From Rhizobium halophilum (GTDB lineage: Bacteria > Pseudomonadota > Alphaproteobacteria > Rhizobiales > Rhizobiaceae), in the NCBI RefSeq assembly GCF_021648825.1, contig NZ_JAKJHS010000001.1, positions 434,001-498,000 on the forward strand: a DNA stretch of 64,000 nucleotides, in the 5' to 3' direction. Shown piece by piece: positions 1 through 64,000 of this stretch (positions are counted from its first letter, which is position 1; each line of letters starts with the position of its first letter). The notes under the pieces were generated by a model that ran no database searches, was not told the DNA's origin, and saw nothing but the letters and a program-made list of their open reading frames with translations. A program made the position numbers and the translations under genes.

Positions 1-594
1 GTTATGGGCAGAGAGTGGCGATGGATGCGGCGAGCGCAGAACCAGATGCCGTCTGGAGTCGACGAACGCTGCCTTTTTCTGAGCGTATGAACCCCAGAGC
101 ATGAAGACGACGCCATCACAGCGCTCGTTGACGACGCGGATGACCGCATCGGTAAAGCGCTCCCAGCCTTTCCTCTGATGCGATGCCGCACGCCCTTCCT
201 CCACCGTTAGAACGCTGTTCAGCAGCAGCACACCCTGCCTCGCCCATTGCTCGAGGAAGCCATGTTTGGCGGGCGGAATTCCGAGGTCACTTTGGAGTTC
301 CTTGTAGATGTTCACCAGCGACGGAGGGATACGGACATCCGGCTGCACCGAGAAGCAGAGGCCATGTGCCTGGCCATGACCGTGATAAGGATCCTGGCCC
401 AGTATCACGACCTTGACCTGATCGAGCGGGGTGAGATCGAGCGCACGGAAATACTCCGCGCCCTTGGGGAAGATGCGCTTGCCGGCCTGCTTCTCGCTCA
501 GGAGAAAGCCGCGAAGTTCGCTCATGTACGGGTTGCTGAATTCAGGCGCCAGGGCCTGCTTCCAGCTTTCCTCCAGCTTCACCTCATCCACCAT
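1..594 (-). CDS. ung: Uracil-DNA glycosylase, 3' end cut by window edge
   Basis: Removes uracil from DNA to start base-excision repair. The reverse-strand frame has 198 codons up to the window edge. It shows the water-activating motif GQDPYHG at residues 66-72, followed by [11 protein letters not shown], and the DNA-binding motif HPSPLSAHN at its very end. Family-1 Ung proteins have about 220-230 residues, so roughly 30 C-terminal residues are missing. The ATG at 592-594 begins a protein starting [11 protein letters not shown]. Identification rests on the two signature motifs. The 5' neighbour is a glyoxalase gene on the same strand, nine bases away, so they may be cotranscribed. Confidence 0.95.
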
Positions 595-602
595 GGCAGC
601 CT

Positions 603-998
603 CTACAAGAACCTGCCGCCGCGTTGAAGCACCTCGATCTTGTAGCCATCCGGGTCGGTTGCAAAGAAGAAGCGTGCGAAAGGCTTGCCGTCACGCGGCA
701 TGTCGACCAGCTTTCCGATCGTCAGGCCCAGCTCGCTGAATCGCCTGTGCTCTGCTTCAACGTCCTCGACCGATACCGCCAGATGGCCATAGCCATCGCC
801 CAGATCATACGGCTTGTCGCGTCCGGCATTGACCGTCAGTTCAAGCTCGAAGCCGGTTTCGGCATTAGAGAGGTAGATCAACGTGAAGCCATCGAACGGC
901 ACCCTCTCCGCGATTTTCAAGCCAAAGGCCTTCTCGTAGAAGTCCAACGAGCGCTTTTCGTCGAGCACCCGGATCATCGAATGGATCATCTTCGCCAT
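603..998 (-). CDS. gloA: Lactoylglutathione lyase (glyoxalase I family)
   Basis: Predicted to convert the hemithioacetal of methylglyoxal and glutathione to S-lactoylglutathione in the cytosol. The 131-residue length fits glyoxalase I. The N-terminal stretch [20 protein letters not shown] and the C-terminal stretch [16 protein letters not shown] are typical of the VOC fold, with the metal-binding His near residue 5 and Glu near the C-terminus. I chose the ATG at 996-998 because GGCAAGGAG lies just upstream; a longer in-frame reading to 1043 lacks such a site. It probably continues into ung. The symbol is by family; a related VOC dioxygenase is possible but less likely. Confidence 0.88.
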
Positions 999-1210
999 CG
1001 TTCGCACTCCTTGCCAATTGTCGGCCCGTTTATCGGCAATCAAGGGGGGCTTGCCAATGCCGTTCTTTCGAATCGGAAGCTGAATTTACACCCCACTGGC
1101 CAGTCCCGCTGATTGAATTTCCGGCATGGGTGATCATATCTTGACGCGCTGTAGCAGGTTTTTGGTAACGCGGTGACGCAACCATCAGCCATCTCGGAGA
1201 CGAGCTGAGA

Positions 1211-1573
1211 ATGCGCCCTATCTACCTGAGCCTTGGGTGGCTGTTCGTGACCATCGGAGTGATCGGTGTATTCTTGCCTGTTTTGCCGACGACACCCTTC
1301 CTGATCCTCGCGGTGGCCTGCTTTGCCCGTTCCTCGCCAAGACTTGAGGCCTGGCTTCTCGACCATCCCAAATTCGGCCAGCCCTTGCGCGATTGGCGGG
1401 AGAAAGGGGCGATCCCCCGCAAGGCAAAAATAGCAGCCGTCGTTATGATGGCCGTGAGCTATGCCATCTTCTGGTTTGGCACCTCCCCACCCTTCTGGCG
1501 TGCCGTAGTCGTTGCCGCGGTCATGATCGCTCCAGCCTTGTTCGTGGTGACGCGGCCAGAACCGGATACCTGA
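1211..1573 (+). CDS. DUF454 (YbaN-type) small inner-membrane protein
   Basis: A 120-residue protein with an N-terminal membrane segment (about residues 5-35) containing GVIGVFLPVLPTTPFLILA. A short polar part includes RLEAWLLDHPKFGQPLRDW and is followed by two further hydrophobic segments (about 75-113). This is the DUF454/YbaN pattern, whose molecular role is unknown. Its stop codon is directly next to the hmuV stop on the other strand (1573/1574), so the two genes converge with no spacer. DUF454 genes are seen near haem and iron genes in several proteobacteria, so a link to haem uptake is possible but is only inferred from position. Confidence 0.8.
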   Translation: MRPIYLSLGWLFVTIGVIGVFLPVLPTTPFLILAVACFARSSPRLEAWLLDHPKFGQPLRDWREKGAIPRKAKIAAVVMMAVSYAIFWFGTSPPFWRAVVVAAVMIAPALFVVTRPEPDT

Positions 1574-2356
1574 TCACCGATGCCGCGACTGGGGCAGCAC
1601 GAAGGGAATATGCGCAGCCGGCAGCCGCCCCACCGCCCCTGAAATCCCATAGACAGCGCCGATCGTCCGGTCACTGACCGTCTGGCAGCAGGCGCCCGCG
1701 TCCACCACCCTGCCTTGATCCAGCACGACGAGGTGGTCTGCGAACTCGGCCGCGAGGTTGAGGTCATGGAGAATGGCAAAGACGATGCCTCCCGCCCTGG
1801 CAAAGTCGCGCGCCACTTCCAGCACCGAGATTTGATGACCAAGGTCGAGGCTCGCGGTCGGCTCGTCGAGAAAAAGCGCCCGCGGCATGTCATCCACAAC
1901 AGCCTCCGGCACTTGTGCCAACGCCCGCGCGAACTGCACCCTTTGCTGCTCCCCGCCCGAAAGCGACGGATAAGGCCGGGCCTCGAAGCCACGCAGGCCG
2001 ACTTTCGACAGTGCCCGCCGAGCCTGCTCCGTGGGTTGCAGTGCGCCTTGCGCCACCGCTCCCATGCGCACGATCTCCAGCGCCGTGAACGGAAACGCCA
2101 ACTGCACCGCCTGCGGCAGCACGGCTCGGCGCCGCGCCAACTCCGCCGGAGGATAAAGTTGAGCCGCCGAGCCGAAGTAGGAGACCTCCCCTTCATCCGG
2201 AGCAATCTCCCCGGACAGGATCTTCATCAATGTCGACTTGCCCGCCCCGTTCGGGCCAATCACGACGGTGAACTGCCCTGGGCGGAGTTCCATGCTGACC
2301 GCGTCGAGGAGTTTGCGGCCGGACCGCACAACCGTGATGTCCCGCCCGCAGATCAT
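1574..2356 (-). CDS. hmuV: Haemin ABC transporter, ATP-binding protein
   Basis: Cytoplasmic ATPase that powers haem import through HmuU. Walker A GPNGAGKST is at residues 34-42, the signature SLSGGEQQRV at 131-140, Walker B LFLDEP at 161-166, and the switch histidine in ILHDLN near 197. At 260 residues it has the usual length of HmuV/FecE-type ATPases. The start overlaps the last four bases of hmuU, as expected for translationally coupled genes in a hmuT-hmuU-hmuV operon. Haem specificity is inferred from the neighbours (HmuT, HutX, haem monooxygenase). Confidence 0.95.
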   Translation of the reverse strand: MICGRDITVVRSGRKLLDAVSMELRPGQFTVVIGPNGAGKSTLMKILSGEIAPDEGEVSYFGSAAQLYPPAELARRRAVLPQAVQLAFPFTALEIVRMGAVAQGALQPTEQARRALSKVGLRGFEARPYPSLSGGEQQRVQFARALAQVPEAVVDDMPRALFLDEPTASLDLGHQISVLEVARDFARAGGIVFAILHDLNLAAEFADHLVVLDQGRVVDAGACCQTVSDRTIGAVYGISGAVGRLPAAHIPFVLPQSRHR

Positions 2357-3441
2357 GGCATGTCCTTCAACCGGATGCCGCCCTTGCCAAGCAGCAGGAA
2401 TAGAAACACGGGTGCACCGAAGAGCGCGGTGATCACGCCGATCGGCAGCTCCGCAGGCGCCGCAATGGTACGCGCCACGCTGTCGGCAAGCAGAAGCAGC
2501 GCTCCACCGCCCAATGCCGAACCGAGAAGCAGGAAACGGTGCGACGGTCCCATCAACAGCCTCAGCAGATGTGGCACGATGATGCCGACGAAGCCGATCG
2601 ATCCGGCGACGGCGACCGTGGAGCCGCAGGCGGCCGCAACGGCAATGATCACCACCTTCTTCAGCCGCTGCACCGGGATTCCCATGTGGAAGGCTGCGGC
2701 ATCCCCCAGGATCAGTGCGTCGAGGCCGCGAGCGACGAAGGGAATAACAACCAGCACCGCCGCAACGAAAGGAAGGACCGACAGCACGCGTCCGAACGTG
2801 GCTCCACCAAGCGAGCCGAGGCTCCAGAAGGTGATGTCCCGCAACTGGCGGTCGTCAGCAAGGAAGATCAACAAACCCATCACGGCTGCGCTCAAGGCAC
2901 CAATGGCAATGCCTGACAGGATCAGCGCCGTGGTGGAGGTGCGGCCATCCTGAGTGGCGATGAGGTACAGAACCCAGGTATTCGCCAGTGCGCCGCAAAA
3001 GGCCATCAGCGGCAGGAACTGATTGCCCAGGATGCGGGTCAAGGGCGAAAGCAATGTCGGGCCAAGGACGATCGCCACGACAGCGGCAAGCGCGGCACCA
3101 GAAGTGACACCGACGATGCCGGGATCCGCCAAAGGATTGCGGAAAAGGCCCTGCATCATCGCGCCGGACACTGCCAGGCCCGCACCAACCAGAATGCCGA
3201 GCGCCGTTCGCGGCAGGCGCACGGCTTCCAGCACAACCAGATCCTGTGCCGCCAACTGGCTCGCGTTGCCGGTCGCATAACGCCAGAGTTCACCTAGCCC
3301 CACACCCGTAGGACCACTGCTGAGCGAGACCAGGGTCGCGGCAAACAGAAGCACCGCCAGTCCGCAAAGAACGAGTGCACCCTGGACTGAGCGATCCCCC
3401 TCAGCCGTGGCGCCGCTAAACGGCAGGCTCGACACCTTCAT
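2353..3441 (-). CDS. hmuU: Haemin ABC transporter, permease
   Basis: Inner-membrane permease of the BtuC/FecCD family; 362 residues with about nine or ten hydrophobic segments. Family hallmarks include RLPRTALGILVGAGLAVSG near residue 75, GLFRNPLADPGIVGVTSGA near 95, and GSIGFVGIIVPHLLR near 280. It takes haem from periplasmic HmuT and moves it inward using HmuV. Both neighbouring junctions are four-base overlaps (3438-3441 with hmuT, 2353-2356 with hmuV), so the three genes form one operon. Confidence 0.95.
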   Translation of the reverse strand: MKVSSLPFSGATAEGDRSVQGALVLCGLAVLLFAATLVSLSSGPTGVGLGELWRYATGNASQLAAQDLVVLEAVRLPRTALGILVGAGLAVSGAMMQGLFRNPLADPGIVGVTSGAALAAVVAIVLGPTLLSPLTRILGNQFLPLMAFCGALANTWVLYLIATQDGRTSTTALILSGIAIGALSAAVMGLLIFLADDRQLRDITFWSLGSLGGATFGRVLSVLPFVAAVLVVIPFVARGLDALILGDAAAFHMGIPVQRLKKVVIIAVAAACGSTVAVAGSIGFVGIIVPHLLRLLMGPSHRFLLLGSALGGGALLLLADSVARTIAAPAELPIGVITALFGAPVFLFLLLGKGGIRLKDMP

Positions 3442-4325
3442 CCGCCAATGGCTCCGGGGTATAGCTGGCCTGCAAGAGTCCGCACCGCGTCTGGGGTGCG
3501 GGGGCCAAAGCCCAGCAGGAAGAGGCCGTCCATGGTGATCAGCGCCTTGTCGGCAGCGGCCGGCGTTGCCTGAAGCGCCGGCAGGCTGAATACATCCTCC
3601 GCTGTCAGCTTGTGGTCTCCTCGCATCATGGAGAGAACGACATCCGGCCTGGCGGCAATCACCGCTTCGTCCGTCAGGGGCTTGTAGCCCGAGACATCAG
3701 ACACGGCATTGACCCCGCCCGCCATCTCTATGATCGCGGCTGCTTCCGTCCCGCTGCCGCTCGCCATGACGCGCCCATTGGAGAGCGACAGGACGAAAAG
3801 GACACGCTTCTTCGGTTCTTTGAGGCTCGCGACCTCATTGTTGATCGCGGCAAGGTCTTTCAAGGTCTTTGCCGCGAGGGCCTCGGCCTGGTCGGCGAGC
3901 CCGACCGCAGCGCCCACAGCATTGATCTTCTGCTGAATGCCATCGGCGGATGCAGGGGTGGGAACCAGGACCATCGACACCTTGCTGGAGCGCAGAATGT
4001 CCAGCACCGGCGGAGGCCCTGCCCCGTCTTCCGCCAAGATAAGATCCGGCTCCTGTGCGAGGATGCCTTCCGCGGAAAGTTGGCGCATATAGCCGACGTC
4101 AGGCTTGGAGGTCGCTTCAGCCGGATAGGAACTCGTCGAATCCAATGCAACGATCCGATCCTGCGCCCCCAGCGCATAAAGAATCTCGGTCACGGTGCCG
4201 CCCACCGATACGATACGTTGCGCGGCAGGGTTGCTGGCATCCGTGGCATGAGCGGCATTGTGCGCAAGCATAGCCGACACCACCACGAATGCGACCGCCT
4301 TATAAGAAAAACAGGATCTGAACAC
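3438..4325 (-). CDS. hmuT: Haemin ABC transporter, periplasmic binding protein
   Basis: Binds haem in the periplasm and delivers it to HmuU. The 295-residue product starts with a signal peptide (basic start, hydrophobic core about residues 9-22, AHA near 26). The helical-backbone binding-protein sequence follows, with RIVSVGGTVTEILYALG near 37, PDVGYMRQLSAEGI and the C-terminal LLGFGPRTP. The start is GTG at 4323-4325, with GGGAGGGG just upstream on that strand. It is the first gene of hmuTUV and is divergent from a haem monooxygenase gene, so the shared 120-base spacer should hold the control region. Confidence 0.93.
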   Translation of the reverse strand: MFRSCFSYKAVAFVVVSAMLAHNAAHATDASNPAAQRIVSVGGTVTEILYALGAQDRIVALDSTSSYPAEATSKPDVGYMRQLSAEGILAQEPDLILAEDGAGPPPVLDILRSSKVSMVLVPTPASADGIQQKINAVGAAVGLADQAEALAAKTLKDLAAINNEVASLKEPKKRVLFVLSLSNGRVMASGSGTEAAAIIEMAGGVNAVSDVSGYKPLTDEAVIAARPDVVLSMMRGDHKLTAEDVFSLPALQATPAAADKALITMDGLFLLGFGPRTPDAVRTLAGQLYPGAIGG

Positions 4326-4448
4326 GGGCCCCTCCCGACTGCCTTAGCGGCTATAACTTGACTCAGTTACGCAAGTTTTTTTGGCTTTTCAAGACGGGGG
4401 TCAGCAGATATCTTGAGTGGAGACGGAAACTTTAAGAGGCACATCAAA
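4326..4448. promoter_or_regulatory. Divergent control region between hmuTUV and the haem monooxygenase/hutX pair
   Basis: The spacer separates two divergent haem-related units. Positions 4359-4373 read TGA-N9-GCA, one base off the TGA-N9-TCA form often quoted for the rhizobial iron regulator RirA. I found no clear Irr/ICE-type palindrome. Iron control is expected for such genes but the operator is only a weak candidate. Confidence 0.3.
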
Positions 4449-4796
4449 ATGTACATCGCAATGAACCGCTTCCGCGTCGTTCCAGGTTATGAAGAGGCAT
4501 TTGAAGCCATGTGGCGCGGACGCGAAGGCCGGCTTGCGGAAATGCCCGGCTATGTCGAATTCCACATGCTCAAGGGCCCGAAGGCCGAAGATCATACCCT
4601 TTATGCCTCGCACACGGTGTGGGAGAGCTTCGAGCACTTTCAGGCATGGACAAAGTCTGAACAGTTCCGCGCGGCTCATGCAAAGGCTGGCGAGAGCCGC
4701 GGCAAGATAGAATACCTGTCCGGTCCGCATTTCGAAGGCTTCGAGGTCATCATCCACGAAGATCGCAACGGCGCCCGCAAGGCTGACGCAGCGTAA
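4449..4796 (+). CDS. Haem-degrading monooxygenase-like protein (IsdG/HmuQ type)
   Basis: A 115-residue ABM-fold protein that begins MYIAMNRFRVVPGYEEAFE. It carries the asparagine (N6) and the downstream SHTVWESFEHFQAW pattern typical of IsdG-type haem monooxygenases and their rhizobial HmuQ/HmuD relatives. These open the porphyrin ring of imported haem and release iron. The ATG at 4449 is preceded by AAGAGG; a second in-frame ATG lies four codons later. It sits nine bases upstream of hutX and divergent from hmuTUV, which supports a role in using haem as an iron source. A generic antibiotic-biosynthesis monooxygenase is the alternative annotation. Confidence 0.82.
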   Translation: MYIAMNRFRVVPGYEEAFEAMWRGREGRLAEMPGYVEFHMLKGPKAEDHTLYASHTVWESFEHFQAWTKSEQFRAAHAKAGESRGKIEYLSGPHFEGFEVIIHEDRNGARKADAA

Positions 4797-4805
4797 GGGG
4801 GCGTC

Positions 4806-5327
4806 ATGACCGCATTGGCCCAGACACCCGATGAGCGACGTCACCGTGCGCTGACAGCCCTGGCAGAGAAGCCGGATGGCGTTGTCGAGGCACTTGCTGC
4901 CAAGGCCGAGGTGACGCCGGCAGAAATCCTCGCGATTCTTCCGGCAGGCGCCGCCGTCATTGCACCGAAGGACGCGTTCCTGGACATTTGGACGGACATC
5001 ACCTCATGGGGCGAGGTGCTCTTCATCGTTCACACCGAAGACATCGTGCTGGAGGCCGAAGGAAGCTTGCCCGCAGGGTCGGAGGGGCACGGATGGTTCA
5101 ACATTCATGGTGACAGCCCCATCGGCGGCCATATCCGTAAGGATAATTGCGCGTCGATCACGTTCGTCGACAGGCCATTCCATGGACGCCGCTCGTGTTC
5201 GGTCTGGTTCATGAACGAAAAAGGTTCGGCGATGTTCAAGGTCTTCGTTCGCCGTGACGCCCAACGCGAACTGATTGCAGAGCAATTGGATAAATTCGAA
5301 GCATTGAAAAGGCGCTACACCGCTTAG
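4806..5327 (+). CDS. hutX: Haem-utilization carrier protein, HutX/ChuX family
   Basis: A 173-residue cytosolic protein of the HutX/HuvX/ChuX family, which binds haem and passes it to degrading enzymes. An N-terminal helical part (about residues 1-50, with KPDGVVEALAAKAEVTPAEI) precedes the beta-rich part. The latter includes WTDITSWGEVLFIVHTED and GHGWFNIHGDSPIGGHI; the downstream FMNEKGSAMFKVFVRRD is strongly family-like. Its start follows the monooxygenase stop by nine bases, so the two genes are an operon for handling imported haem. Confidence 0.93.
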   Translation: MTALAQTPDERRHRALTALAEKPDGVVEALAAKAEVTPAEILAILPAGAAVIAPKDAFLDIWTDITSWGEVLFIVHTEDIVLEAEGSLPAGSEGHGWFNIHGDSPIGGHIRKDNCASITFVDRPFHGRRSCSVWFMNEKGSAMFKVFVRRDAQRELIAEQLDKFEALKRRYTA

Positions 5328-5375
5328 CTCGCGAGAATATGCGCTCTTTGAACAGGACCTCACCTCAAGCCAGCG

Positions 5376-5606
5376 TCATATCGCCGGCACCCACTTCCAG
5401 AAGACCCCTTCCTGGCGCTCCGGATAATATTTGAACTCGCATTCAAAGCGGCGGCCATAGGCTTCCGCCGCCTTGAGCGCATCCTCGCTAACCGGGTTCA
5501 TGCCAGTTCCCGGCGCGAACCAGTCCTCCAGCAGATCATCCGGCACATAGGTTCCCACTCGAAGCGGCATCGCGGCAAGGGTCTTGTCGAGGTCGTCGGG
5601 CGGCAT
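5376..5606 (-). CDS. Small protein of unknown function (76 aa)
   Basis: A 76-residue acidic protein with a clear ribosome-binding site (CTGGAGGAC) before ATG 5604-5606. It has no membrane segment or signal peptide. The C-terminal half is rich in aromatic residues (FECEFKYYPERQEGVFWKWV). I do not recognise a family. No GGAAC-type promoter is visible upstream, unlike its neighbours. It is accepted as a gene because of the start site, the codon use and because no other frame fits the interval. Confidence 0.65.
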   Translation of the reverse strand: MPPDDLDKTLAAMPLRVGTYVPDDLLEDWFAPGTGMNPVSEDALKAAEAYGRRFECEFKYYPERQEGVFWKWVPAI

Positions 5607-5710
5607 GTCTGTCCTCCAGTATGAAATTCTGTCTCGGTGATGTCACCTCGCCGACGCAAGGCAGCCCCGTCCCCGCGAACGAATGAGGATGCCTGCTTTG
5701 GAGGCAGGTG

Positions 5711-5896
5711 CTATTGCGACACGTGCTCCGGCTTGCCCTTGCGATCGGTCGAGGCCATCTCGTGCAGTTCCTTTTCGCTCATGGATTTCTCCATGCTCTT
5801 CGAGGCACCCTTGAGCGCGCTCTTCTTCATGTCACCGCGCTTGGTGGCAAGGGCTGCACCTGCAGCTTTCTGCTGAGCTTTCGATTTTGCGGGCAT
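5711..5896 (-). CDS. DUF3008 family small basic protein
   Basis: A 61-residue lysine-rich protein that begins MPAKSKAQQKAAGAALATKR and contains KGASKSMEKSMSEKELHEMA. This is the DUF3008 pattern, found widely in alphaproteobacteria and often stress-induced; the function is unknown. A longer in-frame reading to 5998 exists, but the ATG at 5894-5896 matches the family start and has AGGAGGT upstream. An exact GGAAC-N18-GTT promoter lies 29-54 bases upstream, shared back to back with the 86-residue gene on the other strand. Confidence 0.85.
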   Translation of the reverse strand: MPAKSKAQQKAAGAALATKRGDMKKSALKGASKSMEKSMSEKELHEMASTDRKGKPEHVSQ

Positions 5897-5924
5897 GTCT
5901 ACCTCCTGATCTCGATGACCATCG

Positions 5925-5950
5925 AACTTGAAGCCCGGTGCCTTGGTTCC
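5925..5950 (-). promoter_or_regulatory. EcfG/RpoE2-type promoter of the DUF3008 gene
   Basis: On the minus strand GGAAC (5946-5950) and GTT (5925-5927) are 18 bases apart, the spacing of alphaproteobacterial general-stress promoters. It faces the DUF3008 gene. Its -35 box is nine bases from that of the divergent promoter. Confidence 0.75.
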
Positions 5951-5958
5951 AGGCCCGG

Positions 5959-5984
5959 GGAACCAAGTGACGCACCCTGCCGTT
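5959..5984 (+). promoter_or_regulatory. EcfG/RpoE2-type promoter of the 86-residue gene
   Basis: GGAAC at 5959-5963 and GTT at 5982-5984, 18 bases apart, end 31 bases before the start at 6016. With the opposing -35 box it forms the palindrome GGTTCC-N8-GGAACC (5945-5964). Confidence 0.75.
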
Positions 5985-6015
5985 GGGACGCCACACATGA
6001 AGAAAGGACCTGATC

Positions 6016-6276
6016 ATGGATGCGAAGGACAAGACCGCCGACAGCACCAATGCCTCTGCCCGGTTCGAGCAGGAAGGCCGTGAGCGTGCGGAAGATGCTC
6101 TGCATGCCCAAGCCGATGTTACAAACCCAAGCGCGGTCAAGGAGGCCTCGCGTCTCGGTGGGGGCGATACCTATCTCGTCCAGTCCGACCTGGAGGACCT
6201 TGATGAACGGGAAGACATCGAGAACGACGACGGCAGCATCAGCGCATTGGCCAACGCCGACAATCCGGAGCGGTAA
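6016..6276 (+). CDS. Small acidic stress-type protein of unknown function (86 aa)
   Basis: An 86-residue, strongly acidic, soluble protein with a run rich in Asp and Glu in its last third (SDLEDLDEREDIENDD). It has no Cys, no membrane segment and no signal peptide, and it looks largely disordered. AAAGGA precedes the ATG. I do not recognise a family. It has an exact general-stress promoter upstream and an intrinsic terminator downstream (6301-6327), so it is a single-gene transcription unit. The composition recalls small hydrophilic stress proteins, but no function should be assigned. Confidence 0.72.
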   Translation: MDAKDKTADSTNASARFEQEGRERAEDALHAQADVTNPSAVKEASRLGGGDTYLVQSDLEDLDEREDIENDDGSISALANADNPER

Positions 6277-6300
6277 CCGAATCCAACAACAATCGCAGAT

Positions 6301-6327
6301 CGGCTCCCGAAAGGGAGCCGCTTTTCG
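6301..6327 (+). terminator. Intrinsic terminator after the 86-residue gene
   Basis: CGGCTCCC (6301-6308), a GAAA loop, GGGAGCCG (6313-6320), then CTTTTC. The perfect eight-base stem with a tetraloop and T-run sits 25 bases after the stop codon. Confidence 0.85.
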
Positions 6328-6334
6328 TTCAAGC

Positions 6335-6359
6335 GGAACCTTGCAAAGTGCCGGCAGTT
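6335..6359 (+). promoter_or_regulatory. EcfG/RpoE2-type promoter of the nucleotidyltransferase/phosphoesterase operon
   Basis: GGAAC at 6335-6339 and GTT at 6357-6359 with 17 bases between, 29 bases before the start at 6388 and just after a terminator. Confidence 0.75.
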
Positions 6360-6387
6360 CCCCCTGCCGCTGAACTTGGAGAGAACC

Positions 6388-7200
6388 ATGGTCACCGAGA
6401 CCGCAGCGCCTGAAGATCGTGCGCGGCGCGATAGAATGGACGCCATGCCACATATGCTTGCCAAAGCCTCACCGACGCTTGCCGACGCAGATGCCGAAGC
6501 CTTCGTGCAAGACGCGCTCTCGGAGCTGGCTCTCTGCGGCATTCCCTTCCTGCTCGCTGGAACCTATGCGGTGAGTGCCTATACCGGGATCTCACGTCCG
6601 ACGAAGGATCTCGACATCTTCTGCCGTGCCGGCGATTACGCTCGTATCCTCGCCCATTTCAAAGAGCGGGGTTACGACATAGAGGTCGAAGACGATCGCT
6701 GGCTTGGAAAAGTCATCAAGGGCAATCACTTTTTCGACGTCATCTTTGCCGGTTCCAATGGCACCATGCCCATTGGCGATGCGTGGTTCGAGAACGCGCG
6801 CCAGATGGAGCTGAACGGTCACCATGTCCGCATCATTGCTCCGACGGAACTCATCTGGTCCAAGTGCTTTGTCCAGTTGCGCCACCGGTATGACGGCGGA
6901 GACGTGGTGCATGTGATCCTGCGCGCCCATGACCAGATCGACTGGCAACGCCTGCTCAACCATATGGAGGTGCACTGGGAGGTGCTTCTGATCCACCTCC
7001 TCAACTTTCGTTGGATCTATCCCACCGAGCGCGACAAAGTTCCGGATTGGCTGCTGGACGAACTGCTCGATCGTCTGCAGGCGCAACGTCAACTGCCGCT
7101 GCCGCAGATGAAGATCTGCCGCGGACGCATGTTCAGCCGCGTTGATTTCGAGATCGACGTCAAGGAATGGGGTTTCGCTGACGTCGGCGGAGAAGGCTAG
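6388..7200 (+). CDS. Nucleotidyltransferase-fold protein of unknown substrate
   Basis: A 270-residue soluble protein. Near residues 55-80 it has LLAGTYAVSAYTGISRPTKD followed by LDIFC, which matches a nucleotidyltransferase core: a GT/GG-type motif and an hDxD metal motif (KDLDIF). A third carboxylate could be in the region DVIFAGSNG. Such proteins include antitoxin/toxin MNTs, lincosamide nucleotidyltransferases and uncharacterised families; this one is longer than minimal MNTs. The ATG at 6388 follows GGAGAG; a TTG four codons earlier lies within that site and was rejected. It is followed 38 bases later by a metallophosphoesterase gene, probably in one operon under a general-stress promoter. 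Confidence 0.75.
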   Translation: MVTETAAPEDRARRDRMDAMPHMLAKASPTLADADAEAFVQDALSELALCGIPFLLAGTYAVSAYTGISRPTKDLDIFCRAGDYARILAHFKERGYDIEVEDDRWLGKVIKGNHFFDVIFAGSNGTMPIGDAWFENARQMELNGHHVRIIAPTELIWSKCFVQLRHRYDGGDVVHVILRAHDQIDWQRLLNHMEVHWEVLLIHLLNFRWIYPTERDKVPDWLLDELLDRLQAQRQLPLPQMKICRGRMFSRVDFEIDVKEWGFADVGGEG

Positions 7201-7238
7201 CTCCGCGGCGACCAAGAAGAAGCAGAAGGAGGAGCGAA

Positions 7239-7994
7239 GTGACCGAGTCAGCAATTCCCGAAGGTGGCGCGAAGACGGAAAAGAGCAAAAAGCAGCGGGT
7301 AGCTGCGATGGGCGATCTCCATATCAGGGAACACGGGTCCCCCTCGTACAAGGACCTCTTTTCCGAGATCTCCCAGGCTGCGGATATCCTTGTTCTTGCA
7401 GGCGATCTCACCGACCTCGGCAAGCCCAAGGAAGCGGAACTGCTTGCCACAGACCTGCGCTCTTGCTCCATTCCCATCGTCGCTGTCTTGGGCAACCACG
7501 ACTACGAATGCGGTCACGTGGACGAGGTAAAGGAGATTTTCGAAGAGGCGGGCGTGCAACTGCTGGAAGGTCAGGCGGTCGAGATCAATGGCGTGGGGTT
7601 CGCCGGCGTCAAGGGTTTTGCCGGCGGCTTTGGCCGCTACATGCTCGGGTCGTTTGGCGAACCTGCCATCAAGGCGATGGTGGCGGAAAGCGTGGACGAA
7701 ACCATGCGACTGGAAAACGCGCTCCGTCAGGTAAGATCCGAACGGGCAATGGTGGTGCTTCATTACGCACCCATTCCTGAGACCCTGGCCGGCGAACCCC
7801 CTGAGATCTTCCCCTTCCTCGGTTCGTCGCGGCTGGCGGAAACGATTGACCGCTTCCCCGTAAGCGCCGTCGTCCATGGCCATGCACACCGAGGAACGTA
7901 TGAGGGGCGAACACCCGGCGGGGCGCCTGTCTACAACGTTGCTGCACACATCGAGAAGCCCACCGGCAAGCCCTACGCTTTGCTCGAACTCTGA
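7239..7994 (+). CDS. Calcineurin-like metallophosphoesterase
   Basis: A 251-residue cytosolic protein with the full metallophosphoesterase motif set. These are MGDLH near residue 25, LAGDLTDLG near 52, GNHDYE near 84, and VVHGHAHRG near 212; these residues coordinate two metals in the family. The substrate (phosphoester, nucleotide or nucleic acid) cannot be read from the sequence. The start is GTG at 7239, preceded by AAGGAGGAG. It lies directly after a nucleotidyltransferase-fold gene, which suggests a transfer/removal pair acting on a shared substrate; this is inference. About the first 20 residues are charged and rich in Lys and Glu. Confidence 0.88.
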   Translation: MTESAIPEGGAKTEKSKKQRVAAMGDLHIREHGSPSYKDLFSEISQAADILVLAGDLTDLGKPKEAELLATDLRSCSIPIVAVLGNHDYECGHVDEVKEIFEEAGVQLLEGQAVEINGVGFAGVKGFAGGFGRYMLGSFGEPAIKAMVAESVDETMRLENALRQVRSERAMVVLHYAPIPETLAGEPPEIFPFLGSSRLAETIDRFPVSAVVHGHAHRGTYEGRTPGGAPVYNVAAHIEKPTGKPYALLEL

Positions 7995-7999
7995 CGTGA

Positions 8000-8024
8000 G
8001 GAACCCGCGCCGCCGTCCTTTGTT
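8000..8024 (+). promoter_or_regulatory. EcfG/RpoE2-type promoter of the 47-residue gene
   Basis: GGAAC at 8000-8004 and GTT at 8022-8024 with 17 bases between, 24 bases before the start at 8048. It starts just after the phosphoesterase stop codon. Confidence 0.75.
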
Positions 8025-8047
8025 CTACATCATAAAGGAGACCATCG

Positions 8048-8191
8048 ATGACGCAGAACGCATCCCATCTCGATCAGGAACCCGCTGAAGGCTCGCGCAA
8101 AACTGTCGAGCACGAGCTTGCGCGGAATGACAAGAAAGCCAAGGAAAATGGCCGTGACGTGCGCAACAAAGAAAGCGACGAGAAACGCTAG
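8048..8191 (+). CDS. Very small hydrophilic protein (47 aa)
   Basis: A 47-residue, highly charged protein that begins MTQNASHLDQEPAEGSRKTV and ends in a run of Lys, Asp, Glu, Asn and Arg. It has no hydrophobic segment and no Cys. AAAGGAG lies eight bases before the ATG. It has its own exact general-stress promoter 24 bases upstream. I recognise no family. It resembles the small hydrophilic proteins common in rhizobial stress regulons. The start signal and promoter make it more than a chance frame. Confidence 0.7.
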   Translation: MTQNASHLDQEPAEGSRKTVEHELARNDKKAKENGRDVRNKESDEKR

Positions 8192-8298
8192 CCTATAGAA
8201 ACAGCACCGTGTTCCGGGGCGTCAGGTGAAGCAGGGATAGGCTGTTTCACCGGGCGAGGCACCTCGGATGCTCCCTCGCATCGCCGACGTCATGTGCG

Positions 8299-8323
8299 GG
8301 AACAAGCACCCGCTTTGGCCGTT
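8299..8323 (+). promoter_or_regulatory. EcfG/RpoE2-type promoter of treZ-treY
   Basis: GGAAC at 8299-8303 and GTT at 8321-8323 with 17 bases between, 30 bases before the treZ ATG. General-stress control of trehalose synthesis is well known in alphaproteobacteria. Confidence 0.75.
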
Positions 8324-8352
8324 TGAACGTCTCCGCATCAGGGGGCTTCCGC

Positions 8353-10179
8353 ATGACATCTGCAGTGAACACAAACGATGAGTTCCGCGCCTTTCCAAAG
8401 ACCTGGGGGGCGGAATTCGTAGCCTTAGGCGAAGTGCGCTTTCGGCTATGGGCACCGGGCCAGCAGGAGGTGGTCCTGCGTCTCGGGACCAGCGAAACTC
8501 CGATGAGCCGTAGTGACGACGGGTGGTTTGAACTTCTGGCCACGGGGGTTGCCGCCGGGACAGAATACGCCTTCGTACTGGCAGACGGCACTCCTATTCC
8601 CGATCCGGCCTCGCGCGGCCAGAAGGACGAGGTCAGTGGTCCGTCGCTCGTTATCGACCCGACGAACTATGAGTGGCGCAATGCGGGATGGCGGGGTCGC
8701 CCCTGGGAAGAAGCCGTTATTTACGAGATGCATGTTGGGACCTTCACCGACGAAGGCACCTTCCGATCGGCCATCCAGAAACTGCCGCATCTGGTGGAAC
8801 TCGGCATCACCGCCGTGGAAATCATGCCTGTGGCACAGTTCGCGGGCAATCGCGGCTGGGGCTATGACGGCGTCCTGCTGTATGCGCCGCACCGTGCTTA
8901 CGGCCAGCCGGAGGACATGAAAGCCTTCATCGACGCTGCCCATGGCCACGGCCTGATGGTCCTTCTCGATGTCGTCTACAATCATTTCGGCCCGGAAGGG
9001 AATTATCTGCCGGTGATCGCGCCGAGCTTCTTCCATCCTGAAAAAAAGACGCCCTGGGGCGCAGCAATCGCCTACGAAACCGATGCTGTCCGCCGCTTCT
9101 TCATCGAGAACGCGCTCTACTGGCTGGACGAATTCCAGCTCGATGGATTGCGATTCGATGCCATCGATCAGATCGGCGACGACAAATCGGGAACGCACAT
9201 TCTGATCGAGATCGCCGAGCGTATCCGCGCAGAGTTCGCTGAACGTCTCATCCACCTGACGACGGAGGACTCGCGCAACGTTACCTTCCTTCATGAGCGA
9301 AACGCCGAGGGAGGTATTCCGCGGTTCACGGCAGAGTGGAACGACGACCTGCACAACGCCATCCACGTTTATGCGACGGGAGAAACCGATGGTTACTATC
9401 GCGATTTCGCGGAAGAGACGGAGCGTCTTGTAGCCCGCACGTTTGCCGAAGGCTTCGCCTACCAGGGCGAGAAATCAAAGGTAAGCGGTGAGATCCGCGG
9501 CGTCGACAGCCGCAAGCAACCGCCCATCGCCTTCGTGGACTTCATCCAGAACCACGACCAGGTGGGCAACCGTGCCTTCGGCGATCGCCTGCTGTCGCTG
9601 GCAGGTCCCGAGAAGGTCAAGGCGCTGCTCTCTGCACTTCTGCTGTCCCCCCACATCCCTCTGATGTTCATGGGAGAGGAATACGGCGAAACCCGCCCCT
9701 TCCTGTTCTTCACGGACTTCCACGGCGAACTGGCAAAGGCCGTTCGAGAAGGCCGCAGGCGAGAGTTCGAGGGCCATGCCGGACACGGTCATGAGGATGA
9801 AGAAATCCCGGATCCCAATGCACAAAGCACCTTCAGCGACTGCAAGCTGGACTGGACCGAGCCCACCACCGACGAAGGGCGGGAGTGGATGGAACTCACG
9901 AAGCAGCTTTTGACACTACGAAAGGAAAGGATCGTCCCATTGATCCGCAATGCAAGGGAGGCTGGCGGAACGATTGTCGAGGCCGCGAACGGACTGGTGG
10001 CCGTCGCATGGGATTTTCCGGAGGGAAAACTTGGCATGGCGATCAATCTCGGCACTGAAGCCAGGCCGCTGCCCAACCTTCCGGGAGACCCGATCTACAG
10101 CTTCCCGCCGCATGGCTCGGGCGGCAGCTTGCCCGCTGGCTCCATCATCGTGACCGCCACGGCTGGAGGCAAGGCGTGA
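8353..10179 (+). CDS. treZ: Malto-oligosyltrehalose trehalohydrolase
   Basis: Cuts trehalose from the end of maltooligosyl-trehalose in the TreY/TreZ route from glycogen-type glucans. The 608-residue product has an N-terminal beta domain (about 1-95, with RFRLWAPGQQEVVLRLG), then a GH13 barrel. The latter shows VLLDVVYNHFGPEGNYL, the nucleophile motif DGLRFDAIDQI and the transition-state motif DFIQNHDQVGNR. The ATG at 8353 follows AGGGGG. It overlaps treY by four bases, and an exact general-stress promoter lies just upstream. Neither treX/glgX nor glycogen genes lie in this window, so the glucan supply comes from elsewhere. Confidence 0.96.
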   Translation: MTSAVNTNDEFRAFPKTWGAEFVALGEVRFRLWAPGQQEVVLRLGTSETPMSRSDDGWFELLATGVAAGTEYAFVLADGTPIPDPASRGQKDEVSGPSLVIDPTNYEWRNAGWRGRPWEEAVIYEMHVGTFTDEGTFRSAIQKLPHLVELGITAVEIMPVAQFAGNRGWGYDGVLLYAPHRAYGQPEDMKAFIDAAHGHGLMVLLDVVYNHFGPEGNYLPVIAPSFFHPEKKTPWGAAIAYETDAVRRFFIENALYWLDEFQLDGLRFDAIDQIGDDKSGTHILIEIAERIRAEFAERLIHLTTEDSRNVTFLHERNAEGGIPRFTAEWNDDLHNAIHVYATGETDGYYRDFAEETERLVARTFAEGFAYQGEKSKVSGEIRGVDSRKQPPIAFVDFIQNHDQVGNRAFGDRLLSLAGPEKVKALLSALLLSPHIPLMFMGEEYGETRPFLFFTDFHGELAKAVREGRRREFEGHAGHGHEDEEIPDPNAQSTFSDCKLDWTEPTTDEGREWMELTKQLLTLRKERIVPLIRNAREAGGTIVEAANGLVAVAWDFPEGKLGMAINLGTEARPLPNLPGDPIYSFPPHGSGGSLPAGSIIVTATAGGKA

Positions 10180-12707
10180 AGATCCCCTCCTCTACATATC
10201 GCCTTCAGTTCCGCAACGGCATGACCTTCGATGGTGCTGCCGCACTGGTTCCCTATTTGAAGCGTCTCGGCATCAGCCACCTTTACGCCTCCCCCATCTT
10301 TACCGCGACCAGCGGCTCGACCCACGGCTATGACGTAACGGATGCCAATGAGTTCGACCCAACGCTCGGTGGTCGCGAGGGGTTTGATCGTCTTTCGCGA
10401 GTGCTGCAAGAGCATGGCCTTGGCCTGATCCTCGACATCGTTCCGAACCACATGGCCGCCTCGCTGGAGAACCATTGGTGGCGGGACGTGGTGGAACACG
10501 GCCAGGCGAGCCGATTCTCACATTACTTCGACATCGACTGGACCCGCAGGCTGACGCTGCCCTTCCTTGGCGATACCTTCGACAAGGTTCTTGCGGACGG
10601 GGATCTGTCGATTCAGAAGGACCCAAAGACGGGAAAACCTTCTCTCGCCTATTACGAGACCTACTACCCGCTCTCCCCCGCCACCTATCAAGGACGGGAA
10701 GACGAGGTCTTGACTATCGCTGACCCGGCCGGAATCGCCGCCGTCCACGAGCAGCAGCCGTGGCGCCTGATGTCCTGGCGCGATGCACCGCGCGATCTCA
10801 GCTACCGTCGCTTCTTCGAGATTACGGGCCTCGTCGGCTTGCGGGTGGAGGATCCGGAGGTCTTCGATGCGGCCCACCGCACTGTGCTGGAGATGGTCAG
10901 AGATGGCCGCGTCGACGGCCTTCGTATCGACCACGTCGACGGGTTGGCTGATCCGAAGGGATATCTGGACCGGCTTCGCCAGGCAGTCGGTCCCGACACC
11001 TATATCGTCATCGAGAAGATACTGGGCGAAGGCGAACAACTGCCATCCGACTGGCCGGTCTCCGGGACCACCGGATACGAATTCATCGGCTCGCTTGCCA
11101 ATGTGCTGGTGGATGGCAGTAAGACCGAAACCTTGAGCAAAGCCTATGACGCCCTGACGGAGAAGACCGCGCAGCCGCTGGAAGCTCTGCGTGAAGCCAA
11201 GCTGCTGATGGCGAACAACAACTTTGAGGGCGAGGTTGCAACGCTGCGCAGGCTTGCTCTGAAGCTGCATGAAGCCTGTGGAACCGGACCCGCAGATGCA
11301 GATGCCGTGCACAATGCCCTTCGTGAACTCCTTGTCGCCTTCGATGTCTACCGGACCTATGGAACGGAGCGGGGAATGCCGCAGGAGGGGCAGGACCTGT
11401 TGGCAGCCGTTGTTCAGTCGGTGAAAGACGGGCCACATGCTCCAGATCCTGATGCACTCGGCTTCATTGAGCGCATCCTTCTCGGAAAGGTGCCGGCGCC
11501 ACAGGCGGGTATTGCTTCCCTCTTCCGCACTCGCTTCCAGCAGTTGACCGGACCGCTGATGGCAAAGTCCCTGGAAGACACGCTCTTCTTCCGTCACCAC
11601 CGCTTCCTCGCCTTGAACGAAGTCGGGAGCGAGGCGGAGCCGAAGGCGGCGTCCCTGGAACGCTTCCACGCGCAAATGCAGGTTCGTCTGCAGCGCCAGC
11701 CGCACGGACTGTCAGGCACATCCACGCATGACACCAAGCGCGGGGAGGACGCGAGGGCCCGGCTCTACGCGATCAGCGAGGCTCCCGATGTCTGGGCCGC
11801 GGCGGTTGAGCGCTGGCGCGCCATGAACCAAGTGAATATCGCTTCCCTGGATGATGGTCCGGCCCCTGAACCCTCTACCGAATGGATGCTCTACCAGGCA
11901 TTGGCGGGAGCCTGGCCTGCTGATCCATCGGTGAGTGATGCGAATGATTTGAAAGCTCTCGAAGAACGGTTCCTCGACTATGTCGAGAAAGCGCTTCGCG
12001 AGGCAAAGCAGCGCACCAGTTGGAACGACGTGAACGAAGCATACGAAAACGCGGTCAAATCTTACGCGAAGCGGCTTCTGTCCCTAGACAGCGAGTTTCT
12101 TTCCGATTTCCAGAACACGCTCGTGCCCTTCCTTCGCGCGGGACTTGTCAACGGGATTACCCAGACGCTGATCAAGATGACGGCTCCAGGGGTGCCGGAC
12201 ATCTACCAGGGCAGCGAGCGTCTTGACCTCAGCCTGGTCGATCCGGACAACCGCCGCCCCCCAGAGTTCGGGCTGCTGAAAAGCGCACTTGTCGACGATG
12301 GAGCACTACCTTCGGAAGAAGAGGACTGGCGCAACGGTCGGCTGAAGCAAAACATGATTAGGACGGTGCTGAACCTACGACAGAGGTTGCCGGATCTCTT
12401 TGCCTCAGGCAACTACATGCCGCTCAGCTCCCGTGGCGACCGCGCCCCCCACCTCGTGAGTTTTTCGCGCCAGAGCCAGGATGCAGCGGTGATCGTCATC
12501 GCGCCGCGCCTCGTCTTCAACGCCTTCCGCCAAGGCGGCTTGCCGGTGTCGGAGCCTTGGGCCCACACGGAAATCTTGCTGCCGCAGGAGCTTGGTGGAC
12601 GCAGCTACAGCGACATCTTCACGGGCAGGAGCTTCCAGCCGACCACCAGCCTCTCCGTCAGTTGGGCATTCGCAACTTACCCGTTCTCCGTGCTGGTCGC
12701 GCAGTAA
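10176..12707 (+). CDS. treY: Malto-oligosyltrehalose synthase
   Basis: Isomerises the reducing-end glucose linkage of maltodextrins from alpha-1,4 to alpha,alpha-1,1. The 843-residue length is typical. GH13_26 features include SHLYASPIFTATSGSTHGYD near residue 35, LILDIVPNHMA near 88, the nucleophile motif VDGLRIDHVDGLADP near 248, YIVIEKILGEGEQLP near 277, and GTSTHDTKRGED near 515. The start is GTG at 10176, overlapping the treZ stop. A strong hairpin follows the stop. TreY and TreZ act in sequence to release free trehalose, an osmo- and desiccation protectant. Confidence 0.96.
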   Translation: MKIPSSTYRLQFRNGMTFDGAAALVPYLKRLGISHLYASPIFTATSGSTHGYDVTDANEFDPTLGGREGFDRLSRVLQEHGLGLILDIVPNHMAASLENHWWRDVVEHGQASRFSHYFDIDWTRRLTLPFLGDTFDKVLADGDLSIQKDPKTGKPSLAYYETYYPLSPATYQGREDEVLTIADPAGIAAVHEQQPWRLMSWRDAPRDLSYRRFFEITGLVGLRVEDPEVFDAAHRTVLEMVRDGRVDGLRIDHVDGLADPKGYLDRLRQAVGPDTYIVIEKILGEGEQLPSDWPVSGTTGYEFIGSLANVLVDGSKTETLSKAYDALTEKTAQPLEALREAKLLMANNNFEGEVATLRRLALKLHEACGTGPADADAVHNALRELLVAFDVYRTYGTERGMPQEGQDLLAAVVQSVKDGPHAPDPDALGFIERILLGKVPAPQAGIASLFRTRFQQLTGPLMAKSLEDTLFFRHHRFLALNEVGSEAEPKAASLERFHAQMQVRLQRQPHGLSGTSTHDTKRGEDARARLYAISEAPDVWAAAVERWRAMNQVNIASLDDGPAPEPSTEWMLYQALAGAWPADPSVSDANDLKALEERFLDYVEKALREAKQRTSWNDVNEAYENAVKSYAKRLLSLDSEFLSDFQNTLVPFLRAGLVNGITQTLIKMTAPGVPDIYQGSERLDLSLVDPDNRRPPEFGLLKSALVDDGALPSEEEDWRNGRLKQNMIRTVLNLRQRLPDLFASGNYMPLSSRGDRAPHLVSFSRQSQDAAVIVIAPRLVFNAFRQGGLPVSEPWAHTEILLPQELGGRSYSDIFTGRSFQPTTSLSVSWAFATYPFSVLVAQ

Positions 12708-12719
12708 GCCATACAAGAA

Positions 12720-12757
12720 AAGGCCGCCAATCTCCCAATCGGCGGCCTTCGTTTCTC
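12720..12757. terminator. Bidirectional terminator between treY and the microprotein genes
   Basis: AAGGCCGCC (12720-12728) pairs with GGCGGCCTT (12741-12749). The nine-base stem has T-rich sequence on both sides, which suits the convergent genes. Confidence 0.8.
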
Positions 12758-12776
12758 CCTCCGAGAATCGTCTTTC

Positions 12777-12851
12777 TTAGCCGAGGCCAATAAACGACAG
12801 GATGGCAAGAACGATGACGACTGCTCCAACGAGCCAGATGATGCTGTTCAT
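12777..12851 (-). CDS. 24-residue single-span membrane microprotein (copy 2)
   Basis: A 25-codon frame with AAAGGAG seven bases before the ATG (12849-12851). The peptide is almost entirely one hydrophobic segment. It begins MNSIIWLVGAVVIVLAIL and ends in a Gly-Leu-Gly tail, so it should insert as one short membrane helix. Seventeen of its 24 residues match those of the upstream peptide at 12886-12960, which points to a tandem duplication. There is no separate promoter between them, so it is probably the second gene of a two-gene transcript. I know no assigned function; similar short peptides are usually labelled hypothetical in alphaproteobacteria. Confidence 0.75.
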   Translation of the reverse strand: MNSIIWLVGAVVIVLAILSFIGLG

Positions 12852-12885
12852 GTTTCTCTCCTTTTCTTTTGCGAGGAATTCGTGA

Positions 12886-12960
12886 TCAAGCCATACCGAT
12901 CAGGTTGAGGATGGCGATCACAATCACCACGGCGCCCACCAACCACACGATGCTGTACAT
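12886..12960 (-). CDS. 24-residue single-span membrane microprotein (copy 1)
   Basis: A 25-codon frame with ACAGGAG eight bases before the ATG (12958-12960). The peptide begins MYSIVWLVGAVVIVIAIL and ends NLIGMA: one predicted membrane helix with almost no soluble part. It is a close paralogue of the peptide at 12777-12851. An exact GGAAC-N17-GTT promoter lies 30 bases upstream and is divergent from the matching promoter of the NADH dehydrogenase gene. Longer frames through this position reach 13125 but have no good start. Function unknown; a membrane-stress role is only a guess. Confidence 0.78.
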   Translation of the reverse strand: MYSIVWLVGAVVIVIAILNLIGMA

Positions 12961-12989
12961 GGTTTTCTCCTGTGTTTCTCGGCAGGTTG

Positions 12990-13014
12990 AACGGTGGCAT
13001 GGTAAAAAGGTTCC
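12990..13014 (-). promoter_or_regulatory. EcfG/RpoE2-type promoter of the microprotein pair
   Basis: Minus strand: GGAAC at 13010-13014 and GTT at 12990-12992 with 17 bases between, 30 bases before the first microprotein start. Back to back with the ndh promoter 14 bases away. Confidence 0.75.
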
Positions 13015-13028
13015 AGCCCCTCCGGGTT

Positions 13029-13053
13029 GGAACAATGGCATGGAGTTCGTGTT
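13029..13053 (+). promoter_or_regulatory. EcfG/RpoE2-type promoter of ndh and following genes
   Basis: GGAAC at 13029-13033 and GTT at 13051-13053 with 17 bases between, 45 bases before the ndh start. Confidence 0.75.
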
Positions 13054-13097
13054 GAACGGTCTGCGACATTGTCGATGTCGCCGAGCACGGGGAGAGT

Positions 13098-14420
13098 ATG
13101 ACGGAAGAGATCTCTCGAGTATCACAACTGCGACCGGCGCGCCCGCACGTCGTCATCATTGGCGGCGGCTTTGCAGGACTCGCCTGCGCCCGAAGCCTCG
13201 GCAACGCCGAGATCGATGTGACGGTCATTGACAGGCGCAATCACAATCTCTTCCAGCCGCTCCTCTATCAAGTCGCAACCGCTGCGCTGTCGCCTGCCGA
13301 CATCTCGGAGCCCATCCGCCGAACGCTTGGCCGCTACCGCAACATCAAGGTCATGCTCGCCGAGGTCAATGGCGTGGACCCCACAACGAAATCGGTTCGA
13401 TTCGATGACGGCGGTGCGGTAAGCTACGATCACCTCGTCATAGCAACTGGATCGGAATACAACTACTTCGGCCACGATGAATGGCGGGCGTGGGCGCCGG
13501 GGCTCAAGACGATACATGAAGCGCGCCTCATCCGGCAGCGGTTGCTGGTCGCCTTCGAGAAGGCTGAACGAACAGATGACCCCGAGGAAAAACAGAGGCT
13601 TTTGACCAGCGTCGTCATAGGCGGCGGCCCAACCGGTGTGGAGATGGCAGGTGCCATCGCCGAACTGGGACGTTTCATGATTACCCGGGATTTCCGCGAC
13701 CTCTCTCCAAACCATTTCAAGGTCATCCTGATCGAGGCGGCACCGCGACTGCTCGCCGCTTTTCCCGAGAACCTGGCTCGATACGCCGAAAGATCCCTGG
13801 TGGAGGGGGGAGTTCAGGTGCTCACCAATACGCCCGTCGAGAACATCACCAAGAGCGAAGTCATCGCTGGCGGCAGGACGTTTTCGACAGGCTGCGTCGT
13901 GTGGGGCGCAGGAGTAAAGGCCTCTCCTGCCGCAAGCTGGTTGGGGATCGAAGGCAAGGCTGGCGGGCGCATCCCCGTTGAACCAGATCTTGCGGTCCAG
14001 GGCTTCAACGACATCTATGCGATCGGCGATACGGCCCTTGGAATGGGGGAGAGCGGAAAACCGCTCGCGGCCCTGGCGCAGGTTGCCAAGCAACAAGGGG
14101 ACTACCTCGGAGAAGCGCTCAAGGCCAAGCTGCTTGACGGCCGGGCGCCGGAGGCATTTCGCTTCCGCGATCGCGGGAACACCGCCGTTATCGGACGCAA
14201 TGCGGCGATCTTCGACTTCGGCACCTGGCAGATGAAAGGCAGGTTGGCCTGGCTCCTTTGGGCGATGGTCCACGTCTATCTGCTCGTGAACTTCGAAAAG
14301 CGTCTGCTCGTCAGCATCCAGTGGATCTGGCGCTATGCCACACGTCAGCGCGGCGCGCGCATCATCGACGAGAACGCCGCCACCCAGGTGCCGGCTTCGA
14401 CACGAAGGACGGAAACATGA
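13098..14420 (+). CDS. ndh: Type II NADH:quinone oxidoreductase (NDH-2)
   Basis: A 440-residue membrane-attached flavoprotein that passes electrons from NADH to quinone without pumping protons. The FAD motif VVIIGGGFAGLACARSLG is near residues 18-35, NLFQPLLYQVATAALSPADI near 52, and the NADH motif VVIGGGPTGVEMAGAIAEL near 173. DIYAIGDTA is near 312. A hydrophobic C-terminal hairpin (LAWLLWAMVHVYLLVNFEKR) fits membrane binding. Its stop overlaps the next small gene (ATGA), and a P450 follows. Under a stress promoter it would let respiration bypass complex I. Confidence 0.9.
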   Translation: MTEEISRVSQLRPARPHVVIIGGGFAGLACARSLGNAEIDVTVIDRRNHNLFQPLLYQVATAALSPADISEPIRRTLGRYRNIKVMLAEVNGVDPTTKSVRFDDGGAVSYDHLVIATGSEYNYFGHDEWRAWAPGLKTIHEARLIRQRLLVAFEKAERTDDPEEKQRLLTSVVIGGGPTGVEMAGAIAELGRFMITRDFRDLSPNHFKVILIEAAPRLLAAFPENLARYAERSLVEGGVQVLTNTPVENITKSEVIAGGRTFSTGCVVWGAGVKASPAASWLGIEGKAGGRIPVEPDLAVQGFNDIYAIGDTALGMGESGKPLAALAQVAKQQGDYLGEALKAKLLDGRAPEAFRFRDRGNTAVIGRNAAIFDFGTWQMKGRLAWLLWAMVHVYLLVNFEKRLLVSIQWIWRYATRQRGARIIDENAATQVPASTRRTET

Positions 14421-14701
14421 ACACCGCAAACCCACAGTTGGAAGGTCTTTACCTCGCCATTGCCTCAATCAACCGTCTGCTGGTGAGCAAGGGCATCGTC
14501 AGCTATTCTGAACTGCAACAGGTGCTGCAAGAGGCGGAACAGACAGTCCTGAACGACCAACAACCGCTTGATGTCTCACTATCGCATCAGAAGGCGGTCG
14601 CGTTCCCCATCCGTGTGCTGCTCCTGGCCAATGAAGCTGCCGAACGCGGTGATACGTTCGACTTCGAGGATCTGGCCCGCGAAGTCGGCCGCCGCACCTG
14701 A
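14417..14701 (+). CDS. Small helical protein of unknown function (94 aa)
   Basis: A 94-residue soluble protein, mostly predicted helix, with IASINRLLVSKGIVSYSELQ at residues 15-34 and DFEDLAREVGRRT at the end. The ATG at 14417 overlaps the ndh stop codon by four bases, so it is translationally coupled to ndh; a P450 gene starts nine bases after it. No family is recognised. The pattern of a hydrophobic helix, a Gly-Ile/Thr-Val/Ile-Ser turn and an acidic helix recalls the 83-residue protein at 18537-18788. It may serve the dehydrogenase or the P450, but this is from position only. Confidence 0.72.
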   Translation: MNTANPQLEGLYLAIASINRLLVSKGIVSYSELQQVLQEAEQTVLNDQQPLDVSLSHQKAVAFPIRVLLLANEAAERGDTFDFEDLAREVGRRT

Positions 14702-14710
14702 GGTGGCCGG

Positions 14711-15994
14711 ATGACTGCCAAAGCCTCATCTGGCCCAACACATGCCGCCATCCCCAGCGACGGCGCGTGGGACGCTACCTTGTCCCTTTTGCGCGAGGGC
14801 TACTACTTCATCCCGAACCGCTGCCGTCGGCTGAACAGCGACATCTTCCGGGCCCGCCTCACGCTCACCGACGTGATTTGTATGCAAGGTCCGGAAGCAG
14901 CCGAGCTCTTCTATGGCGACGCACCGCTTACCCGCCAGCAAGCCATGCCGCAGACGGTGCTCCGCCTCTTGCAGGACAAGGGCAGCGTCCAGCAACTGGA
15001 TGGGGACGCTCACAGGCACCGAAAGGGGCTGTTCATCTCGATCCTCATGGCTCCGGGCGAGGTCGAGCGTCTGCGGCACGCTTTCCGGCGGGAGTGGCTG
15101 GCCCGGCTTCAGTCTTGGGAGAACCATGAAAAAGTCGTCCTGATCGACGAAGTCCATCTGATCCTTACCCGCGCGGTCTGTAACTGGGCAGGCGTGCCGG
15201 TCGGCGACAGTGAAGAGATGGCGACGGAACTTGCAGGCATGGTCGAATATGCCGGTCATTTCCGTCCGGGCACCGTCGGAGCACTTTGGCGCCGACGTCG
15301 GACGGAGCGGCATGTGAGAAAGCTGGTGGCGGAGGCACGGGCCAAAAGGGGCAGCGTGGACCCGTCCCTGCCGCTCAACCGCGTTGCGGCCTTCCGCGAC
15401 GTCGACGGCGAGGCGCTCAGCGTCGATGTGGCCGCAGTGGAGATAATCAACATGCTGCGTCCGGTTGTTGCCGTCGGGCGCTTCATCGTCTTTGCGGCAC
15501 TCCAACTGCATGAGAAATCCGAATGGGCCGACCTCTTCCGCAACGGCCATGAGGATCGATTGGAGCAGTTCGCCGAAGAGGTCCGGCGCATCAGCCCCTT
15601 CTTCCCTTTCATCGGCGCAAGGGCGCAGGAGGACGTGCGTTGGCGCCAGCATATCTTTCCAAAGGGGCAGTGGTTTCTGCTCGACCTCTTTGGCACCACC
15701 CACGACCCGAAGCTCTTTCCTCATCCGGAAGTGTTCCGTGACGATCGTTCCATCTCCTGGCGCGATCAAGGCTATGATTTTATCCCGCAAGGTGCAGGAC
15801 ACGTCGCCTCGACCCACCGCTGCCCAGGCGAGATGATGACCGTCGAGTTGATCAAGGAATCCGTGAGGCTACTGAGCCAGGAAACTTTTTACGTTGTCCC
15901 GCCTCAGAACCTTTCCGTCAGAATGAACCGTGTGCCGGCCCTCCCCGAGAGTGGCTTCGTCATTGAGCAGGCGAAGGCGCGGCCCTTGTTGTGA
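14711..15994 (+). CDS. Cytochrome P450, CYP152 (fatty-acid peroxygenase) type
   Basis: A 427-residue P450 with features of the H2O2-using CYP152 family. In the I-helix an Arg-Pro pair (NMLRPVVAVG, R250-P251) replaces the usual acid-alcohol pair and can bind the fatty-acid carboxylate. The haem-thiolate loop is FIPQGAGHVASTHRCPGE with Cys371, and EEVRR (289-293) fits the K-helix motif. Near the haem distal side it has VQQLDGDAHRHRK. Gln94 aligns with the Gln of P450-BSbeta rather than the His of the decarboxylase OleT, so alpha/beta-hydroxylation of fatty acids is the better guess. It needs no redox partner. It ends the ndh operon under a stress promoter. Confidence 0.88.
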   Translation: MTAKASSGPTHAAIPSDGAWDATLSLLREGYYFIPNRCRRLNSDIFRARLTLTDVICMQGPEAAELFYGDAPLTRQQAMPQTVLRLLQDKGSVQQLDGDAHRHRKGLFISILMAPGEVERLRHAFRREWLARLQSWENHEKVVLIDEVHLILTRAVCNWAGVPVGDSEEMATELAGMVEYAGHFRPGTVGALWRRRRTERHVRKLVAEARAKRGSVDPSLPLNRVAAFRDVDGEALSVDVAAVEIINMLRPVVAVGRFIVFAALQLHEKSEWADLFRNGHEDRLEQFAEEVRRISPFFPFIGARAQEDVRWRQHIFPKGQWFLLDLFGTTHDPKLFPHPEVFRDDRSISWRDQGYDFIPQGAGHVASTHRCPGEMMTVELIKESVRLLSQETFYVVPPQNLSVRMNRVPALPESGFVIEQAKARPLL

Positions 15995-16009
15995 GCCGCG
16001 CCCGGGGCA

Positions 16010-16867
16010 TCACAGAATCGGCTTTCCGCCGGTTACGGCAATGGTCGCGCCGGAAACGTAGCTGGACAGCGGATCTGCAAGCATGACGTAGGCGGTCGCA
16101 AGTTCAGCTGGCTGCCCCGGCCGCTGCATCGGCACCTGCTTGCCAAACTGCGTCAGCCGATCGCCTGTCATTGTGGACGGGATGAGTGGCGTCCAGATCG
16201 GCCCCGGGGCAACCGCATTCGCTCGGATTTCCTTTTCCGCAAGCAGCTGCGCGAGGCCCGCGGTGAAATTCTGGATCGCGCCCTTGGTGGTGGCGTAGGC
16301 AAGCAGGGTGGGGCTTGGGGAATCCGAATTGATCGATGCCGTGTTGATGATCGAGCTGTTCGGCTTCATGTGCGGCACGGCAGCCTTGGTGAGGTAGAAC
16401 ATCGCATGGATGTTGACCCGGAAGGTCAGTTCCCATTCCTCGTCAGTGATGTCTTCGATCGAAGATAAGGTCGCCTGATGCGCCGCATTGTTGACAAGGA
16501 TATCGATGCCGCCGAGTTCGCTGACGGCTGTGTCGATGATTCTGCGGCAATGCTCCGCCGACTGAATATCGCCGGGCATCAGGATGGCCTTGCGTCCCGC
16601 CTCCTCGACATGCCGTTTGGTCTCCTGCGCGTCATCGTCCTCCTCCAGATAAGAGATCAGCACATCGGCACCTTCTCGTGCATAGGCGATCGCCACAGCG
16701 CGGCCAATGCCGCTGTCGCCGCCCGTAATCACGGCCTTTAGCCCCTTCAGTCGACCGGAGCCGCGATAGCTTTCTTCGCCGTGGTCAGGAATGGGCTGCA
16801 TGTCTGCCGTACGGCCTGGCATCGGCTGCGTCTTTTCCGGAAACGGCGGCTTGGGATAGTGGCTCAT
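16010..16867 (-). CDS. Short-chain dehydrogenase/reductase, general-stress (YdaD/YghA) type
   Basis: A 285-residue SDR. A proline-rich head of about 50 residues (HYPKPPFPEKTQPMPG) is typical of the YdaD/YghA-like subgroup. It precedes the NAD(P) motif TGGDSGIGRAVAIAYAREGA, the NNAA motif (ILVNNAAHQ), and the catalytic Ser-Tyr-Lys set (NTASINSDSP..AYATTKGA). C-terminal GATIAVTGGKPIL is also typical. The ATG at 16865-16867 with AGAGGA upstream fits the family start. The substrate is unknown. An exact GGAAC-N18-GTT promoter lies 35 bases upstream. It converges with the P450 gene. Confidence 0.88.
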   Translation of the reverse strand: MSHYPKPPFPEKTQPMPGRTADMQPIPDHGEESYRGSGRLKGLKAVITGGDSGIGRAVAIAYAREGADVLISYLEEDDDAQETKRHVEEAGRKAILMPGDIQSAEHCRRIIDTAVSELGGIDILVNNAAHQATLSSIEDITDEEWELTFRVNIHAMFYLTKAAVPHMKPNSSIINTASINSDSPSPTLLAYATTKGAIQNFTAGLAQLLAEKEIRANAVAPGPIWTPLIPSTMTGDRLTQFGKQVPMQRPGQPAELATAYVMLADPLSSYVSGATIAVTGGKPIL

Positions 16868-16901
16868 GGCGTCCTCTTCTGCTTTGATGGGTTGCCCGCC
16901 C

Positions 16902-16927
16902 AACCCGAGCCCCCTGCGCTAGGTTCC
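16902..16927 (-). promoter_or_regulatory. EcfG/RpoE2-type promoter of the stress SDR
   Basis: Minus strand: GGAAC at 16923-16927 and GTT at 16902-16904 with 18 bases between, 35 bases before the SDR start. Confidence 0.72.
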
Positions 16928-16998
16928 CAAGGAATGTCAGATACCTGGCCCCAGCGGCCGCATCTTCTTCAATAACTTCAACAACAGTGTCTTCTTCC

Positions 16999-17023
16999 GG
17001 AACTCTCTGCTTCCGACCGTGTT
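16999..17023 (+). promoter_or_regulatory. EcfG/RpoE2-type promoter of the UDP-glucose dehydrogenase gene
   Basis: GGAAC at 16999-17003 and GTT at 17021-17023 with 17 bases between, 65 bases before the start codon. With the SDR promoter it forms another divergent general-stress control region. Confidence 0.75.
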
Positions 17024-17087
17024 TCTCGTTCTTCTGCAGCTGCCGGAGGGGCGGACTGCAACCGAATACCGGCGAAGGAGAGGCAGC

Positions 17088-18467
17088 ATGGACGTCATCA
17101 TGATCGGAGCGGGATATGTGGGATTGACCACCGGTGCTTGCCTTGCCGAACTTGGGCACAGGGTCACCTGCGTGGACAACGACGCTTCGAAGGTGGCGAG
17201 GCTGAAGCGGGCAGAGATACCGATCTACGAACCGGGCTTGTCGGAACTGATCGGCAAGCTTGTCTCTGCCGGTCGTCTATCCTTTTCGGATGATCTGGCA
17301 GAAGTTGCGCCTCATGCGCAGCTTGCCTTCATCGCGGTTGGCACCCCCTCTGCGCCCAATGGCGACATCGACCTCTCCTATGTGAAGAACGCTGCGGTTG
17401 GTCTTGCCCCGCTGCTGAAGCCGGATGCCGTGATCGTCATCAAGTCCACTGTCGTCGCCGGCACGGCGAAATTGGTACGCGAACTGGTGACAGAGGTGCG
17501 CGGCAGGGACGACGTTCATGTCGCCTCCAATCCGGAATTTCTGCGGGAAGGCTCCGCGATCCGGGACTTTCTTGAGGCGGATCGGATCGTAGCGGGAGCC
17601 GACGACCGTCGCGCGGCAGAGGTTCTGGCGCTCCTCTACGAGCCGCTACGGGCGAAGGGTGTTCCATTTGTCGCCACCAACACCACCAATGCGGAAATGA
17701 TCAAATATGCGGCCAATGCCTTTCTTGCCTTGAAGATCGGCTTCATCAACGAGGTCGCGGATCTTTGTGAGGCGGCAGGAGGAGACGTGGCCGCCGTTGC
17801 AGACGGCATTGGACTGGACCACCGGATCGGCCGCGCGTTCCTCAATGCCGGGCCTGGCTTCGGGGGCTCTTGCTTCCCGAAGGACACGCGCGCCTTTGCC
17901 GCCATCGGGCGCCGCTATGGGCAGCCGCAGTTGATTGTCGAGACGTTGATCGAGCGCAACGAGGCACGCAAGGCGGCGCTGTCGGATCGTATCCTTTCAG
18001 AACTTAAGGCAGGCAGCAGGCGCGTTGCCATCCTCGGCACGGCCTTCAAGGCGAATACGGACGATGTGCGCGACTCGGCTGCGCTTACGGTCATCCCGCT
18101 TCTGAAGAAGGCTGGCGCAAAGATCACCGCCCATGATCCGAAAGCCCGCCACGAGACGGAACGGCATCTGAAAGGAATTTCGTGGGCCGACTGCCCCTAT
18201 GAAGCCGCCACCAATGCCGATGCAGTGGTAATCCTGACCGAATGGGAGGAATATGCAGCGCTCGACCTGGCACGCCTGGCGAAGGCGATGGCGGGCCGCA
18301 GTCTTCTTGATTTTCGCAATCTCTTTGCGGCCGAAGAGGTTAACCGCCATGGCCTGAGATACATAGCTACCGGCAGGCGCCCCGCCGCCCCCATTTCCAG
18401 CATCCACAGCCAACCGACCGGTGCCGGAAGCGGCGATTGGAGCGAGATCGCAGCTGCTCCGGCGTGA
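17088..18467 (+). CDS. ugd: UDP-glucose 6-dehydrogenase
   Basis: Oxidises UDP-glucose to UDP-glucuronate, a precursor for surface polysaccharides. The 459-residue product has MIGAGYVGLTTGACLAELGH at its N-terminus, the motif IAVGTPSAPNGDIDLS, NPEFLREGSAI near residue 150, and the catalytic-cysteine motif GFGGSCFPKDTRAF near 262. The ATG at 17088 with GGAGAGG upstream fits the family start; a longer frame from 17019 does not. A general-stress promoter lies upstream and a strong terminator follows. Its isolation from polysaccharide genes, and its stress promoter, suggest a dedicated envelope-stress copy. Confidence 0.93.
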   Translation: MDVIMIGAGYVGLTTGACLAELGHRVTCVDNDASKVARLKRAEIPIYEPGLSELIGKLVSAGRLSFSDDLAEVAPHAQLAFIAVGTPSAPNGDIDLSYVKNAAVGLAPLLKPDAVIVIKSTVVAGTAKLVRELVTEVRGRDDVHVASNPEFLREGSAIRDFLEADRIVAGADDRRAAEVLALLYEPLRAKGVPFVATNTTNAEMIKYAANAFLALKIGFINEVADLCEAAGGDVAAVADGIGLDHRIGRAFLNAGPGFGGSCFPKDTRAFAAIGRRYGQPQLIVETLIERNEARKAALSDRILSELKAGSRRVAILGTAFKANTDDVRDSAALTVIPLLKKAGAKITAHDPKARHETERHLKGISWADCPYEAATNADAVVILTEWEEYAALDLARLAKAMAGRSLLDFRNLFAAEEVNRHGLRYIATGRRPAAPISSIHSQPTGAGSGDWSEIAAAPA

Positions 18468-18487
18468 CATTCTGCAACAAGCACAAG

Positions 18488-18521
18488 AAAAGGGCGCGGC
18501 CGGGGCCGCGCCCTTTTCTTT
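18488..18521 (+). terminator. Intrinsic terminator after ugd
   Basis: AAAAGGGCGCGGCC (18488-18501) pairs perfectly with GGCCGCGCCCTTTT (18504-18517) around two bases, so a four-G loop with 13 pairs is likely. It is followed by CTTT. The A/T-rich ends let it act in both directions. Confidence 0.88.
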
Positions 18522-18536
18522 GACAGGGACGCTCGT

Positions 18537-18788
18537 TCACGCGCCGGGGGTTACCAAGCCGTCGCCCCCACGCAGGCGCCGTAACTGGTCTACGATCCTG
18601 AGCGAGCCGGACGCACGCGCGGCGGAAAAGTCGCTGCTCTTGGAAAGGATGCGCAGCATGTCCTCCGCCTCGTCGGCCGAAATGGTGCCGCGTGCCGCCA
18701 ACCCGTCGATGAGGAGCAAAAGTGCTCCCTCCACGGCAAGCGCTCTACGGTGAGCTTCCCGGTCGTTGTTATTTTCTACATCAAGCAT
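18537..18788 (-). CDS. Small helical protein of unknown function (83 aa)
   Basis: An 83-residue protein, begins MLDVENNNDREAHRRALAVE, with a helical core that includes ALLLLIDGLAARGTISADEA. No signal peptide, and the hydrophobic run is short for a membrane span. GGGAG precedes the ATG at 18786-18788. A weak general-stress promoter (GGAAC at 18836-18840, ATT instead of GTT 17 bases on) lies upstream. I recognise no family; it shows a loose resemblance to the 94-residue protein at 14417-14701. Confidence 0.62.
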   Translation of the reverse strand: MLDVENNNDREAHRRALAVEGALLLLIDGLAARGTISADEAEDMLRILSKSSDFSAARASGSLRIVDQLRRLRGGDGLVTPGA

Positions 18789-18815
18789 GTCAGGCTCCCT
18801 GCTGGCTACCTGACG

Positions 18816-18840
18816 AATTAGTTCAGCCGATAAAAGTTCC
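18816..18840 (-). promoter_or_regulatory. Degenerate EcfG-type promoter of the 83-residue gene
   Basis: Minus strand GGAAC at 18836-18840. The -10 region has ATT after 17 bases, not GTT. Position and orientation fit, the sequence is only partly consensus. Confidence 0.35.
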
Positions 18841-18842
18841 GA

Positions 18843-19277
18843 CTATTCCTCAGGTTGCAAAGGTTCCGGCGCCGCCGCCGAGGGATTCTGCGGGTGACTT
18901 GAACGATCCCACTTCCCCTGCTCTGCCTTGTAGAAATACTGGCTCGCAACGAGCCATCCCTTGAGGGGTCGAAGAGGCGGAATGCAGGTCAGCAGCATGA
19001 AAGGCAGAGAGGTCAACAGGTGAACCCAGAACGGCGGCTGGAACGCCACTTCGATCCAGACTGCCAGCGCAACGCTCGGGACGCAGGCGAAGCAGATGAC
19101 GAAGAAGGCGGGACCATCGGCCGGATCGGCAAAGGAGTAATCGAGGCCGCAGACTTCGCAGTTGGGACGCAGCTTCAGGAAGCCATCGAACAGATGACCT
19201 TGGCCGCAACGCGGGCAGCGACCTCGCACGCCTGTGCTGTAGGGTGACAGGGGGGCCCATTGGGCGTCAGATGTCAT
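18843..19277 (-). CDS. DUF983 family membrane protein
   Basis: A 144-residue protein that begins with a zinc-ribbon-like part, CPRCGQGHLFDGFLKLRPNC followed by EVCGLDY (two Cys pairs), which is the DUF983 mark. Two membrane segments follow (about 55-80 and 84-103). An aromatic stretch (LVASQYFYKAEQGKW) closes the domain. The role of DUF983 is unknown. I use the ATG at 19275-19277 with GGAAGGA upstream; a longer frame from 19412 is not family-like. A GGAAAC-N17-GTT sequence upstream is one base longer than the stress -35 box and was not called. Confidence 0.85.
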   Translation of the reverse strand: MTSDAQWAPLSPYSTGVRGRCPRCGQGHLFDGFLKLRPNCEVCGLDYSFADPADGPAFFVICFACVPSVALAVWIEVAFQPPFWVHLLTSLPFMLLTCIPPLRPLKGWLVASQYFYKAEQGKWDRSSHPQNPSAAAPEPLQPEE

Positions 19278-19384
19278 GTCCAGTCCTTCCAAGATTCCTG
19301 GATGCGATACCGTCCAACCGGCACCGCCATCAAGTGTTTCCGCCAGCACGCGGCAATGTGACCCGCTTCCGATGACACTGAAGA

Positions 19385-19409
19385 GGAACCTTTGACCTCG
19401 CTTCCTGTT
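19385..19409 (+). promoter_or_regulatory. EcfG/RpoE2-type promoter of an SDR gene
   Basis: GGAAC at 19385-19389 and GTT at 19407-19409 with 17 bases between, 57 bases before the start at 19466. Confidence 0.72.
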
Positions 19410-19465
19410 CAACGCAGCAAAAGAGATCCTCCACTCAACCCGCCCCGCATCCTCAGGAGACGAGC

Positions 19466-20269
19466 ATGAACCCCGTGGACACAGGAAATGGATTGGCCGT
19501 TGTCACAGGCGCATCAACCGGCATCGGTTTTGAACTCGCAAAATGTGCCGCGCAAGATGGCTATGATCTCGCCATTGCCGCCGACGAACCCCGTATTCAG
19601 GAGGCCGCGGCCAAGCTGAGGGAATTCGGCGTTCAGGTAGAAGCGATGCAGGTTGATCTTGCAACCCGCGAAGGTGTCCGCCGTTTCGTCGACGGCATCT
19701 CCTCCTTGGGCCGACCCATCGATCTGCTGATGGCGAACGCCGGCCGAGGGCTGGGCCATGGCTTTCTGGACGAGGATCCGGATGACGCTCAACGGGTTGT
19801 GGATACGAACATCACCGGGACCATCCACCTCGTGCACGCCATTGGCAACCGCATGCGCACGCGCGGATCCGGCCGCATCCTTTTTACCGGCTCGATTGCC
19901 GGCTTCATGCCCGGCGCCTTTCAGGCGATCTACAATGGCACCAAAGCCTTCATCAACAGCTTCTCCTTTGCTCTTCGGGAGGAACTGAAAGGCAGCGGCA
20001 TAACCGTCACCTGTCTGATGCCGGGGCCGACGGAAACCGAGTTTTTTGAACGGGCGGACCTTCTGGACACTGCGGTCGGCCAGGGCAAGAAGGATGATCC
20101 GGCTTTCGTGGCGAAGGTCGGCTTCAAGGCGATGATGAACGGCGAAGGTGATGTCGTTGCCGGAATGAAAAACAAGATGATGTCGGCAGCCGCCAACGTC
20201 ACGCCAGCAGCTGTGCTGGCGGGCCAGCATCGAAAGATGGCGGAGCCAGGCAGCGGGAAATCCAATTGA
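19466..20269 (+). CDS. Short-chain dehydrogenase/reductase (classical)
   Basis: A 267-residue oxidoreductase with the cofactor motif AVVTGASTGIGFELAKCAAQ near residues 10-29, a NAG-type motif (LMANAGRG) near 90, and Ser-Tyr-Lys residues (FTGSIAGFMPGAFQAIYNGTK) near 135-155. Since the second beta-strand ends in an acidic or Ala-Asp segment (IAADEPRIQ), NAD may be preferred; this is uncertain. The substrate is unknown. AGGAGACG precedes the ATG and a stress promoter lies upstream. It differs clearly from the SDR at 16010. Confidence 0.87.
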   Translation: MNPVDTGNGLAVVTGASTGIGFELAKCAAQDGYDLAIAADEPRIQEAAAKLREFGVQVEAMQVDLATREGVRRFVDGISSLGRPIDLLMANAGRGLGHGFLDEDPDDAQRVVDTNITGTIHLVHAIGNRMRTRGSGRILFTGSIAGFMPGAFQAIYNGTKAFINSFSFALREELKGSGITVTCLMPGPTETEFFERADLLDTAVGQGKKDDPAFVAKVGFKAMMNGEGDVVAGMKNKMMSAAANVTPAAVLAGQHRKMAEPGSGKSN

Positions 20270-20303
20270 CGAGCAAGGAACTCGTGTCGAGCCTCTCCAT
20301 CCG

Positions 20304-20588
20304 TCAGTCGTCGCCGAACAGCCAGTCACGATAAACACGCCGGGAAACCAGCCTCAGGCTGCGATCGGGCTGGATCACATAGCGTTCCACGACCCGTTGC
20401 CCGAACTCGTTGCGGAATTCGTGAGAGATTGGGCTCCCGATCGGCGCCTTGGTCAGCCGGGTGCGCGGCTGGCCACCGTAGGTGATGCTGCCCGGGATGG
20501 GCTCAAGTGCCGGCGACGTCGTGGCGACGTATGTCGTACAAGCGCTCAGAAGGAGCGCCAGAGCGGAAATCGATGCCATCTTCTTCAT
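20304..20588 (-). CDS. Small lipoprotein of unknown function
   Basis: A 94-residue protein with a lipoprotein signal: MKKMASISALALLLSACTTY, with Cys17 after the lipobox LSA. The mature part is about 78 residues, contains EFRNEFGQRVVERYVIQPD and looks beta-rich. I recognise no family. The ATG at 20586-20588 is the only reading that gives this signal; a frame to 20636 would bury it. An exact stress promoter lies 31 bases upstream, in the short spacer after the flavoprotein gene that ends at 20647. Confidence 0.8.
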   Translation of the reverse strand: MKKMASISALALLLSACTTYVATTSPALEPIPGSITYGGQPRTRLTKAPIGSPISHEFRNEFGQRVVERYVIQPDRSLRLVSRRVYRDWLFGDD

Positions 20589-20618
20589 CGTTGACCTTGC
20601 CTTTCCCTGTCGCTGCAG

Positions 20619-20643
20619 AACGGCAGCCGGCCTCACGGGTTCC
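20619..20643 (-). promoter_or_regulatory. EcfG/RpoE2-type promoter of the small lipoprotein gene
   Basis: Minus strand: GGAAC at 20639-20643 and GTT at 20619-20621 with 17 bases between, squeezed into the 58-base spacer before the lipoprotein start. Confidence 0.75.
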
Positions 20644-20646
20644 CGA

Positions 20647-21588
20647 TCACGCCGTCCCGCTGCGCAGCCGGTTGTGGACCGTCACGGCCGCGATCTCGCC
20701 GTGGGCCATGGCCACGCCCAGCTGGTTGAGGCCTGTAACCACATCTCCGGCGGCAAAGCAGCCGTCAATATTCGTCTCCTGGTGCGATCCCGTAGTAATC
20801 CGGCCGTCCTCCTCCAGACGAACGCCCAGTTGCGCCGCCAGTTGCGAGCGGGGCCGGACACCGAGGGCAGTATAGAGCACGATGCCGTGAAGTTGCTGCC
20901 CCCCCTCCAACTGGAGATCGACATCTCCGGTCCCTGTTTTGGAAACATTCCCTAGCGGTGCCGAAAGGACATCAATATCGTCGTCCTGCAGTGAGGCAGC
21001 CGTCGCATCATCCCACTTGGGCGCCTGCCCCAGCGTAAGGATGAAGATCGAGCTCGTAAACGTCTTGAGAAAGCGGGCTTCCGCGACGGCGCGCATACTG
21101 GCCCCGATGACCGCAACCGGGCGGCCAGCAATCTCGTAGCCGTCGCAGATCGGACAGATCCGCAGATAGCCCTCCGAAACAAGATCGTAGGGATCGGGCA
21201 GCGGCGGCAGGTTATCCTCCAACCCGGTCGCCAGGATGATGTTTTGGCCGGCAACGGCACGACCGCTGATCTCCGCCTGGAAGAAACCGTCCTGCGTCTT
21301 CTCAAGCTTCGTTACCGCACCATCGACCACCGGAACCCCGAGTTCCTGCATCTGCTCGCGCATGCGAGCGAGCAGATCGCGCCCCTTCACGCCCCCGGGG
21401 AACCCGGGGTGATTATAGGACCGTGGGATGAGTCTGGCCCGGCTGCGCCCGCCGTCCACCAGCAAGGCCTTCCGGTTCATCCGTGCTAAGTAGATCGCGG
21501 CCGTCATGCCGCCGGGACCTCCGCCGATCACGAGACAATCAAAGGGAACCCGAGAGAGTGTTCCGTTGGGCGATGTGGCTACAGACAC
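20647..21588 (-). CDS. Thioredoxin-reductase-like FAD/NAD(P) oxidoreductase
   Basis: A 313-residue flavoprotein with the FAD motif [19 protein letters not shown] near residues 18-36 and [12 protein letters not shown] near 113. The redox motif CPICDGYE is near 144-151. The NAD(P) domain motif [15 protein letters not shown] and the closing [21 protein letters not shown] are also present. CPIC replaces the CATC/CAVC of typical TrxB, so the partner may not be standard thioredoxin. The start is GTG at 21588 after GGAGAAGGA. An exact stress promoter lies 31 bases upstream. The symbol trxB is not used because the main trxB is probably elsewhere. Confidence 0.85.
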
Positions 21589-21618
21589 GTCCTTCTCCGC
21601 ATTTTCAGCAAGCGCGTT

Positions 21619-21643
21619 AACTCCGCCGCCGGCTCGGTGTTCC
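21619..21643 (-). promoter_or_regulatory. EcfG/RpoE2-type promoter of the flavoprotein gene
   Basis: Minus strand: GGAAC at 21639-21643 and GTT at 21619-21621 with 17 bases between, 30 bases before the GTG start. Confidence 0.75.
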
Positions 21644-21789
21644 GAGGCGCACGTGCTGCACAGTCATGGAGACGCACGTCAGCGGCCACCATGGCATGGT
21701 CGTCCTGCACGGGCGGACAATGGTTATAGCAGTCGCTGCAACTTCCGCCCTCAGCACCCGTTGAACGTGTCAAAATAAAAGGAATGGGA

Positions 21790-22275
21790 ATGGCGAGGAA
21801 GAGTGCCGGGTTGCTGATCTTTCGCCACACGGGCAATCGCCGCGCCGAGGTTCTGCTCGGCCATCCCGGCGGCCCCTTCTGGCACCGCAAGGACGCAGGC
21901 GCCTGGACAATCCCCAAAGGGCTCGTTGGAGCGGACGAGGATCCGCTTCTTGCAGCACAGCGGGAAACGACAGAAGAACTTGGCCTGAAGATCTGCGGCG
22001 AATTCCACTGGCTCGGCAGCTACACGCAGCCGGGCGGCAAGCTGGTTCTGGTCTGGGCTGTGGAGCCATAGGCAGCGATCGATACAGCAGCCATCGTCAG
22101 CAATGGCTTTGAAATGGAATGGCCGCCCCGCTCCGGGCGCTTGCAAAGCTTCCCGGAGATCGACCGTGCAGCCTGGTTTCCGCTGGACGAAGCGCGCCAC
22201 AAAATCCTCAAGGGACAGGCTCCCATGCTCGATGATCTGGAGACGTGGCTAGCGGCATCTGGCGGGAGCAAGTGA
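21790..22275 (+). pseudogene. NUDIX hydrolase interrupted by an in-frame TAG
   Basis: The first 93 codons encode a NUDIX protein with a complete Nudix box (residues 44-66: G-x5-E-x7-RE-x2-EE-x-G, within GLVGADEDPLLAAQRETTEE). A TAG at 22069-22071 then ends the frame after LVWAVEP. Reading on in the same frame gives 67 more codons that fit the C-terminal half of the family: FEMEWPPRSGR, FPEIDRAAWFPLDEARHKIL and PMLDDLE, then TGA at 22273-22275. So a gene of about 160 codons carries one premature stop and no frameshift. The ATG at 21790 suits the AAGGA site; an ATG at 21784 is too close. A sequencing error, recent loss or read-through are all possible. Confidence 0.82.
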
Positions 22276-22393
22276 AGGCGCTGTTCAGCCTGACAGAACG
22301 TTGTTTTCCGTCGCGGATGAAAATTAGGGCATTCTGCCTATTGCTGCGGCAGAAGCTCTGCTAATCGGAAGCTCCCTTCACGCGGTCTTCCCA

Positions 22394-23560
22394 ATGTCGT
22401 TTTTCCGTCGCCTCAACCCCCTGATCGTCCCTGTCAGCCCGGCCGAGCGCATCCGTGCCTCGCTGGGGGCGCTGGTAGGGATCTTGCTTACGGGGCTGCT
22501 GAGCGAGATGCTCCTGGGCGCCGGCAGCAGCTTCCCGTTGCTGATCGCGCCCATGGGCGCGTCGGCGGTCCTTCTCTTTGCCGCTCCGAGCAGCCCGCTG
22601 GCGCAACCCTGGTCGGTCCTCGGCGGCAACCTTGTGTCGGCGACGATTGGAGTCACCTGTGCTCTCCTGATCGACGATCCCGTGTTGGCCGCAAGTACCG
22701 CCATCGCCTCCTCGATCGCTTGCATGCTGCTGCTCAACTGCCTGCACCCGCCAAGCGGCGCAGTCGCACTCACCGCCGTCCTTGCCGGCAGCGCGATCCA
22801 TGATTGGGGCTACTGGTTCGTGCTGTCCCCTGTGGGTCTCAATTCCGTGCTGCTGCTTGTCAGCGCCTATGCCTTCAACAATGCTACCGGGCGGCGGTAT
22901 CCTCATCTTGCGCCGTCGGGTGCAACCAACACACACGGCACCGCCGATGCCCTGCCCTCACAACGTATCGGCGTGGTCCCCGGCGATATCCGGGCGGTGC
23001 TGGAACAGTATGACGAAGTGGTCAACATCAGCCTGGATGACCTGGATGCCCTGCTCCATCAGGCGCAGATTCGCGCCTATGAGCGCCGTTCGGGTGAGAG
23101 TACCTGCGGCGAGATCATGTCCCGAGACGTTCTCACGGTCGAGCCAGAGACCCCTATCAAGGCGGCATGGCGATTGCTGGCACAGGCCCACATCAAGGCA
23201 CTCCCGGTGGTAACGGTCGACCGCGAGCTTGTCGGGATCGTGACCCAGACCGACTTCATGCGGATGTCCATGCTCAACGAGCGCGGCGGCTTGAGCCTGC
23301 GCATCCAGGCAGGGCAACTCGTTCGCCGCAGCGGCGTGCCGCGCACCGTCGAAGACATCATGACGCGTCGCGTCCAATCCGCCCTTCCGGAAACAATGAT
23401 CGCCAAGCTGGTGCCGCCAATGGCAGACATGGGGCTGCATCACATGCCGGTCGTCGACCACGACAACCATGTCGTCGGCATCATCACACAATCGGACCTC
23501 ATCGCCGCCCTGTTCCAGAGCGGGCGTGGTACTGCCACGAGCCTTGCCGAAGCGGTCTGA
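22394..23560 (+). CDS. HPP-family membrane protein with tandem CBS domains
   Basis: A 388-residue protein. The N-terminal half (about 20-170) is an HPP domain with four to five membrane spans and the family's motifs FPLLIAPMGASAVLLFAAPS and NCLHPPSGAVALTAVLAG (the HPP triplet). After a linker come two CBS domains (about 233-290 and 320-375), IMSRDVLTVEPETPIKAAWR and IMTRRVQSALPETMIAKLV. CBS pairs usually bind adenine nucleotides, and HPP proteins have been linked to nitrite or other small-ion transport, so a regulated transporter is a reasonable guess. No strong ribosome-binding site or stress promoter is visible upstream. Confidence 0.88.
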   Translation: MSFFRRLNPLIVPVSPAERIRASLGALVGILLTGLLSEMLLGAGSSFPLLIAPMGASAVLLFAAPSSPLAQPWSVLGGNLVSATIGVTCALLIDDPVLAASTAIASSIACMLLLNCLHPPSGAVALTAVLAGSAIHDWGYWFVLSPVGLNSVLLLVSAYAFNNATGRRYPHLAPSGATNTHGTADALPSQRIGVVPGDIRAVLEQYDEVVNISLDDLDALLHQAQIRAYERRSGESTCGEIMSRDVLTVEPETPIKAAWRLLAQAHIKALPVVTVDRELVGIVTQTDFMRMSMLNERGGLSLRIQAGQLVRRSGVPRTVEDIMTRRVQSALPETMIAKLVPPMADMGLHHMPVVDHDNHVVGIITQSDLIAALFQSGRGTATSLAEAV

Positions 23561-23664
23561 TCCCAGACACCACTGCGGTAAGCGCGAGAGCATGGCGGCC
23601 GCCCGACCTGCGCAAAATGTCCGTATTCCGGGGTGACGGAGGCCTTGCCCCTCCCACGATAAGC

Positions 23665-23689
23665 GGAACCAACTGCGCCGCCGGCTGTT
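23665..23689 (+). promoter_or_regulatory. EcfG/RpoE2-type promoter of the DUF421 gene
   Basis: GGAAC at 23665-23669 and GTT at 23687-23689 with 17 bases between. Transcription would begin near 23695, which rules out upstream starts for the DUF421 protein and supports the TTG at 23718. Confidence 0.75.
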
Positions 23690-23717
23690 GCACATGTTCA
23701 ATGGAGGGAGGGATATA

Positions 23718-24203
23718 TTGGACTGGAGCGAATTGTTCTTTCAAGGATGGGAAAACGTGGTGAGGACGCTTGTCGTCGGAGTCCTTGCTTATGTCGTGCT
23801 CATCCTGTTCATCCGGATTTCTGGCAAGCGCACGCTGGCCAAGCTGAACGCCTTCGATCTTGTGGTGACCGTGGCTCTTGGCTCCACCCTTGCGTCCATC
23901 CTCCTTCAGAAATCCATTGCCCTCACCGAAGGTGCGGTCGCCCTCGGCCTCCTGATTGGCCTGCAATATCTGGTGACGTTTCTTTCCGTCAGGTCCCACG
24001 GCTTCGCCAAGTTGATCCGTTCGCAACCAACCCTTCTCGCACGGAGCGGCGAGTTCTGCAGCGACGCCCTGCTCCACCAGCGACTGACGGAAGACGAGGT
24101 ACTGTCGGCCGTGCGATCCCAGGGACTCGATGGATTGAAACAGGCAGAAGCCGTGATCCTGGAAAGCGACGGCTCTGTCAGCGTCATCCGCAAATCGGAA
24201 TAA
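23718..24203 (+). CDS. DUF421 (YetF-type) membrane protein
   Basis: A 161-residue protein with two or three membrane spans in its first half (VRTLVVGVLAYVVLILFIR, then the stretch after GSTLASILLQ). The family motif RISGKRTLAKLNAFDLVVTV is present, followed by a soluble DUF421 domain (RSQPTLLARSGEF..QAEAVILESDGSVSVI). Function unknown. I choose TTG at 23718 because AGGGAGGG lies five bases upstream and the product then starts MDWSELFFQGW as in the family; TTG 23688 and ATG 23694 are at or before the expected transcription start. Confidence 0.83.
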   Translation: MDWSELFFQGWENVVRTLVVGVLAYVVLILFIRISGKRTLAKLNAFDLVVTVALGSTLASILLQKSIALTEGAVALGLLIGLQYLVTFLSVRSHGFAKLIRSQPTLLARSGEFCSDALLHQRLTEDEVLSAVRSQGLDGLKQAEAVILESDGSVSVIRKSE

Positions 24204-24404
24204 CAGGAAAAAACCTCTCTTTCGTTGTTGGCTATGCCCGGAAAGGCCGGTTGCCGGACACTGGAGAACCGGGGTTGGAACAGCGGTTTTGGCCGCCCGG
24301 CTGTCAGAGGAGAAATCCAGGCGCTTGTAGAGGTAGAAGAAGACGCACTGCGCCGGGTCCTGATCCAGCGCAGGAACGCGGTCCAAAAATTTTTTCCGAA
24401 GGTT

Positions 24405-24433
24405 CTTGAACAGGCATTTTTCGCCAACCAGAT
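24405..24433 (+). promoter_or_regulatory. Heat-shock (RpoH-type) promoter of hsp20
   Basis: CTTGAA at 24405-24410 and CCAGAT at 24428-24433, 17 bases apart, resemble the rhizobial RpoH consensus CTTGAA-N17-CCATAT. Transcription would begin near 24440, just before the first hairpin of the leader. Confidence 0.5.
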
Positions 24434-24439
24434 CTATCG

Positions 24440-24527
24440 CATCGGCAGCCATATTGGGGCCGATAGACCGGAGACGCAGGTTTTCGGTGGCGTCTCCAAT
24501 CCATGTTGCTTTACGGAGGATATGGTA
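24440..24527 (+). ncRNA. ROSE-type RNA thermometer in the hsp20 leader
   Basis: The leader folds into three hairpins: ATCGGC/GCCGAT (24441-24446 with 24459-24464), GGAGACG/CGTCTCC (24470-24476 with 24491-24497), and a final hairpin. In the last one CCATGTTGCT (24501-24510) pairs with the Shine-Dalgarno stretch GGAGGATATGG (24515-24525). A UUGCU block facing the GGAGG with a bulged G is the signature of ROSE elements, which melt on heating and free the ribosome-binding site. Confidence 0.78.
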
Positions 24528-25001
24528 ATGAGAACGGAACTCGACTTCACCCCCCTCTTTCGGTCCAGCATCGGCTTCGACCGTCTCTTTAATCTGCTCG
24601 ACAATGCACAACGGCTACAGGCAGTTGATCTATGGCCACCCTACGACATCGTGAAGCTTGGCGATGACCAGTACGAGATCACGATGGCAGTGGCAGGCTT
24701 TAGCCAGAGCGATCTTGACATCACCCAGGAGCGCAACGTCCTGGTCATCAAGGGCGGCAAGGCAGAGAAGAAGGAAGGTGAGTACCTACACCGAGGGATC
24801 AGCGGCCAGTCATTCGAGCGGCGCTTCGAGCTTGCTGACCACGTCCATGTTAAAACGGCAAGCCTCGCTGACGGGCTCCTTCGAATTGTCTTGAAGCAGG
24901 AAGTCCCTGAGGCGATGAAACCCCGGCGGATCGCGATCGGGGATGCATCGGGAACGACGGCGCCGCCGCTACAGATCGAAGCCGACAAGCAGGTCGCTTA
25001 A
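24528..25001 (+). CDS. Small heat-shock protein (Hsp20/alpha-crystallin)
   Basis: A 157-residue chaperone that holds unfolding proteins under heat. It has an N-terminal arm (PLFRSSIGFDRLFNLLD) and an alpha-crystallin domain with WPPYDIVKLGDDQYEITMAV and AGFSQSDLDI, then GEYLHRGISGQSFERRFEL. The L-x-I-type region is LLRIVLKQEVPEAMKPRRIAI. ATG 24528 is nine bases after GGAGG; another in-frame ATG at 24522 is too close to that site. The ROSE leader and RpoH-like promoter agree with heat control at both transcription and translation. Confidence 0.95.
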   Translation: MRTELDFTPLFRSSIGFDRLFNLLDNAQRLQAVDLWPPYDIVKLGDDQYEITMAVAGFSQSDLDITQERNVLVIKGGKAEKKEGEYLHRGISGQSFERRFELADHVHVKTASLADGLLRIVLKQEVPEAMKPRRIAIGDASGTTAPPLQIEADKQVA

Positions 25002-25036
25002 GATCATCGAACGTCATAGGTAGGGAAGATCGCCGG

Positions 25037-25065
25037 TGTCAGGCCCGCGTGATGCGGGCCTGACA
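25037..25065. terminator. Strong hairpin between hsp20 and the tRNA gene
   Basis: TGTCAGGCCCGC (25037-25048) pairs perfectly with GCGGGCCTGACA (25054-25065) around five bases. There is no T-run on either side, so termination is likely but not certain. It lies after both hsp20 and the converging tRNA gene. Confidence 0.55.
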
Positions 25066-25161
25066 AAGGCTTGATGGACCAGACGAATACCGAGCAGATC
25101 GGGCCCCTCTGCAGGAACCTCCCGTACTACGCCGCAAATCCCGAAGCTGAATCGTAAGAGA

Positions 25162-25238
25162 TGGTAGCGGGAGAGGGACTTGAACCCCCGACACGCGGAT
25201 TATGATTCCGCTGCTCTAACCACCTGAGCTACCCCGCC
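25162..25238 (-). tRNA. tRNA-Met (CAT), probably elongator
   Basis: Seventy-seven bases including an encoded CCA fold into a full cloverleaf. The acceptor arm is GGCGGGG/TCCCGCT, with a G-U pair at each end. The anticodon stem GCGGA/TCCGC holds the loop ATCATAA, and the T-arm contains GTTCAAG. The anticodon is CAT. It lacks initiator features (three G-C pairs at the end of the anticodon stem). A lysidine-modified tRNA-Ile with the same anticodon is the alternative; the arm sequences look more like elongator Met. Confidence 0.85.
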
Positions 25239-25372
25239 ACAAGACCCTGAGGTTCAGCGGGCTGAACGTCGGGTCCGTTTGGATGTGCGGCTTATAAAGC
25301 TGGCCTCGCGGCAGTGTCAAGCACGCTTTCTCCAATTTGTCCTTGAAAGACGGCGCCTTTAGGGTGCCCCAC

Positions 25373-26569
25373 TCAAGCCGCGACGGGGGTCGACAGAAGA
25401 GCTTGCAGTGACGCCTCAGCCTCCGCTGCCCGCTCCGATCGCTCGATGAAGCCACCGCCCCAGACACGGGCATCCGCGCCTTCCGCGGAATAAAGCACGC
25501 AGGCTTGGCCCGGCGCCACACCGGCTTCCCCAACCGTCAGATCGACATAGATCCCCTTCTCGTCGCAATGAAGCGTCACAGGGGTCGGCGGGCGGGTCGA
25601 GCGCACTTTTGCAAAGCAGAAGAAGCCATCCTGTGCATCTTCCTGCAGCGTACGGTCGCCAATCCAGTTCACGTCACGCAGGTAGACGCGGCGCGTATCA
25701 AGCGCTTCTTTGGGGCCAACGATCACCCTGCGTCCGCGCGCATCGAGATAAACGACATAGAGCGGATCTCCGGTGGCAACCCCAATGCCACGACGCTGGC
25801 CGATCGTATAATGGAGGATGCCCTCGTGCCGACCAAGCACGCGCCCGTCGATGTGGACGATGTCACCGCCGAGCGCTGCATTCGGCTTCACCTTGTTGAT
25901 GATGTCGGTGTAGCGTCCCTGCGGCACGAAGCAGATATCCTGGCTGTCTGCCTTCTTGGCGACGACCAGCCCCATGTCCTCGGCAAGCGCTCTCACCTCC
26001 GCCTTCGACATGCCCCCGAGCGGAAAACGCAGGTAGTCTATCTGCTCCTGGGTCGTCGCAAACAGGAACCAGCTCTGGTCTCGATCGCTGTCGATCGGCC
26101 GGTAGAGCGCGCGACGGCCCGGATTGTCCGGTGCCGGGTTCGGCCGCGAGCGGATGTAGTGACCGGTCGCCAGCGCGTCGGCGCCAAGTTCCTTTGCCGT
26201 CGCCAGGAGGTCCGCGAACTTGACCGTCTGGTTGCAGGCGACGCAGGGGATCGGCGTCTCGCCCATTGCATAGGCTTCGGCAAACGGGTTGATCACTGCG
26301 TCGCGGAAGCGCTTCTCATAATCGAGCACGTAGTGCGGTATGCCGAGCGTTTCGGAGACACGTCGGGCGTCGTCAATGTCCTGGCCCGCACAGCAAGAGC
26401 CGGCGCGATGGACTGCGGCGCCATGATCGTAGAGTTGCAGCGTGATGCCCAGCACGTCGTAGCCCTGGCGCTTCAGCAACCCCGCAACGACGGAGGAATC
26501 CACGCCACCGGACATGGCGACCACAACGCGGGTATCTTCCGGCCTCTTGTCAAAATCCAGCGTACTCAC
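25373..26569 (-). CDS. mnmA: tRNA-specific 2-thiouridylase
   Basis: Adds sulfur at U34 of tRNA-Lys, Glu and Gln. The 398-residue product has the PP-loop [20 protein letters not shown] at residues 16-35, the cysteine motif [10 protein letters not shown] near 108, ATGHYIR near 135, [15 protein letters not shown] near 208 and [10 protein letters not shown] near 258. The start is GTG at 26567-26569. It is monocistronic as far as visible; the next gene upstream (MscS) lies 132 bases away with nothing recognisable in between. Confidence 0.96.
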
Positions 26570-26701
26570 AGGAACTCTCTTCGTTCAGCCGCCGGTCTGC
26601 ATCGAAGCGGCGCAACAGGTCTCCAGCGGGATCGGCCGCGGGAAGATTGTGAGGCCGGATATAGAAAGGAATGGCCGGCCATGCAAGGCGCAGCCTCTCC
26701 C

Positions 26702-27829
26702 TTACGATTGCAGCGACGCCCTCTGCGAGACTTCCGCGGCAGCCGCATTGCCGGTTGCATCCATCGTACCTTCCGCGCGGACCCTCGGCAGGCTGGAGGG
26801 GTAGGCATCTTGGATGAAGTCGATCAGCTTTTCGCGAACCTCGCAACGCAGGTCGAAGGCACTTCCAGCGTTGGCTGCCGAGACGAGGATGCGAACCTCC
26901 ATGACGCTTTCCTTGAAATCGGTCACGGCCACGTTGACCACGTCCCGGTCCCATAGTGGCGACGCTGCGGCAATTTCCTCGACCTTGCGGCGGATCTCGC
27001 CCACCGGAACGCTGTAGTCGAGATAGATGATCACCGTGCCGATGAGTGCCGCTCCTTCACGCGTCCAGTTCTGGAACGGCTTTTCAATGAAGTAGCCGAG
27101 AGGCAAAATCAGGCGGCGCCAATCCCAAAGCTTGACCACCACATAGGTGGAGGTGATTTCCTCGATCTTGCCCCATTCGCCCTCGACGAGCAGCGCATCA
27201 TCGATGCGGATCGGCTGGGTGATGGCAAGCTGAATGCCGGCAAAGAGGTTCTTGAGGACAGGCTGCAGCGCCAGGCCAAGAACGATACCGGCAACACCGG
27301 CAGATGCCATCAGCGACACACCGTACTGGCGAATACCCGGGAAGGTCATCAGCACTGCGGAAACAGTGAGGGCAATAATGACAGTGGCCGCCACCCGCTC
27401 CATGATCCGCGCCTGGGTCACATGCTTGCGGGCGAGCAGGTTGTCCTCTGCATCGAGCTTGAAGCGTCGCAGGTAGACGGTCGTCCAGATGTGCAGCGCG
27501 GTTCTCGCCATCCAGCCGACAACAACGATGAAGCAGAGAAGCAGTATGTGCCGAAGCAAGCTCTCCTGATTGTTGTTCAGGGGCGCGGCCACTACGCCCA
27601 GCGACAACGTCCAGGTCAGAATGGCGAGCCGCAGCGGTCGCCGCGTACGTTGAACAAGAGAGCGCCAGAAAAGATCACGCTTTTCGGCCAACCGGGTGGA
27701 GGTCCGGAAGATGACCGTGTGGAGGAGCAGCCCGAGGACGAACGACACGAGCAGAATCAGGATGCTGAGGATCGGATCAGGCATCCAGCGGACGAATTGG
27801 TGAATATATTGTTCCAGACGTGCTTCCAT
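26702..27829 (-). CDS. Mechanosensitive ion channel, MscS family
   Basis: A 375-residue inner-membrane channel. Membrane spans lie near residues 16-40, 60-80, 93-112 and 137-160. The pore helix follows with ASAGVAGIVLGLALQPVLKN (Gly/Ala-rich, like MscS TM3). The beta domain has VEGEWGKIEEITSTYVVVK and WDWRRLILPLGYFIEKPFQN. I chose the ATG at 27827-27829 (MEARLEQYIHQF); a frame to 27970 runs through spacer. MscS proteins release solutes on hypo-osmotic shock. It is larger than E. coli MscS because of extra N-terminal spans. Confidence 0.9.
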   Translation of the reverse strand: MEARLEQYIHQFVRWMPDPILSILILLVSFVLGLLLHTVIFRTSTRLAEKRDLFWRSLVQRTRRPLRLAILTWTLSLGVVAAPLNNNQESLLRHILLLCFIVVVGWMARTALHIWTTVYLRRFKLDAEDNLLARKHVTQARIMERVAATVIIALTVSAVLMTFPGIRQYGVSLMASAGVAGIVLGLALQPVLKNLFAGIQLAITQPIRIDDALLVEGEWGKIEEITSTYVVVKLWDWRRLILPLGYFIEKPFQNWTREGAALIGTVIIYLDYSVPVGEIRRKVEEIAAASPLWDRDVVNVAVTDFKESVMEVRILVSAANAGSAFDLRCEVREKLIDFIQDAYPSSLPRVRAEGTMDATGNAAAAEVSQRASLQS

Positions 27830-27922
27830 GCCTGTTAGGTTAGGGTGCGATGCGGCATGGAAAACCCCCGCGGCAACATTTCCCTTGTTCCGGCGTTGGC
27901 ATGGCAAACACGGAGGAGAGAC

Positions 27923-28351
27923 TTGAACATCGGAGACGACTTCAATCTCGAGCGCTTCGTCGCCGCCCAAGAGTCGGTTTATCGCCAGGTGCTCCTGGAA
28001 CTCGGCGATGGGCGAAAACGGTCACACTGGATGTGGTTCATCTTTCCGCAACTGGATGGCCTCGGCACCTCGCCCACGGCGCGCCACTATGCCATCAGGT
28101 CTCTGGAGGAAGCGCAGGGCTACCTCCTGCACCCGCTGCTGGCCCCCCGCCTGGAGCAGTGCACGAACATGATGCTTCTTCATTCGGGCAAGAGCGCCCA
28201 CGACATCCTCGGCTCGCCCGATGACCTGAAATTCAAGAGCAGCATGACGCTGTTTCAAGCCGCCACGCAAAAGGGCTCGCTTTTCGAGCGAGCCCTTGAA
28301 GTCTTCTACGAAGGTGAGCGTGACCAACGGACGCTCACGATTCTTCGTTAG
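27923..28351 (+). CDS. DUF1810 family protein
   Basis: A 142-residue soluble protein with the DUF1810 hallmarks FNLERFVAAQESVYRQVLLE, the HWMWFIFPQLDGLG motif, and YAIRSLEEAQGYL, KFKSSMTLFQAA near the end. Function unknown. I choose TTG at 27923, since GGAGGAG lies just before it and the product then begins four residues before the conserved block. An ATG at 27857 lies in the same frame but lacks such a site. The stop codon shares four bases with the stop of the Tim44-like gene on the other strand. Confidence 0.88.
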   Translation: MNIGDDFNLERFVAAQESVYRQVLLELGDGRKRSHWMWFIFPQLDGLGTSPTARHYAIRSLEEAQGYLLHPLLAPRLEQCTNMMLLHSGKSAHDILGSPDDLKFKSSMTLFQAATQKGSLFERALEVFYEGERDQRTLTILR

Positions 28352-29355
28352 GCGACCTGGATCGCCGACAACTGCCACTCGCCGCCCATCTTGCGAACGA
28401 AGGTCCAGACCTCCACGGTTTCGGTTGCATTCTCCGAATCCCCTTCGACCACGGCGCCGGTATTGCGATCGCGCATGAAGTCGACACTGGAATAACGCAT
28501 TGCGACGGTCGCATACTCCTGCCCGTTCTCGCGCCAGGCCTCGGAAAGATCACCCTGAAGCAGCGTCACGTCGCGGACCTCGTTCTTCAGTCCCTTGGTT
28601 GCATTCTCGCCAAGCTCCTCGGCGAGGTAGGACATCGCCTCTGGAGTCGTGATGGCCCGCAGAGCCGCATAGTCTTCAGCGGCATAACCGGCCTGTACTT
28701 CAGCCAGAAGCTTCTCGAACTGCCCAAGGTCGCGGTTGGTGATGCCGATCTCATCGGTAGCATCCGATGCATAACGCACGGTTTCCGGCGCGCCTGCGGC
28801 AGCCGCAGCACTCGGTCCACCGCCGATCTTGGGGATCTGGAAGGACGAACCGCGCTGCTGCGGTGCCTCATAGGCATTGCGAGCGTGCGTCCCGGCAGGG
28901 CCTGACGCGGCCGGCTGCTGGCGGCGCGCGAAGAAGCGCATGGCCAGCATGGCGAGGCCCGCGATCAGCGCGATCTGCAGTAGCATGCCAAGGAAGCCAG
29001 CGGCACCTCCGAAACCGGAGCCCATGAGCATACCGAACAGGCCGCCGAGGAAGAGGCCGCCAAGCAAACCGCCGGCAAGGCCACCAAACAGGCCGCGATT
29101 CTGGTTCTGCGGACGCGCAGCGTTTGGAGCTGCGGCGTTCTGCTGCTGGGTGCGCGGCGCCATGGTGCGGTCAACCGGTGCAGCCTGATTGGGCGCAGTC
29201 CGGGTAACGGCGGGCGCATTGAAGGTGCGCGAACCACGGCTACCGAAGCCGCCGCCACGACGCGCTTCGGCGAAATCGACGGCAGCCAGTGACACCGCCA
29301 TGGCGATCGCTGCGACCGCAAAGACATGCCTGAAGCGCCGGATGGATGAAAACAT
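28348..29355 (-). CDS. Tim44-like domain membrane protein
   Basis: A 335-residue protein with a signal or membrane segment (about residues 9-29), a basic Gly-rich part (ARRGGGFGSRG), and a Gln/Asn/Pro/Ala-rich linker. A Gly-Leu-rich membrane segment lies at about 88-140, followed by a C-terminal Tim44-like domain (ITNRDLGQFEKLLAEVQAGY to the end). In bacteria related proteins (TimA-type) occur at the inner membrane with poorly known roles. The ATG at 29353-29355 with GAGGAG upstream is used. It converges with DUF1810. Confidence 0.85.
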   Translation of the reverse strand: MFSSIRRFRHVFAVAAIAMAVSLAAVDFAEARRGGGFGSRGSRTFNAPAVTRTAPNQAAPVDRTMAPRTQQQNAAAPNAARPQNQNRGLFGGLAGGLLGGLFLGGLFGMLMGSGFGGAAGFLGMLLQIALIAGLAMLAMRFFARRQQPAASGPAGTHARNAYEAPQQRGSSFQIPKIGGGPSAAAAAGAPETVRYASDATDEIGITNRDLGQFEKLLAEVQAGYAAEDYAALRAITTPEAMSYLAEELGENATKGLKNEVRDVTLLQGDLSEAWRENGQEYATVAMRYSSVDFMRDRNTGAVVEGDSENATETVEVWTFVRKMGGEWQLSAIQVA

Positions 29356-29502
29356 TCTGATCTCCTCTGCGTCCGCAACTCTACGGACCTTTCCCCATAT
29401 AGCGATAGATGCCCGATTTTTAAGAGCAGTTCCACCGTGAGCGCCGCGTCTACAGCCTTTTTCTATGACAACTGCGCCCGCAGCCGGTTGCAGCAGCACA
29501 AG

Positions 29503-29540
29503 GGAAAGCCCGGAGCGACATCCGTCACTCCGGGCTTTCC
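29503..29540 (-). terminator. Hairpin terminator after serA
   Basis: GGAAAGCCCGGAG (29503-29515) pairs with CTCCGGGCTTTCC (29528-29540), 13 perfect pairs around a 12-base loop, 23 bases after the serA stop on the minus strand. Confidence 0.75.
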
Positions 29541-29562
29541 ATGCTGGTCCTTGGGAGGACGA

Positions 29563-31158
29563 TCAGTCGACGTTGAACGTGAGCGGCTTGGCCTGGCGGA
29601 TTGCCGGATGGGCCGTTAGCCTGTCCAGGACCTCTTGCTTCACCGGCTCGTCTACATAGAGAAGCGCGATAGCGTCGCCACCCTGCTGGTCGCGACCGAG
29701 CTGGAAGTTGGCGATGTTGACGCCGCCTTCGCCGAGTGTCGTACCCATGAAGCCGATCATGCCGGGCACGTCAGTGTTGGAGATGTAGATCATATTCTGA
29801 CCGACATCGGCATCCATGTTGATGCCCTTGATCTGGATGAAGCGCGGCTTGCCGTCGGAGAAGACGGTGCCGGCAATTGAGCGCGTCTGATTTTCCGTCG
29901 TCACCGTCAGCTTGATGTAGCCGTCATAGACGCCGGTCTTGTCGCGCTTGACTTCGGAAAGCACGATCCCCTTTTCCTTCACCATGATCGGCGCCGAAAC
30001 CATGTTCACGTCCGACACCTGGTTGCGGATGAGACCCGCCAGCAGCGCGCTGGTGAGTGCCCGGGTGTTCATGTTGGCCGTGGAACCGTCATAGAGAATC
30101 TCGATCTGCTTGATCGGGCTTTCGGTCACCTGTCCGGCAAAGGCTCCCAGAACGTCTGCCAGACGGATGAAGGGCTTCAGGATTGGCGCCTCTTCCGCGG
30201 TGATCGACGGCATATTGATGGCGTTGGACACCGCGCCCTTGACGAGGTAGTCGGACATCTGCTCGGCAACCTGCAGAGCAACATTCTCCTGGGCTTCCGT
30301 CGTGGAGGCACCCAGATGCGGCGTGCATACCACGTTGGGCAGGCCAAACAGCGGGCTTTCGGTAGCAGGCTCAACCTCGAAAACGTCGAAGCCCGCGCCG
30401 GCTACGTGACCAGCCTTGATGGCCTCTGCAAGCGCTGCCTCATCAACGAGACCGCCGCGGGCACAGTTGATGATGCGCACGCCCGGCTTCGTCTTGGCCA
30501 GCGCTTCCTTCCCAAGGATACCGCGCGTCTTGTCCGTCATCGGAACGTGCAACGTGATGAAGTCGGCCTTCGCAAGCAGTTCATCGAGTTCGACCTTGGT
30601 GACGCCCATCTCCTGCGCCCGTTCGGCGGAAAGGAAGGGATCATAGGCTAGAACATGCATGCCAAGCCCGATTGCCTTCTTGCAGACGATGCCGCCAATA
30701 TTGCCCGCACCGATGACGCCGAGGGTCTTGCCGGTGATCTCGACCCCCATGAACTTCGACTTTTCCCACTTACCAGCCTGCGTCGAGGCATCGGCTGCAG
30801 GAAGCTGGCGAGCTACGGCAAACATCAGTGCGATGGCGTGTTCGGCCGTGGTGATGGAGTTGCCGAAGGGCGTATTCATCACGATGATGCCGCGCTTGGA
30901 GGCAGCAGGAATGTCGACATTGTCGACACCGATGCCCGCACGGCCAATGACCTTGAGGTTGGTCGCCGCGGCGATCAGCTTTTCGGTGGCCTTGGTGGCG
31001 GAACGGATGGCAAGACCGTCGTAGTTGCCGATGATCTCGGCGAGCTTTTCCTTGTCCTTGCCGAGCTTTGGCTGGAAATCGACTTCTACGCCGCGATCGC
31101 GGAAGATCTGAACGGCGGTTTCTGACAGTTCGTCGGATACGAGTACGCGAGGTGCCAT
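29563..31158 (-). CDS. serA: D-3-phosphoglycerate dehydrogenase
   Basis: First step of serine synthesis: oxidises 3-phosphoglycerate with NAD. The 531-residue long form has an N-terminal substrate domain, the NAD motif TLGVIGAGNIGGIVCKKAIG near residue 145, and catalytic residues in NCARGGLVDE and CTPHLGASTTEAQENVA. An intervening regulatory domain and a C-terminal ACT domain (FMGTTLGEGGVNIANFQLGR) follow. It lies 81 bases downstream of serC on the same strand, with a hairpin between them; the last enzyme, SerB, is not in this window. Confidence 0.96.
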   Translation of the reverse strand: MAPRVLVSDELSETAVQIFRDRGVEVDFQPKLGKDKEKLAEIIGNYDGLAIRSATKATEKLIAAATNLKVIGRAGIGVDNVDIPAASKRGIIVMNTPFGNSITTAEHAIALMFAVARQLPAADASTQAGKWEKSKFMGVEITGKTLGVIGAGNIGGIVCKKAIGLGMHVLAYDPFLSAERAQEMGVTKVELDELLAKADFITLHVPMTDKTRGILGKEALAKTKPGVRIINCARGGLVDEAALAEAIKAGHVAGAGFDVFEVEPATESPLFGLPNVVCTPHLGASTTEAQENVALQVAEQMSDYLVKGAVSNAINMPSITAEEAPILKPFIRLADVLGAFAGQVTESPIKQIEILYDGSTANMNTRALTSALLAGLIRNQVSDVNMVSAPIMVKEKGIVLSEVKRDKTGVYDGYIKLTVTTENQTRSIAGTVFSDGKPRFIQIKGINMDADVGQNMIYISNTDVPGMIGFMGTTLGEGGVNIANFQLGRDQQGGDAIALLYVDEPVKQEVLDRLTAHPAIRQAKPLTFNVD

Positions 31159-31203
31159 GATGTGGGCTCCCTTAAAATGGGTTCAGTCTCTGGATTGGAT
31201 GGG

Positions 31204-31227
31204 CCGATCCCGCTGATGCGGGACCGG
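31204..31227 (-). terminator. Hairpin between serC and serA
   Basis: CCGATCCCGC (31204-31213) and GCGGGACCGG (31218-31227) pair with one mismatch around a TGAT loop. No T-run follows; it may cause partial termination or RNA processing between the two genes. Confidence 0.4.
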
Positions 31228-31239
31228 AAAGGCGTCAAG

Positions 31240-32418
<1,179 letters not shown>

Positions 32419-32424
32419 ATGGCT

Positions 32425-32474
32425 ATCCTTCCAGATAGAAAGCTCCTCGTTGGGGAGGAGTGTCCCGCCGCCGT
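32425..32474 (-). ncRNA. Candidate serC leader RNA motif
   Basis: The short leader on the minus strand contains the perfect hairpin CTCCTC/GAGGAG (plus positions 32442-32447 with 32454-32459) followed by the pyrimidine-rich stretch and the GGAAGGA ribosome site. Its place and shape fit the serC RNA motif described upstream of serC in alphaproteobacteria. Upstream there is a promoter-like TTGACT at 32495-32500 (minus strand). I cannot confirm the consensus here. Confidence 0.45.
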
Positions 32475-32546
32475 GGTTAATCCTCGCTTCCATCCTAGTC
32501 AAGCGGAAATCACGCTCCCGGGCTACACCCTGGGGCTTGCGGGGAA

Positions 32547-32577
32547 ACGAAAAAGCCGCCGGAGCGATCCGGCGGCC
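32547..32577 (-). terminator. Intrinsic terminator after the outer-membrane protein gene
   Basis: GCCGCCGGA (32555-32563), GCGA loop, TCCGGCGGC (32568-32576), with a T-run on the minus strand. It separates the porin-like gene from the serC promoter. Confidence 0.88.
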
Positions 32578-32602
32578 TTCTGCTGAAAAACGTTCGACGA
32601 TC

Positions 32603-33421
32603 TTATTTGTAGACGAACGGCTCGACCGGCGGCTCGTAGCTGACGGGGGTGTCGCAGCCGCCGAAGACGTAGCGAGCGCCAGCGTGGACGCTGTGGCTAT
32701 AGAAGCCCTTGTCACGTCCTGGGCCGCCGTTGTCGGCATAGCCAAACATGTCGCCCCCGAGGGTGTGACGGAAGCGGTAGCCGACGTCACCCTTGACGTT
32801 GCACGTGATGTCGAAGGACGCGCCCGCCATCAACTGATAGGCAAAGCGCCAGCTTCCGTCACCGTCGTGCTCCGTCGTGTCGCAGGTTCCGCCGGTGCAG
32901 ATGGTATTACGCAGCCTGTTCCACTTGACATAGGAGCCACCGATACCTGCGCCGACATAGGGCGTGAAGTAGGCGTAGGAGCCGAGATCCACGTAAGCGT
33001 TCGCCATTAGGGTGTAGGCGCGCATCTCAGAGGCATCGCTTGAAGTGCAGGTGACGCCGCCGCAGAGGCCGGTGGTCGACCCCCGGAAATCAGTCTTGAA
33101 CATGTGATCGAACGTCACGTCAGTCCGGAGGTAGCCGTTGACCTGGTAGCCGACGCCAGCGCCTGCCCAGAAGCTATCCTTAAGTGACGCGCTCGTGAAG
33201 TCGACGAGTGTATCGTTGCTCCCCTGGAAATACTCAACGCCCCGGCTCTTATTGAAGCTATACCCGATGTCACCGCGTAGATACCAGCCGCTCGCCTCCT
33301 GCACGGTGATCTCAGGCGCATCCATGATGGATGGCAACGGTTCTGGTTGATAGACATCAGCGGAATGGGCGGCACCGGCCAACAGCACCAATGCGGCAGC
33401 CCCAAGCAGGCTCTTACTCAT
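32603..33421 (-). CDS. Outer-membrane beta-barrel protein (Omp25/RopB-like)
   Basis: A 272-residue protein with a signal peptide ([20 protein letters not shown], cut near residue 20-21) followed by a short Pro-rich part. It then has a small beta-barrel pattern with many alternating aromatic strands ([62 protein letters not shown]). Two Cys pairs ([15 protein letters not shown]) are unusual for the family and could form disulfides. The ATG at 33419-33421 follows TGGAG. Rhizobial relatives are abundant surface proteins with little-known roles. A T-rich terminator follows. Confidence 0.85.
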
Positions 33422-33552
33422 GGCTTCATCTCCAAAGCTCGTCTGCATTGGCCATGACCCGCGCGGGCGTACCAATGGGTTGATCTGCGATGGATAATGA
33501 AGTGAAAAAGTAAAGGGTGGCTTAACTATAGCCGTTAACTACGACTCCAAAT

Positions 33553-33580
33553 AAAAAACCGGCCAGAAGCCGGTTTTTTA
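33553..33580. terminator. Bidirectional terminator after glmM
   Basis: AAAAACCGGC (33554-33563), loop CAGAA, GCCGGTTTTT (33569-33578). It lies 24 bases after the glmM stop and upstream of the outer-membrane protein gene; A/T flanks suit both directions. Confidence 0.85.
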
Positions 33581-33603
33581 TGTGATCGTTCTTCCTGTGC
33601 TCG

Positions 33604-34956
33604 CTACGCCGCGGTCCGGACGCTTGAGATGGCACCTATCAGGCCGTTGACGATGCGCTCTATTTGACCTTCGTCGTCGCCCTCTGCCATGACACGAATC
33701 AGTGGCTCCGTGCCGGATGGCCGAATGACAAGGCGGCCCTTACCGGCCAGTTCCGCCTCCGCATCGGCGATGGCCTGTTGAACGATAATATCCTCAAGCG
33801 GCCTGCCCCCGGAGAAGCGGACATTTTTCAGCAGTTGGGGCACCGGCTCAAAGCGGCGGCACAGCTCGCTGACCGGGATGCCTAGCCGCTTCACCCTCGA
33901 AAGGATCTGCAGAGCGGCCACCAGACCGTCCCCAGTCGTGCCGAAGTCGGACAGGACGATATGACCGGACTGCTCGCCACCGAGATTGAAGTCGTGATTG
34001 CGCATGTGCTCAACCACATATCGGTCGCCGACCTTCGTGCGGGCCAAGCTCAGCCCCTTCTCCGCAAGAAAACGTTCCAGCCCAAGGTTGGACATAACGG
34101 TAGCGACGATACCGCCGCCGCGCAGCTTTTCTTCTGCGGCCCAGCTCTCCGCAATAACCGCCATCAACTGATCGCCGTCGATGATGGCGCCCGTCTCGTC
34201 GACGATGATGACGCGATCAGCGTCCCCATCGAGCGCGATCCCGATGTCTGCCCGTACTTCATGCACCTTCTTTTGCAGACTTCCGGGGCTTGTCGAGCCA
34301 CAGTTGAGATTAATGTTGCGGCCGTTCGGCTCGTTGCCGATGGTCACAACGTCGGCGCCCAACTCCCAGAGCGCTGTTGGAGCAACCTTATAGGCTGCTC
34401 CATTGGCACAATCCACCACCACTCGCAGCCCTTGAAGGGTCACGTCGCGGGGCAGCGTTCTCTTGGCATGCTCCACGTACCGGTCGTCGATGCCGTCGAT
34501 GCGCTTGGCTCTTCCGATATCCGCCGACTTCGCCAGTTGGGGCGAAAGATCCCTCTCGATCAGGTCCTCGATCCGGGCTTCGATCTCGTCGGAGAGCTTG
34601 TAGCCATCGGGACCAAACAGCTTGATCCCGTTGTCCTGGTAGGGGTTGTGCGAGGCAGAGATCATCACGCCCACGTCCGCGCGAAGCGATCGCGTCAGCA
34701 TCGCAACCGCCGGTGTCGGAATGGGTCCGAGAACGAAAGCATCCAGTCCGGCTGCGGTAAATCCGGCCACCATCGCGTTCTCGAGCATGTAGCCGGAAAG
34801 ACGCGTGTCCTTGCCTATCACCACGCGGTGCCGGTGATTGCCATTGCGGAAGATCGTGCCCACGGCGATCCCCACCCGCATCGCTAGATCCGGCGTCATC
34901 GGGAAGACATTGGAATGGCCGCGGATGCCATCTGTACCAAAGTATCGGCGTGTCAT
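33604..34956 (-). CDS. glmM: Phosphoglucosamine mutase
   Basis: Turns glucosamine-6-phosphate into glucosamine-1-phosphate for peptidoglycan and lipopolysaccharide. The 450-residue product has YFGTDGIRG at its start, the phosphoserine motif [20 protein letters not shown] near 97-115, the metal loop [11 protein letters not shown] near 240, GGEQSGHIV near 325, and the C-terminal phosphate-binding loop [12 protein letters not shown]. The ATG at 34954-34956 follows AAGGAG. It follows ftsH on the same strand (205 bases), the usual order in Rhizobiales. Confidence 0.96.
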
Positions 34957-35108
34957 GCATGCTCCTTCGTCACGGCCCGTCATGGCGCCTACCGCGGCAG
35001 ATGCCGCATCGAGCTTTCAATGCCCGTCGGAGGCTGCGGTCATGCCACATCCACCCGGGTTTGACACGTAAAATAGCGTCAAAAGGGATTACATCTCGTT
35101 ACCAACGC

Positions 35109-35142
35109 AAAAGGCCACCTGCGGGGGACAGATGGCCTTTTT
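35109..35142 (-). terminator. Intrinsic terminator after ftsH
   Basis: AAAAGGCCA (35109-35117) pairs with TGGCCTTTT (35133-35141), with inner partial pairing around a G-run loop. It follows the ftsH stop by about 20 bases on the minus strand. Confidence 0.8.
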
Positions 35143-35160
35143 CACGTTCCTCAAAGGCAG

Positions 35161-37092
35161 TCAGTGCGGCTGGGGCTCAAGTCCACCTTCTGCTTCACCG
35201 CTCTTGGGCTCATCTTTCTTGGCACCAGCGCTGGGTACGGCCGATCCTCTTGTCGGAGGAGCCTCGTCCACATCTCTGGATGGCTTCTGGCCCTTAATGA
35301 GCGCCTTGATCTCCTCGCCGGTCAGGGTCTCGTACTCGAGCAGCCCTTCAGCGATGGCGACAAACTCGTCGTGATGGTCCGTCAGGATCCTGCGTGCTTC
35401 GGTATAGGCTTCATCGATGAGGCGACGCACTTCGGTGTCGATCTTCTGCGCGGTGGACTCCGAAACGTTCTTGGACTGCGAAACCGAATGTCCGAGGAAC
35501 ACTTCCTGCTGGTTTTCGCCATAGGCAACTTGCCCCAGGATATCGGAGAAGCCCCACTGGGTGACCATCGCACGGGCAAGCTTCGTCGCCTGCTCAATGT
35601 CCGACGAAGCGCCCGAGGTGATATTCTCCTTGCCGAAGGTCAGTTCCTCCGCGACACGACCGCCCATCATGATCACCAGACGGGAGATCATCCACTTGTA
35701 GCTCATCGAATAGCGGTCGCCCTCAGGCAACTGCATGACCATGCCGAGCGCGCGACCACGCGGGATGATTGTCGCCTTGTGCAGGGGATCGGCAACGGCG
35801 ACTTTGAGTGCTGTGATTGCATGGCCTGCTTCATGGTAGGCCGTGAGCTTCTTTTCTGCTTCCGTCATGGCCGAGGAGCGGCGCTCGGCGCCCATCATGA
35901 TCTTGTCCTTGGCATCCTCGAACTCGGACATCGTGACGACGCGCTTGTTGCGTCTCGCCGCCATGAGTGCCGCCTCGTTGACGAGGTTCATCAGGTCTGC
36001 GCCAGAGAAGCCGGGCGTGCCGCGGGCAAGAACCTTCAGGTCGACGTTCGGCGCGAGCGGGACGTTGCGTGCATGAACCTTCAGGATACGTTCGCGCCCG
36101 ACGATATCCGGGTTCGGTACGACCACCTGGCGGTCGAAGCGGCCGGGACGCAGAAGTGCCGGGTCGAGAACATCTGGACGGTTGGTTGCGGCGATCAGAA
36201 TGATGCCTTCATTGGCCTCGAAGCCATCCATCTCGACCAGAAGCTGGTTCAGCGTCTGCTCCCGCTCGTCGTTACCGCCGCCAAGACCGGCACCGCGATG
36301 TCGTCCCACGGCATCGATTTCATCGATAAAGATGATGCAGGGCGCATTCTTCTTGGCCTGCTCAAACATGTCGCGGACGCGGCTCGCGCCGACGCCGACG
36401 AACATTTCGACGAAATCGGAACCGGAGATGGTGAAGAAGGGGACGTTCGCCTCGCCTGCAACGGAACGGGCGAGAAGTGTCTTACCCGTACCCGGAGGTC
36501 CGACGAGGAGAACGCCGCGCGGTATGCGTCCGCCCAGCCGCTGGAATTTCTGCGGGTCGCGAAGAAACTCTACGATCTCTTCCAGGTCCTGTTTTGCCTC
36601 GTCTACGCCTGCAACGTCTTCAAAAGTGACGCGACCATGTGCTTCCGTCAGAAGCTTCGCCTTGGACTTCCCAAAGCCCATCGCGCCACGAGAGCCGCCC
36701 TGCATCTGGCGCATGAAGAACAGCCAGACGCCGAGGATCAGCAGCATGGGGAGAAGCGTGCCGAGGTAGCTCAGGAAGCCAGATGAACCATCCGTTTCCG
36801 GACGCGCAACGATCGTGACGTCGCGCGACTGCAGACGCTCTATCAGCGTGTCGTCGATAACCGGCGAATAGGTCTGGAAGCTGGCGCCATTTTCCTGATA
36901 GGTGCCGATCACGCGGTTACCAGTGACCACGACCTCCCGCACGCGGCCAGAATCGACCTCGCTCAGGAACTGAGAATACGGAATCTCCCGAGAGCCCGAC
37001 TGTGATGGCGCCGTCTGGAACATGCTGAACAGCGCAATCAGCAGCAGCGCAATGATCGCCCAAAGAGCGAAATTTCGAAAGTTTGGGTTCAT
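35161..37092 (-). CDS. ftsH: ATP-dependent zinc metalloprotease FtsH
   Basis: Membrane-anchored AAA+ protease that removes damaged membrane proteins and short-lived regulators. The 643-residue product has two membrane spans (about 6-26 and 106-126). The Walker A motif VGPPGTGKT is near 195, Walker [13 protein letters not shown] near 250, the second region of homology [19 protein letters not shown] near 304, and the zinc site HEAGH near 422. The C-terminal tail is Pro/Ser-rich. It follows tilS in the usual Rhizobiales order. The 99-base spacer to tilS shows no clear terminator. Confidence 0.97.
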
Positions 37093-37191
37093 CGAACTCC
37101 CCGGAAGTGTGTGGCAGCCCTGGAGCGGCCTTGCTTGCCCGTTAACATAGGGTTGCGGCGACTGCTTGCCAAGGCGAACAGGAGGGACTGG

Positions 37192-38511
37192 TTACCTTTT
37201 CCATTCCAAACCGACCCACGTCGGCGTCGGGAACCGCTCGCATCCGAACAATTGCCCCAGCGTGCTTGCAAGCCGCAGGTCAAAACAGGGTAGAAACCGG
37301 TCAAACGGGGAAAGGATGGGTGCGATCATGATGGTGTGATCTGCCCCCCTCGCCTCAGGCAGCGCCCGAGCCGCCCGCATTGCCACGGATGCCGGTGCCC
37401 GGGGGAACAACTCCTGTGCCCGCTCACGATTCACGCTGGCGGAACCCACGGTGACGGTGCCGGGCCCCCTGTTGGTAATGACGAAACGGCCATCCCAGCC
37501 GAGTGCCGTCTGTGGCGGCACCGTCACGTCTGGGAGGTCGCGCGTTTCCCTGCAAAGGTAAAGGGCGTCGCGACGGAAGTCGAAGATCACGCGCCCCGCT
37601 GTGATCCGCCCCCGGGCACCCTCCCCGATCGCCTTCAAGACCCGCTCCATGCTGCTTGTTCCCGGGCCCTGAGCACGACCGCCCAGGACTGCAGCACAGA
37701 CGGACAGCGCATAGCGCAGAACCGACATATCGCCACGCAATGCCGATAGCGGAAGCCGCATCAGCGCCGCATGCTGCACAACCGCATGCTCCGCAAGCAG
37801 CGTTGCCGCCGCCTCCGACAGCGATCGCCGCCGCTCGCCGGCCAAACCGATCTGCGCCGGGGGCTCTGCCGCGGGAGAGACGGGCGTCATCCGCATCCTT
37901 GCGCGCTCATAGTGCGTGTCCGCGTTGGAAGGATCATCTATCCAGTCCTGCCCTCTTGAACGGAGGAAATCTCTGATCGTCGCGCGCCGCGTCTGAAGCA
38001 AGGGACGAACCAGCCAGAACCGCCGATACAGCAGGACGAGATCCGCCATGCCGGCCAGCCCGGGCCGATCGGAGCCTGCGCCGCGGGCAGCACGCATTGC
38101 CACCGTTTCCCACTGATCATCGACAGTGTGCCCGGTAACAATGAAGTCGGCGTCAGCCTCGTCGGCGGCTTGGCAGAGCAGCCCGTAGCGCGCCTCTCGT
38201 GCGGCAGCAGAAATGCCGGTCGACGGTTTTTCACCCTGCCATACCATCGTCCTATGAGGGATGTGCAGTCTCTGGCAGAGCGCCGCGACGAAAGCGGCCT
38301 CTTCCGCGGCTTCCGACCGAAGCCGATGGTCTACGGTCGCGGCGACGAGGGTTACCTTGTCGGAAGCATGCTCGGCGAGGGCATGCAGAAGTCCGAGCGA
38401 GTCACTGCCGCCCGAGACGGCGACAAGCAATCGCAAGGGTCGCGGCGCCTGTTGCAGAAAATTATCTATCGCCTCGTTGATGGACAGGAATGGCCGCGTG
38501 CAGGCGATCAA
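37192..38511 (-). CDS. tilS: tRNA(Ile)-lysidine synthase
   Basis: Modifies C34 of tRNA-Ile(CAU) to lysidine. The PP-loop motif LLVAVSGGSDSLGLLHALAE lies about 30 residues from the start, followed by TVDHRLRSEAAEEA, GHTVDDQWETVAMRAARGAG and IDDPSNADTHYERARMR. The C-terminal half is divergent, as usual. No ATG lies at a suitable place; I use TTG at 38509-38511, 11 bases after the ybgF stop, giving 439 residues. The frame runs further up to 38619 inside ybgF, so the start is uncertain. Unusually for the family, HTVDDQ replaces the common HHxDDQ. Confidence 0.9.
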   Translation of the reverse strand: MIACTRPFLSINEAIDNFLQQAPRPLRLLVAVSGGSDSLGLLHALAEHASDKVTLVAATVDHRLRSEAAEEAAFVAALCQRLHIPHRTMVWQGEKPSTGISAAAREARYGLLCQAADEADADFIVTGHTVDDQWETVAMRAARGAGSDRPGLAGMADLVLLYRRFWLVRPLLQTRRATIRDFLRSRGQDWIDDPSNADTHYERARMRMTPVSPAAEPPAQIGLAGERRRSLSEAAATLLAEHAVVQHAALMRLPLSALRGDMSVLRYALSVCAAVLGGRAQGPGTSSMERVLKAIGEGARGRITAGRVIFDFRRDALYLCRETRDLPDVTVPPQTALGWDGRFVITNRGPGTVTVGSASVNRERAQELFPRAPASVAMRAARALPEARGADHTIMIAPILSPFDRFLPCFDLRLASTLGQLFGCERFPTPTWVGLEWKR

Positions 38512-38522
38512 CGGAGATCCGA

Positions 38523-39497
38523 TCAGCAGTTGAGCCGCTTTTGCTCCGATGCACCCTTTGCAAGAACGGGGCGCGGTGCGTTCGGGTAGCGCTTCGGCAC
38601 TTCCTTGAGCGTGGCGCAAGCGGTTTCGGAATTATCGAGCGCCGCCAGCGACATCCCGAGCTTCAGCAACATTTCCGGCGCTTTGGCGGAAGTATTATAA
38701 GCCTGATGCGCGTTGAGAAAGGTCTTGGCGGCCTCGTTGTACTTGCCCTGCGAATATTGAGCTTCGCCAAGCCAGAAGCTGGCATCCGCGGCACGCCCAC
38801 CTTCAGGAAATTCGGTCAGGTACTGCGTAAAGCCTTCTTCGGCCAACGCATAGTCGCCCGACAATACGTGGTTGTAGGCAACCTGGTACGTATCGTTCTC
38901 GTTCCCCAAGGACGCCGTCTGCTGTGGATCTGCCCCGGAACCAGTATCGACACCCGGCAAGCCGGAGGAATTGTTCAGGTTTTGATTGCGGCTCACGTTC
39001 CGCGGGTTACCGTTCTGGTCGAACTCGATCGACCCCAGTGTCGTTGCCGGCGCACCAGGTGTGGCGCTGGCAGCCGGGGGCACGGCTGACGGTGCTGTCT
39101 CGATTAGCCCCGCCACGTCATCCGAAGGTGCCGCCGGCGCAGCCTGCTGCGACCTCGAAGCGGTCGCGGCCGGTTTCCCGGCCGCTCCGTTCTCGCTCTT
39201 TTCAAGCTCCTGGAAACGGAACTCGTTGTCTTCCTGCGTCTTTCGCATCTGCTCTTGCATCTGCAGAAGCTGGAAGCTCATTTCCTCGATGCGTCCGTTC
39301 AGCTGACGGATTTCTTCCTCCAACTGCTGGAGGCGAACCGGATCGCCCACTTGTGCCAACACAACAGGTGCTTGCGACGTAGTGGGGGCCTGCGCGGTTT
39401 GACTACTGCGCTCCAAAAGCTCCGACAAGGAAAACGCCCCGGCAGGGCTGCTCGCCACCATCAGCCCCAGCATTGCTGCCAAGACAAGTTTCTTCAT
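38523..39497 (-). CDS. cpoB: Tol-Pal system protein YbgF/CpoB
   Basis: Periplasmic protein that links Tol-Pal with peptidoglycan synthesis. The 324-residue product has a signal peptide (MKKLVLAAMLGLMVASSPAG), a coiled-coil with DPVRLQQLEEEIRQLNGRIE near residues 50-100, and a long Ala/Pro/Ser/Asn linker. Three TPR-like repeats follow (about 203-320): YQVAYNHVLSGDYALAEEGF, FWLGEAQYSQGKYNEAAKTF, PEMLLKLGMSLAALDN. The ATG at 39495-39497 fits the signal. It follows pal and precedes tilS, the normal order. Confidence 0.94.
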   Translation of the reverse strand: MKKLVLAAMLGLMVASSPAGAFSLSELLERSSQTAQAPTTSQAPVVLAQVGDPVRLQQLEEEIRQLNGRIEEMSFQLLQMQEQMRKTQEDNEFRFQELEKSENGAAGKPAATASRSQQAAPAAPSDDVAGLIETAPSAVPPAASATPGAPATTLGSIEFDQNGNPRNVSRNQNLNNSSGLPGVDTGSGADPQQTASLGNENDTYQVAYNHVLSGDYALAEEGFTQYLTEFPEGGRAADASFWLGEAQYSQGKYNEAAKTFLNAHQAYNTSAKAPEMLLKLGMSLAALDNSETACATLKEVPKRYPNAPRPVLAKGASEQKRLNC

Positions 39498-39620
39498 GTT
39501 TTCTGTCCTGCGTTGATCTGCGCCGATTTGGCGCGACTGCAGATTTTGCCAATCCACGCGAAAAAGCAACTAAGCCCTGCGGCTAAAATCAACCGAACTT
39601 CGGCCAAACTATGGAGAAAG

Positions 39621-39646
39621 AAAAAGGCGGCCCGATGGACCGCCTT
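39621..39646 (-). terminator. Terminator after pal
   Basis: AAGGCGG (39624-39630) pairs with CCGCCTT (39640-39646), and a T-run follows on the minus strand. It would separate pal from cpoB. Confidence 0.7.
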
Positions 39647-39672
39647 CACAACTGCCTTGGATGATCGCGAAG

Positions 39673-40209
39673 TTACATCCCCGCGCCGCCGAGAACCGTC
39701 ACAGCGCGGCGGTTCTGCGACCAGCAGGAAATGTCGTCACACACCGCGACTGGCTTTTCCTTGCCGTACGAAATCGTGCGCATGCGGTTGGCTGGAACGC
39801 CCCGCGCCGCAAGATATTCCTTGGTCGCGGCTGCGCGACGTGCACCAAGGGCAAGGTTATATTCACGCGTGCCGCGCTCGTCGGCATGGCCTTCGATCGT
39901 GATCGCGTAATTCGGGTAGCGTCCAAGCCACTGAGCCTGGCGATCCAGCGTCTGCTGAGCATCGGCACGAATGGACGTGGAATCGGTATCGAAGAAGATC
40001 CGGTCGCCGACATTCACGGTGAAGTCCTGCTGTGAACCCGGCGTCGCGGCGCCTGCACCACCCCCAAGACCGAGCTCCCCGGCATTGTTGGGCAGGTTTT
40101 TCTTATTGGCGCAACCCGCAAGAGCAAGGGCCAAGGTCAAAGCAATCACCGCAGGATTGCGAGCGAGGGTCTGCATGCGGCTCATCGCCGAAGTATCGGT
40201 GCGGCTCAT
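39673..40209 (-). CDS. pal: Peptidoglycan-associated lipoprotein
   Basis: Outer-membrane lipoprotein that binds peptidoglycan and TolB. The 178-residue product has a lipoprotein signal (LTLALALAGCANKK, Cys33) and an OmpA-like domain: RIFFDTDSTSIRADAQQTLD, the diaminopimelate-binding motif ITIEGHADERGTREYNLALG and ARRAAATKEYLAARGV. I keep the first ATG (40207-40209), preceded by AAGGAG; ATGs at codons 9 and 12 would also leave a good signal. It follows tolB by 185 bases with nothing recognisable in between. Confidence 0.96.
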   Translation of the reverse strand: MSRTDTSAMSRMQTLARNPAVIALTLALALAGCANKKNLPNNAGELGLGGGAGAATPGSQQDFTVNVGDRIFFDTDSTSIRADAQQTLDRQAQWLGRYPNYAITIEGHADERGTREYNLALGARRAAATKEYLAARGVPANRMRTISYGKEKPVAVCDDISCWSQNRRAVTVLGGAGM

Positions 40210-40394
40210 GGCCGGTCTCTCCTTAGATCAACGTAACAGAGTTGCCAGACTCTAACCGAGGGCGGTTAACGCCATTAGAAGGCAGATGGTTAACAAACTG
40301 ATTCGATGTCCCTTTCGTCGCTCCTTTTCAGGAGAATGGGGCGGCAAAGAGGCGAGCAGAAGGCGACGCCCGAGCTCTCCGCCACCTCTTGCCA

Positions 40395-41699
40395 TCATTC
40401 GAGAAGTGGAGACCAGGCCGGGTCCGATGCATAAGCCGGCGTCTTGATCTGCTGCTCATTGTAGCCCGTCAGGTCGATCGAGTAGAGCTGCGGTCCGCCA
40501 GCGCCCGCATTCTGCCGGAAGAACATCAGCACGCGGCCATTGGGAGCCCATGTGGGTCCTTCATTGTGGAAGCCCGTCGTAAGGATGCGCTCGCCCGATC
40601 CATCCGGCTTCATGACCCCAATGGAGAATTTTCCGCCTGACTGCTTGGTGAATGCGATGAGATCCCCTCGCGGCGACCAGACTGGTGTTGAATAGGACCC
40701 GTCGCCGAAGGAAATACGCGTCTGGCCGGAGCCGTCGGCGCCCATGACGTAGAGTTGCTGACGCCCACCCCGATCGCTTTCGAAGACGATGCGCGTGCCG
40801 TCTGGCGAATAGGACGGCGAGGTATCAATCGCTGCCGTGTTGGTCAGCCGCGTCGTGGTGCGCGAACGCAGATCCATTGTATAGATGTTGGAATTACCTT
40901 CCTGCTGAAGGCTCATGATCACCTTTTGCCCGTCCGGAGAGAAGCGTGGAGCGAAGGTCATTCCTGGGAAGTTGCCCACGACCTCCCGCTGTCCCGTCTC
41001 CAGTTGCAGCAGGTAGACGCGGGGCTGGTCGCCCTCGAAGGACATGTAGGTGACCTCCTGCCGGTTCGGCGAGAAGCGCGGTGTCAGCACGATGTCATTG
41101 CCATTGGTCAACTGGCGGACGTTGAATCCATCCTGGTCCATGATAGCAAGTTGGCGCTGACGTGCGGTCTTGGGTCCGCTTTCGGAGACGAAGACGACGC
41201 GCGTATCGAAGTAGCCCTTCTCGCCCGTGATGCGCTCGTAGATCGCATCTGCGATGATGTGTGCGACGCGACGCCAGTTTTCCGGCTGGGTGAAGAACTG
41301 CTGTCCCGTCATCTGCTGGCCGGCGAACGTATCCCACAGCCGGAACTCGGCACGCAGGCGGCCATCGCCCTCACGGGTAACGCGACCGGTGACGAGGGCC
41401 TGCGCATTGATGACCTTCCAGTCCTCGAACCGCGGCTGCTGGTCGGGGTTGGAGATCTTCTCGATAAAGGCGGCCTTGTTGACGGGCGCAAACAGCCCGG
41501 ATCGCTGCAGGTCCGCGGCAATCACCTGGCTGATCTGGGCACCAAGCTCGTTGCCGGACTGAAAATCGGTAATGGCGATCGGCAGCGGCTCGACATTGCC
41601 CTTGTTGATGTTGATTTCCACCAGCGCGTAAGCCGGGACGAAGGACATCGCCATCCCCGCAAACGCGATCATCAGGCGGATGAAAGAACGTTTCATCAT
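40395..41699 (-). CDS. tolB: Tol-Pal system beta-propeller protein TolB
   Basis: Periplasmic protein that connects the inner-membrane TolA complex to Pal. The 434-residue product has a signal peptide (about 1-25), an N-terminal alpha/beta domain ([20 protein letters not shown]) and a six-bladed propeller with repeated blade motifs such as [38 protein letters not shown] and [19 protein letters not shown]. Start ATG at 41697-41699, followed at once by a second ATG. It lies 19 bases downstream of tolA. Confidence 0.97.
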
Positions 41700-41718
41700 A
41701 GTTTCAGCCTTTCAGCTT

Positions 41719-42840
41719 TTACAGCATTTCGCTGGGGTCGAAGTTCACGACAACCTCGCTCCAGGCATCGTATTTCTCGACAGGAAGGTTCTTGAACGGC
41801 GCCGAGCGCATGACAGCGCGGAGCGCACTGCCTTCGAGCGTCCGCCGGGCCGTGTCCGAGCCGCCGCTTGCTGACACTTCTGGGCGACCAATGATCTGGC
41901 CGCTTTCATCGAGACTCATCCGGACGGTGATGATGACGCCCTCGGCACCTTCAATCCCGGCGATGATCGACCAGTTGTTCTGGATCTGGCCGCGCAGGGC
42001 GTCCATCTCGCTCTGGCTAAGCGTCGAGCCGCTGGTGGTCTTCTTGCCACCTAGCGCCGCCGTCTCCGTTGAGCGTTTGGCGCCACCGCCGGCGGCCTCT
42101 TGCTTGTTCAGCAAGGCTGCAATCTCATCGGCGTTGAAATCGCTTTCCTTTGATGAGGCCGACTTGGCAGTCTCCTGCTTCTTGTCGGCGACCTTCTTGT
42201 CCGTTGGCTTCTCCGCCGCCTTAGGAGTTTCCGGCTTCTTCTCAGCCGGTTTCTCGACGGGCTTTGCCTGCTCCTTCGGCGGCTCCGGTTTCGGACGTGC
42301 GGCGGGCACGGGAACAGAATCCGGCAGCGGGATCTCTTCGGCAACCGCCTCTTCCGGCACCGGCTCCTGCGTGGGTTCCGGCGTCGGCGCGGGCGTAATC
42401 GGCGGCGTGGGCTCCGGAAGGGCCGCGACCTCGGTAGGCTTCGGCGCCGTTTCCTCCGGCACGATATCCTTGATTTGGTTCGTTTCGGTCGTGGGGTTCG
42501 GCAGCGGCTTTTCCGACTTCTCCGGCGCCGCGGCGACTTCCGTTTCGACCGGCTTCTTGGCAGGTGTCGGAGGGGCCTTCAGGTCCACGTCGTTGTCGCC
42601 TGCATTTTCCGCATTCTCAACCATGTTGGGCTTGCTGGTCGGCACGGGTGCCGCCTTCTCCGCAAGCGGCGCCTTCTTATCCCCCTGCTGGATCTGGGTG
42701 ATCGACTCGACCGGGATGATGTCGACCGGCAGCGCCTCCACATCGGCCACGTCGAAGGACGCAGGCGTGCCGAGAGACACGAGCGCGAATCCGAGCACCA
42801 TGGTGTGGAGAACCAGCGATGTCCCCAGACTTACCTTCAT
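41719..42840 (-). CDS. tolA: Cell-envelope integrity protein TolA
   Basis: Spans the periplasm to pass energy from TolQR to TolB/Pal. The 373-residue product has one N-terminal membrane segment (about 5-25, LGTSLVLHTMVLGFALVSLG), a very long Pro/Lys/Glu-rich middle with PxP and KPxE repeats (about 50-235), and a C-terminal TonB_C/TolA-III-type domain (IQNNWSIIAGIEGAEGVIIT to FDPSEML). The middle is low-complexity, as usual in Rhizobiales. It starts 10 bases after tolR ends. Confidence 0.93.
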   Translation of the reverse strand: MKVSLGTSLVLHTMVLGFALVSLGTPASFDVADVEALPVDIIPVESITQIQQGDKKAPLAEKAAPVPTSKPNMVENAENAGDNDVDLKAPPTPAKKPVETEVAAAPEKSEKPLPNPTTETNQIKDIVPEETAPKPTEVAALPEPTPPITPAPTPEPTQEPVPEEAVAEEIPLPDSVPVPAARPKPEPPKEQAKPVEKPAEKKPETPKAAEKPTDKKVADKKQETAKSASSKESDFNADEIAALLNKQEAAGGGAKRSTETAALGGKKTTSGSTLSQSEMDALRGQIQNNWSIIAGIEGAEGVIITVRMSLDESGQIIGRPEVSASGGSDTARRTLEGSALRAVMRSAPFKNLPVEKYDAWSEVVVNFDPSEML

Positions 42841-42850
42841 CGCGACCTGA

Positions 42851-43306
42851 TCACTGCTCCTGTTCCTGCAGGGTCACAAGACCGATGTTCTTGAACCCGG
42901 CAGATGAAATCCGTGCCATGACCTGCATGACAACGCCGTAGGCTGCAGCGGTATCGCCGCGCACGTAGATGCGTTCGCTATAGCCGGTGGTGGCAATCGC
43001 CTCGAGCTTCGGCACCACCTCATCGAGACCTATGGCCGTCTCCTGCAGGTAGATCTCCCCGGCCGGATTGACGGAAACGGTGATCGGCTGGGTATCCGAG
43101 TTCATAGCCTTCGCCTGCGTCTCAGGCAGGTCGATCGGCACGCCGACGGTCATCATCGGCGCAGCCACCATGAAGATGATCAGAAGCACCAGCATGACGT
43201 CCACAAGCGGCGTGACATTGATCTCGCTGATGGCGCCGCCGCGACGACTGCGACGACTGCGACGACCGCCGCCTGATGACTTGGCTCCTCCGGCAGACAT
43301 ACCCAT
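42851..43306 (-). CDS. tolR: Biopolymer transport protein TolR
   Basis: Inner-membrane proton-channel partner of TolQ. The 151-residue product starts with a Gly/Ser/Arg-rich tail that contains a short repeat (RRSRRSRR, from a CGACGACTG-type DNA repeat). One membrane span follows with the conserved aspartate in INVTPLVDVMLVLLIIFMVA. The periplasmic ExbD-type domain contains DLPETQAKAM and YVRGDTAAAYGVVMQVMARI. It lies 30 bases after tolQ. Confidence 0.96.
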   Translation of the reverse strand: MGMSAGGAKSSGGGRRSRRSRRGGAISEINVTPLVDVMLVLLIIFMVAAPMMTVGVPIDLPETQAKAMNSDTQPITVSVNPAGEIYLQETAIGLDEVVPKLEAIATTGYSERIYVRGDTAAAYGVVMQVMARISSAGFKNIGLVTLQEQEQ

Positions 43307-43336
43307 GGATGATTGCTCCTTGACCCGACCGCGCCG

Positions 43337-44056
43337 TTACTGGGCTGCCTGGCGCGGCTGCAGCTTCTCGTCGATCTGCCTTGACAGGATGGCTGAAAAC
43401 TCGTCGGCAAAACCTTCCATGCGCGCGGAGAGCTTTGCAGCATCGCCCATGAACTTGTTGTAAGCCATGACTGCCGGGATGGCGGCGACGAGGCCAATGG
43501 CGGTTGCAAGCAAGGCTTCCGCGATACCCGGCGCTACGACGGCCAAGTTGGTTGATTTTGATCCCGCGATCGCCTGGAACGAGGTCATGATACCGACGAC
43601 CGTACCGAAGAGGCCGATGAAGGGGCCGGCAGAGCCGATTGTTGCCAGCGAACCCAGACGGGCTTCGTAGGCTTCGCTTTCCCGCGCCATGGTGACGTCC
43701 ATCGCCCGGTCGATCCGCATCTGCAACCCGATCGGAGAACGCGCCCCCCGCTCGAAGCTCTTTTTCCATTCACGCATGGCGGCGACGAAGATTGCCGCAA
43801 GGCCTCCGTTCTGCCGCTCCGCAAGCGTCCGATAAAGCTCTTCGAGCGACTGGCCGGACCAGAAGACCTGCTCGAACTGATCGAACTGACGTTTGGCCTT
43901 GCCGAAGCTGACATACTTGTCGATGACGATTGCCCAGGTCCAGATCGATGCGCCGAGCAAGCCGATCATGACCAGCTTGACGACCAGACCTGCCTGCATG
44001 AACAGCGCCCAGAGACTGACGTCATGGGCCGCGGCAGCCAAACCTACTTCTTCCAT
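43337..44056 (-). CDS. tolQ: Tol-Pal system protein TolQ
   Basis: Inner-membrane proton-channel subunit, MotA/ExbB family. The 239-residue product has three membrane spans (about 20-42, 138-160, 172-195), with the motifs GSAGPFIGLFGTVVGIMTSF and VVAPGIAEALLATAIGLVAA AIP-type sequence that line the channel. Start ATG at 44054-44056. It heads tolQRAB on this strand. The gene that normally precedes it, ybgC, is separated here by a gene on the opposite strand. Confidence 0.97.
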   Translation of the reverse strand: MEEVGLAAAAHDVSLWALFMQAGLVVKLVMIGLLGASIWTWAIVIDKYVSFGKAKRQFDQFEQVFWSGQSLEELYRTLAERQNGGLAAIFVAAMREWKKSFERGARSPIGLQMRIDRAMDVTMARESEAYEARLGSLATIGSAGPFIGLFGTVVGIMTSFQAIAGSKSTNLAVVAPGIAEALLATAIGLVAAIPAVMAYNKFMGDAAKLSARMEGFADEFSAILSRQIDEKLQPRQAAQ

Positions 44057-44332
44057 CTACCTAATCCCCGAATCCAAACGCCCGGCACAGGACCGGGCGG
44101 GTTCAAAAGCGCTCTCGCGAGATCTGTATGGCCGCTGAATGCGCTCTTCTACCCCAAGGTGCCCTGAGCTTTCAGCCTTGGCTTCTCGCTTTCAAATTTG
44201 GTCAAAGGAAGGCGTGCATTGCACAAATTCCTTGGACTTCAGTAAGACCTCATTATGGTTAAGGATGTGTTATCGCGGACAACTTCTCCTTCGGATGCAT
44301 GGATGGAACAGTTGCTTAAAGTGAACGGCATC

Positions 44333-44737
44333 ATGAAGCTTGCCCGGTCTTTGATTGTCGCGTCGCCGCTGGCCCGCCTCGCCCAGGCTCCTTCACTTGC
44401 CCAGACCGTATCCGACCTCCCCCAGGTTCAGGGCGAGTGCGTCATCACGACAATCACGGACATTCATCCGCGGCTGGGAAACCACCCAGGGGATGATCCG
44501 ACCTTTAGGTCCGGCACCGTCGTGGAATTCGGCAACGGGGGCCGCCAAGTGTCGTACGAGCGGGTGGAGACAATTCTCGCATCAAGACCAGGTGATGAGG
44601 TGAAGATGTGTCTCAGCTTCATTCCGGGCGAATGCCCTACCGGAGACGTGCGGGGCCGTGAGTATCGTGTTTTGAACATGCGAACTGGCGAAAGCTGGGA
44701 CCTGCCCGACTCCGCCCACTACTGCGGCGGCGCTTGA
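44333..44737 (+). CDS. Secreted protein of unknown function between tolQ and ybgC
   Basis: A 134-residue protein with a short signal-like N-terminus (MKLARSLIVASPLARLAQAP) and a mature part with FGNGGRQVSYERVETILASR, GDEVKMCLSFIPGECPTGD and the end SAHYCGGA. Four Cys in the mature part could form disulfides. I recall similar unnamed proteins in other Rhizobiales. ATG 44333 gives the signal; ATG 44303 and GTG 44321 are in the same frame, and no strong ribosome site decides. Its last 19 bases overlap the end of ybgC on the other strand. Confidence 0.7.
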   Translation: MKLARSLIVASPLARLAQAPSLAQTVSDLPQVQGECVITTITDIHPRLGNHPGDDPTFRSGTVVEFGNGGRQVSYERVETILASRPGDEVKMCLSFIPGECPTGDVRGREYRVLNMRTGESWDLPDSAHYCGGA

Positions 44738-45177
44738 ACGCCGAGGAACTTCTGCGCGATCGCCTCGGGCAACCGCCGCGGCCGGCCTTGCCGGTTAATG
44801 ACGGCAATCACCACCCTGGCCGCGATCAGCAAGGTTTGCCCCCGCCGGATCTCCTGATTGAGCACCATCTTGGCCCCACCGGCCTTTTCGGTGGCCGTCA
44901 GGATCGTCAGAACATCGTCCATCTTCGCCGGAAGTTTGAAATCGATTTCCATCCTGTGTACGACGAAGACGAGGCCTTCCTCATCACTCGTTAGCAGATC
45001 GCTCTGCTGGCAGCCGAGGCAGCGGAGGTAGTCCGTGCGTCCGCGTTCCAGGAAGTGCAGGTAGCGGGCGTGGTAGATAAGTCCGGAGAAGTCGGTGTCC
45101 TCGTAGTAGACGCGCTGGACGAGCCGATGACCGGCTTCAGTCAGTTCTCCGGAAAGAAGAAGTTTCTCGTCTGTCAT
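44719..45177 (-). CDS. ybgC: Tol-Pal-associated acyl-CoA thioesterase
   Basis: A 152-residue hot-dog-fold thioesterase. It has QRVYYEDTDFSGLIYHARYL with the catalytic Asp of the YxDTD motif, LHFLERGRTDYLR, and VHRMEIDFKLPAKMDD. In other bacteria YbgC acts on acyl-ACP/acyl-CoA near phospholipid enzymes and travels with tol genes. Here an oppositely oriented gene lies between it and tolQ, so it has its own promoter or reads through antisense to that gene. Confidence 0.93.
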   Translation of the reverse strand: MTDEKLLLSGELTEAGHRLVQRVYYEDTDFSGLIYHARYLHFLERGRTDYLRCLGCQQSDLLTSDEEGLVFVVHRMEIDFKLPAKMDDVLTILTATEKAGGAKMVLNQEIRRGQTLLIAARVVIAVINRQGRPRRLPEAIAQKFLGVQAPPQ

Positions 45178-45296
45178 CGTGATGCCTTAGTGGACCGTCC
45201 TGATTGAAGATGGCAGTAGCGCCATCACGGGTATAGTGTTCCTGTCACAAATCGGCCCTATCTCACAACCGGGATCGAAACCAGCGGAGTTCAATG

Positions 45297-46517
45297 ATGA
45301 AGATTGCAGTTCTTGGCGGCGATGGGTTCGTTGGCTGGCCCACCTCGCTCTATCTGTCCGAGGCGGGCCATGAGACCCACATTCTCGACAACCTGTCCCG
45401 CCGTTGGATCGACACGGAACTGGGCGTTCAATCGCTGACGCCCATGGATTCGATCCAGGAGCGAACTCGCGTCTGGCATGCGGAAACGGGGCGTCGGATC
45501 CACTTCCACCTGATCGATCTGGCGAGGGATTACGAGCTTCTGAAGGGATGGCTCGCAAAGAATCGTCCGGATGCGATCATCCACTTCGCGGAGCAGCGGG
45601 CCGCGCCCTATTCCATGAAGAGCGACCGCCACAAGAACTACACGGTCAACAACAACGTCAACGCGACGCACAACCTGCTGAACGCGATGGTGGAGCTCGA
45701 TCTAGACGCCCATCTCGTGCATCTCGGCACCATGGGCGTGTACGGCTACTCCACGGTCGGCGCCGCCATCCCGGAGGGTTATCTTCCCGTCGGGATCGAG
45801 ACCATGGACGGTCGCACGGTGAGCCAGGAAATTCTATACCCCAGCAATCCCGGCTCCATCTACCACATGACCAAGTGCCTGGATCAGCAGCTCTTTGCCT
45901 TCTACGCCAAGAATGACGGCCTCCGCATTACCGACCTGCATCAGGGCATTGTCTGGGGCACCAACACGGAGCAGACGCGCCGGCATCCTCAGCTCGTCAA
46001 CCGCTTCGACTACGACGGCGACTACGGCACGGTTCTGAACCGTTTCCTGATCCAGGCCGCGATCGGGTATCCGCTGACCGTCCACGGCACCGGCGGCCAG
46101 ACCCGCGCCTTTATTCACATCCAAGATTCGGTCCGCTGCATCGAGATTGCGCTCAACAACCCGCCGCAGCGCGGCGGACGCGTCGAGATCTTCAACCAGA
46201 TGACGGAAACGCACCGCGTGCGCGATCTGGCCGAGATGATCTCGAAGATGACCGGCGCCGAGATCGCCTGGCTGCCGAACCCGCGCAAGGAGGCGCCGGA
46301 GAACGACCTGGTGGTCAAGAACGAGAAGTTCCTCAGTCTCGGACTGGAGCCGACGACACTCGGGGAAGGTCTGCTGGAGGAGATCGTCGACGTGGCGAAG
46401 AAGTTCGCCTATCGCGTGGATCGCTCACGCGTTCCAGCCGTCTCCGCCTGGACCAGGGACATCGCCGCCAAGGTGGAACACGATCCTGAAGGCAAGCGGC
46501 TAAAATCGGTGTCCTGA
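45297..46517 (+). CDS. sqdB: UDP-sulfoquinovose synthase
   Basis: Makes UDP-sulfoquinovose from UDP-glucose and sulfite, the head-group donor of the sulfolipid SQDG. The 406-residue NAD enzyme starts MKIAVLGGDGFVGWPTSLYL with a Gly-x2-Gly-x2-Gly-Trp motif that marks SqdB. It continues with HFAEQRAAPYSMKS, VHLGTMGVYGYS and the catalytic Tyr-Lys in YHMTKCLDQ. An ATG three bases earlier is possible; the spacing to GGAG favours 45297. The stop overlaps the sqdD start, so sqdBDC is one operon as in Sinorhizobium and Rhodobacter. Confidence 0.95.
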   Translation: MKIAVLGGDGFVGWPTSLYLSEAGHETHILDNLSRRWIDTELGVQSLTPMDSIQERTRVWHAETGRRIHFHLIDLARDYELLKGWLAKNRPDAIIHFAEQRAAPYSMKSDRHKNYTVNNNVNATHNLLNAMVELDLDAHLVHLGTMGVYGYSTVGAAIPEGYLPVGIETMDGRTVSQEILYPSNPGSIYHMTKCLDQQLFAFYAKNDGLRITDLHQGIVWGTNTEQTRRHPQLVNRFDYDGDYGTVLNRFLIQAAIGYPLTVHGTGGQTRAFIHIQDSVRCIEIALNNPPQRGGRVEIFNQMTETHRVRDLAEMISKMTGAEIAWLPNPRKEAPENDLVVKNEKFLSLGLEPTTLGEGLLEEIVDVAKKFAYRVDRSRVPAVSAWTRDIAAKVEHDPEGKRLKSVS

Positions 46518-47377
46518 TGGCGGTCGGTCGCGGCCACAATGACATTCGCCTCGCCTCCCCCGCCGGCAGCGATCGAGCCTTTGTCACGCTTGTCACCAAT
46601 GCCGACTATGCGAAGGGAGCAACGGCGCTTGCCAATTCGCTGCGACACACAGGCACGACGGCCGACGTCGTCGTGCTTCATACCGGCGCCGTGGATGCTG
46701 AGGATCTCGAAGGCCTCGCCAGTGGCGGCTGCCGGCTCGTGGAGGTCGATCACCTGCCTCTGTCGGATGCGTTCAACGAACGGCACGCCCGCAGGAATGT
46801 GCACGGTGCGGCTCCTTTCACCAAGGGACGCAAACCGGACTTCCACACGCCGCTCGACAATTTCTGCAAGCTGCGGCTCTGGCAACTGACCGATTACCGC
46901 ACCTGCATTTTCATTGATGCCGATGCGATCGTGCTCAGAAACGTGGACAAGCTGTTCGACTACCCGGAGTTCTCTGCCGCCCCGAACGTCTACGAGAGCC
47001 TCGCCGATTTTCACCGACTGAACTCCGGAGTCTTCGTTGCCAAACCGTCGAAGGCAACCTTCGAACGGATGCTGGAACGGCTGGATGAGCCGGAGGCCTT
47101 CTGGCCCCGCACCGACCAGACCTTCCTGCAGACATTTTTCCCCGACTGGCACGGCCTGCCAGTTTTCATGAACATGCTGCAGTATGTTTGGTTCAGCATG
47201 CCCGACCTTTGGGACTGGAACAGCATCTCGGTGGTGCACTACCAGTACGAGAAGCCCTGGGAAGAGGACCACCCGAAGGCTGAAGCGCTCAAGCCGCTGA
47301 TCAACCTGTGGCACGATGTCTATCAGGGGCGAGCGCCTGATTTTTACACTTTGGCTAACCCCGGTAACACGCCGTGA
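46517..47377 (+). CDS. sqdD: Glycosyltransferase family 8, probable sulfoquinovosyltransferase
   Basis: A 286-residue glycogenin-like GT8 enzyme with VTLVTNADYAKGATALANSL near residue 22, the metal-binding DxD in CIFIDADAIVLRNVDKLF near 132, and LNSGVFVAKPSKATFERML near 170. From its place between sqdB and sqdC it should transfer sulfoquinovose from UDP to diacylglycerol, the SqdD role proposed in Rhodobacter and Sinorhizobium. ATG and the sqdB stop overlap in TGATG; its stop overlaps the sqdC GTG. Confidence 0.9.
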   Translation: MAVGRGHNDIRLASPAGSDRAFVTLVTNADYAKGATALANSLRHTGTTADVVVLHTGAVDAEDLEGLASGGCRLVEVDHLPLSDAFNERHARRNVHGAAPFTKGRKPDFHTPLDNFCKLRLWQLTDYRTCIFIDADAIVLRNVDKLFDYPEFSAAPNVYESLADFHRLNSGVFVAKPSKATFERMLERLDEPEAFWPRTDQTFLQTFFPDWHGLPVFMNMLQYVWFSMPDLWDWNSISVVHYQYEKPWEEDHPKAEALKPLINLWHDVYQGRAPDFYTLANPGNTP

Positions 47378-48267
47378 GGGTCCTGGTCTCCGGCGGCACG
47401 GGGTTGGTCGGTCGCTACATCGTCAATGGTCTTTTGACGGCGGGGTACGACGTCAGCGTGGGCGGGCGCACCCCGCCCTCGCCCGATTGGTTCGTGCGTC
47501 CGATCGAATTCCGGCCACTGACGCTCGATCCGGGCCGTAACCAGCGAGCCGTATTTCGTGGAGTGGAGGGGTACGTCCATGCTGCCTTCGATCATCTGCC
47601 GGGCCGCTATCGCGATGGCGAGGGTGACGATCCTGCCCGCTTCCGCCTGCTGAACGTCGACGGCACCATAAGGCTGTTGGAGGATGCGAAATCTGCTGGC
47701 GTGCATCGTGCTGTATTCTTGTCCAGCAGGGCAGTCTATGACGGCCTTCCGGAAGGAAAAACCCTCGATGAGACTGCCGCTCCCGCCCCGACATCGCTCT
47801 ACGGTCGGGTCAAGCTTGAGTCCGAGCAGGCGGTGAAACATCTCGGTGAGACGGATTTCGTAACCGCAAGCCTACGCCTGACAGGCGTCTATGGTGACCT
47901 TCGTCCGAACAAGTGGGATGGGCTTTTCACCGACTACCTTGCTGGAAAACCCATTGCGTCACGCGTGGCCTCCGAGGTGCATGGGCGCGACGTAGCCTTC
48001 GGCGTGCAGTTGATCCTGGAGGCTAAAGCCAGCGACGTCGGCGGAGCGGTGTTCAACATGTCGGACATTCTGGTCGATCGTGCTGATATCCTTGCGTCGC
48101 TGCAGGCAGCCGCCGCATCGAACCATCCGCTCCCCGCTCGATCGGATCCGCACGCCGTGAGAGTGATGCCGACGCAGAAACTGGCAGCTCTCGGATGGCA
48201 CCCAGGCGGAAAGCCGCTGCTGAACCAGACCTTGGAAGCGTTGGTAAAAGCACACGCGGCCGCTTAG
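47374..48267 (+). CDS. sqdC: NAD-dependent epimerase/reductase of the sulfolipid operon
   Basis: A 297-residue extended-SDR protein with VLVSGGTGLVGRYIVNGLLT at the N-terminus, SSRAVYDGLPEG near residue 112 and SLYGRVKLESEQA (Tyr-x3-Lys) near 133. GTG start at 47374 overlaps the sqdD stop. SqdC is the third gene of bacterial sqdBDC operons; its exact reaction is not firmly established, though it has been linked to the sugar-nucleotide or lipid step of sulfolipid synthesis. Confidence 0.87.
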   Translation: MRVLVSGGTGLVGRYIVNGLLTAGYDVSVGGRTPPSPDWFVRPIEFRPLTLDPGRNQRAVFRGVEGYVHAAFDHLPGRYRDGEGDDPARFRLLNVDGTIRLLEDAKSAGVHRAVFLSSRAVYDGLPEGKTLDETAAPAPTSLYGRVKLESEQAVKHLGETDFVTASLRLTGVYGDLRPNKWDGLFTDYLAGKPIASRVASEVHGRDVAFGVQLILEAKASDVGGAVFNMSDILVDRADILASLQAAAASNHPLPARSDPHAVRVMPTQKLAALGWHPGGKPLLNQTLEALVKAHAAA

Positions 48268-48283
48268 CGCTGGAGCCGCCTCG

Positions 48284-48508
48284 TTACTTGCCGCTCGTCA
48301 TCTTCAACTCCGACTGGCTCTTCAGCACCCGGTCGCCGTCCTCCTGCTTGATCAGAAAAGCCGGCTCGTCCTTGTCCGCCTTGCGCTTCACCTTCGTGCC
48401 TTTGATAGTGCGCTCGACATCGCTCGTGAACCGCTCTTTCGCGGTCCCCTCAGCCTTGTTCGCGCCCCATTTCCACTCGACGTCGTCGCCGACCTTGATT
48501 TTAGCCAT
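48284..48508 (-). CDS. DUF2945 family small protein
   Basis: A 74-residue basic protein that begins MAKIKVGDDVEWKWGANKAE and ends KSQSELKMTSGK, the DUF2945 (hypervirulence-associated TUDOR-type) pattern; role unknown. AAGGAGA precedes ATG 48506-48508. A longer frame to 48751 is not family-like. It has an exact general-stress promoter (below) inside the 3' end of the neighbouring phosphoesterase gene. Confidence 0.88.
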   Translation of the reverse strand: MAKIKVGDDVEWKWGANKAEGTAKERFTSDVERTIKGTKVKRKADKDEPAFLIKQEDGDRVLKSQSELKMTSGK

Positions 48509-48533
48509 CTCGTTCTCCTTGTGCAGATGGCAG

Positions 48534-48559
48534 AACCGCTCAGGCCGATCACTCGTTCC
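48534..48559 (-). promoter_or_regulatory. EcfG/RpoE2-type promoter of the DUF2945 gene
   Basis: Minus strand: GGAAC at 48555-48559 and GTT at 48534-48536 with 18 bases between, 26 bases before the start. The -35 box lies within the end of the phosphoesterase gene. Confidence 0.7.
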
Positions 48560-49454
48560 CCAACTCCAGAACAACAAGTTCCGGTCGGTTACCGATGCGC
48601 ATCGGAATTGCCGAGCATCCGAGGCCACGGGAGACGACGAGATGGCGTGAATCAACCTGATAAACGCCGGCCGGATAGAGCGCGGATCCAGGTGAGGCGG
48701 AAAACGGGCGCCAGCCGAAAAGGTTGATCTGCCCACCATGAGTGTGGCCACTCAAGGTGAGTGCCACCCTCTCGTCGGCATTATGGAAGATGTCGGGTTC
48801 ATGCGCGAGCAGGATCACCGGTGCATCATCCTGCACATCGCGGAGGGTCGCCTCAAGGTCGTCGACGCCGCGCATGCGGGAGCGTCCCTCCCTTTCGTCC
48901 CGCAGCAGTGCCAACTGATCTCCCAAGCCTGCCAGCCAGAAGTGTCGGCCTTCCTTCTCGATCCGCACTGCACGGTTGACGTAGACGGCAATGCCCGCCG
49001 CCTCCAGCGCCCGCACCACCATCGGCATCTGCGTCGGGTCCTGCTGAAACGTGGCGTCTTCCCAGTAATCATGGTTACCGAGAATGGCATGCACGCCCAG
49101 AGGTGCTGCCAGCGTTCCGAGCACCGGAGCCCATTCGGACGGTTCAAGACGGTCGGTGGCCAGCGTCATCCCCGAAAGATAGTCCCCAAGCAGCAGAATG
49201 ATATCGGGCTTCAGATCCCGGACCTGAGCGCAGATCCCTTCGATCCGACTGCGGTTCATCCAGGGCTCGCAGGCATGGATATCGGCCACCAGACAGGCCC
49301 GCAGATGAAACCCCTTTGGCCATCCGTTGGGCGTCAGCCGGTAGGGCGTGATACGCGGGCGGGCCAAGACCTCGCTGACGGGATACGCAACCGCCGCTGC
49401 CAGGCAGGCAAAGCCAAAGCCGGCCAACTTCAGCAAACCCCGGCGCGTGATCAA
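48549..49454 (-). CDS. Tat-exported metallophosphoesterase (YkuE-like)
   Basis: A 301-residue protein with a twin-arginine signal: [20 protein letters not shown]. Metallophosphoesterase motifs follow: [10 protein letters not shown] near residue 70, LLGDYLSG near 105, GNHDYWED near 138 and [14 protein letters not shown] near 242. YkuE-type enzymes are exported by the Tat route and act outside the inner membrane; the substrate is unknown. The start is TTG at 49452-49454, which overlaps the ruvB stop in TTGA, with GAGGA upstream. The frame continues further into ruvB without a better start. Confidence 0.87.
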
Positions 49455-50494
49455 TGGTCGTCCTCGAGCGTCAGTCTGAATTGTGCAGCCTCCAGATCCT
49501 TCGGCGGCTGCAGCCCGAGATGCTTCCATGCCGTTGCCGTCAGCACCCTCCCCCTCGGCGTCCGCTGGATGAAGCCCTGCTGGATCATGTAGGGTTCGAT
49601 GATGTCCTCAATGGCATCACGCGGCTCCGAGAGCCCAGCGGCGATCGTCTCGATCCCCACCGGTCCGCCGCCGAAGTTCACGCCGATCATTGTCAGGTAA
49701 CGCATGTCGAGTTGGTCGAGGCCCATGTTGTCAACGAGGAGCCTTGTCAGCGCTTCATCGGCAATCTCGCGGGTCACGGCCTCCGCCCGCGCCACTTCTG
49801 CAAAGTCGCGCACACGGCGCAACAGCCGACCGGCGATGCGCGGCGTGCCGCGGGCGCGCCGTGCAATCTCGCGGGCGCCATCGTCCGTCATTCCAAGCCC
49901 CATAAGCCGTGCGCCACGGCGCACGATAGATTCGAGTTCCTCCACGGTATAGAACGACAGTCGCACCGGAATGCCGAAGCGGTCGCGCAGCGGCGTCGTC
50001 AAAAGCCCGAGCCGCGTCGTCGCCGCCACCAGCGTAAATTTTGACAGGTCGATCTTCACCGACCGCGCCGCCGGTCCCTCGCCGATGATCAGGTCGAGCT
50101 GGAAATCCTCCATCGCCGGATAGAGGATTTCCTCGACGGCCGGGCTGAGGCGGTGGATCTCGTCGATAAAGAGAACATCGCGCTCTTCCAGGTTGGTCAG
50201 GAGCGCCGCAAGATCGCCCGCCTTGGCGATCACCGGGCCGGAGGTCGAGCGAAAGTTGACACCGAGTTCCTTCGCCATGATCTGCGCCAGGGTCGTCTTG
50301 CCGAGCCCCGGCGGGCCAACGAAGAGCACATGGTCCAGCGCCTCGCCGCGGTTTCTGGCCGCCTCGATGAACACCTTCAGGTTAGCGCGCGCTTCCGCCT
50401 GCCCGGTGAACTCGTCCAGCGTCTGCGGGCGCAGCGTGACATCGAGGTCTTCACCCCGCTTGTCCGGCGATATCAGGCGGGCGGCATCACTCAT
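49451..50494 (-). CDS. ruvB: Holliday-junction branch-migration ATPase RuvB
   Basis: AAA+ motor that drives branch migration with RuvA. The 347-residue product has [20 protein letters not shown] near 20-40, Walker [20 protein letters not shown], Walker [21 protein letters not shown] and the winged-helix end [21 protein letters not shown] use ATG 50492-50494 ([13 protein letters not shown]), the family start; a TTG six codons upstream is also in frame. It lies 71 bases after ruvA. Confidence 0.97.
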
Positions 50495-50565
50495 TGGGGC
50501 ATGTCCATTCAAAACCGTTGTCGTTCAATACACGAAGGGCGGCCGGTTTGACACCGTTGCCATCG

Positions 50566-51183
50566 TTAGCGTGCCAGTTCCTTCAGGCCAAAGCGGATCA
50601 GCTTGGCGCTGTCGGCTCCTTCTCCCGCCGTCTTCATGGCAGCCGCGACAGCACTTGCGGCCTGGTCACGCGAATAGCCGAGGTTGGTCAGCGCCGAAAC
50701 GGCATCGGACACCGGCGCCGCGGCCACGCCCTCCCCCAGTTCCTGCTTGAACCCTATGCCGCTGGACGCCTCACCGGCGAAGGCGGGTGCCTTGTTCTTC
50801 AGTTCCGTGACAATGCGAATCGCCACTTTGGGGCCAACGCCCGGCGCCCGAGACACAGCTGTCTTGTCCTGCAGCGCAATGGCATTGGCCAGTTCCGACG
50901 GCGTCAGCGTCGAGAGCACGGCGAGCGCCACCTTGGCGCCGACACCCTGAACGCTCTGCAACAAGTTGAACCACTCGCGTTCGAGGGCGGAAAGGAAGCC
51001 GAAGAGCTTCAGTTGGTCCTCCCGCACATAGGTTTCGATGAAGAGCACCACCGCCTCCCCTGCCGACCCCATGCGCGACAGCGTCCGCGTAGAACAGAAG
51101 GCCTCGTAGCAGACGCCGTGCACATCGACGAGCACGTAGTCGTCGCCGATCTCGTCTATGATGCCCTTGAGCTTGCCGATCAT
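50566..51183 (-). CDS. ruvA: Holliday-junction-binding protein RuvA
   Basis: Binds four-way DNA junctions and loads RuvB. The 205-residue product has [20 protein letters not shown] at the start, the HhH parts [20 protein letters not shown] and [20 protein letters not shown], and a C-terminal three-helix domain ([20 protein letters not shown]). It begins 12 bases after the vapC stop, so it is probably transcribed through the toxin-antitoxin module from ruvC or from the vapB promoter. Confidence 0.97.
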
Positions 51184-51195
51184 GAATTGCGTCCG

Positions 51196-51609
51196 TCAGG
51201 GGTGGGTTTTGGGAGTGATGAGAGGAACGTCTGGGAAGTAACGACGATAGCCTTTCGGATCACGCGTGATGATGGAATAGCCGCGGATCAGAGCATGTGC
51301 CCCGATCAGGAAGTCGGGCAGCACGCGCTCGCGCGCCCCGCCGGCCTGGCGGTATATGCTGAAAGCCGCACCGGCTGCAAAAGCGGCAGCCCAGGGAAGG
51401 CCTTCGCGTCGGAATTCCTCCGCCGGCAGCAGTGCCTCAACCTCGTTCATGTCGCGGTAGCGCACGGAGAATTCGGCATAGATGATTGGGTTAATTATCA
51501 GCGGCACGCGCGCAGCGAGCTTTGCAAGCGCTCCACGTGACCACGCGAGCCAAACGGGGTCGCGCACGGCGATATCGACCAAAATGTTGGTATCCACGAG
51601 TACGGCCAT
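51196..51609 (-). CDS. vapC: PIN-domain toxin VapC
   Basis: A 137-residue ribonuclease-type toxin. The PIN-domain acidic residues lie in VLVDTNILVDIA (Asp6), NPIIYAEFSVRY (Glu), LPDFLIGAHALIRG (Asp) and SIITRDPKGYRRYF (Asp). VapC toxins usually cut tRNA or rRNA; the target cannot be read here. It starts one base after vapB ends, so the pair is translationally coupled. It lies between ruvC and ruvA. Confidence 0.93.
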   Translation of the reverse strand: MAVLVDTNILVDIAVRDPVWLAWSRGALAKLAARVPLIINPIIYAEFSVRYRDMNEVEALLPAEEFRREGLPWAAAFAAGAAFSIYRQAGGARERVLPDFLIGAHALIRGYSIITRDPKGYRRYFPDVPLITPKTHP

Positions 51610-51610
51610 C

Positions 51611-51862
51611 TCAGCGGTCTCGCGTCAAGCCCATCAGGACGTCCGCATCGATCGACGGATCACCGGTTCCTTCCAGGCGCCGCAGCGTCTCCATGAATCC
51701 CTCTAGCCGCTGCTTTTCCTGCTCGTGTAACGGATCGTTCTTCGGTGCGACAGTCAGCTTGCCGTTCTCGACCGTGAAGACGACTTCCGAGTTCGGCTCG
51801 ATACCCACCAGTTCCCGCAGATCCCGCGGTATGGTCACCTGACCCTTCGACGTAACGCGCAT
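51611..51862 (-). CDS. vapB: AbrB-type antitoxin VapB
   Basis: An 83-residue antitoxin with an N-terminal AbrB/SpoVT swapped-hairpin DNA-binding domain (MRVTSKGQVTIPRDLRELVG, then SEVVFTVENGKLTVAP) and a C-terminal toxin-binding helix (EKQRLEGFMETLRRLEGT). ATG 51860-51862 follows AAAAGGAG. A perfect inverted repeat covers this ribosome site and the promoter (51872-51900), the expected autoregulatory operator. A frame to 52015 overlaps ruvC and is not real. Confidence 0.93.
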   Translation of the reverse strand: MRVTSKGQVTIPRDLRELVGIEPNSEVVFTVENGKLTVAPKNDPLHEQEKQRLEGFMETLRRLEGTGDPSIDADVLMGLTRDR

Positions 51863-51871
51863 GACGAACTC

Positions 51872-51910
51872 CTTTTGGTAATACATATTATTACCAAAAG
51901 AACAAGTCAA
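51872..51910 (-). promoter_or_regulatory. vapBC operator/promoter with a perfect inverted repeat
   Basis: CTTTTGGTAATA (51872-51883) and its exact reverse complement (51889-51900) are separated by five bases. On the minus strand a TTGACT box (51905-51910) lies just upstream. The proximal arm contains part of the vapB ribosome site, so VapB/VapBC binding could block both transcription and translation. The A/T-rich base use stands out from the GC-rich surroundings. Confidence 0.75.
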
Positions 51911-51917
51911 GAACACA

Positions 51918-52430
51918 CTACGCGCTCGCCAGCATCTTCCGCATCCGTTCGCCGCCACGATTATGCGCATGGCAAATGGCGATCGCCAAGGCATCTGCCG
52001 CGTCGTCGCCGACAAAGGTTGCCTTCGGCATCAGGATCTTCAGCATCATGTGGATCTGCTTCTTGTCGCCATGGCCGACGCCGATGACGGCCTTCTTCAC
52101 GGCGTTCGGCGCATACTCCGCAACCTGCAGCCCAGCCCGCGCCGGCACCAGCATAACCACGCCGCGCGCCTGCCCGAGCTTCAGCGTAGCAACGGCATCC
52201 TTGTTCACGAAAGTCTGCTCCACCGCCGCCTCGTCTGGCTGGTGGGAATGCACCACCTCGGCTAGGCCATCATGGAGCTGGCATAGACGTGACGCAAGAT
52301 CGAGATCTCCGTTAGATGTCACCGTTCCGGAAGCTACGAAGCGAAGGCTGTTACCGTGCGTTTCAATGATGCCCCAGCCGGTGCGGCGGAGACCCGGGTC
52401 GATACCGATGATGCGAATCGTGTCAGTCAT
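51918..52430 (-). CDS. ruvC: Holliday-junction endonuclease RuvC
   Basis: Cuts Holliday junctions symmetrically. The 170-residue product has [18 protein letters not shown] at the start (Asp11), [20 protein letters not shown] with the catalytic Glu, and the C-terminal acidic pair in [18 protein letters not shown]. It heads ruvC-(vapB-vapC)-ruvA-ruvB. The upstream 198-base spacer to the chemoreceptor-like gene is divergent and shows no promoter I can name with confidence. Confidence 0.97.
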
Positions 52431-52628
52431 TGCGCCAACCTATCCCTTGCCACTGCTCTGTGCCACGCCGAAGTGAACAAATGAGAAACAGCGAAGCATG
52501 ACGGCGTTAACCGCTGTTAACCATGTCCACCAACAAGCGTGCAAAACAGCAGGTTCTGCCGCAACGGCCTTTTAGTCCGTGCGTTGCCCGTCCAGACAAA
52601 TGGCATCCGGAATCATGAGGAGACCGTT

Positions 52629-53645
52629 ATGCAGGATCGAGATAAGCTCGAGATTGAACTGCTGGAACTGCGTACCGTTGTGGATACGTTCGACGGCAGC
52701 TTGCGCCGGCTGGCCATGGGCGACGTTCAGCAGCAGATCCAACACCCTTTGCCGCGCGGCTATGACGGGCTGCGCAAGGACTTCAATCGCGGGCTTGCAT
52801 CTGTCGGCGCCAGCTTGGATACCATCATTGCACGGTCTCGTGGGGTTCGGCTGGAGGCAGACGAGCTACATCAAAGCCTGAAGCGGAAGACCGAAGAAGA
52901 AGTGTGCCGTCAGACGGCACTTGCCGGCAAGGTTGCCGAAACGAGTAGCGCCGCCGACACTGCCCGCCGTCAGTCTGCTCATGTCGAACACATCCAGAGC
53001 ATTCTGTACAATGCTCGCGTCGACATGCGCCGCCCCAAAGAGACAGCCGCGCAATCCGCAGAGCAGAGCGAGCGCGCCTGCCAATCGCTGGCGCAACTCA
53101 AGAGCCTGACGGACGAGGTTCGGGCAATGCTGCGGGAAGCCTCTCTCCTCGCCTTGAACGGCGGCATCAATGCCGCTCACACGGGCCTCGAAGGTGAAGA
53201 GGCTCTGGGTGCGGCAAAGAACCTGCACGCGCTGACACGCAAGGTCAGCTCCACGATCGAGGCTTTGGCGGAGGCCAGCGAGAGTGCGGTAAAGCACGCC
53301 AATGCCGCGGCGACAGCAAGTGGGCAAACCGTCCGGGAGTTCGACGCCCTGGATCTCTATACGGAGGCGTTGGACACCCAGTTGAGCTCCCTCGGACAGG
53401 AGGCGCGCCAGCACGCCGTTGCTACAGAGGACGTTCGAGCCGGTCTGGCAGAATTGGCTCGAGGGAACCGGCCGCTGGACGACGCCCAGCCCTCTCCCGA
53501 GATGCGACTCAGCAGTATCGATCGCGCGATTGCGGAGATCGACCGTCAGGCGAGCCGATACATGCCAGTTCGTGTCATGACGCCGCCAGTTGACCCGACG
53601 CCAGGTTCAAGCCCGCGGTCGCATCTTCGACTGGTGAAGTCCTAG
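52629..53645 (+). CDS. Soluble methyl-accepting-chemotaxis-like protein, degenerate hairpin tip
   Basis: A 338-residue protein without membrane segments or signal peptide. Long coiled-coil runs lie at about residues 1-110 and 115-300. At about 180-205 it has EASLLALNGGINAAHTGLEG, a weak copy of the chemoreceptor tip, where LLALNAAIEAARAGE is normal; the Glu and Arg residues that contact CheA/CheW are changed. Gln/Glu methylation sites are not clear. ATG 52629 follows GAGGAG. It may be a cytosolic signalling scaffold or a decaying receptor. Confidence 0.7.
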   Translation: MQDRDKLEIELLELRTVVDTFDGSLRRLAMGDVQQQIQHPLPRGYDGLRKDFNRGLASVGASLDTIIARSRGVRLEADELHQSLKRKTEEEVCRQTALAGKVAETSSAADTARRQSAHVEHIQSILYNARVDMRRPKETAAQSAEQSERACQSLAQLKSLTDEVRAMLREASLLALNGGINAAHTGLEGEEALGAAKNLHALTRKVSSTIEALAEASESAVKHANAAATASGQTVREFDALDLYTEALDTQLSSLGQEARQHAVATEDVRAGLAELARGNRPLDDAQPSPEMRLSSIDRAIAEIDRQASRYMPVRVMTPPVDPTPGSSPRSHLRLVKS

Positions 53646-53746
53646 GCGAGGATGAAGAGGAGCGTCCGTTCTTCGGGTATTCCAGCCTCGCATCCGCGGC
53701 TGGAATACCTACATGGATGGGACACTCCCCTCCCAGGACTTAATTA

Positions 53747-54745
53747 ATGATACCCTTTTCCATTCTTGACCTTTCGCCCGTCCCTGAGGGACTAACCGTC
53801 AGCGATGCGCTGGAACAATCCCGCCTCATGGCGATGAAGGCGGAGGACTGCGGTTACCAGCGCCTCTGGCTTGCCGAACACCACGGCATGCCAGGCATCG
53901 CAAGTGCGGCAACCTCTATCGTCATCGGCCATGTCGCAGCGGCCACCCGGCGCATTCGCGTCGGCTCCGGCGGCGTCATGCTGCCCAATCATTCGCCACT
54001 GGTCATCGCAGAGCAGTTCGGAACGCTCGCTGCCCTCTTCCCCGGCCGCATCGATCTCGGCCTCGGCCGTGCGCCGGGGACCGACATGCGAACGGCCCGC
54101 GCTCTTCGCCGCAATCTTGAAGCGGGAGCTGAGAATTTCCCGCACGATATCGTCGAACTGCAACGGCTGCTGGGCGAACCGACGGAGGACCAGGCGATCC
54201 TGGCAGTGCCCGGGGCGAACTCGAACGTCCCGCTTTGGCTCCTGGGTTCCAGCATCTACAGCGCCCACCTCGCGGCAGCCCTCGGCCTGCCCTATGCCTT
54301 CGCATCGCATTTCGCCCCCGACATGCTGATGGATGCGATCGCCATCTACCGCGAGCGCTTCCAGCCCTCGGACGCGCTGGACAAGCCTTACGTGATGGTC
54401 GGCGTCATGGGCGTCGCAGCCGATACGGACGAGGAAGCCGCACGATTGTTCACGTCATCGCAGCAGCAGTTCGTCAACCTGCGCAAGAACATCCGTTCGC
54501 AGTTCCCACGCCCGGTGGAGACGATGGACGGTCTCTGGACGGACATGGAGCGGATGAGCGTCGAGCACACGCTACGCTTTGCAGTCGTCGGATCTCCCGC
54601 AAGAATCGAGGCACAGCTCTCGCAGTTTCTTCAGGAAACGGGCGCGGACGAACTGATCGTCTCGATGCCGATCCACGACATCGGTGCTCGGCTGCGGTCG
54701 GTTGAATTGTTCGCCGGCCTGCCGATCATGGAGAAGGCGCATTAG
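53747..54745 (+). CDS. Luciferase-like flavin-dependent monooxygenase (LLM class)
   Basis: A 332-residue alkanal-monooxygenase-like protein of the YhbW-type group: [60 protein letters not shown] and [16 protein letters not shown] are typical. It should use reduced FMN and oxygen on an unknown substrate; flavin reductase is not encoded nearby. ATG 53747 has AGGA about ten bases upstream. A terminator hairpin overlaps its stop codon; yebC converges on it. Confidence 0.9.
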
Positions 54746-54756
54746 CGCCTTCTCCA
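54731..54756. terminator. Hairpin at the convergent ends of the monooxygenase and yebC
   Basis: GGAGAAGGCGC (54731-54741) pairs perfectly with GCGCCTTCTCC (54746-54756) around ATTA. It overlaps the monooxygenase stop codon (54743-54745) and precedes the yebC stop on the other strand. Confidence 0.7.
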
Positions 54757-54763
54757 TCTCCGA

Positions 54764-55510
54764 TTACGCGGAGAGCTTGGCCATCACTTCGTCGGAGACT
54801 TCAAAGTTGGAATAGACGGTTTGTACGTCGTCATCGTCTTCCAGCGTGTCGATGAGCTTCATCAGCGACTGCGCCTTTTCCTCGTCGACCGGGACGGTGT
54901 TTTGCGGCTTCCAGATGGTCTTGACAGTCTCGGCTTCACCGAGGCTCGCCTCCAGCGCCTTCGTCACTTCGCCAAGGCTTTCGAAGGCGCAGGTGATGGT
55001 GTGACCCTCTTCGTCGGTGACGACGTCGTCGGCACCGGCTTCGATTGCCGCTTCCATGACGGCGTCGGCGTCACCTGCGGAAAGCTTGTAGGTGATCTCG
55101 CCAAGATGATCGAAGGAGAAGGAAACGGACCCTGTTTCGCCCAAGGCGCCGCCTGCCTTGGTAAAGGTCGAACGCACAGAGGATGCAGTACGGTTGCGGT
55201 TATCCGTCAACGCTTCCACGATCACGGCGACCCCGCCCGGGCCGTAGCCTTCGTAGCGCACCGCATCATAGTTCTCCGCATCGGCACCCGAAGCCTTCTT
55301 GATCGCCCGGTCGATATTGTCCTTGGGCATGGACTGCGCCTTGGCGTTCTGGATCGCCAGCCGCAGCGCGGAGTTCGCGGTCGGGTCAGGCAGCCCCGAT
55401 TTCGCGGCAACGGTAATCTCGCGTGCGAGCTTGGAGAACATCTTCGACCGGATCGCGTCCTGGCGACCCTTGCGGTGCATGATGTTTTTGAACTGTGAAT
55501 GGCCAGCCAT
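54764..55510 (-). CDS. yebC: YebC/PmpR-family transcription or translation regulator
   Basis: A 248-residue protein of the YebC/TACO1 family: [63 protein letters not shown]-type sequence, and acidic C-terminal part. In some bacteria YebC binds DNA as a regulator and recent work links the family to translation of proline-rich stretches. ATG 55508-55510 is the family start; five extra upstream codons are not needed. In many proteobacteria it lies near ruvC; here the ruv genes are 2.3 kb away on the same strand. Confidence 0.95.
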
Positions 55511-55625
55511 GGCACCCCTAATCACGTCTATCTGGTGGAATGGCGGCGGTTATAGGTTCGAAGCCGCGGCGGTTCAAGCCGGGCGCGCTGTTTCGTTTTC
55601 AAAAGCCGATTGCAAGGTGCAGCTT

Positions 55626-56480
55626 TCACATCCCCTGCGGCACGAGAATGGTCGGCCGCTTCGGAAGGCTGCGCATCGAAACCACGATCGTCGGTTCGCG
55701 CGCGTAGGCAACGTCGAATTTACCGCTCAGCATGCCGATGAACCGGTCTAGCCCTCCCGGCCTGTGCATCGGCAGGATCATGGATGACCGGAGCCGATCG
55801 ACCACGCGGCTCATGCTGTCGGCTCCGAGCGTCAGCCCCCCATCCACCGGCACCATCAGGATGTCGAGCCGGCCGATTTCCGTATAATGGCTCTCAGTCA
55901 GTTCGTGGTGCAGGTGCCCCAGATGGCCGATGCAAAGCCCGGCGATTTCGAAGATGAAGATGGAGTTGCCATTTTCTTCAAGACCACCGCCCCAGGAGCG
56001 GATATCCGTCGCCACATTTCGGATATAGGCGTCGCCGACGACGACGTTGTGCTGGATCTTTTCGCCCGGTACATCACTCCATCCCTGCAGGACCTGCCCA
56101 ATCCCCGCGTCCGGGTTCAGCTCAAAGTGGGTTGAATGCGCCTTGTTCATCGTTACGACATCGGGAAGGCGCGAGGGCCTGTACACTCCGCTGTAGTCGG
56201 TCGCGATGCCGACCCCGCCAGGCGTTTCGATAAAGTAGGTCGAGTGCCCGACAAAGGTGATCCTGACCTCCTCGCGCGCAGACAGTCCTTCCGTCGCGTC
56301 GCTCTGGGCCAGGATAACCGGCAAGAAGCTCTCGGGCGCGTATTGGGCAAAGCGCGTTTGCGGCAGCGACTGCGCAATGGCCTGGCACTGGCTGACGGCC
56401 ATTGGCGCGTCCTGCGCCCGCACCTGTACGACTGAAACGGAAAGGCAGAAGAGAAAGAAGACGACAGTCCGCAGCATCAT
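55626..56480 (-). CDS. Exported metallo-beta-lactamase-fold hydrolase
   Basis: A 284-residue protein with a signal peptide (MMLRTVVFFLFCLSVSVVQV, cut near AQA-type VRAQD at 23-24). An UlaG/L-ascorbate-lactonase-like MBL fold follows: ITFVGHSTYFIETPGGVGIA, TDYSGVYRP, MNKAHSTHFEL, and IGHLGHLHHELT, ending with MILPMHRPGGLDRF. The usual HxHxDH motif is altered (KAHSTHFE), so metal binding or activity may differ. Start ATG-ATG at 56475-56480. It stands alone between yebC and ymdB on the same strand. Confidence 0.82.
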   Translation of the reverse strand: MMLRTVVFFLFCLSVSVVQVRAQDAPMAVSQCQAIAQSLPQTRFAQYAPESFLPVILAQSDATEGLSAREEVRITFVGHSTYFIETPGGVGIATDYSGVYRPSRLPDVVTMNKAHSTHFELNPDAGIGQVLQGWSDVPGEKIQHNVVVGDAYIRNVATDIRSWGGGLEENGNSIFIFEIAGLCIGHLGHLHHELTESHYTEIGRLDILMVPVDGGLTLGADSMSRVVDRLRSSMILPMHRPGGLDRFIGMLSGKFDVAYAREPTIVVSMRSLPKRPTILVPQGM

Positions 56481-56586
56481 GCCACTCCCTGACCGGTGGT
56501 GGCCTCAGGATGCGACAAGGCAAGGAGACGGTCCAGCAGCTTCCTGCCTCACCCGTCTCACAATTCTGTCATTCGCCGCGTCGGGC

Positions 56587-57411
56587 TCACGACCAGAATG
56601 CGGGCACAGTCTCTTGCAGACGCGGACCGATACGCAGCGGCGCGATCTTCTCCGCAAGCCCCGTCGAGTCGGAAATCTCGACCCCCAACCCGCAGATCGT
56701 GGCGGGTCCAGTCGCAGACTCGAACCGCCCCTTCGGCATCTTGGAAATGAACCGGTTCAGGGGCTCTTCCTTGTCCATGCCGAGCGAGGAATCATAATCG
56801 CCGCACATGCCGGCGTCGGACATATAGCCGGTGCCGCCGTTGAGGATCTGGCAGTCGGCGGTTGGAACGTGGGTGTGGGTGCCGACGACAAGACTGGCGC
56901 GGCCATCAACAAAGTGGCCAAAGCACTGCTTCTCACTGGTCGCTTCCGCATGGAAGTCGAACACGATCGCATCCGCCTGTTCCTTCAAAGGACAGGCGGC
57001 AAGGATCGCCTCGGCGGTCTTGAACGGGTCGTCGAGCTCCGGGTGCATGAACACCCTGCCCATCACGTTGGCGACAAGGACGCGGGCGCCGTTGCGGGCG
57101 TAATAAATGCTGGAGCCGCGCCCAGGTGTCCCGGCAGGATAATTGGCCGGCCGCAGGAACTGGTCATGCCGGCCGGCGAAGACGACGGCGTCCTTCTGGT
57201 CCCAGACATGATTGCCTGTGGTCACCACATCGGCGCCGGCGTTGATCGTTTCCAGGAAGATGTCCTCCGTGATCCCGAAGCCGCCGGCCGCGTTCTCACC
57301 GTTGACGATGACGAAGTCGAGCTTGAGGTCCGACACGAGGCCCGGCAGCCGTTCCCATACGGCCGTGCGGCCCGTCTTGCCCACCATGTCGCCAAGAAAA
57401 AGAAGTCGCAT
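56587..57411 (-). CDS. ymdB: YmdB-family metallophosphoesterase (2',3'-cyclic nucleotide type)
   Basis: A 274-residue protein of the YmdB/TIGR00282 group: MRLLFLGDMVGKTGRTAVWE, NGENAAGGFGITEDIF, VTTGNHVWDQKDAVVF, and GTHTHVPTADCQIL with GGTGYMSDAGMCG. In Bacillus the family hydrolyses 2',3'-cyclic nucleotides; the role in alphaproteobacteria is unclear. It begins two bases after ygfA stops and is probably cotranscribed with it. Confidence 0.92.
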   Translation of the reverse strand: MRLLFLGDMVGKTGRTAVWERLPGLVSDLKLDFVIVNGENAAGGFGITEDIFLETINAGADVVTTGNHVWDQKDAVVFAGRHDQFLRPANYPAGTPGRGSSIYYARNGARVLVANVMGRVFMHPELDDPFKTAEAILAACPLKEQADAIVFDFHAEATSEKQCFGHFVDGRASLVVGTHTHVPTADCQILNGGTGYMSDAGMCGDYDSSLGMDKEEPLNRFISKMPKGRFESATGPATICGLGVEISDSTGLAEKIAPLRIGPRLQETVPAFWS

Positions 57412-57413
57412 TC

Positions 57414-58004
57414 CTATCCAATCTGCTTCTTGAATATTCGCAGCCCGCTTTCAGTCAGCACGGCTTGCAGCTGGACGTCATGGGGCTCTGCGGGCACTGA
57501 TGCCACTTCCTGGCAATCGAAGGCAATCCCGATCAGATTCGGGCTGAGACCTCGCTGGTGAAGACGGGCGATGGCGCGGTCATAGTAGCCGCCGCCATAG
57601 CCGATCCGGTGGCCGTTCCTGTCAAATGCGGCAAGCGGTATCAGCATGATGTCCGGATCGAGCACCTGAGCCTCCGGCCCTGGCGCTGAAGTCCCAAAGC
57701 CGCAATCCACAAGCGGCGCGCCCGGAACCAGCTCCCGAAACACGATCCGCTCCTTGTCCAGGATTACAGGCACGCAGATCCGTGCGCCCCGGCTGCGCAG
57801 CCCAGCAAGAAGCGGCCGCAGATCGACCTCGGAACGGATCGGCAGAAAGCCGGACACCGTTCTGCCGGAAACGGCTTCGATCGCCGCGGCGCCATGATGT
57901 GCAAGTTGCAGGCTCTTCTCGATCCTCTCCGTCACGGAGATGGTGTCACGGGCCGTGAGTCTCCCTGCACGGAGCTCTGCCTTTAGCGTAGCAGCTTCCC
58001 CCAT
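57414..58004 (-). CDS. ygfA: 5-formyltetrahydrofolate cyclo-ligase
   Basis: Converts 5-formyl-THF to 5,10-methenyl-THF with ATP. The 196-residue product has the family features VSGFLPIRSEVDLRPLL, ICVPVILDKERIVFREL, and RIGYGGGYYDRAIARL near the end, with the nearby IGIAFDCQEV. The ATG at 58002-58004 overlaps the stop of the CorC-type gene by one base. In many proteobacteria this gene follows zapA and 6S RNA; here a CorC gene and a signalling operon lie between them. Confidence 0.93.
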   Translation of the reverse strand: MGEAATLKAELRAGRLTARDTISVTERIEKSLQLAHHGAAAIEAVSGRTVSGFLPIRSEVDLRPLLAGLRSRGARICVPVILDKERIVFRELVPGAPLVDCGFGTSAPGPEAQVLDPDIMLIPLAAFDRNGHRIGYGGGYYDRAIARLHQRGLSPNLIGIAFDCQEVASVPAEPHDVQLQAVLTESGLRIFKKQIG

Positions 58005-59293
58005 CAGACCGGCGTCTCCTCTACCCGGCGCACGAGCAGTTTGTCGATGCGTCGCCCGTCGAGGTCGACGACCTCGAAGAGCCAGCCCTGTCGCTCAAAC
58101 CTCTCGCCCAGCTCCGGCAGCCTCTTGATCTCGTCCAACACGAAACCCGCTACCGTTTCATAGTCGGGATCCTCGTCGATCCTCAGGCCCATCTCATGGG
58201 TGAACTCGTCAATCGGCATCCAGCCGGCCACCAGGAATGACCCGTCGTCGCGCGCGACAATGGCCGGTTCGTCGGTCTCATCTTCCTGGAACACGCCGGT
58301 AATCGCTTCCAGCACATCGCCAGAGGTTATGATCCCTTCGAAGTGACCGTATTCGTCGTAGACCAGCACCATGTGCGCGGTCGTGCGTCGCAACGCCTGG
58401 ATGACGTCGAGGGCTCCGGTCAGATCGGAGACCACGGGCGCCTCGCGCATCAGGTCGCGAACCCCCGGACCCTTGCCCGACGCGATGAGCTCGAAAGCAT
58501 CCTTGACGAAGAGCACGCCGAGGATCTCGTCCGAGCTGCCGTTGCGAACGGGAAGGCGCGAGCGCTGGGTGATGCGAAGTTGCTCCCTGATCTCGACGAG
58601 CTCGTCCTCGATATCGACCACCTCAACGTCTCGCCGTGGCGTCATCAGCCCACGCGCCGTGCGGTCGGCGAGGCGCATGACGCCGGAGATCATGGCAGAC
58701 TCTTCGGTCTCGATCACACCGGCATTGTGCGCCTCAGCAAGAACCGTCCGAATTTCCTCGTCGGTGACCCGTTCGCCCGTCTCGCCACTCTGGCCGAGAA
58801 CCTTGAGCACCAGCCGGCCTGATACATCCAGAAGCCAGACGAGCGGAGCGCCGACACGAGCAACCCATGTCATGGCCGGCGCTACGCGGGCGGCAACCGC
58901 CTCCGGGGCCCGCAGAGCAATCTGCTTTGGCACCAGTTCGCCCACGATGAGCGAAAGATAGGTAATGGCAACCACCACCGTGCCGACGCCAAGTGCGTCG
59001 GACCAGTTGTCTGGAAGTCCTTGCAGCTCCAGCCAACCGGAAAAGCGGGCACCCAGGGTTGCACCGGAGAAAGCCCCTGAAAGGATGCCTACCAAGGTAA
59101 TGCCGATCTGGACCGATGACAGGAAACGGCCGGGATCATCAGCGAGCTTGAGCGCCTGGCGTGACCCCCGGCTTCCCTGCTCCGCCAGGATTTTGAGCCT
59201 GACCGGACGGGCAGACACGACGGCGAGTTCCGACATGGCAAGCAGCCCGTTCAGGACGGTGAGCGCCACGACGATCAGGATTTCGGTGAACAA
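58004..59293 (-). CDS. CNNM/CorC-type (HlyC family) membrane protein with CBS domains
   Basis: A 429-residue protein with a CNNM membrane domain of about four spans (EILIVVALTVLNGLLAMSE, then SSVQIGITLVGILSGAFSGA and YLSLIVGELVPKQIALRAPE). A CBS pair lies at about 205-325 (MTPRRDVEVVDIEDELVEIR and VLVYDEYGHFEGIITSGDVL), and a CorC_HlyC domain closes it. Such proteins are linked to Mg/Co efflux or haemolysin-like roles. No ATG fits; I use TTG at 59291-59293 directly before FTEILIVV. A TTG at 59353 is the upstream alternative. Confidence 0.87.
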   Translation of the reverse strand: MFTEILIVVALTVLNGLLAMSELAVVSARPVRLKILAEQGSRGSRQALKLADDPGRFLSSVQIGITLVGILSGAFSGATLGARFSGWLELQGLPDNWSDALGVGTVVVAITYLSLIVGELVPKQIALRAPEAVAARVAPAMTWVARVGAPLVWLLDVSGRLVLKVLGQSGETGERVTDEEIRTVLAEAHNAGVIETEESAMISGVMRLADRTARGLMTPRRDVEVVDIEDELVEIREQLRITQRSRLPVRNGSSDEILGVLFVKDAFELIASGKGPGVRDLMREAPVVSDLTGALDVIQALRRTTAHMVLVYDEYGHFEGIITSGDVLEAITGVFQEDETDEPAIVARDDGSFLVAGWMPIDEFTHEMGLRIDEDPDYETVAGFVLDEIKRLPELGERFERQGWLFEVVDLDGRRIDKLLVRRVEETPV

Positions 59294-59482
59294 GAAAAAC
59301 TCTCGGTTGGGACAAAAGATGTGCACGAAATTCCGCGTCGCGGAACTGATCAAAGGTCACATGACGACTCGTCCTGAGTGGTGATGCTTCTTGCCTTCAG
59401 GCTCTTGCACAAGAACCAGCATCTGCAACGAAGATAATAGGGTTCGTCATGGCCATTGCAATGGCCCCGGGCCTTCGGCGTG

Positions 59483-60517
59483 CTACGTCTGAAGGGTCAG
59501 GATCAACTCCGCCCGCGTCCCCTTTGACAGTGATTTGTATTCAACGGTTGACCCCAGCGTCGCTGCCATCGACTTGACAATCCGGCTGCCGAGACCCGTC
59601 CCCTGTGGCGTATCCCCTTCCCTCCAGCCAATGCCGTCATCCTCCACGACGAGCAGCGCCTGTTCCGGCGATTGCGCCGTGAACGCGACGCGGACGTCCC
59701 CCTCGCCACCCTCGGGATAAGCATATTTGATGGCGTTGGTCAGAAGTTCGGTGACAATCATGCCGACGGAGACGGCCCGGTCGGATGACAGCGAGAGCGG
59801 ATCCGCCTTTAGCTGGATGGTCGGGCCCTGTTGTTCCATGTTGACGGAGTTCTGGACTTCCTTGACGAGGGTCCCAAGGTATTTGTCCATCTCCACAGTC
59901 CGGACGTCATCCGACGTATAGAGGCTGCGATGCATGCCGGCGATCGCCGTGATGCGCGCCTGTGTTTCTGTCAGCGCCTCCTTGACGTCCTCGCTTTTGC
60001 TGTTCGACACCTGCAGACGAATGAGGGCAGCAACGAGTGCAAGACTGTTGGCGACGCGGTGATTGACTTCGGCCAGCAGGACTTCCGCCCGCTCTTTGCC
60101 CAGGCGAATCTCCTGGTCAGCCTTTTCCTTCGCCTTGCGCAGTTCCGCATTGGCAAGCGCCTGCCGCAACGCGCTTTCCATCAGGGGCCAGAACTCCTCA
60201 CCGACCGTCTTGATGACATAGTCGGAGGCACCGTTCTTCAACGCTTCGATCGCGATCGTCGCTTCGCTCGAGCCGGTAACGTAGATGACCGGCAGGACGA
60301 TCTCACGCTCCTTGAGCATGGACAGGATCTGTAGACCGGTCTCAGCACGCAGGTAGTGGTCGAGCACGATGGCGCCGAAGGACCCCTCTGCCAACGCAGC
60401 CAATGCCGATGCCGAATCCGCGGCATGAACGACATCATAGCCGGCACGACCCAGATGCCTCTGCGCCAGGCGTGCCAGCGCGAGATCGTCGTCGACATAA
60501 AGAACGGTTTGCGGCAT
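59483..60517 (-). CDS. Response-regulator/histidine-kinase fusion (REC-HisKA_2)
   Basis: A 344-residue cytosolic protein. The N-terminal receiver domain (1-120) has TVLYVDDDLALA, the phospho-Asp in AIVLDHYLRAETG, and VIYVTGSS, DYVIKT. A coiled linker follows, then a HisKA_2 dimerisation motif with LLAEVNHRVANSLALVAALI (phospho-His near 160) and an HATPase domain (IVTELLTNAIKYAYPEGGEG, VVEDDGIGW, GLGSRIVKSMAATLG). This class of kinase often phosphorylates PhyR-type regulators in alphaproteobacteria. It follows the Rcp1-type regulator gene by nine bases in a three-gene operon. Confidence 0.9.
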   Translation of the reverse strand: MPQTVLYVDDDLALARLAQRHLGRAGYDVVHAADSASALAALAEGSFGAIVLDHYLRAETGLQILSMLKEREIVLPVIYVTGSSEATIAIEALKNGASDYVIKTVGEEFWPLMESALRQALANAELRKAKEKADQEIRLGKERAEVLLAEVNHRVANSLALVAALIRLQVSNSKSEDVKEALTETQARITAIAGMHRSLYTSDDVRTVEMDKYLGTLVKEVQNSVNMEQQGPTIQLKADPLSLSSDRAVSVGMIVTELLTNAIKYAYPEGGEGDVRVAFTAQSPEQALLVVEDDGIGWREGDTPQGTGLGSRIVKSMAATLGSTVEYKSLSKGTRAELILTLQT

Positions 60518-60526
60518 CTGCTTCCG

Positions 60527-60970
60527 TTATTGCCCCGGCACTTGCATCACAGAGAAAAACAGGCCGAGCTGACGGATGGCATTGGCGAAGCTGTCATAGT
60601 CCACAGGCTTCGTGATGTAGACGTTTGCGCCAAGGTCGTAGCAACGCTGGATTTCCCGCTCATCGTCCGTGGTGGTCAGGATGACAACCGGCAGGCGCTT
60701 CGCATGTGGGTTGGACTTCACCTTTTCGAGGATGTCAATGCCTGACATGTCCGGCAGGTTGAGATCGAGAAGGATCAACAGGTGGCGGTCTTGGGTGCTG
60801 GCGCCCGTGCGGTCGCTGCCGAGAATGAAGTCAAGCGCGGAATTGCCGTCGGTGAACGGCACGATCTCGTTGTTGACGCCGGCGCGCCGGACGTTCTTCT
60901 CGATGAGACGCGCGTGGCCCTCATCGTCTTCAACCATGACGATGGTGACTTCTTTTGCTGCAGCTTTCAT
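60527..60970 (-). CDS. Single-domain response regulator (Rcp1 type)
   Basis: A 147-residue receiver-only protein: TIVMVEDDEGHARLIEKNVR at the start, phospho-Asp in LLILLDLNLPDMSGIDILE, PVVILTTTDDEREIQRCYDL and NVYITKPVDYDSFANAI. The Rcp1 subgroup is typically the partner of phytochrome-like or CHASE-type kinases. Its ATG overlaps the stop of the kinase gene upstream (60967-60970), so they are coupled; the REC-HisKA_2 kinase follows. It has no output domain, so it probably relays phosphate between the two kinases. Confidence 0.92.
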   Translation of the reverse strand: MKAAAKEVTIVMVEDDEGHARLIEKNVRRAGVNNEIVPFTDGNSALDFILGSDRTGASTQDRHLLILLDLNLPDMSGIDILEKVKSNPHAKRLPVVILTTTDDEREIQRCYDLGANVYITKPVDYDSFANAIRQLGLFFSVMQVPGQ

Positions 60971-62466
60971 GACCCGCTACTCCTGACAAACTGGGACAAG
61001 TCCGATGGCAGACGGATGATGAAAGTGGACCCGCCCCCCAAAGTTGACGTCACGGTAATCTCGCCACCTAAATTTCTGACTAACGATCGGACATGGGCGA
61101 GGCCTATACCCTCTCCCGCCCTGTCTTGCACCCCTGATCTGCGGAAAAGTTCAAAGACGCGCTCGTGATCCTCCGGCGCGATGCCGCGGCCGTTGTCTTC
61201 GACCTCGATCCGCACGCCATTGCGCTTGGCCGGCATTGCACGCACGGCCAGATGCAGCGGCCGGTCGGCGTGCCGGTACTTGACGGCATTGTCGAAAAGA
61301 TTGCCGAAGATCTGCTCGAGCGAGAACCGGTCGGACACCATCCCGCGCGCGCCGCCGACGGCGATGCGGATCTCACCGCCAGCCTCATCTACCTGGTGAT
61401 AGATGCTGGCCGCAGTGTTCTCCAGAAGCTCGGAAAGGTTGATGCTCTCCGGCTTGAGCTCCCTACGTCCATCGCGCGAAATCTTCAGGATCGCGTTGAT
61501 CAGGCCATCCATCTTCTTCGTCGAGGAGCGGATGAAGCCGATTGCCTCCGGCAGATCCTCCTCCACCGCAAGGCGGGCCTCGCGGATCTGGTCCTCTGTC
61601 AGCACGTCTCCGTCCGCCAGCACATAAGCCTTCACCGCAGCGAGCGTCGCATCGAGCTCGCTGGTAAAGCCCATGATGTTGACGAGCGGCGCGCGCAGAT
61701 CGTGGGAAACGATATAGGCATAGCGCTGAATCTCGCGGTTGGCCTGCATCAGGTCCTCGGTACGCTCCTCGACTCGCTCCTCCAGACTTGCGTTCAGTTC
61801 CTCGACCACCCCTCGGGCTCGCGACAGTTCGCGCACATGCTGGGCAACGATGAGTATCGCCCCACCCACGACGGCAATGATGACGATGCCGCCGCCGATG
61901 GCAAACCATTGCATCGAAACGGCCGAAGCCGACAGCTCCTCCACCCCCGCATCGAGCCGTGTTTCGAAGGACCGGATGAGATCCTGCAGGTTCTGGCGAG
62001 CCTCGTTCATGACCTGTTGGCCATAATCGGCGCGCACCAGCGCAACTGCTCCTGAAACGTCCCCGCTCTCCGCCATCTCGACGGTCTGCCTCAACTCATT
62101 GAGCTTCTCGTTGATGAGGAACTCGATTCGGGCGATCGAGTCGCTTACCGATGTCTCCGCTTCCAGCGCTGTCCTTAGCCGCTCCATACGAAGCGGAAGC
62201 TCCTGTAGGGACTGCTCGTAAGGCGCCAGGAAGGCGCGATTCTGCGTCAGCAGATACCCGCGCTGCCCCGTCTCGGCCGCATACAGAAGAACCAGCATGT
62301 CCGATGATGCCGCGCGGGCATTGCGTAACTGGATGACATTGGTGAAATAGGACTGCGTCATTCGCGCCTGAAACAGCGATGACAGCACGATCCCGATGAG
62401 GATGGCGGCGCCGACGAGCAGCATGAGCAGCGACGAGCGGGCAAAGGTATTGGTGTTGAGCGGCAT
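60967..62466 (-). CDS. Membrane sensor histidine kinase with CHASE3 domain
   Basis: A 499-residue inner-membrane kinase. Membrane spans lie at about 12-32 and 184-206 and flank a periplasmic CHASE3-type domain (RNARAASSDMLVLLYAAETG, QRGYLLTQNRAFLAPYEQSL). A coiled linker, a HisKA domain with the H-box YAYIVSHDLRAPLVNIMGFT and an HATPase_c domain (NLFDNAVKYR, VEDNGRGIAPEDHE, GEGIGLAHVRSLVRNLGGEI) follow. It resembles phytochrome-type kinases in its C-terminal half. ATG 62464-62466 gives the first membrane segment; a frame to 62634 runs into the RNA region upstream. It is the first gene of a three-gene signalling operon. Confidence 0.92.
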   Translation of the reverse strand: MPLNTNTFARSSLLMLLVGAAILIGIVLSSLFQARMTQSYFTNVIQLRNARAASSDMLVLLYAAETGQRGYLLTQNRAFLAPYEQSLQELPLRMERLRTALEAETSVSDSIARIEFLINEKLNELRQTVEMAESGDVSGAVALVRADYGQQVMNEARQNLQDLIRSFETRLDAGVEELSASAVSMQWFAIGGGIVIIAVVGGAILIVAQHVRELSRARGVVEELNASLEERVEERTEDLMQANREIQRYAYIVSHDLRAPLVNIMGFTSELDATLAAVKAYVLADGDVLTEDQIREARLAVEEDLPEAIGFIRSSTKKMDGLINAILKISRDGRRELKPESINLSELLENTAASIYHQVDEAGGEIRIAVGGARGMVSDRFSLEQIFGNLFDNAVKYRHADRPLHLAVRAMPAKRNGVRIEVEDNGRGIAPEDHERVFELFRRSGVQDRAGEGIGLAHVRSLVRNLGGEITVTSTLGGGSTFIIRLPSDLSQFVRSSGS

Positions 62467-62573
62467 GGGGTCCCGGAAATGTGGAGGCCGGGGGAACCTC
62501 GTTTGCGCCAGCTGCAAAGTCAAGCCTCCGGACGTCTTCGCCGGGCGGCGGCTTGGTGCGATCCACGCAACCG

Positions 62574-62719
62574 ATGGAGAGTTACGATCCTGGGTGCCTA
62601 CAAACGTAGGTGGGCGCCATATGTCCAAGCCCACGGGCCTGGTCAGGGACAGCTCCCTTTGGATCGAGTATGGCCCCAGGGATTGTGGTTCCTGTCGTGA
62701 GGCGCAGACCGCACTCCAT
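62574..62719 (-). ncRNA. ssrS: Candidate 6S RNA
   Basis: The 302-base gap between zapA and the kinase gene holds a highly structured RNA on the minus strand. The end stem is ATGGAG/CTCCAT (62714-62719 with 62574-62579) plus seven further pairs (62707-62713 with 62583-62589). A large internal loop follows, with a small CCTAC/GTAGG hairpin on its 3' side. A second rod is TGGGGCCAT/ATGGCGCCCA, then TCCAA/TTGGA and terminal hairpins AGGGA/TCCCT and GCC/GGC. A TATATA box overlaps the 5' end. The rod with a central bubble, a length near 146 bases and the place after zapA fit 6S RNA. Confidence 0.62.
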
Positions 62720-62768
62720 ATATATGCCGGAATCGCGGTCTTCGCCAGAGCTCACAAGCGCATTCCGG

Positions 62769-63143
62769 CTAATTCACCGGCACGCTCCTTCCCGACAGTT
62801 TTCCTGTCAGCGATTCAATGCGGCCCGCCAGCTCACTGAGTGTCGACGCCAACACCATTTCGTTGCTCTGCTGGTGCTCCGTCTCCCCCGCAAGGGTGGA
62901 CCTCACCTGGTGGATCTCGGCCTCACGCTCGGCAAGCTTGCGCTTTACTTCCGCCAGTTCATCCATGATCATGATGCCCGCCATGACGGTCAACCTCAGA
63001 TCACCGATCTCACCGAACTGACTCTTGAGGTGGGCGACATATTGGTCGAGACGGCCGGCAAGGTCGGTGAGATGGTCTTCCTGCCCCTCCTCGCAGGCCA
63101 TGCGATAGGCCTTCCCGTCGATCGTAACCGTCACCTGAGCCAT
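62769..63143 (-). CDS. zapA: Cell-division protein ZapA
   Basis: A 124-residue protein that cross-links FtsZ filaments. It starts MAQVTVTIDGKAYRMACEEG and has GQEDHLTDLAGRLDQYVAHL and RLTVMAGIMIMDELAEVKRK, followed by a coiled-coil tail. It lies 17 bases after the DUF4164 gene and upstream of the 6S-like RNA. The usual proteobacterial order zapA, 6S RNA, ygfA is kept except for an inserted signalling/CorC block. Confidence 0.92.
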   Translation of the reverse strand: MAQVTVTIDGKAYRMACEEGQEDHLTDLAGRLDQYVAHLKSQFGEIGDLRLTVMAGIMIMDELAEVKRKLAEREAEIHQVRSTLAGETEHQQSNEMVLASTLSELAGRIESLTGKLSGRSVPVN

Positions 63144-63160
63144 AACGTTTCCTTCAACGG

Positions 63161-63433
63161 TTAGCGGTCAAGAACCGCTCTTATCGTCTCCATGGCGGTG
63201 ACGAGCCGGCGCGATACCTCACGGTTTACCTCTTCCAGCCGGTTGGCACGAAACTCGGACTGGTCGAGTTCCTGTGCCAGCCGCGCCCGATCCTCATGGA
63301 CTCTGCGAACTTCGCCCTCGGCATCGGCGCTCTGGCGCTGGTGCTCGATGCGCATGTCGACGGCGTTCTCAAGACCGCCTATGGCACCTCTGAGCTCTGC
63401 AAGCGCCTGATCCAACGTCTTTTCCGCCGGCAT
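63161..63433 (-). CDS. DUF4164 family coiled-coil protein
   Basis: A 90-residue coiled-coil protein (MPAEKTLDQALAELRGAIGG, then QELDQSEFRANRLEEVNREV). DUF4164 proteins lie next to zapA in Rhizobiales and may take part in division, but no role is shown. The ATG at 63431-63433 is used. Its probable promoter is TTGACC-N17-TAGTTT on the minus strand (63491-63519), and an ATCGGC/GCCGAT hairpin lies in its leader (63459-63476). Confidence 0.86.
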   Translation of the reverse strand: MPAEKTLDQALAELRGAIGGLENAVDMRIEHQRQSADAEGEVRRVHEDRARLAQELDQSEFRANRLEEVNREVSRRLVTAMETIRAVLDR

Positions 63434-63739
63434 TCACGTCTTCCGTTTGAAGTGGCGAATCGGCTTTTGCGCCGATCTGACTGAACCCGCAAACTATTCG
63501 CCGTGCGAAGGCTGGTCAACAAAGCTGCAGTTCCAGCGACGCTCAATCTTGTGAATGACGAAAAACGGGAGAGGATTGCTCTTGGCGGAAGAATTCGCAA
63601 ACCCGCTCGCCTGCAACGGCAAGGGCGCCATCGCGGGGCGCTTTTGTTGACTTGCGCGTTGCACCTGATAAGGATCAGCCGCTTTCACGCGGTCCGTCCG
63701 AAGACCGTGAACGACACTCGGAAAATCAGCGGAATAGTC
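63434..63739. promoter_or_regulatory. Divergent spacer between DUF4164-zapA and transketolase
   Basis: The 306-base gap holds no gene that I can support. Minus strand: TTGACC (63514-63519) and TAGTTT (63491-63496), 17 bases apart, face DUF4164-zapA. Plus strand: TTGACT (63647-63652) followed after 17 bases by a weak AAGGAT (or TAAGGA after 16), facing the transketolase gene. The stretch 63520-63646 shows nothing else recognisable. Confidence 0.45.
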
Positions 63740-64000
63740 ATGATCTCTCGCGAAAAACACAACCGGATGGCCAATGCGATCCGCTTCCTTTCCATGGATG
63801 CCGTGGAAAAGGCCAACTCGGGTCACCCAGGCCTTCCGATGGGTGCTGCCGACGTCGCGACAGTTCTGTTCACCCGCTTCATGAACTTCGATCCGAAGAA
63901 CCCGCTCTGGCCGGACCGCGACCGCTTCGTGCTCTCCGCCGGCCATGGTTCGATGCTCCTCTATTCGCTGCTCTACCTCACGGGCTACGACGACATCACC
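63740..64000 (+). CDS. tkt: Transketolase, 5' part, cut by window edge
   Basis: Thiamine-diphosphate enzyme of the pentose-phosphate and Calvin pathways. The first 87 codons are visible: [40 protein letters not shown], and [20 protein letters not shown] followed by [15 protein letters not shown], which is the standard start of transketolases with the cofactor-binding His residues. ATG 63740 follows GCGGAA. A full enzyme has about 660 residues, so most of the gene lies beyond the window. Confidence 0.95.

Follow-up and report, generated by a model that had tools for sequence, protein, structure and literature searches.

The EcfG/RpoE2 (ECF15) regulons of S. meliloti, R. etli, Sphingomonas and Sphingopyxis have the same promoter consensus, GGAAC-N16/17-cGTT or close to it, and in the sections of these reports on which we draw, targets are given gene by gene, with no description of islands of separately promoted units (PMC6599016, PMC7083833, PMC3892343, PMC6180224). 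The kinds of target reported there, namely trehalose genes, Ku and topoisomerase IB in Sphingomonas, and CBS, SDR and hypothetical proteins in S. meliloti, overlap with those of the block considered here (PMC6599016, PMC7083833, PMC3892343, PMC6180224), and for Sphingomonas Fr1 one EcfG-dependent trehalose gene cluster is reported (PMC6599016, PMC7083833). Synteny segments, or uber-operons, are described as adjoining operons, co-directional or divergent, that are kept together in evolution (PMC4873041); the present block differs from these in that most of its units each retain a promoter for one and the same sigma factor.

The phyR-nepR-ecfG core locus resembles the block in being a cluster of GSR genes with EcfG-type sites, but it encodes regulators, whereas the block encodes effectors. 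The core locus is also present in this genome, at 686–688 kb of the contig (C1; 916,787 b) from which our window, a 64-kb stretch of Rhizobium halophilum DNA, was taken. The block, at 5,925–23,689 of the window, is in our judgement highly likely to be a supra-operonic EcfG (RpoE2) general-stress island, one of a class of islands with changing membership.

Local excess of EcfG-type sites

An exact scan for GGAAC-N17/18-GTT gives 14 strand matches at 13 places between 5,925 and 23,689, the matches at 6335 (+) and 6337 (−) forming a single palindromic place; the 13 sites claimed by the first-pass annotation are thus recovered. The whole window has 16 exact strand matches, the two outside the block being at 38880 (−) and 48534 (−). 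The second is the one further site, near 48.5 kb, that the annotation had listed; it is isolated (48534..48559, −) and precedes a Hva1_TUDOR gene (48284–48508) by 26 b. The first, at 38880–38905, had been omitted. It falls within an ORF (38523–39497) on the same strand, and is probably a chance match.

Could the block as a whole be an effect of chance or composition, a random run of a short, frequent pattern that happened to be noticed? The match inside an ORF, and the genome-wide count of the loose pattern (315, compared with 287 for the reversed control), are in keeping with such a view. The near equality of the latter counts, however, means that loose density elsewhere is about that expected by chance and that the block is a local excess, so the genome-wide comparison favours the original claim. 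Dinucleotide shuffles of the window (n=100) give a mean of 2.81 matches per 64 kb (sd 1.69, maximum 8), and none of 20,000 uniform simulations of the contig brings together the 13 merged places seen within 18 kb, the maximum being 10. Positions 5601–24400 have 14 sites against 2 controls, compared with 2 against 1 for 25001–64000; of two neighbouring stretches, L037 has one site and one control, and L038 no site and 3 controls. The stricter pattern GGAACMW-N15/16-GTT occurs 105 times genome-wide, against 49 for its control. Similarity among the 60-b stretches ahead of the 13 sites averages 26% (best pair 47%), so that the sites do not resemble copies of one repeat. Together with the conservation described below, these results make chance a negligible explanation.

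Within the window, 12 of the 16 called transcription-unit heads in the block have a site, against 0/32 outside it; the four without an exact site are the ORFs at 18537 (−), 19020 (+), 21790 (+; NUDIX) and 22394 (+; HPP-CBS). The c preceding GTT is not invariant among the block sites. As regards the marks of a mobile genomic island, the block has a G+C content of 0.59–0.62, compared with 0.59–0.64 for the window; a tRNA-Met lies close to its edge, at 25162, and no integrase was found among the 20 proteins scanned with profiles.

Transcription units of the block

Families were assigned by Pfam/NCBIfam and starts taken from gene calls, from which the 24-aa microproteins are absent. The profiles bear out the gene list of the first-pass annotation for DUF3008, nucleotidyltransferase (NTase), metallophosphoesterase, TreZ, TreY, NDH-2-like, CYP152, two SDR, UDP-glucose dehydrogenase, Pyr_redox_2 and YetF/DUF421 proteins.

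At the left end, a predicted EcfG-type promoter at 5925..5950 (−) serves a 61-aa DUF3008 protein (5711..5896, −; PF11450, E 1.3e-29), and another at 5959..5984 (+) an acidic 86-aa protein (6016..6276, +; pI 4.1) with no match in Pfam or NCBIfam. The palindromic predicted promoter at 6335..6359 (+; reverse match 6337–6361) heads an operon for a 270-aa NTase (6388..7200, +), which matches the NTP_transf_5 profile but nothing among PDB sequences at E≤1, and, as second gene, a 251-aa calcineurin-like metallophosphoesterase (7239..7994, +). Predicted promoters at 8000..8024 (+) and 8299..8323 (+) precede, respectively, the gene for a charged 47-aa protein (8048..8191, +) and treZ-treY, encoding malto-oligosyltrehalose trehalohydrolase (8365..10179, +; TIGR02402) and malto-oligosyltrehalose synthase (10176..12707, +; TIGR02401), both above cut-off.

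Two similar 24-aa membrane microproteins (12886..12960 and 12777–12851, −), read by eye and with homologues found by tblastn, are preceded by a predicted promoter at 12990..13014 (−; exact match), the nearer one starting, again by eye, 30 b from the site. A predicted promoter at 13029..13053 (+) heads an NDH-2/94-aa/CYP152 operon that includes an NDH-2-like NAD(P)H dehydrogenase (13098..14420, +; Pyr_redox_2 and NDH2_C) and a CYP152-family fatty-acid peroxygenase (14711..15994, +; NF053744 E 8e-130, below the curated cut-off; PDB 1izo E 6e-101). SDR1 (16010..16867, −), a ugd-like UDP-glucose dehydrogenase gene (17088..18467, +) and SDR2 (19466..20269, +), the SDRs being short-chain dehydrogenases and all three assigned by Pfam/NCBIfam, have predicted promoters at 16902..16927 (−), 16999..17023 (+) and 19385..19409 (+). 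The remaining predicted promoters, at 20619..20643 (−), 21619..21643 (−) and 23665..23689 (+), belong to a 94-aa putative lipoprotein (20304..20588, −; lipobox by eye, no match in Pfam or NCBIfam), a thioredoxin-reductase-like (TrxR-like) flavoprotein (20647..21588, −; Pyr_redox_2) and a YetF/DUF421 membrane protein (23757..24203, +; start uncertain).

Called starts follow GTT by 24–68 b on the correct strand (24–65 b in the first-pass annotation), except for the TrxR-like gene, whose called ATG lies 112 b away; an in-frame GTG at 21588, taken as the start, would reduce this to 31 b.

Conservation in the genus

The 37 same-genus loci together have 306 sites, compared with 40 controls, an excess that speaks against chance. 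In a spacing scan of a pool that takes in the window block itself, N17 occurs 300 times and N18 162 times, all other spacings from 10 to 29 giving only 21–48. Sites are conserved ahead of orthologous unit heads, although the genomes share ancestry and the counts are hence not independent events: DUF3008 35/37 (control 2/37), the 86-aa gene 34/34 (control 1/34), the NTase 30/40, treZ 33/33, NDH-2 18/18, SDR1 18/18 and the lipoprotein gene 10/22 (control 2/22), compared with 0/40 for the inner phosphoesterase gene. For the 47-aa gene (4/4), ugd (3/3), SDR2 (3/3, control 1/3; 5/6 in-island copies in a wider set), the TrxR-like gene (3/3) and DUF421 (7/8 in the genus), the main orthologue comparison covered just 1–4 loci. 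A site lies within 160 b of a microprotein match at 18/28 loci with the first microprotein (mp1) as query and at 19/28 with the second (mp2), both queries often matching the same copy.

Spacing specificity, retention ahead of unit heads, absence at inner operon genes and the presence of EcfG, NepR and PhyR are sequence evidence that the block sites are very probably sigma-EcfG promoters, as first proposed. The block might still be co-expressed by read-through or a shared chromatin state, through facilitated co-transcription, with individual sites secondary; synteny segments of E. coli and B. subtilis are reported to be co-expressed regardless of common sigma or transcription factors (PMC4873041). 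Most called heads here, however, have their own site, many of these sites are conserved, and the units lie on both strands; we consider such an explanation quite improbable.

Not all residents of the island are regulon members. In relatives' islands, only 18 of 148 unit heads without a homologue in the window ("guests") have a site, the right-hand limit of the zone counted being unsure in islands in which mnmA did not appear. Residence in the island thus neither simply brings a gene under EcfG nor is reserved for EcfG genes.

Recurrence of site clusters

The first-pass annotation regarded such a cluster as unusual, known EcfG regulons being mostly scattered; that it stands alone is not supported. 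A denser site cluster lies on the same contig at 722.6–742.6 kb, where Ku, LigD and a second sigma of the EcfG type are encoded. G122 and G127, two more members of the genus, also have site clusters, as does one genome of another genus. Both the island and the second cluster have counterparts in G122 and G127, the second as judged by its sites. On plasmids of S. meliloti and R. etli, sites are clustered around the NTase-phosphoesterase pair; in S. meliloti the pair and SDR1 lie within one cluster of 14 sites against 0 controls. One S. meliloti cluster site corresponds at 37/39 bases to the published RpoE2-dependent SMb20074 promoter (PMC6180224).

Does this clustering have any meaning of its own, or is it ordinary synteny, a neighbourhood merely inherited in which early regulon genes happened to adjoin? 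Much of the island is common to the genus, it holds site-less guests, and three NTase loci of other genera (L144–L146) show no cluster, their 60 kb having 8 sites and 3 controls; all of this would fit simple inheritance. Against it, site clusters in other genera and on plasmids differ in composition, yet draw in varied combinations on the same gene pool, with SDR1, SDR2, PLD, UPF0104-like and DUF892-like proteins near the NTase pair or treY. Near the NTase-phosphoesterase pair, S. meliloti and E. canadensis have copies of SDR1 that are 79% identical to that of the window, and in R. etli and NXC14 it is SDR2 that lies near the pair. We therefore regard inheritance alone as unlikely, although it deserves some weight, and favour general-stress islands of changing membership.

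Regulators

At the core locus, which also has sites, NepR scores above cut-off (PF18557), and the PhyR domains and sigma r2/r4 are detected by profile. Strain NT-26 we take to be a Pseudorhizobium. Its RpoE2 is reported to activate a GGAACN16-17cgTT promoter in vivo, and the motif to stand ahead of 469 genes, the authors judging it too generic (PMC6011840).

The EcfG-like sigma encoded in the neighbouring cluster (168 aa, C1:722.7 kb), which is 43% identical to EcfG, may read some or all of the block sites. That the island is mainly under its control, rather than that of canonical EcfG, seems improbable. The R. etli EcfG2 regulon is reported to be partly distinct (PMC3892343), but S. meliloti, whose second ECF15 factor is RpoE5, is reported to show a single putative target when that factor is overexpressed (PMC6180224).

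Proposed mechanism and significance

The PhyR–NepR–EcfG partner switch is established for this system elsewhere. We propose that the block is a row of about 12 distinct transcription units, each read from its own sigma-EcfG promoter; under stress, PhyR would take NepR off EcfG, and the freed EcfG would turn on all units together, if such control and the activity of each promoter hold in this strain. The products would serve trehalose synthesis (TreZY), redox chemistry (NDH-2, CYP152, the SDRs and the TrxR-like enzyme) and envelope or sugar functions (Ugd, DUF421 and the lipoprotein), with small stress proteins in addition. The island core is inherited across the genus, and over longer times regulon members would appear in islands in varied combinations, with their own EcfG site or behind a site-bearing operon leader, presumably by gene movement between islands.

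Why should such genes cluster? Tentatively, and with more doubt than confidence, we suggest that the Rhizobiaceae EcfG regulon comprises a few self-assembling islands, whose members repeatedly relocate together in varied combinations, keeping or regaining EcfG control, since proximity itself may aid co-transfer, or may aid co-activation through a local supply of sigma/RNAP or through common supercoiling.

Because their promoter context is conserved, the uncharacterised NTase-phosphoesterase pair and the 86-aa acidic, 24-aa membrane, DUF3008, 47-aa and 94-aa proteins become testable stress genes. The island also offers a natural case for asking why units with their own promoters stay together, since regulator and site are known and island content varies between genera.

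Results

Predicted EcfG promoters had been proposed to cluster between 5.9 and 23.7 kb of the window, and the counts bear this out: of its 16 exact GGAAC-N17/18-GTT matches, 14, representing 13 distinct places, fall within 5925-23689, against a mean of 2.81 matches when the window is shuffled. Across the whole genome this loose pattern occurs 315 times, against 287 for the reversed control pattern, so that one match alone carries little meaning. The strict form, in which GGAAC is followed by M and W, occurs 105 times genome-wide against 49 for its control, which suggests some 50-60 real strict-form sites in the genome. Nine of the 105 lie in the block, where 0.43 would be expected (P about 7e-10), and the proposed excess over the rest of the genome thus stands. 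On contig C1, which carries the window, none of 20,000 uniform simulations put more than 10 merged places into 18 kb, where the block has 13. The flanks of the block are ordinary, with two sites against one control in 25001-64000 and one against one and none against three in the neighbouring stretches. One exact match, at 38880-38905 (-) within an open reading frame (38523-39497), was absent from the first-pass annotation and is probably due to chance. A tRNA-Met (25162-25238, -), a possible insertion point, adjoins the block on its right side and lies before a gene named by eye as mnmA. Further away, at 51196-51862 (-), a pair resembling a PIN-domain/AbrB-type toxin-antitoxin system was recognised by eye between ruvA-like and ruvC-like genes.

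The sites in the block stand before transcription units. Of the unit heads called, 12 of 16 inside the block but none of 32 outside it lie within 200 bases of a site, making the sites candidate promoters on sequence grounds. The units were delimited by an in-house gene finder that misses proteins shorter than 35 aa, and for this reason the unit of two tandem 24-aa membrane microproteins at 12777-12960 (-), MNSIIWLVGAVVIVLAILSFIGLG and a close copy served by one EcfG site, is not among the 12 of 16; at least one copy of these microproteins occurs in 28 of the 40 related loci. Likewise, the 32 do not include the Hva1_TUDOR gene, which has the site at 48.5 kb; with a called gene on the same strand no more than 50 bases away, it was not counted as a head. 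The reading frame of the NUDIX hydrolase gene (21790-22275, +) runs into a TAG codon at 22069-22071 and is open beyond it through what by eye is apparently the remainder of the protein; the gene is likely to be nonsense-interrupted.

This arrangement recurs in relatives. Around orthologues of the nucleotidyltransferase (NTase, 6388-7200, +), 37 same-genus loci (of 45) contain 306 sites against 40 controls; the three other-genus loci fetched (of six) contain 8 against 3, and thus no cluster. Over all 40 loci, a site precedes the orthologues of the unit heads for DUF3008 (35/37), the 86-aa protein (34/34), NTase (30/40), the 47-aa protein (4/4), treZ (33/33), NDH-2 (18/18), the short-chain dehydrogenases SDR1 (18/18) and SDR2 (3/3), ugd (3/3), TrxR (3/3), DUF421 (1/1) and the lipoprotein (10/22). 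Before inner or neighbouring genes the counts are 0/40 for the phosphoesterase, 3/37 for treY, 3/21 for the 94-aa protein, 0/3 for CYP152, 0/23 for the 83-aa protein, 0/1 for NUDIX, 0/2 for HPP, 0/13 for mnmA and 0/26 for the gene g007, with 9/23 for the outer gene g008; the control pattern precedes any of these genes 0-2 times. These fractions are not independent, since the sequences are related by descent. They leave out tblastn matches of less than half coverage (microproteins exempt) and, for SDR1, SDR2, TrxR, NDH-2 and ugd, those below 45% identity. A genus-wide search for DUF421 found a site in seven of eight matching genomes, three of the seven being genomes with no detected NTase. The named P. 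pelagicum locus is syntenic across the block, with 15 strand matches.

In a scan of spacings over 1.33 Mb that include the block, only two values rise above the rest, 17 with 300 matches and 18 with 162; every other spacing between 10 and 29 gives 21-48. Bidirectional palindromic promoters (GGAAC-N17/18-GTTCC) were considered as a special feature and rejected: CC follows 62 of 462 strand matches, which amounts to 31 palindromic places; in the same-genus loci it ranks only fifth among the dinucleotides that come after GTT (30/306). Carriage of the promoters by a repeat was also rejected, as the flanks and spacers of the sites are dissimilar.

The block does not stand alone. At 722.6-742.6 kb of the same contig lies a denser cluster, with 16 merged places in 18 kb. 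It contains genes for Ku, LigD, topoisomerase IB and an HWE kinase; glycogen genes and one for a ferritin-like protein were recognised there by eye. More sites occur at 760-768 kb and at 133-162 kb of contig C2. Strict clusters of at least five sites per 26 kb number two on contig C1, three and two in the related genomes G122 and G127, and three in G105, from another genus; none was found among the 34 sites listed for genome G015. In each genome the best strict cluster is larger than any in 5,000 simulations. This does not hold for every smaller one: seven sites, the number in the NTase cluster of G122 and in that of G127, is also the simulated maximum, and clusters of five or six are not significant alone. 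In both of these genomes the NTase genes sit in strict clusters, and a further cluster, recognised by its sites, follows at a distance of 0.3-0.45 Mb, as in R. halophilum.

Discussion

How do genes come to join such an island? SDR2 suggested recruitment by location, in which entry into the island brings a promoter, since five of six in-island copies have an exact site of their own, compared with one of 20 outside. Among 16 of these 20 outside loci, however, SDR2 follows a 389-aa alcohol dehydrogenase in 12 (truncated at a contig end in one of them); in 8 of the 12 the dehydrogenase gene has an EcfG site before it, and the 16 loci together have 25 sites against 2 controls. Two SDR2 loci, L190 and L191 (about 61% to SDR2), are perhaps not true orthologues. 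Outside islands SDR2 is thus often already in the regulon, in an operon where it stands second behind an alcohol dehydrogenase gene that carries the site; island entry need not have created its regulation, and we have dropped the claim. The idea that the island acts as a filter for EcfG genes was also rejected, because only 18 of 148 heads among guests (genes in relatives' islands with no homologue in the window) have a site, some of these guests perhaps lying beyond the island, since where no mnmA was detected the zone was extended over all that remained of the 20-kb stretch.

Membership changes between lineages. Around treY in 20 of 37 other-genus genomes there are 93 sites against 25 controls, unevenly spread from 16 against 1 (G105) to 0 against 3 (G083). 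Five of these loci were examined: in G105, treY lies together with a second EcfG-like sigma factor and a NepR-like reading frame, and the other four have Ku, glycogen enzymes, topoisomerase IB or a phospholipase-D protein nearby, whose R. halophilum homologues are in other islands. NTase is present in 46 of 57 genomes of the genus and is rare across the family sample, with 8 of 121 genomes, R. halophilum included; a PDB sequence search found no relative. It occurs on 127 plasmid records (66 Sinorhizobium, 47 Rhizobium), and with the metallophosphoesterase (7239-7994, +) it forms a pair (6388-7994, +) that stays together on plasmids of Rhizobium, Sinorhizobium, Ensifer, Sphingobium and Azospirillum. 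Of six plasmid stretches examined, that of S. meliloti has 14 sites against 0 controls, that of R. etli p42b 11 against 2, that of Rhizobium sp. NXC14 14 against 2 and that of E. canadensis 15 against a fairly high 5. Two of them, from S. meliloti and E. canadensis, also carry SDR1 (79%); those from R. etli and NXC14 carry SDR2 (69-72%). The pair is no universal anchor for clusters, since genomes G018, G035 and G042 carry it with 8 sites against 3, and the Sphingobium and Azospirillum plasmids with 1 against 1 each. One member of the S. meliloti cluster is experimentally supported: its site (25095-25119 of the fetched stretch L203) matches 37 of 39 bases of the promoter published for SMb20074, an RpoE2-dependent gene (PMC6180224).

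The R. halophilum genome encodes NepR, a PhyR protein and an adjoining ECF sigma factor with r2 and r4 domains, in a locus that itself has sites. A second, EcfG-like sigma factor (43% identical) lies at 722.7 kb of contig C1 (7700-8206 of fetched stretch L032), within the denser stress island, and about 5 kb from it a 59-aa reading frame (L032, 13062-13241) is NepR-like by eye, with no Pfam match. In Rhizobium sp. NT-26, according to PMC6011840, RpoE2 drives a GGAACN16-17cgTT promoter, also in E. coli, with peak activity in stationary phase; the motif precedes 469 genes there and was judged too generic by its authors.

The literature consulted included PMC6599016, PMC7083833, PMC3616915, PMC3892343, PMC3188799, PMC6180224, PMC6011840, PMC4167512 and PMC4873041. 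For Sphingomonas Fr1 a single EcfG-dependent trehalose gene cluster is described; no description of islands of EcfG target units was found in the titles and abstract openings of the literature searched, and synteny segments, or uber-operons, are an established idea (PMC4873041). On these grounds the block is best read as a known regulon, predicted from its promoters, in a supra-operonic arrangement.
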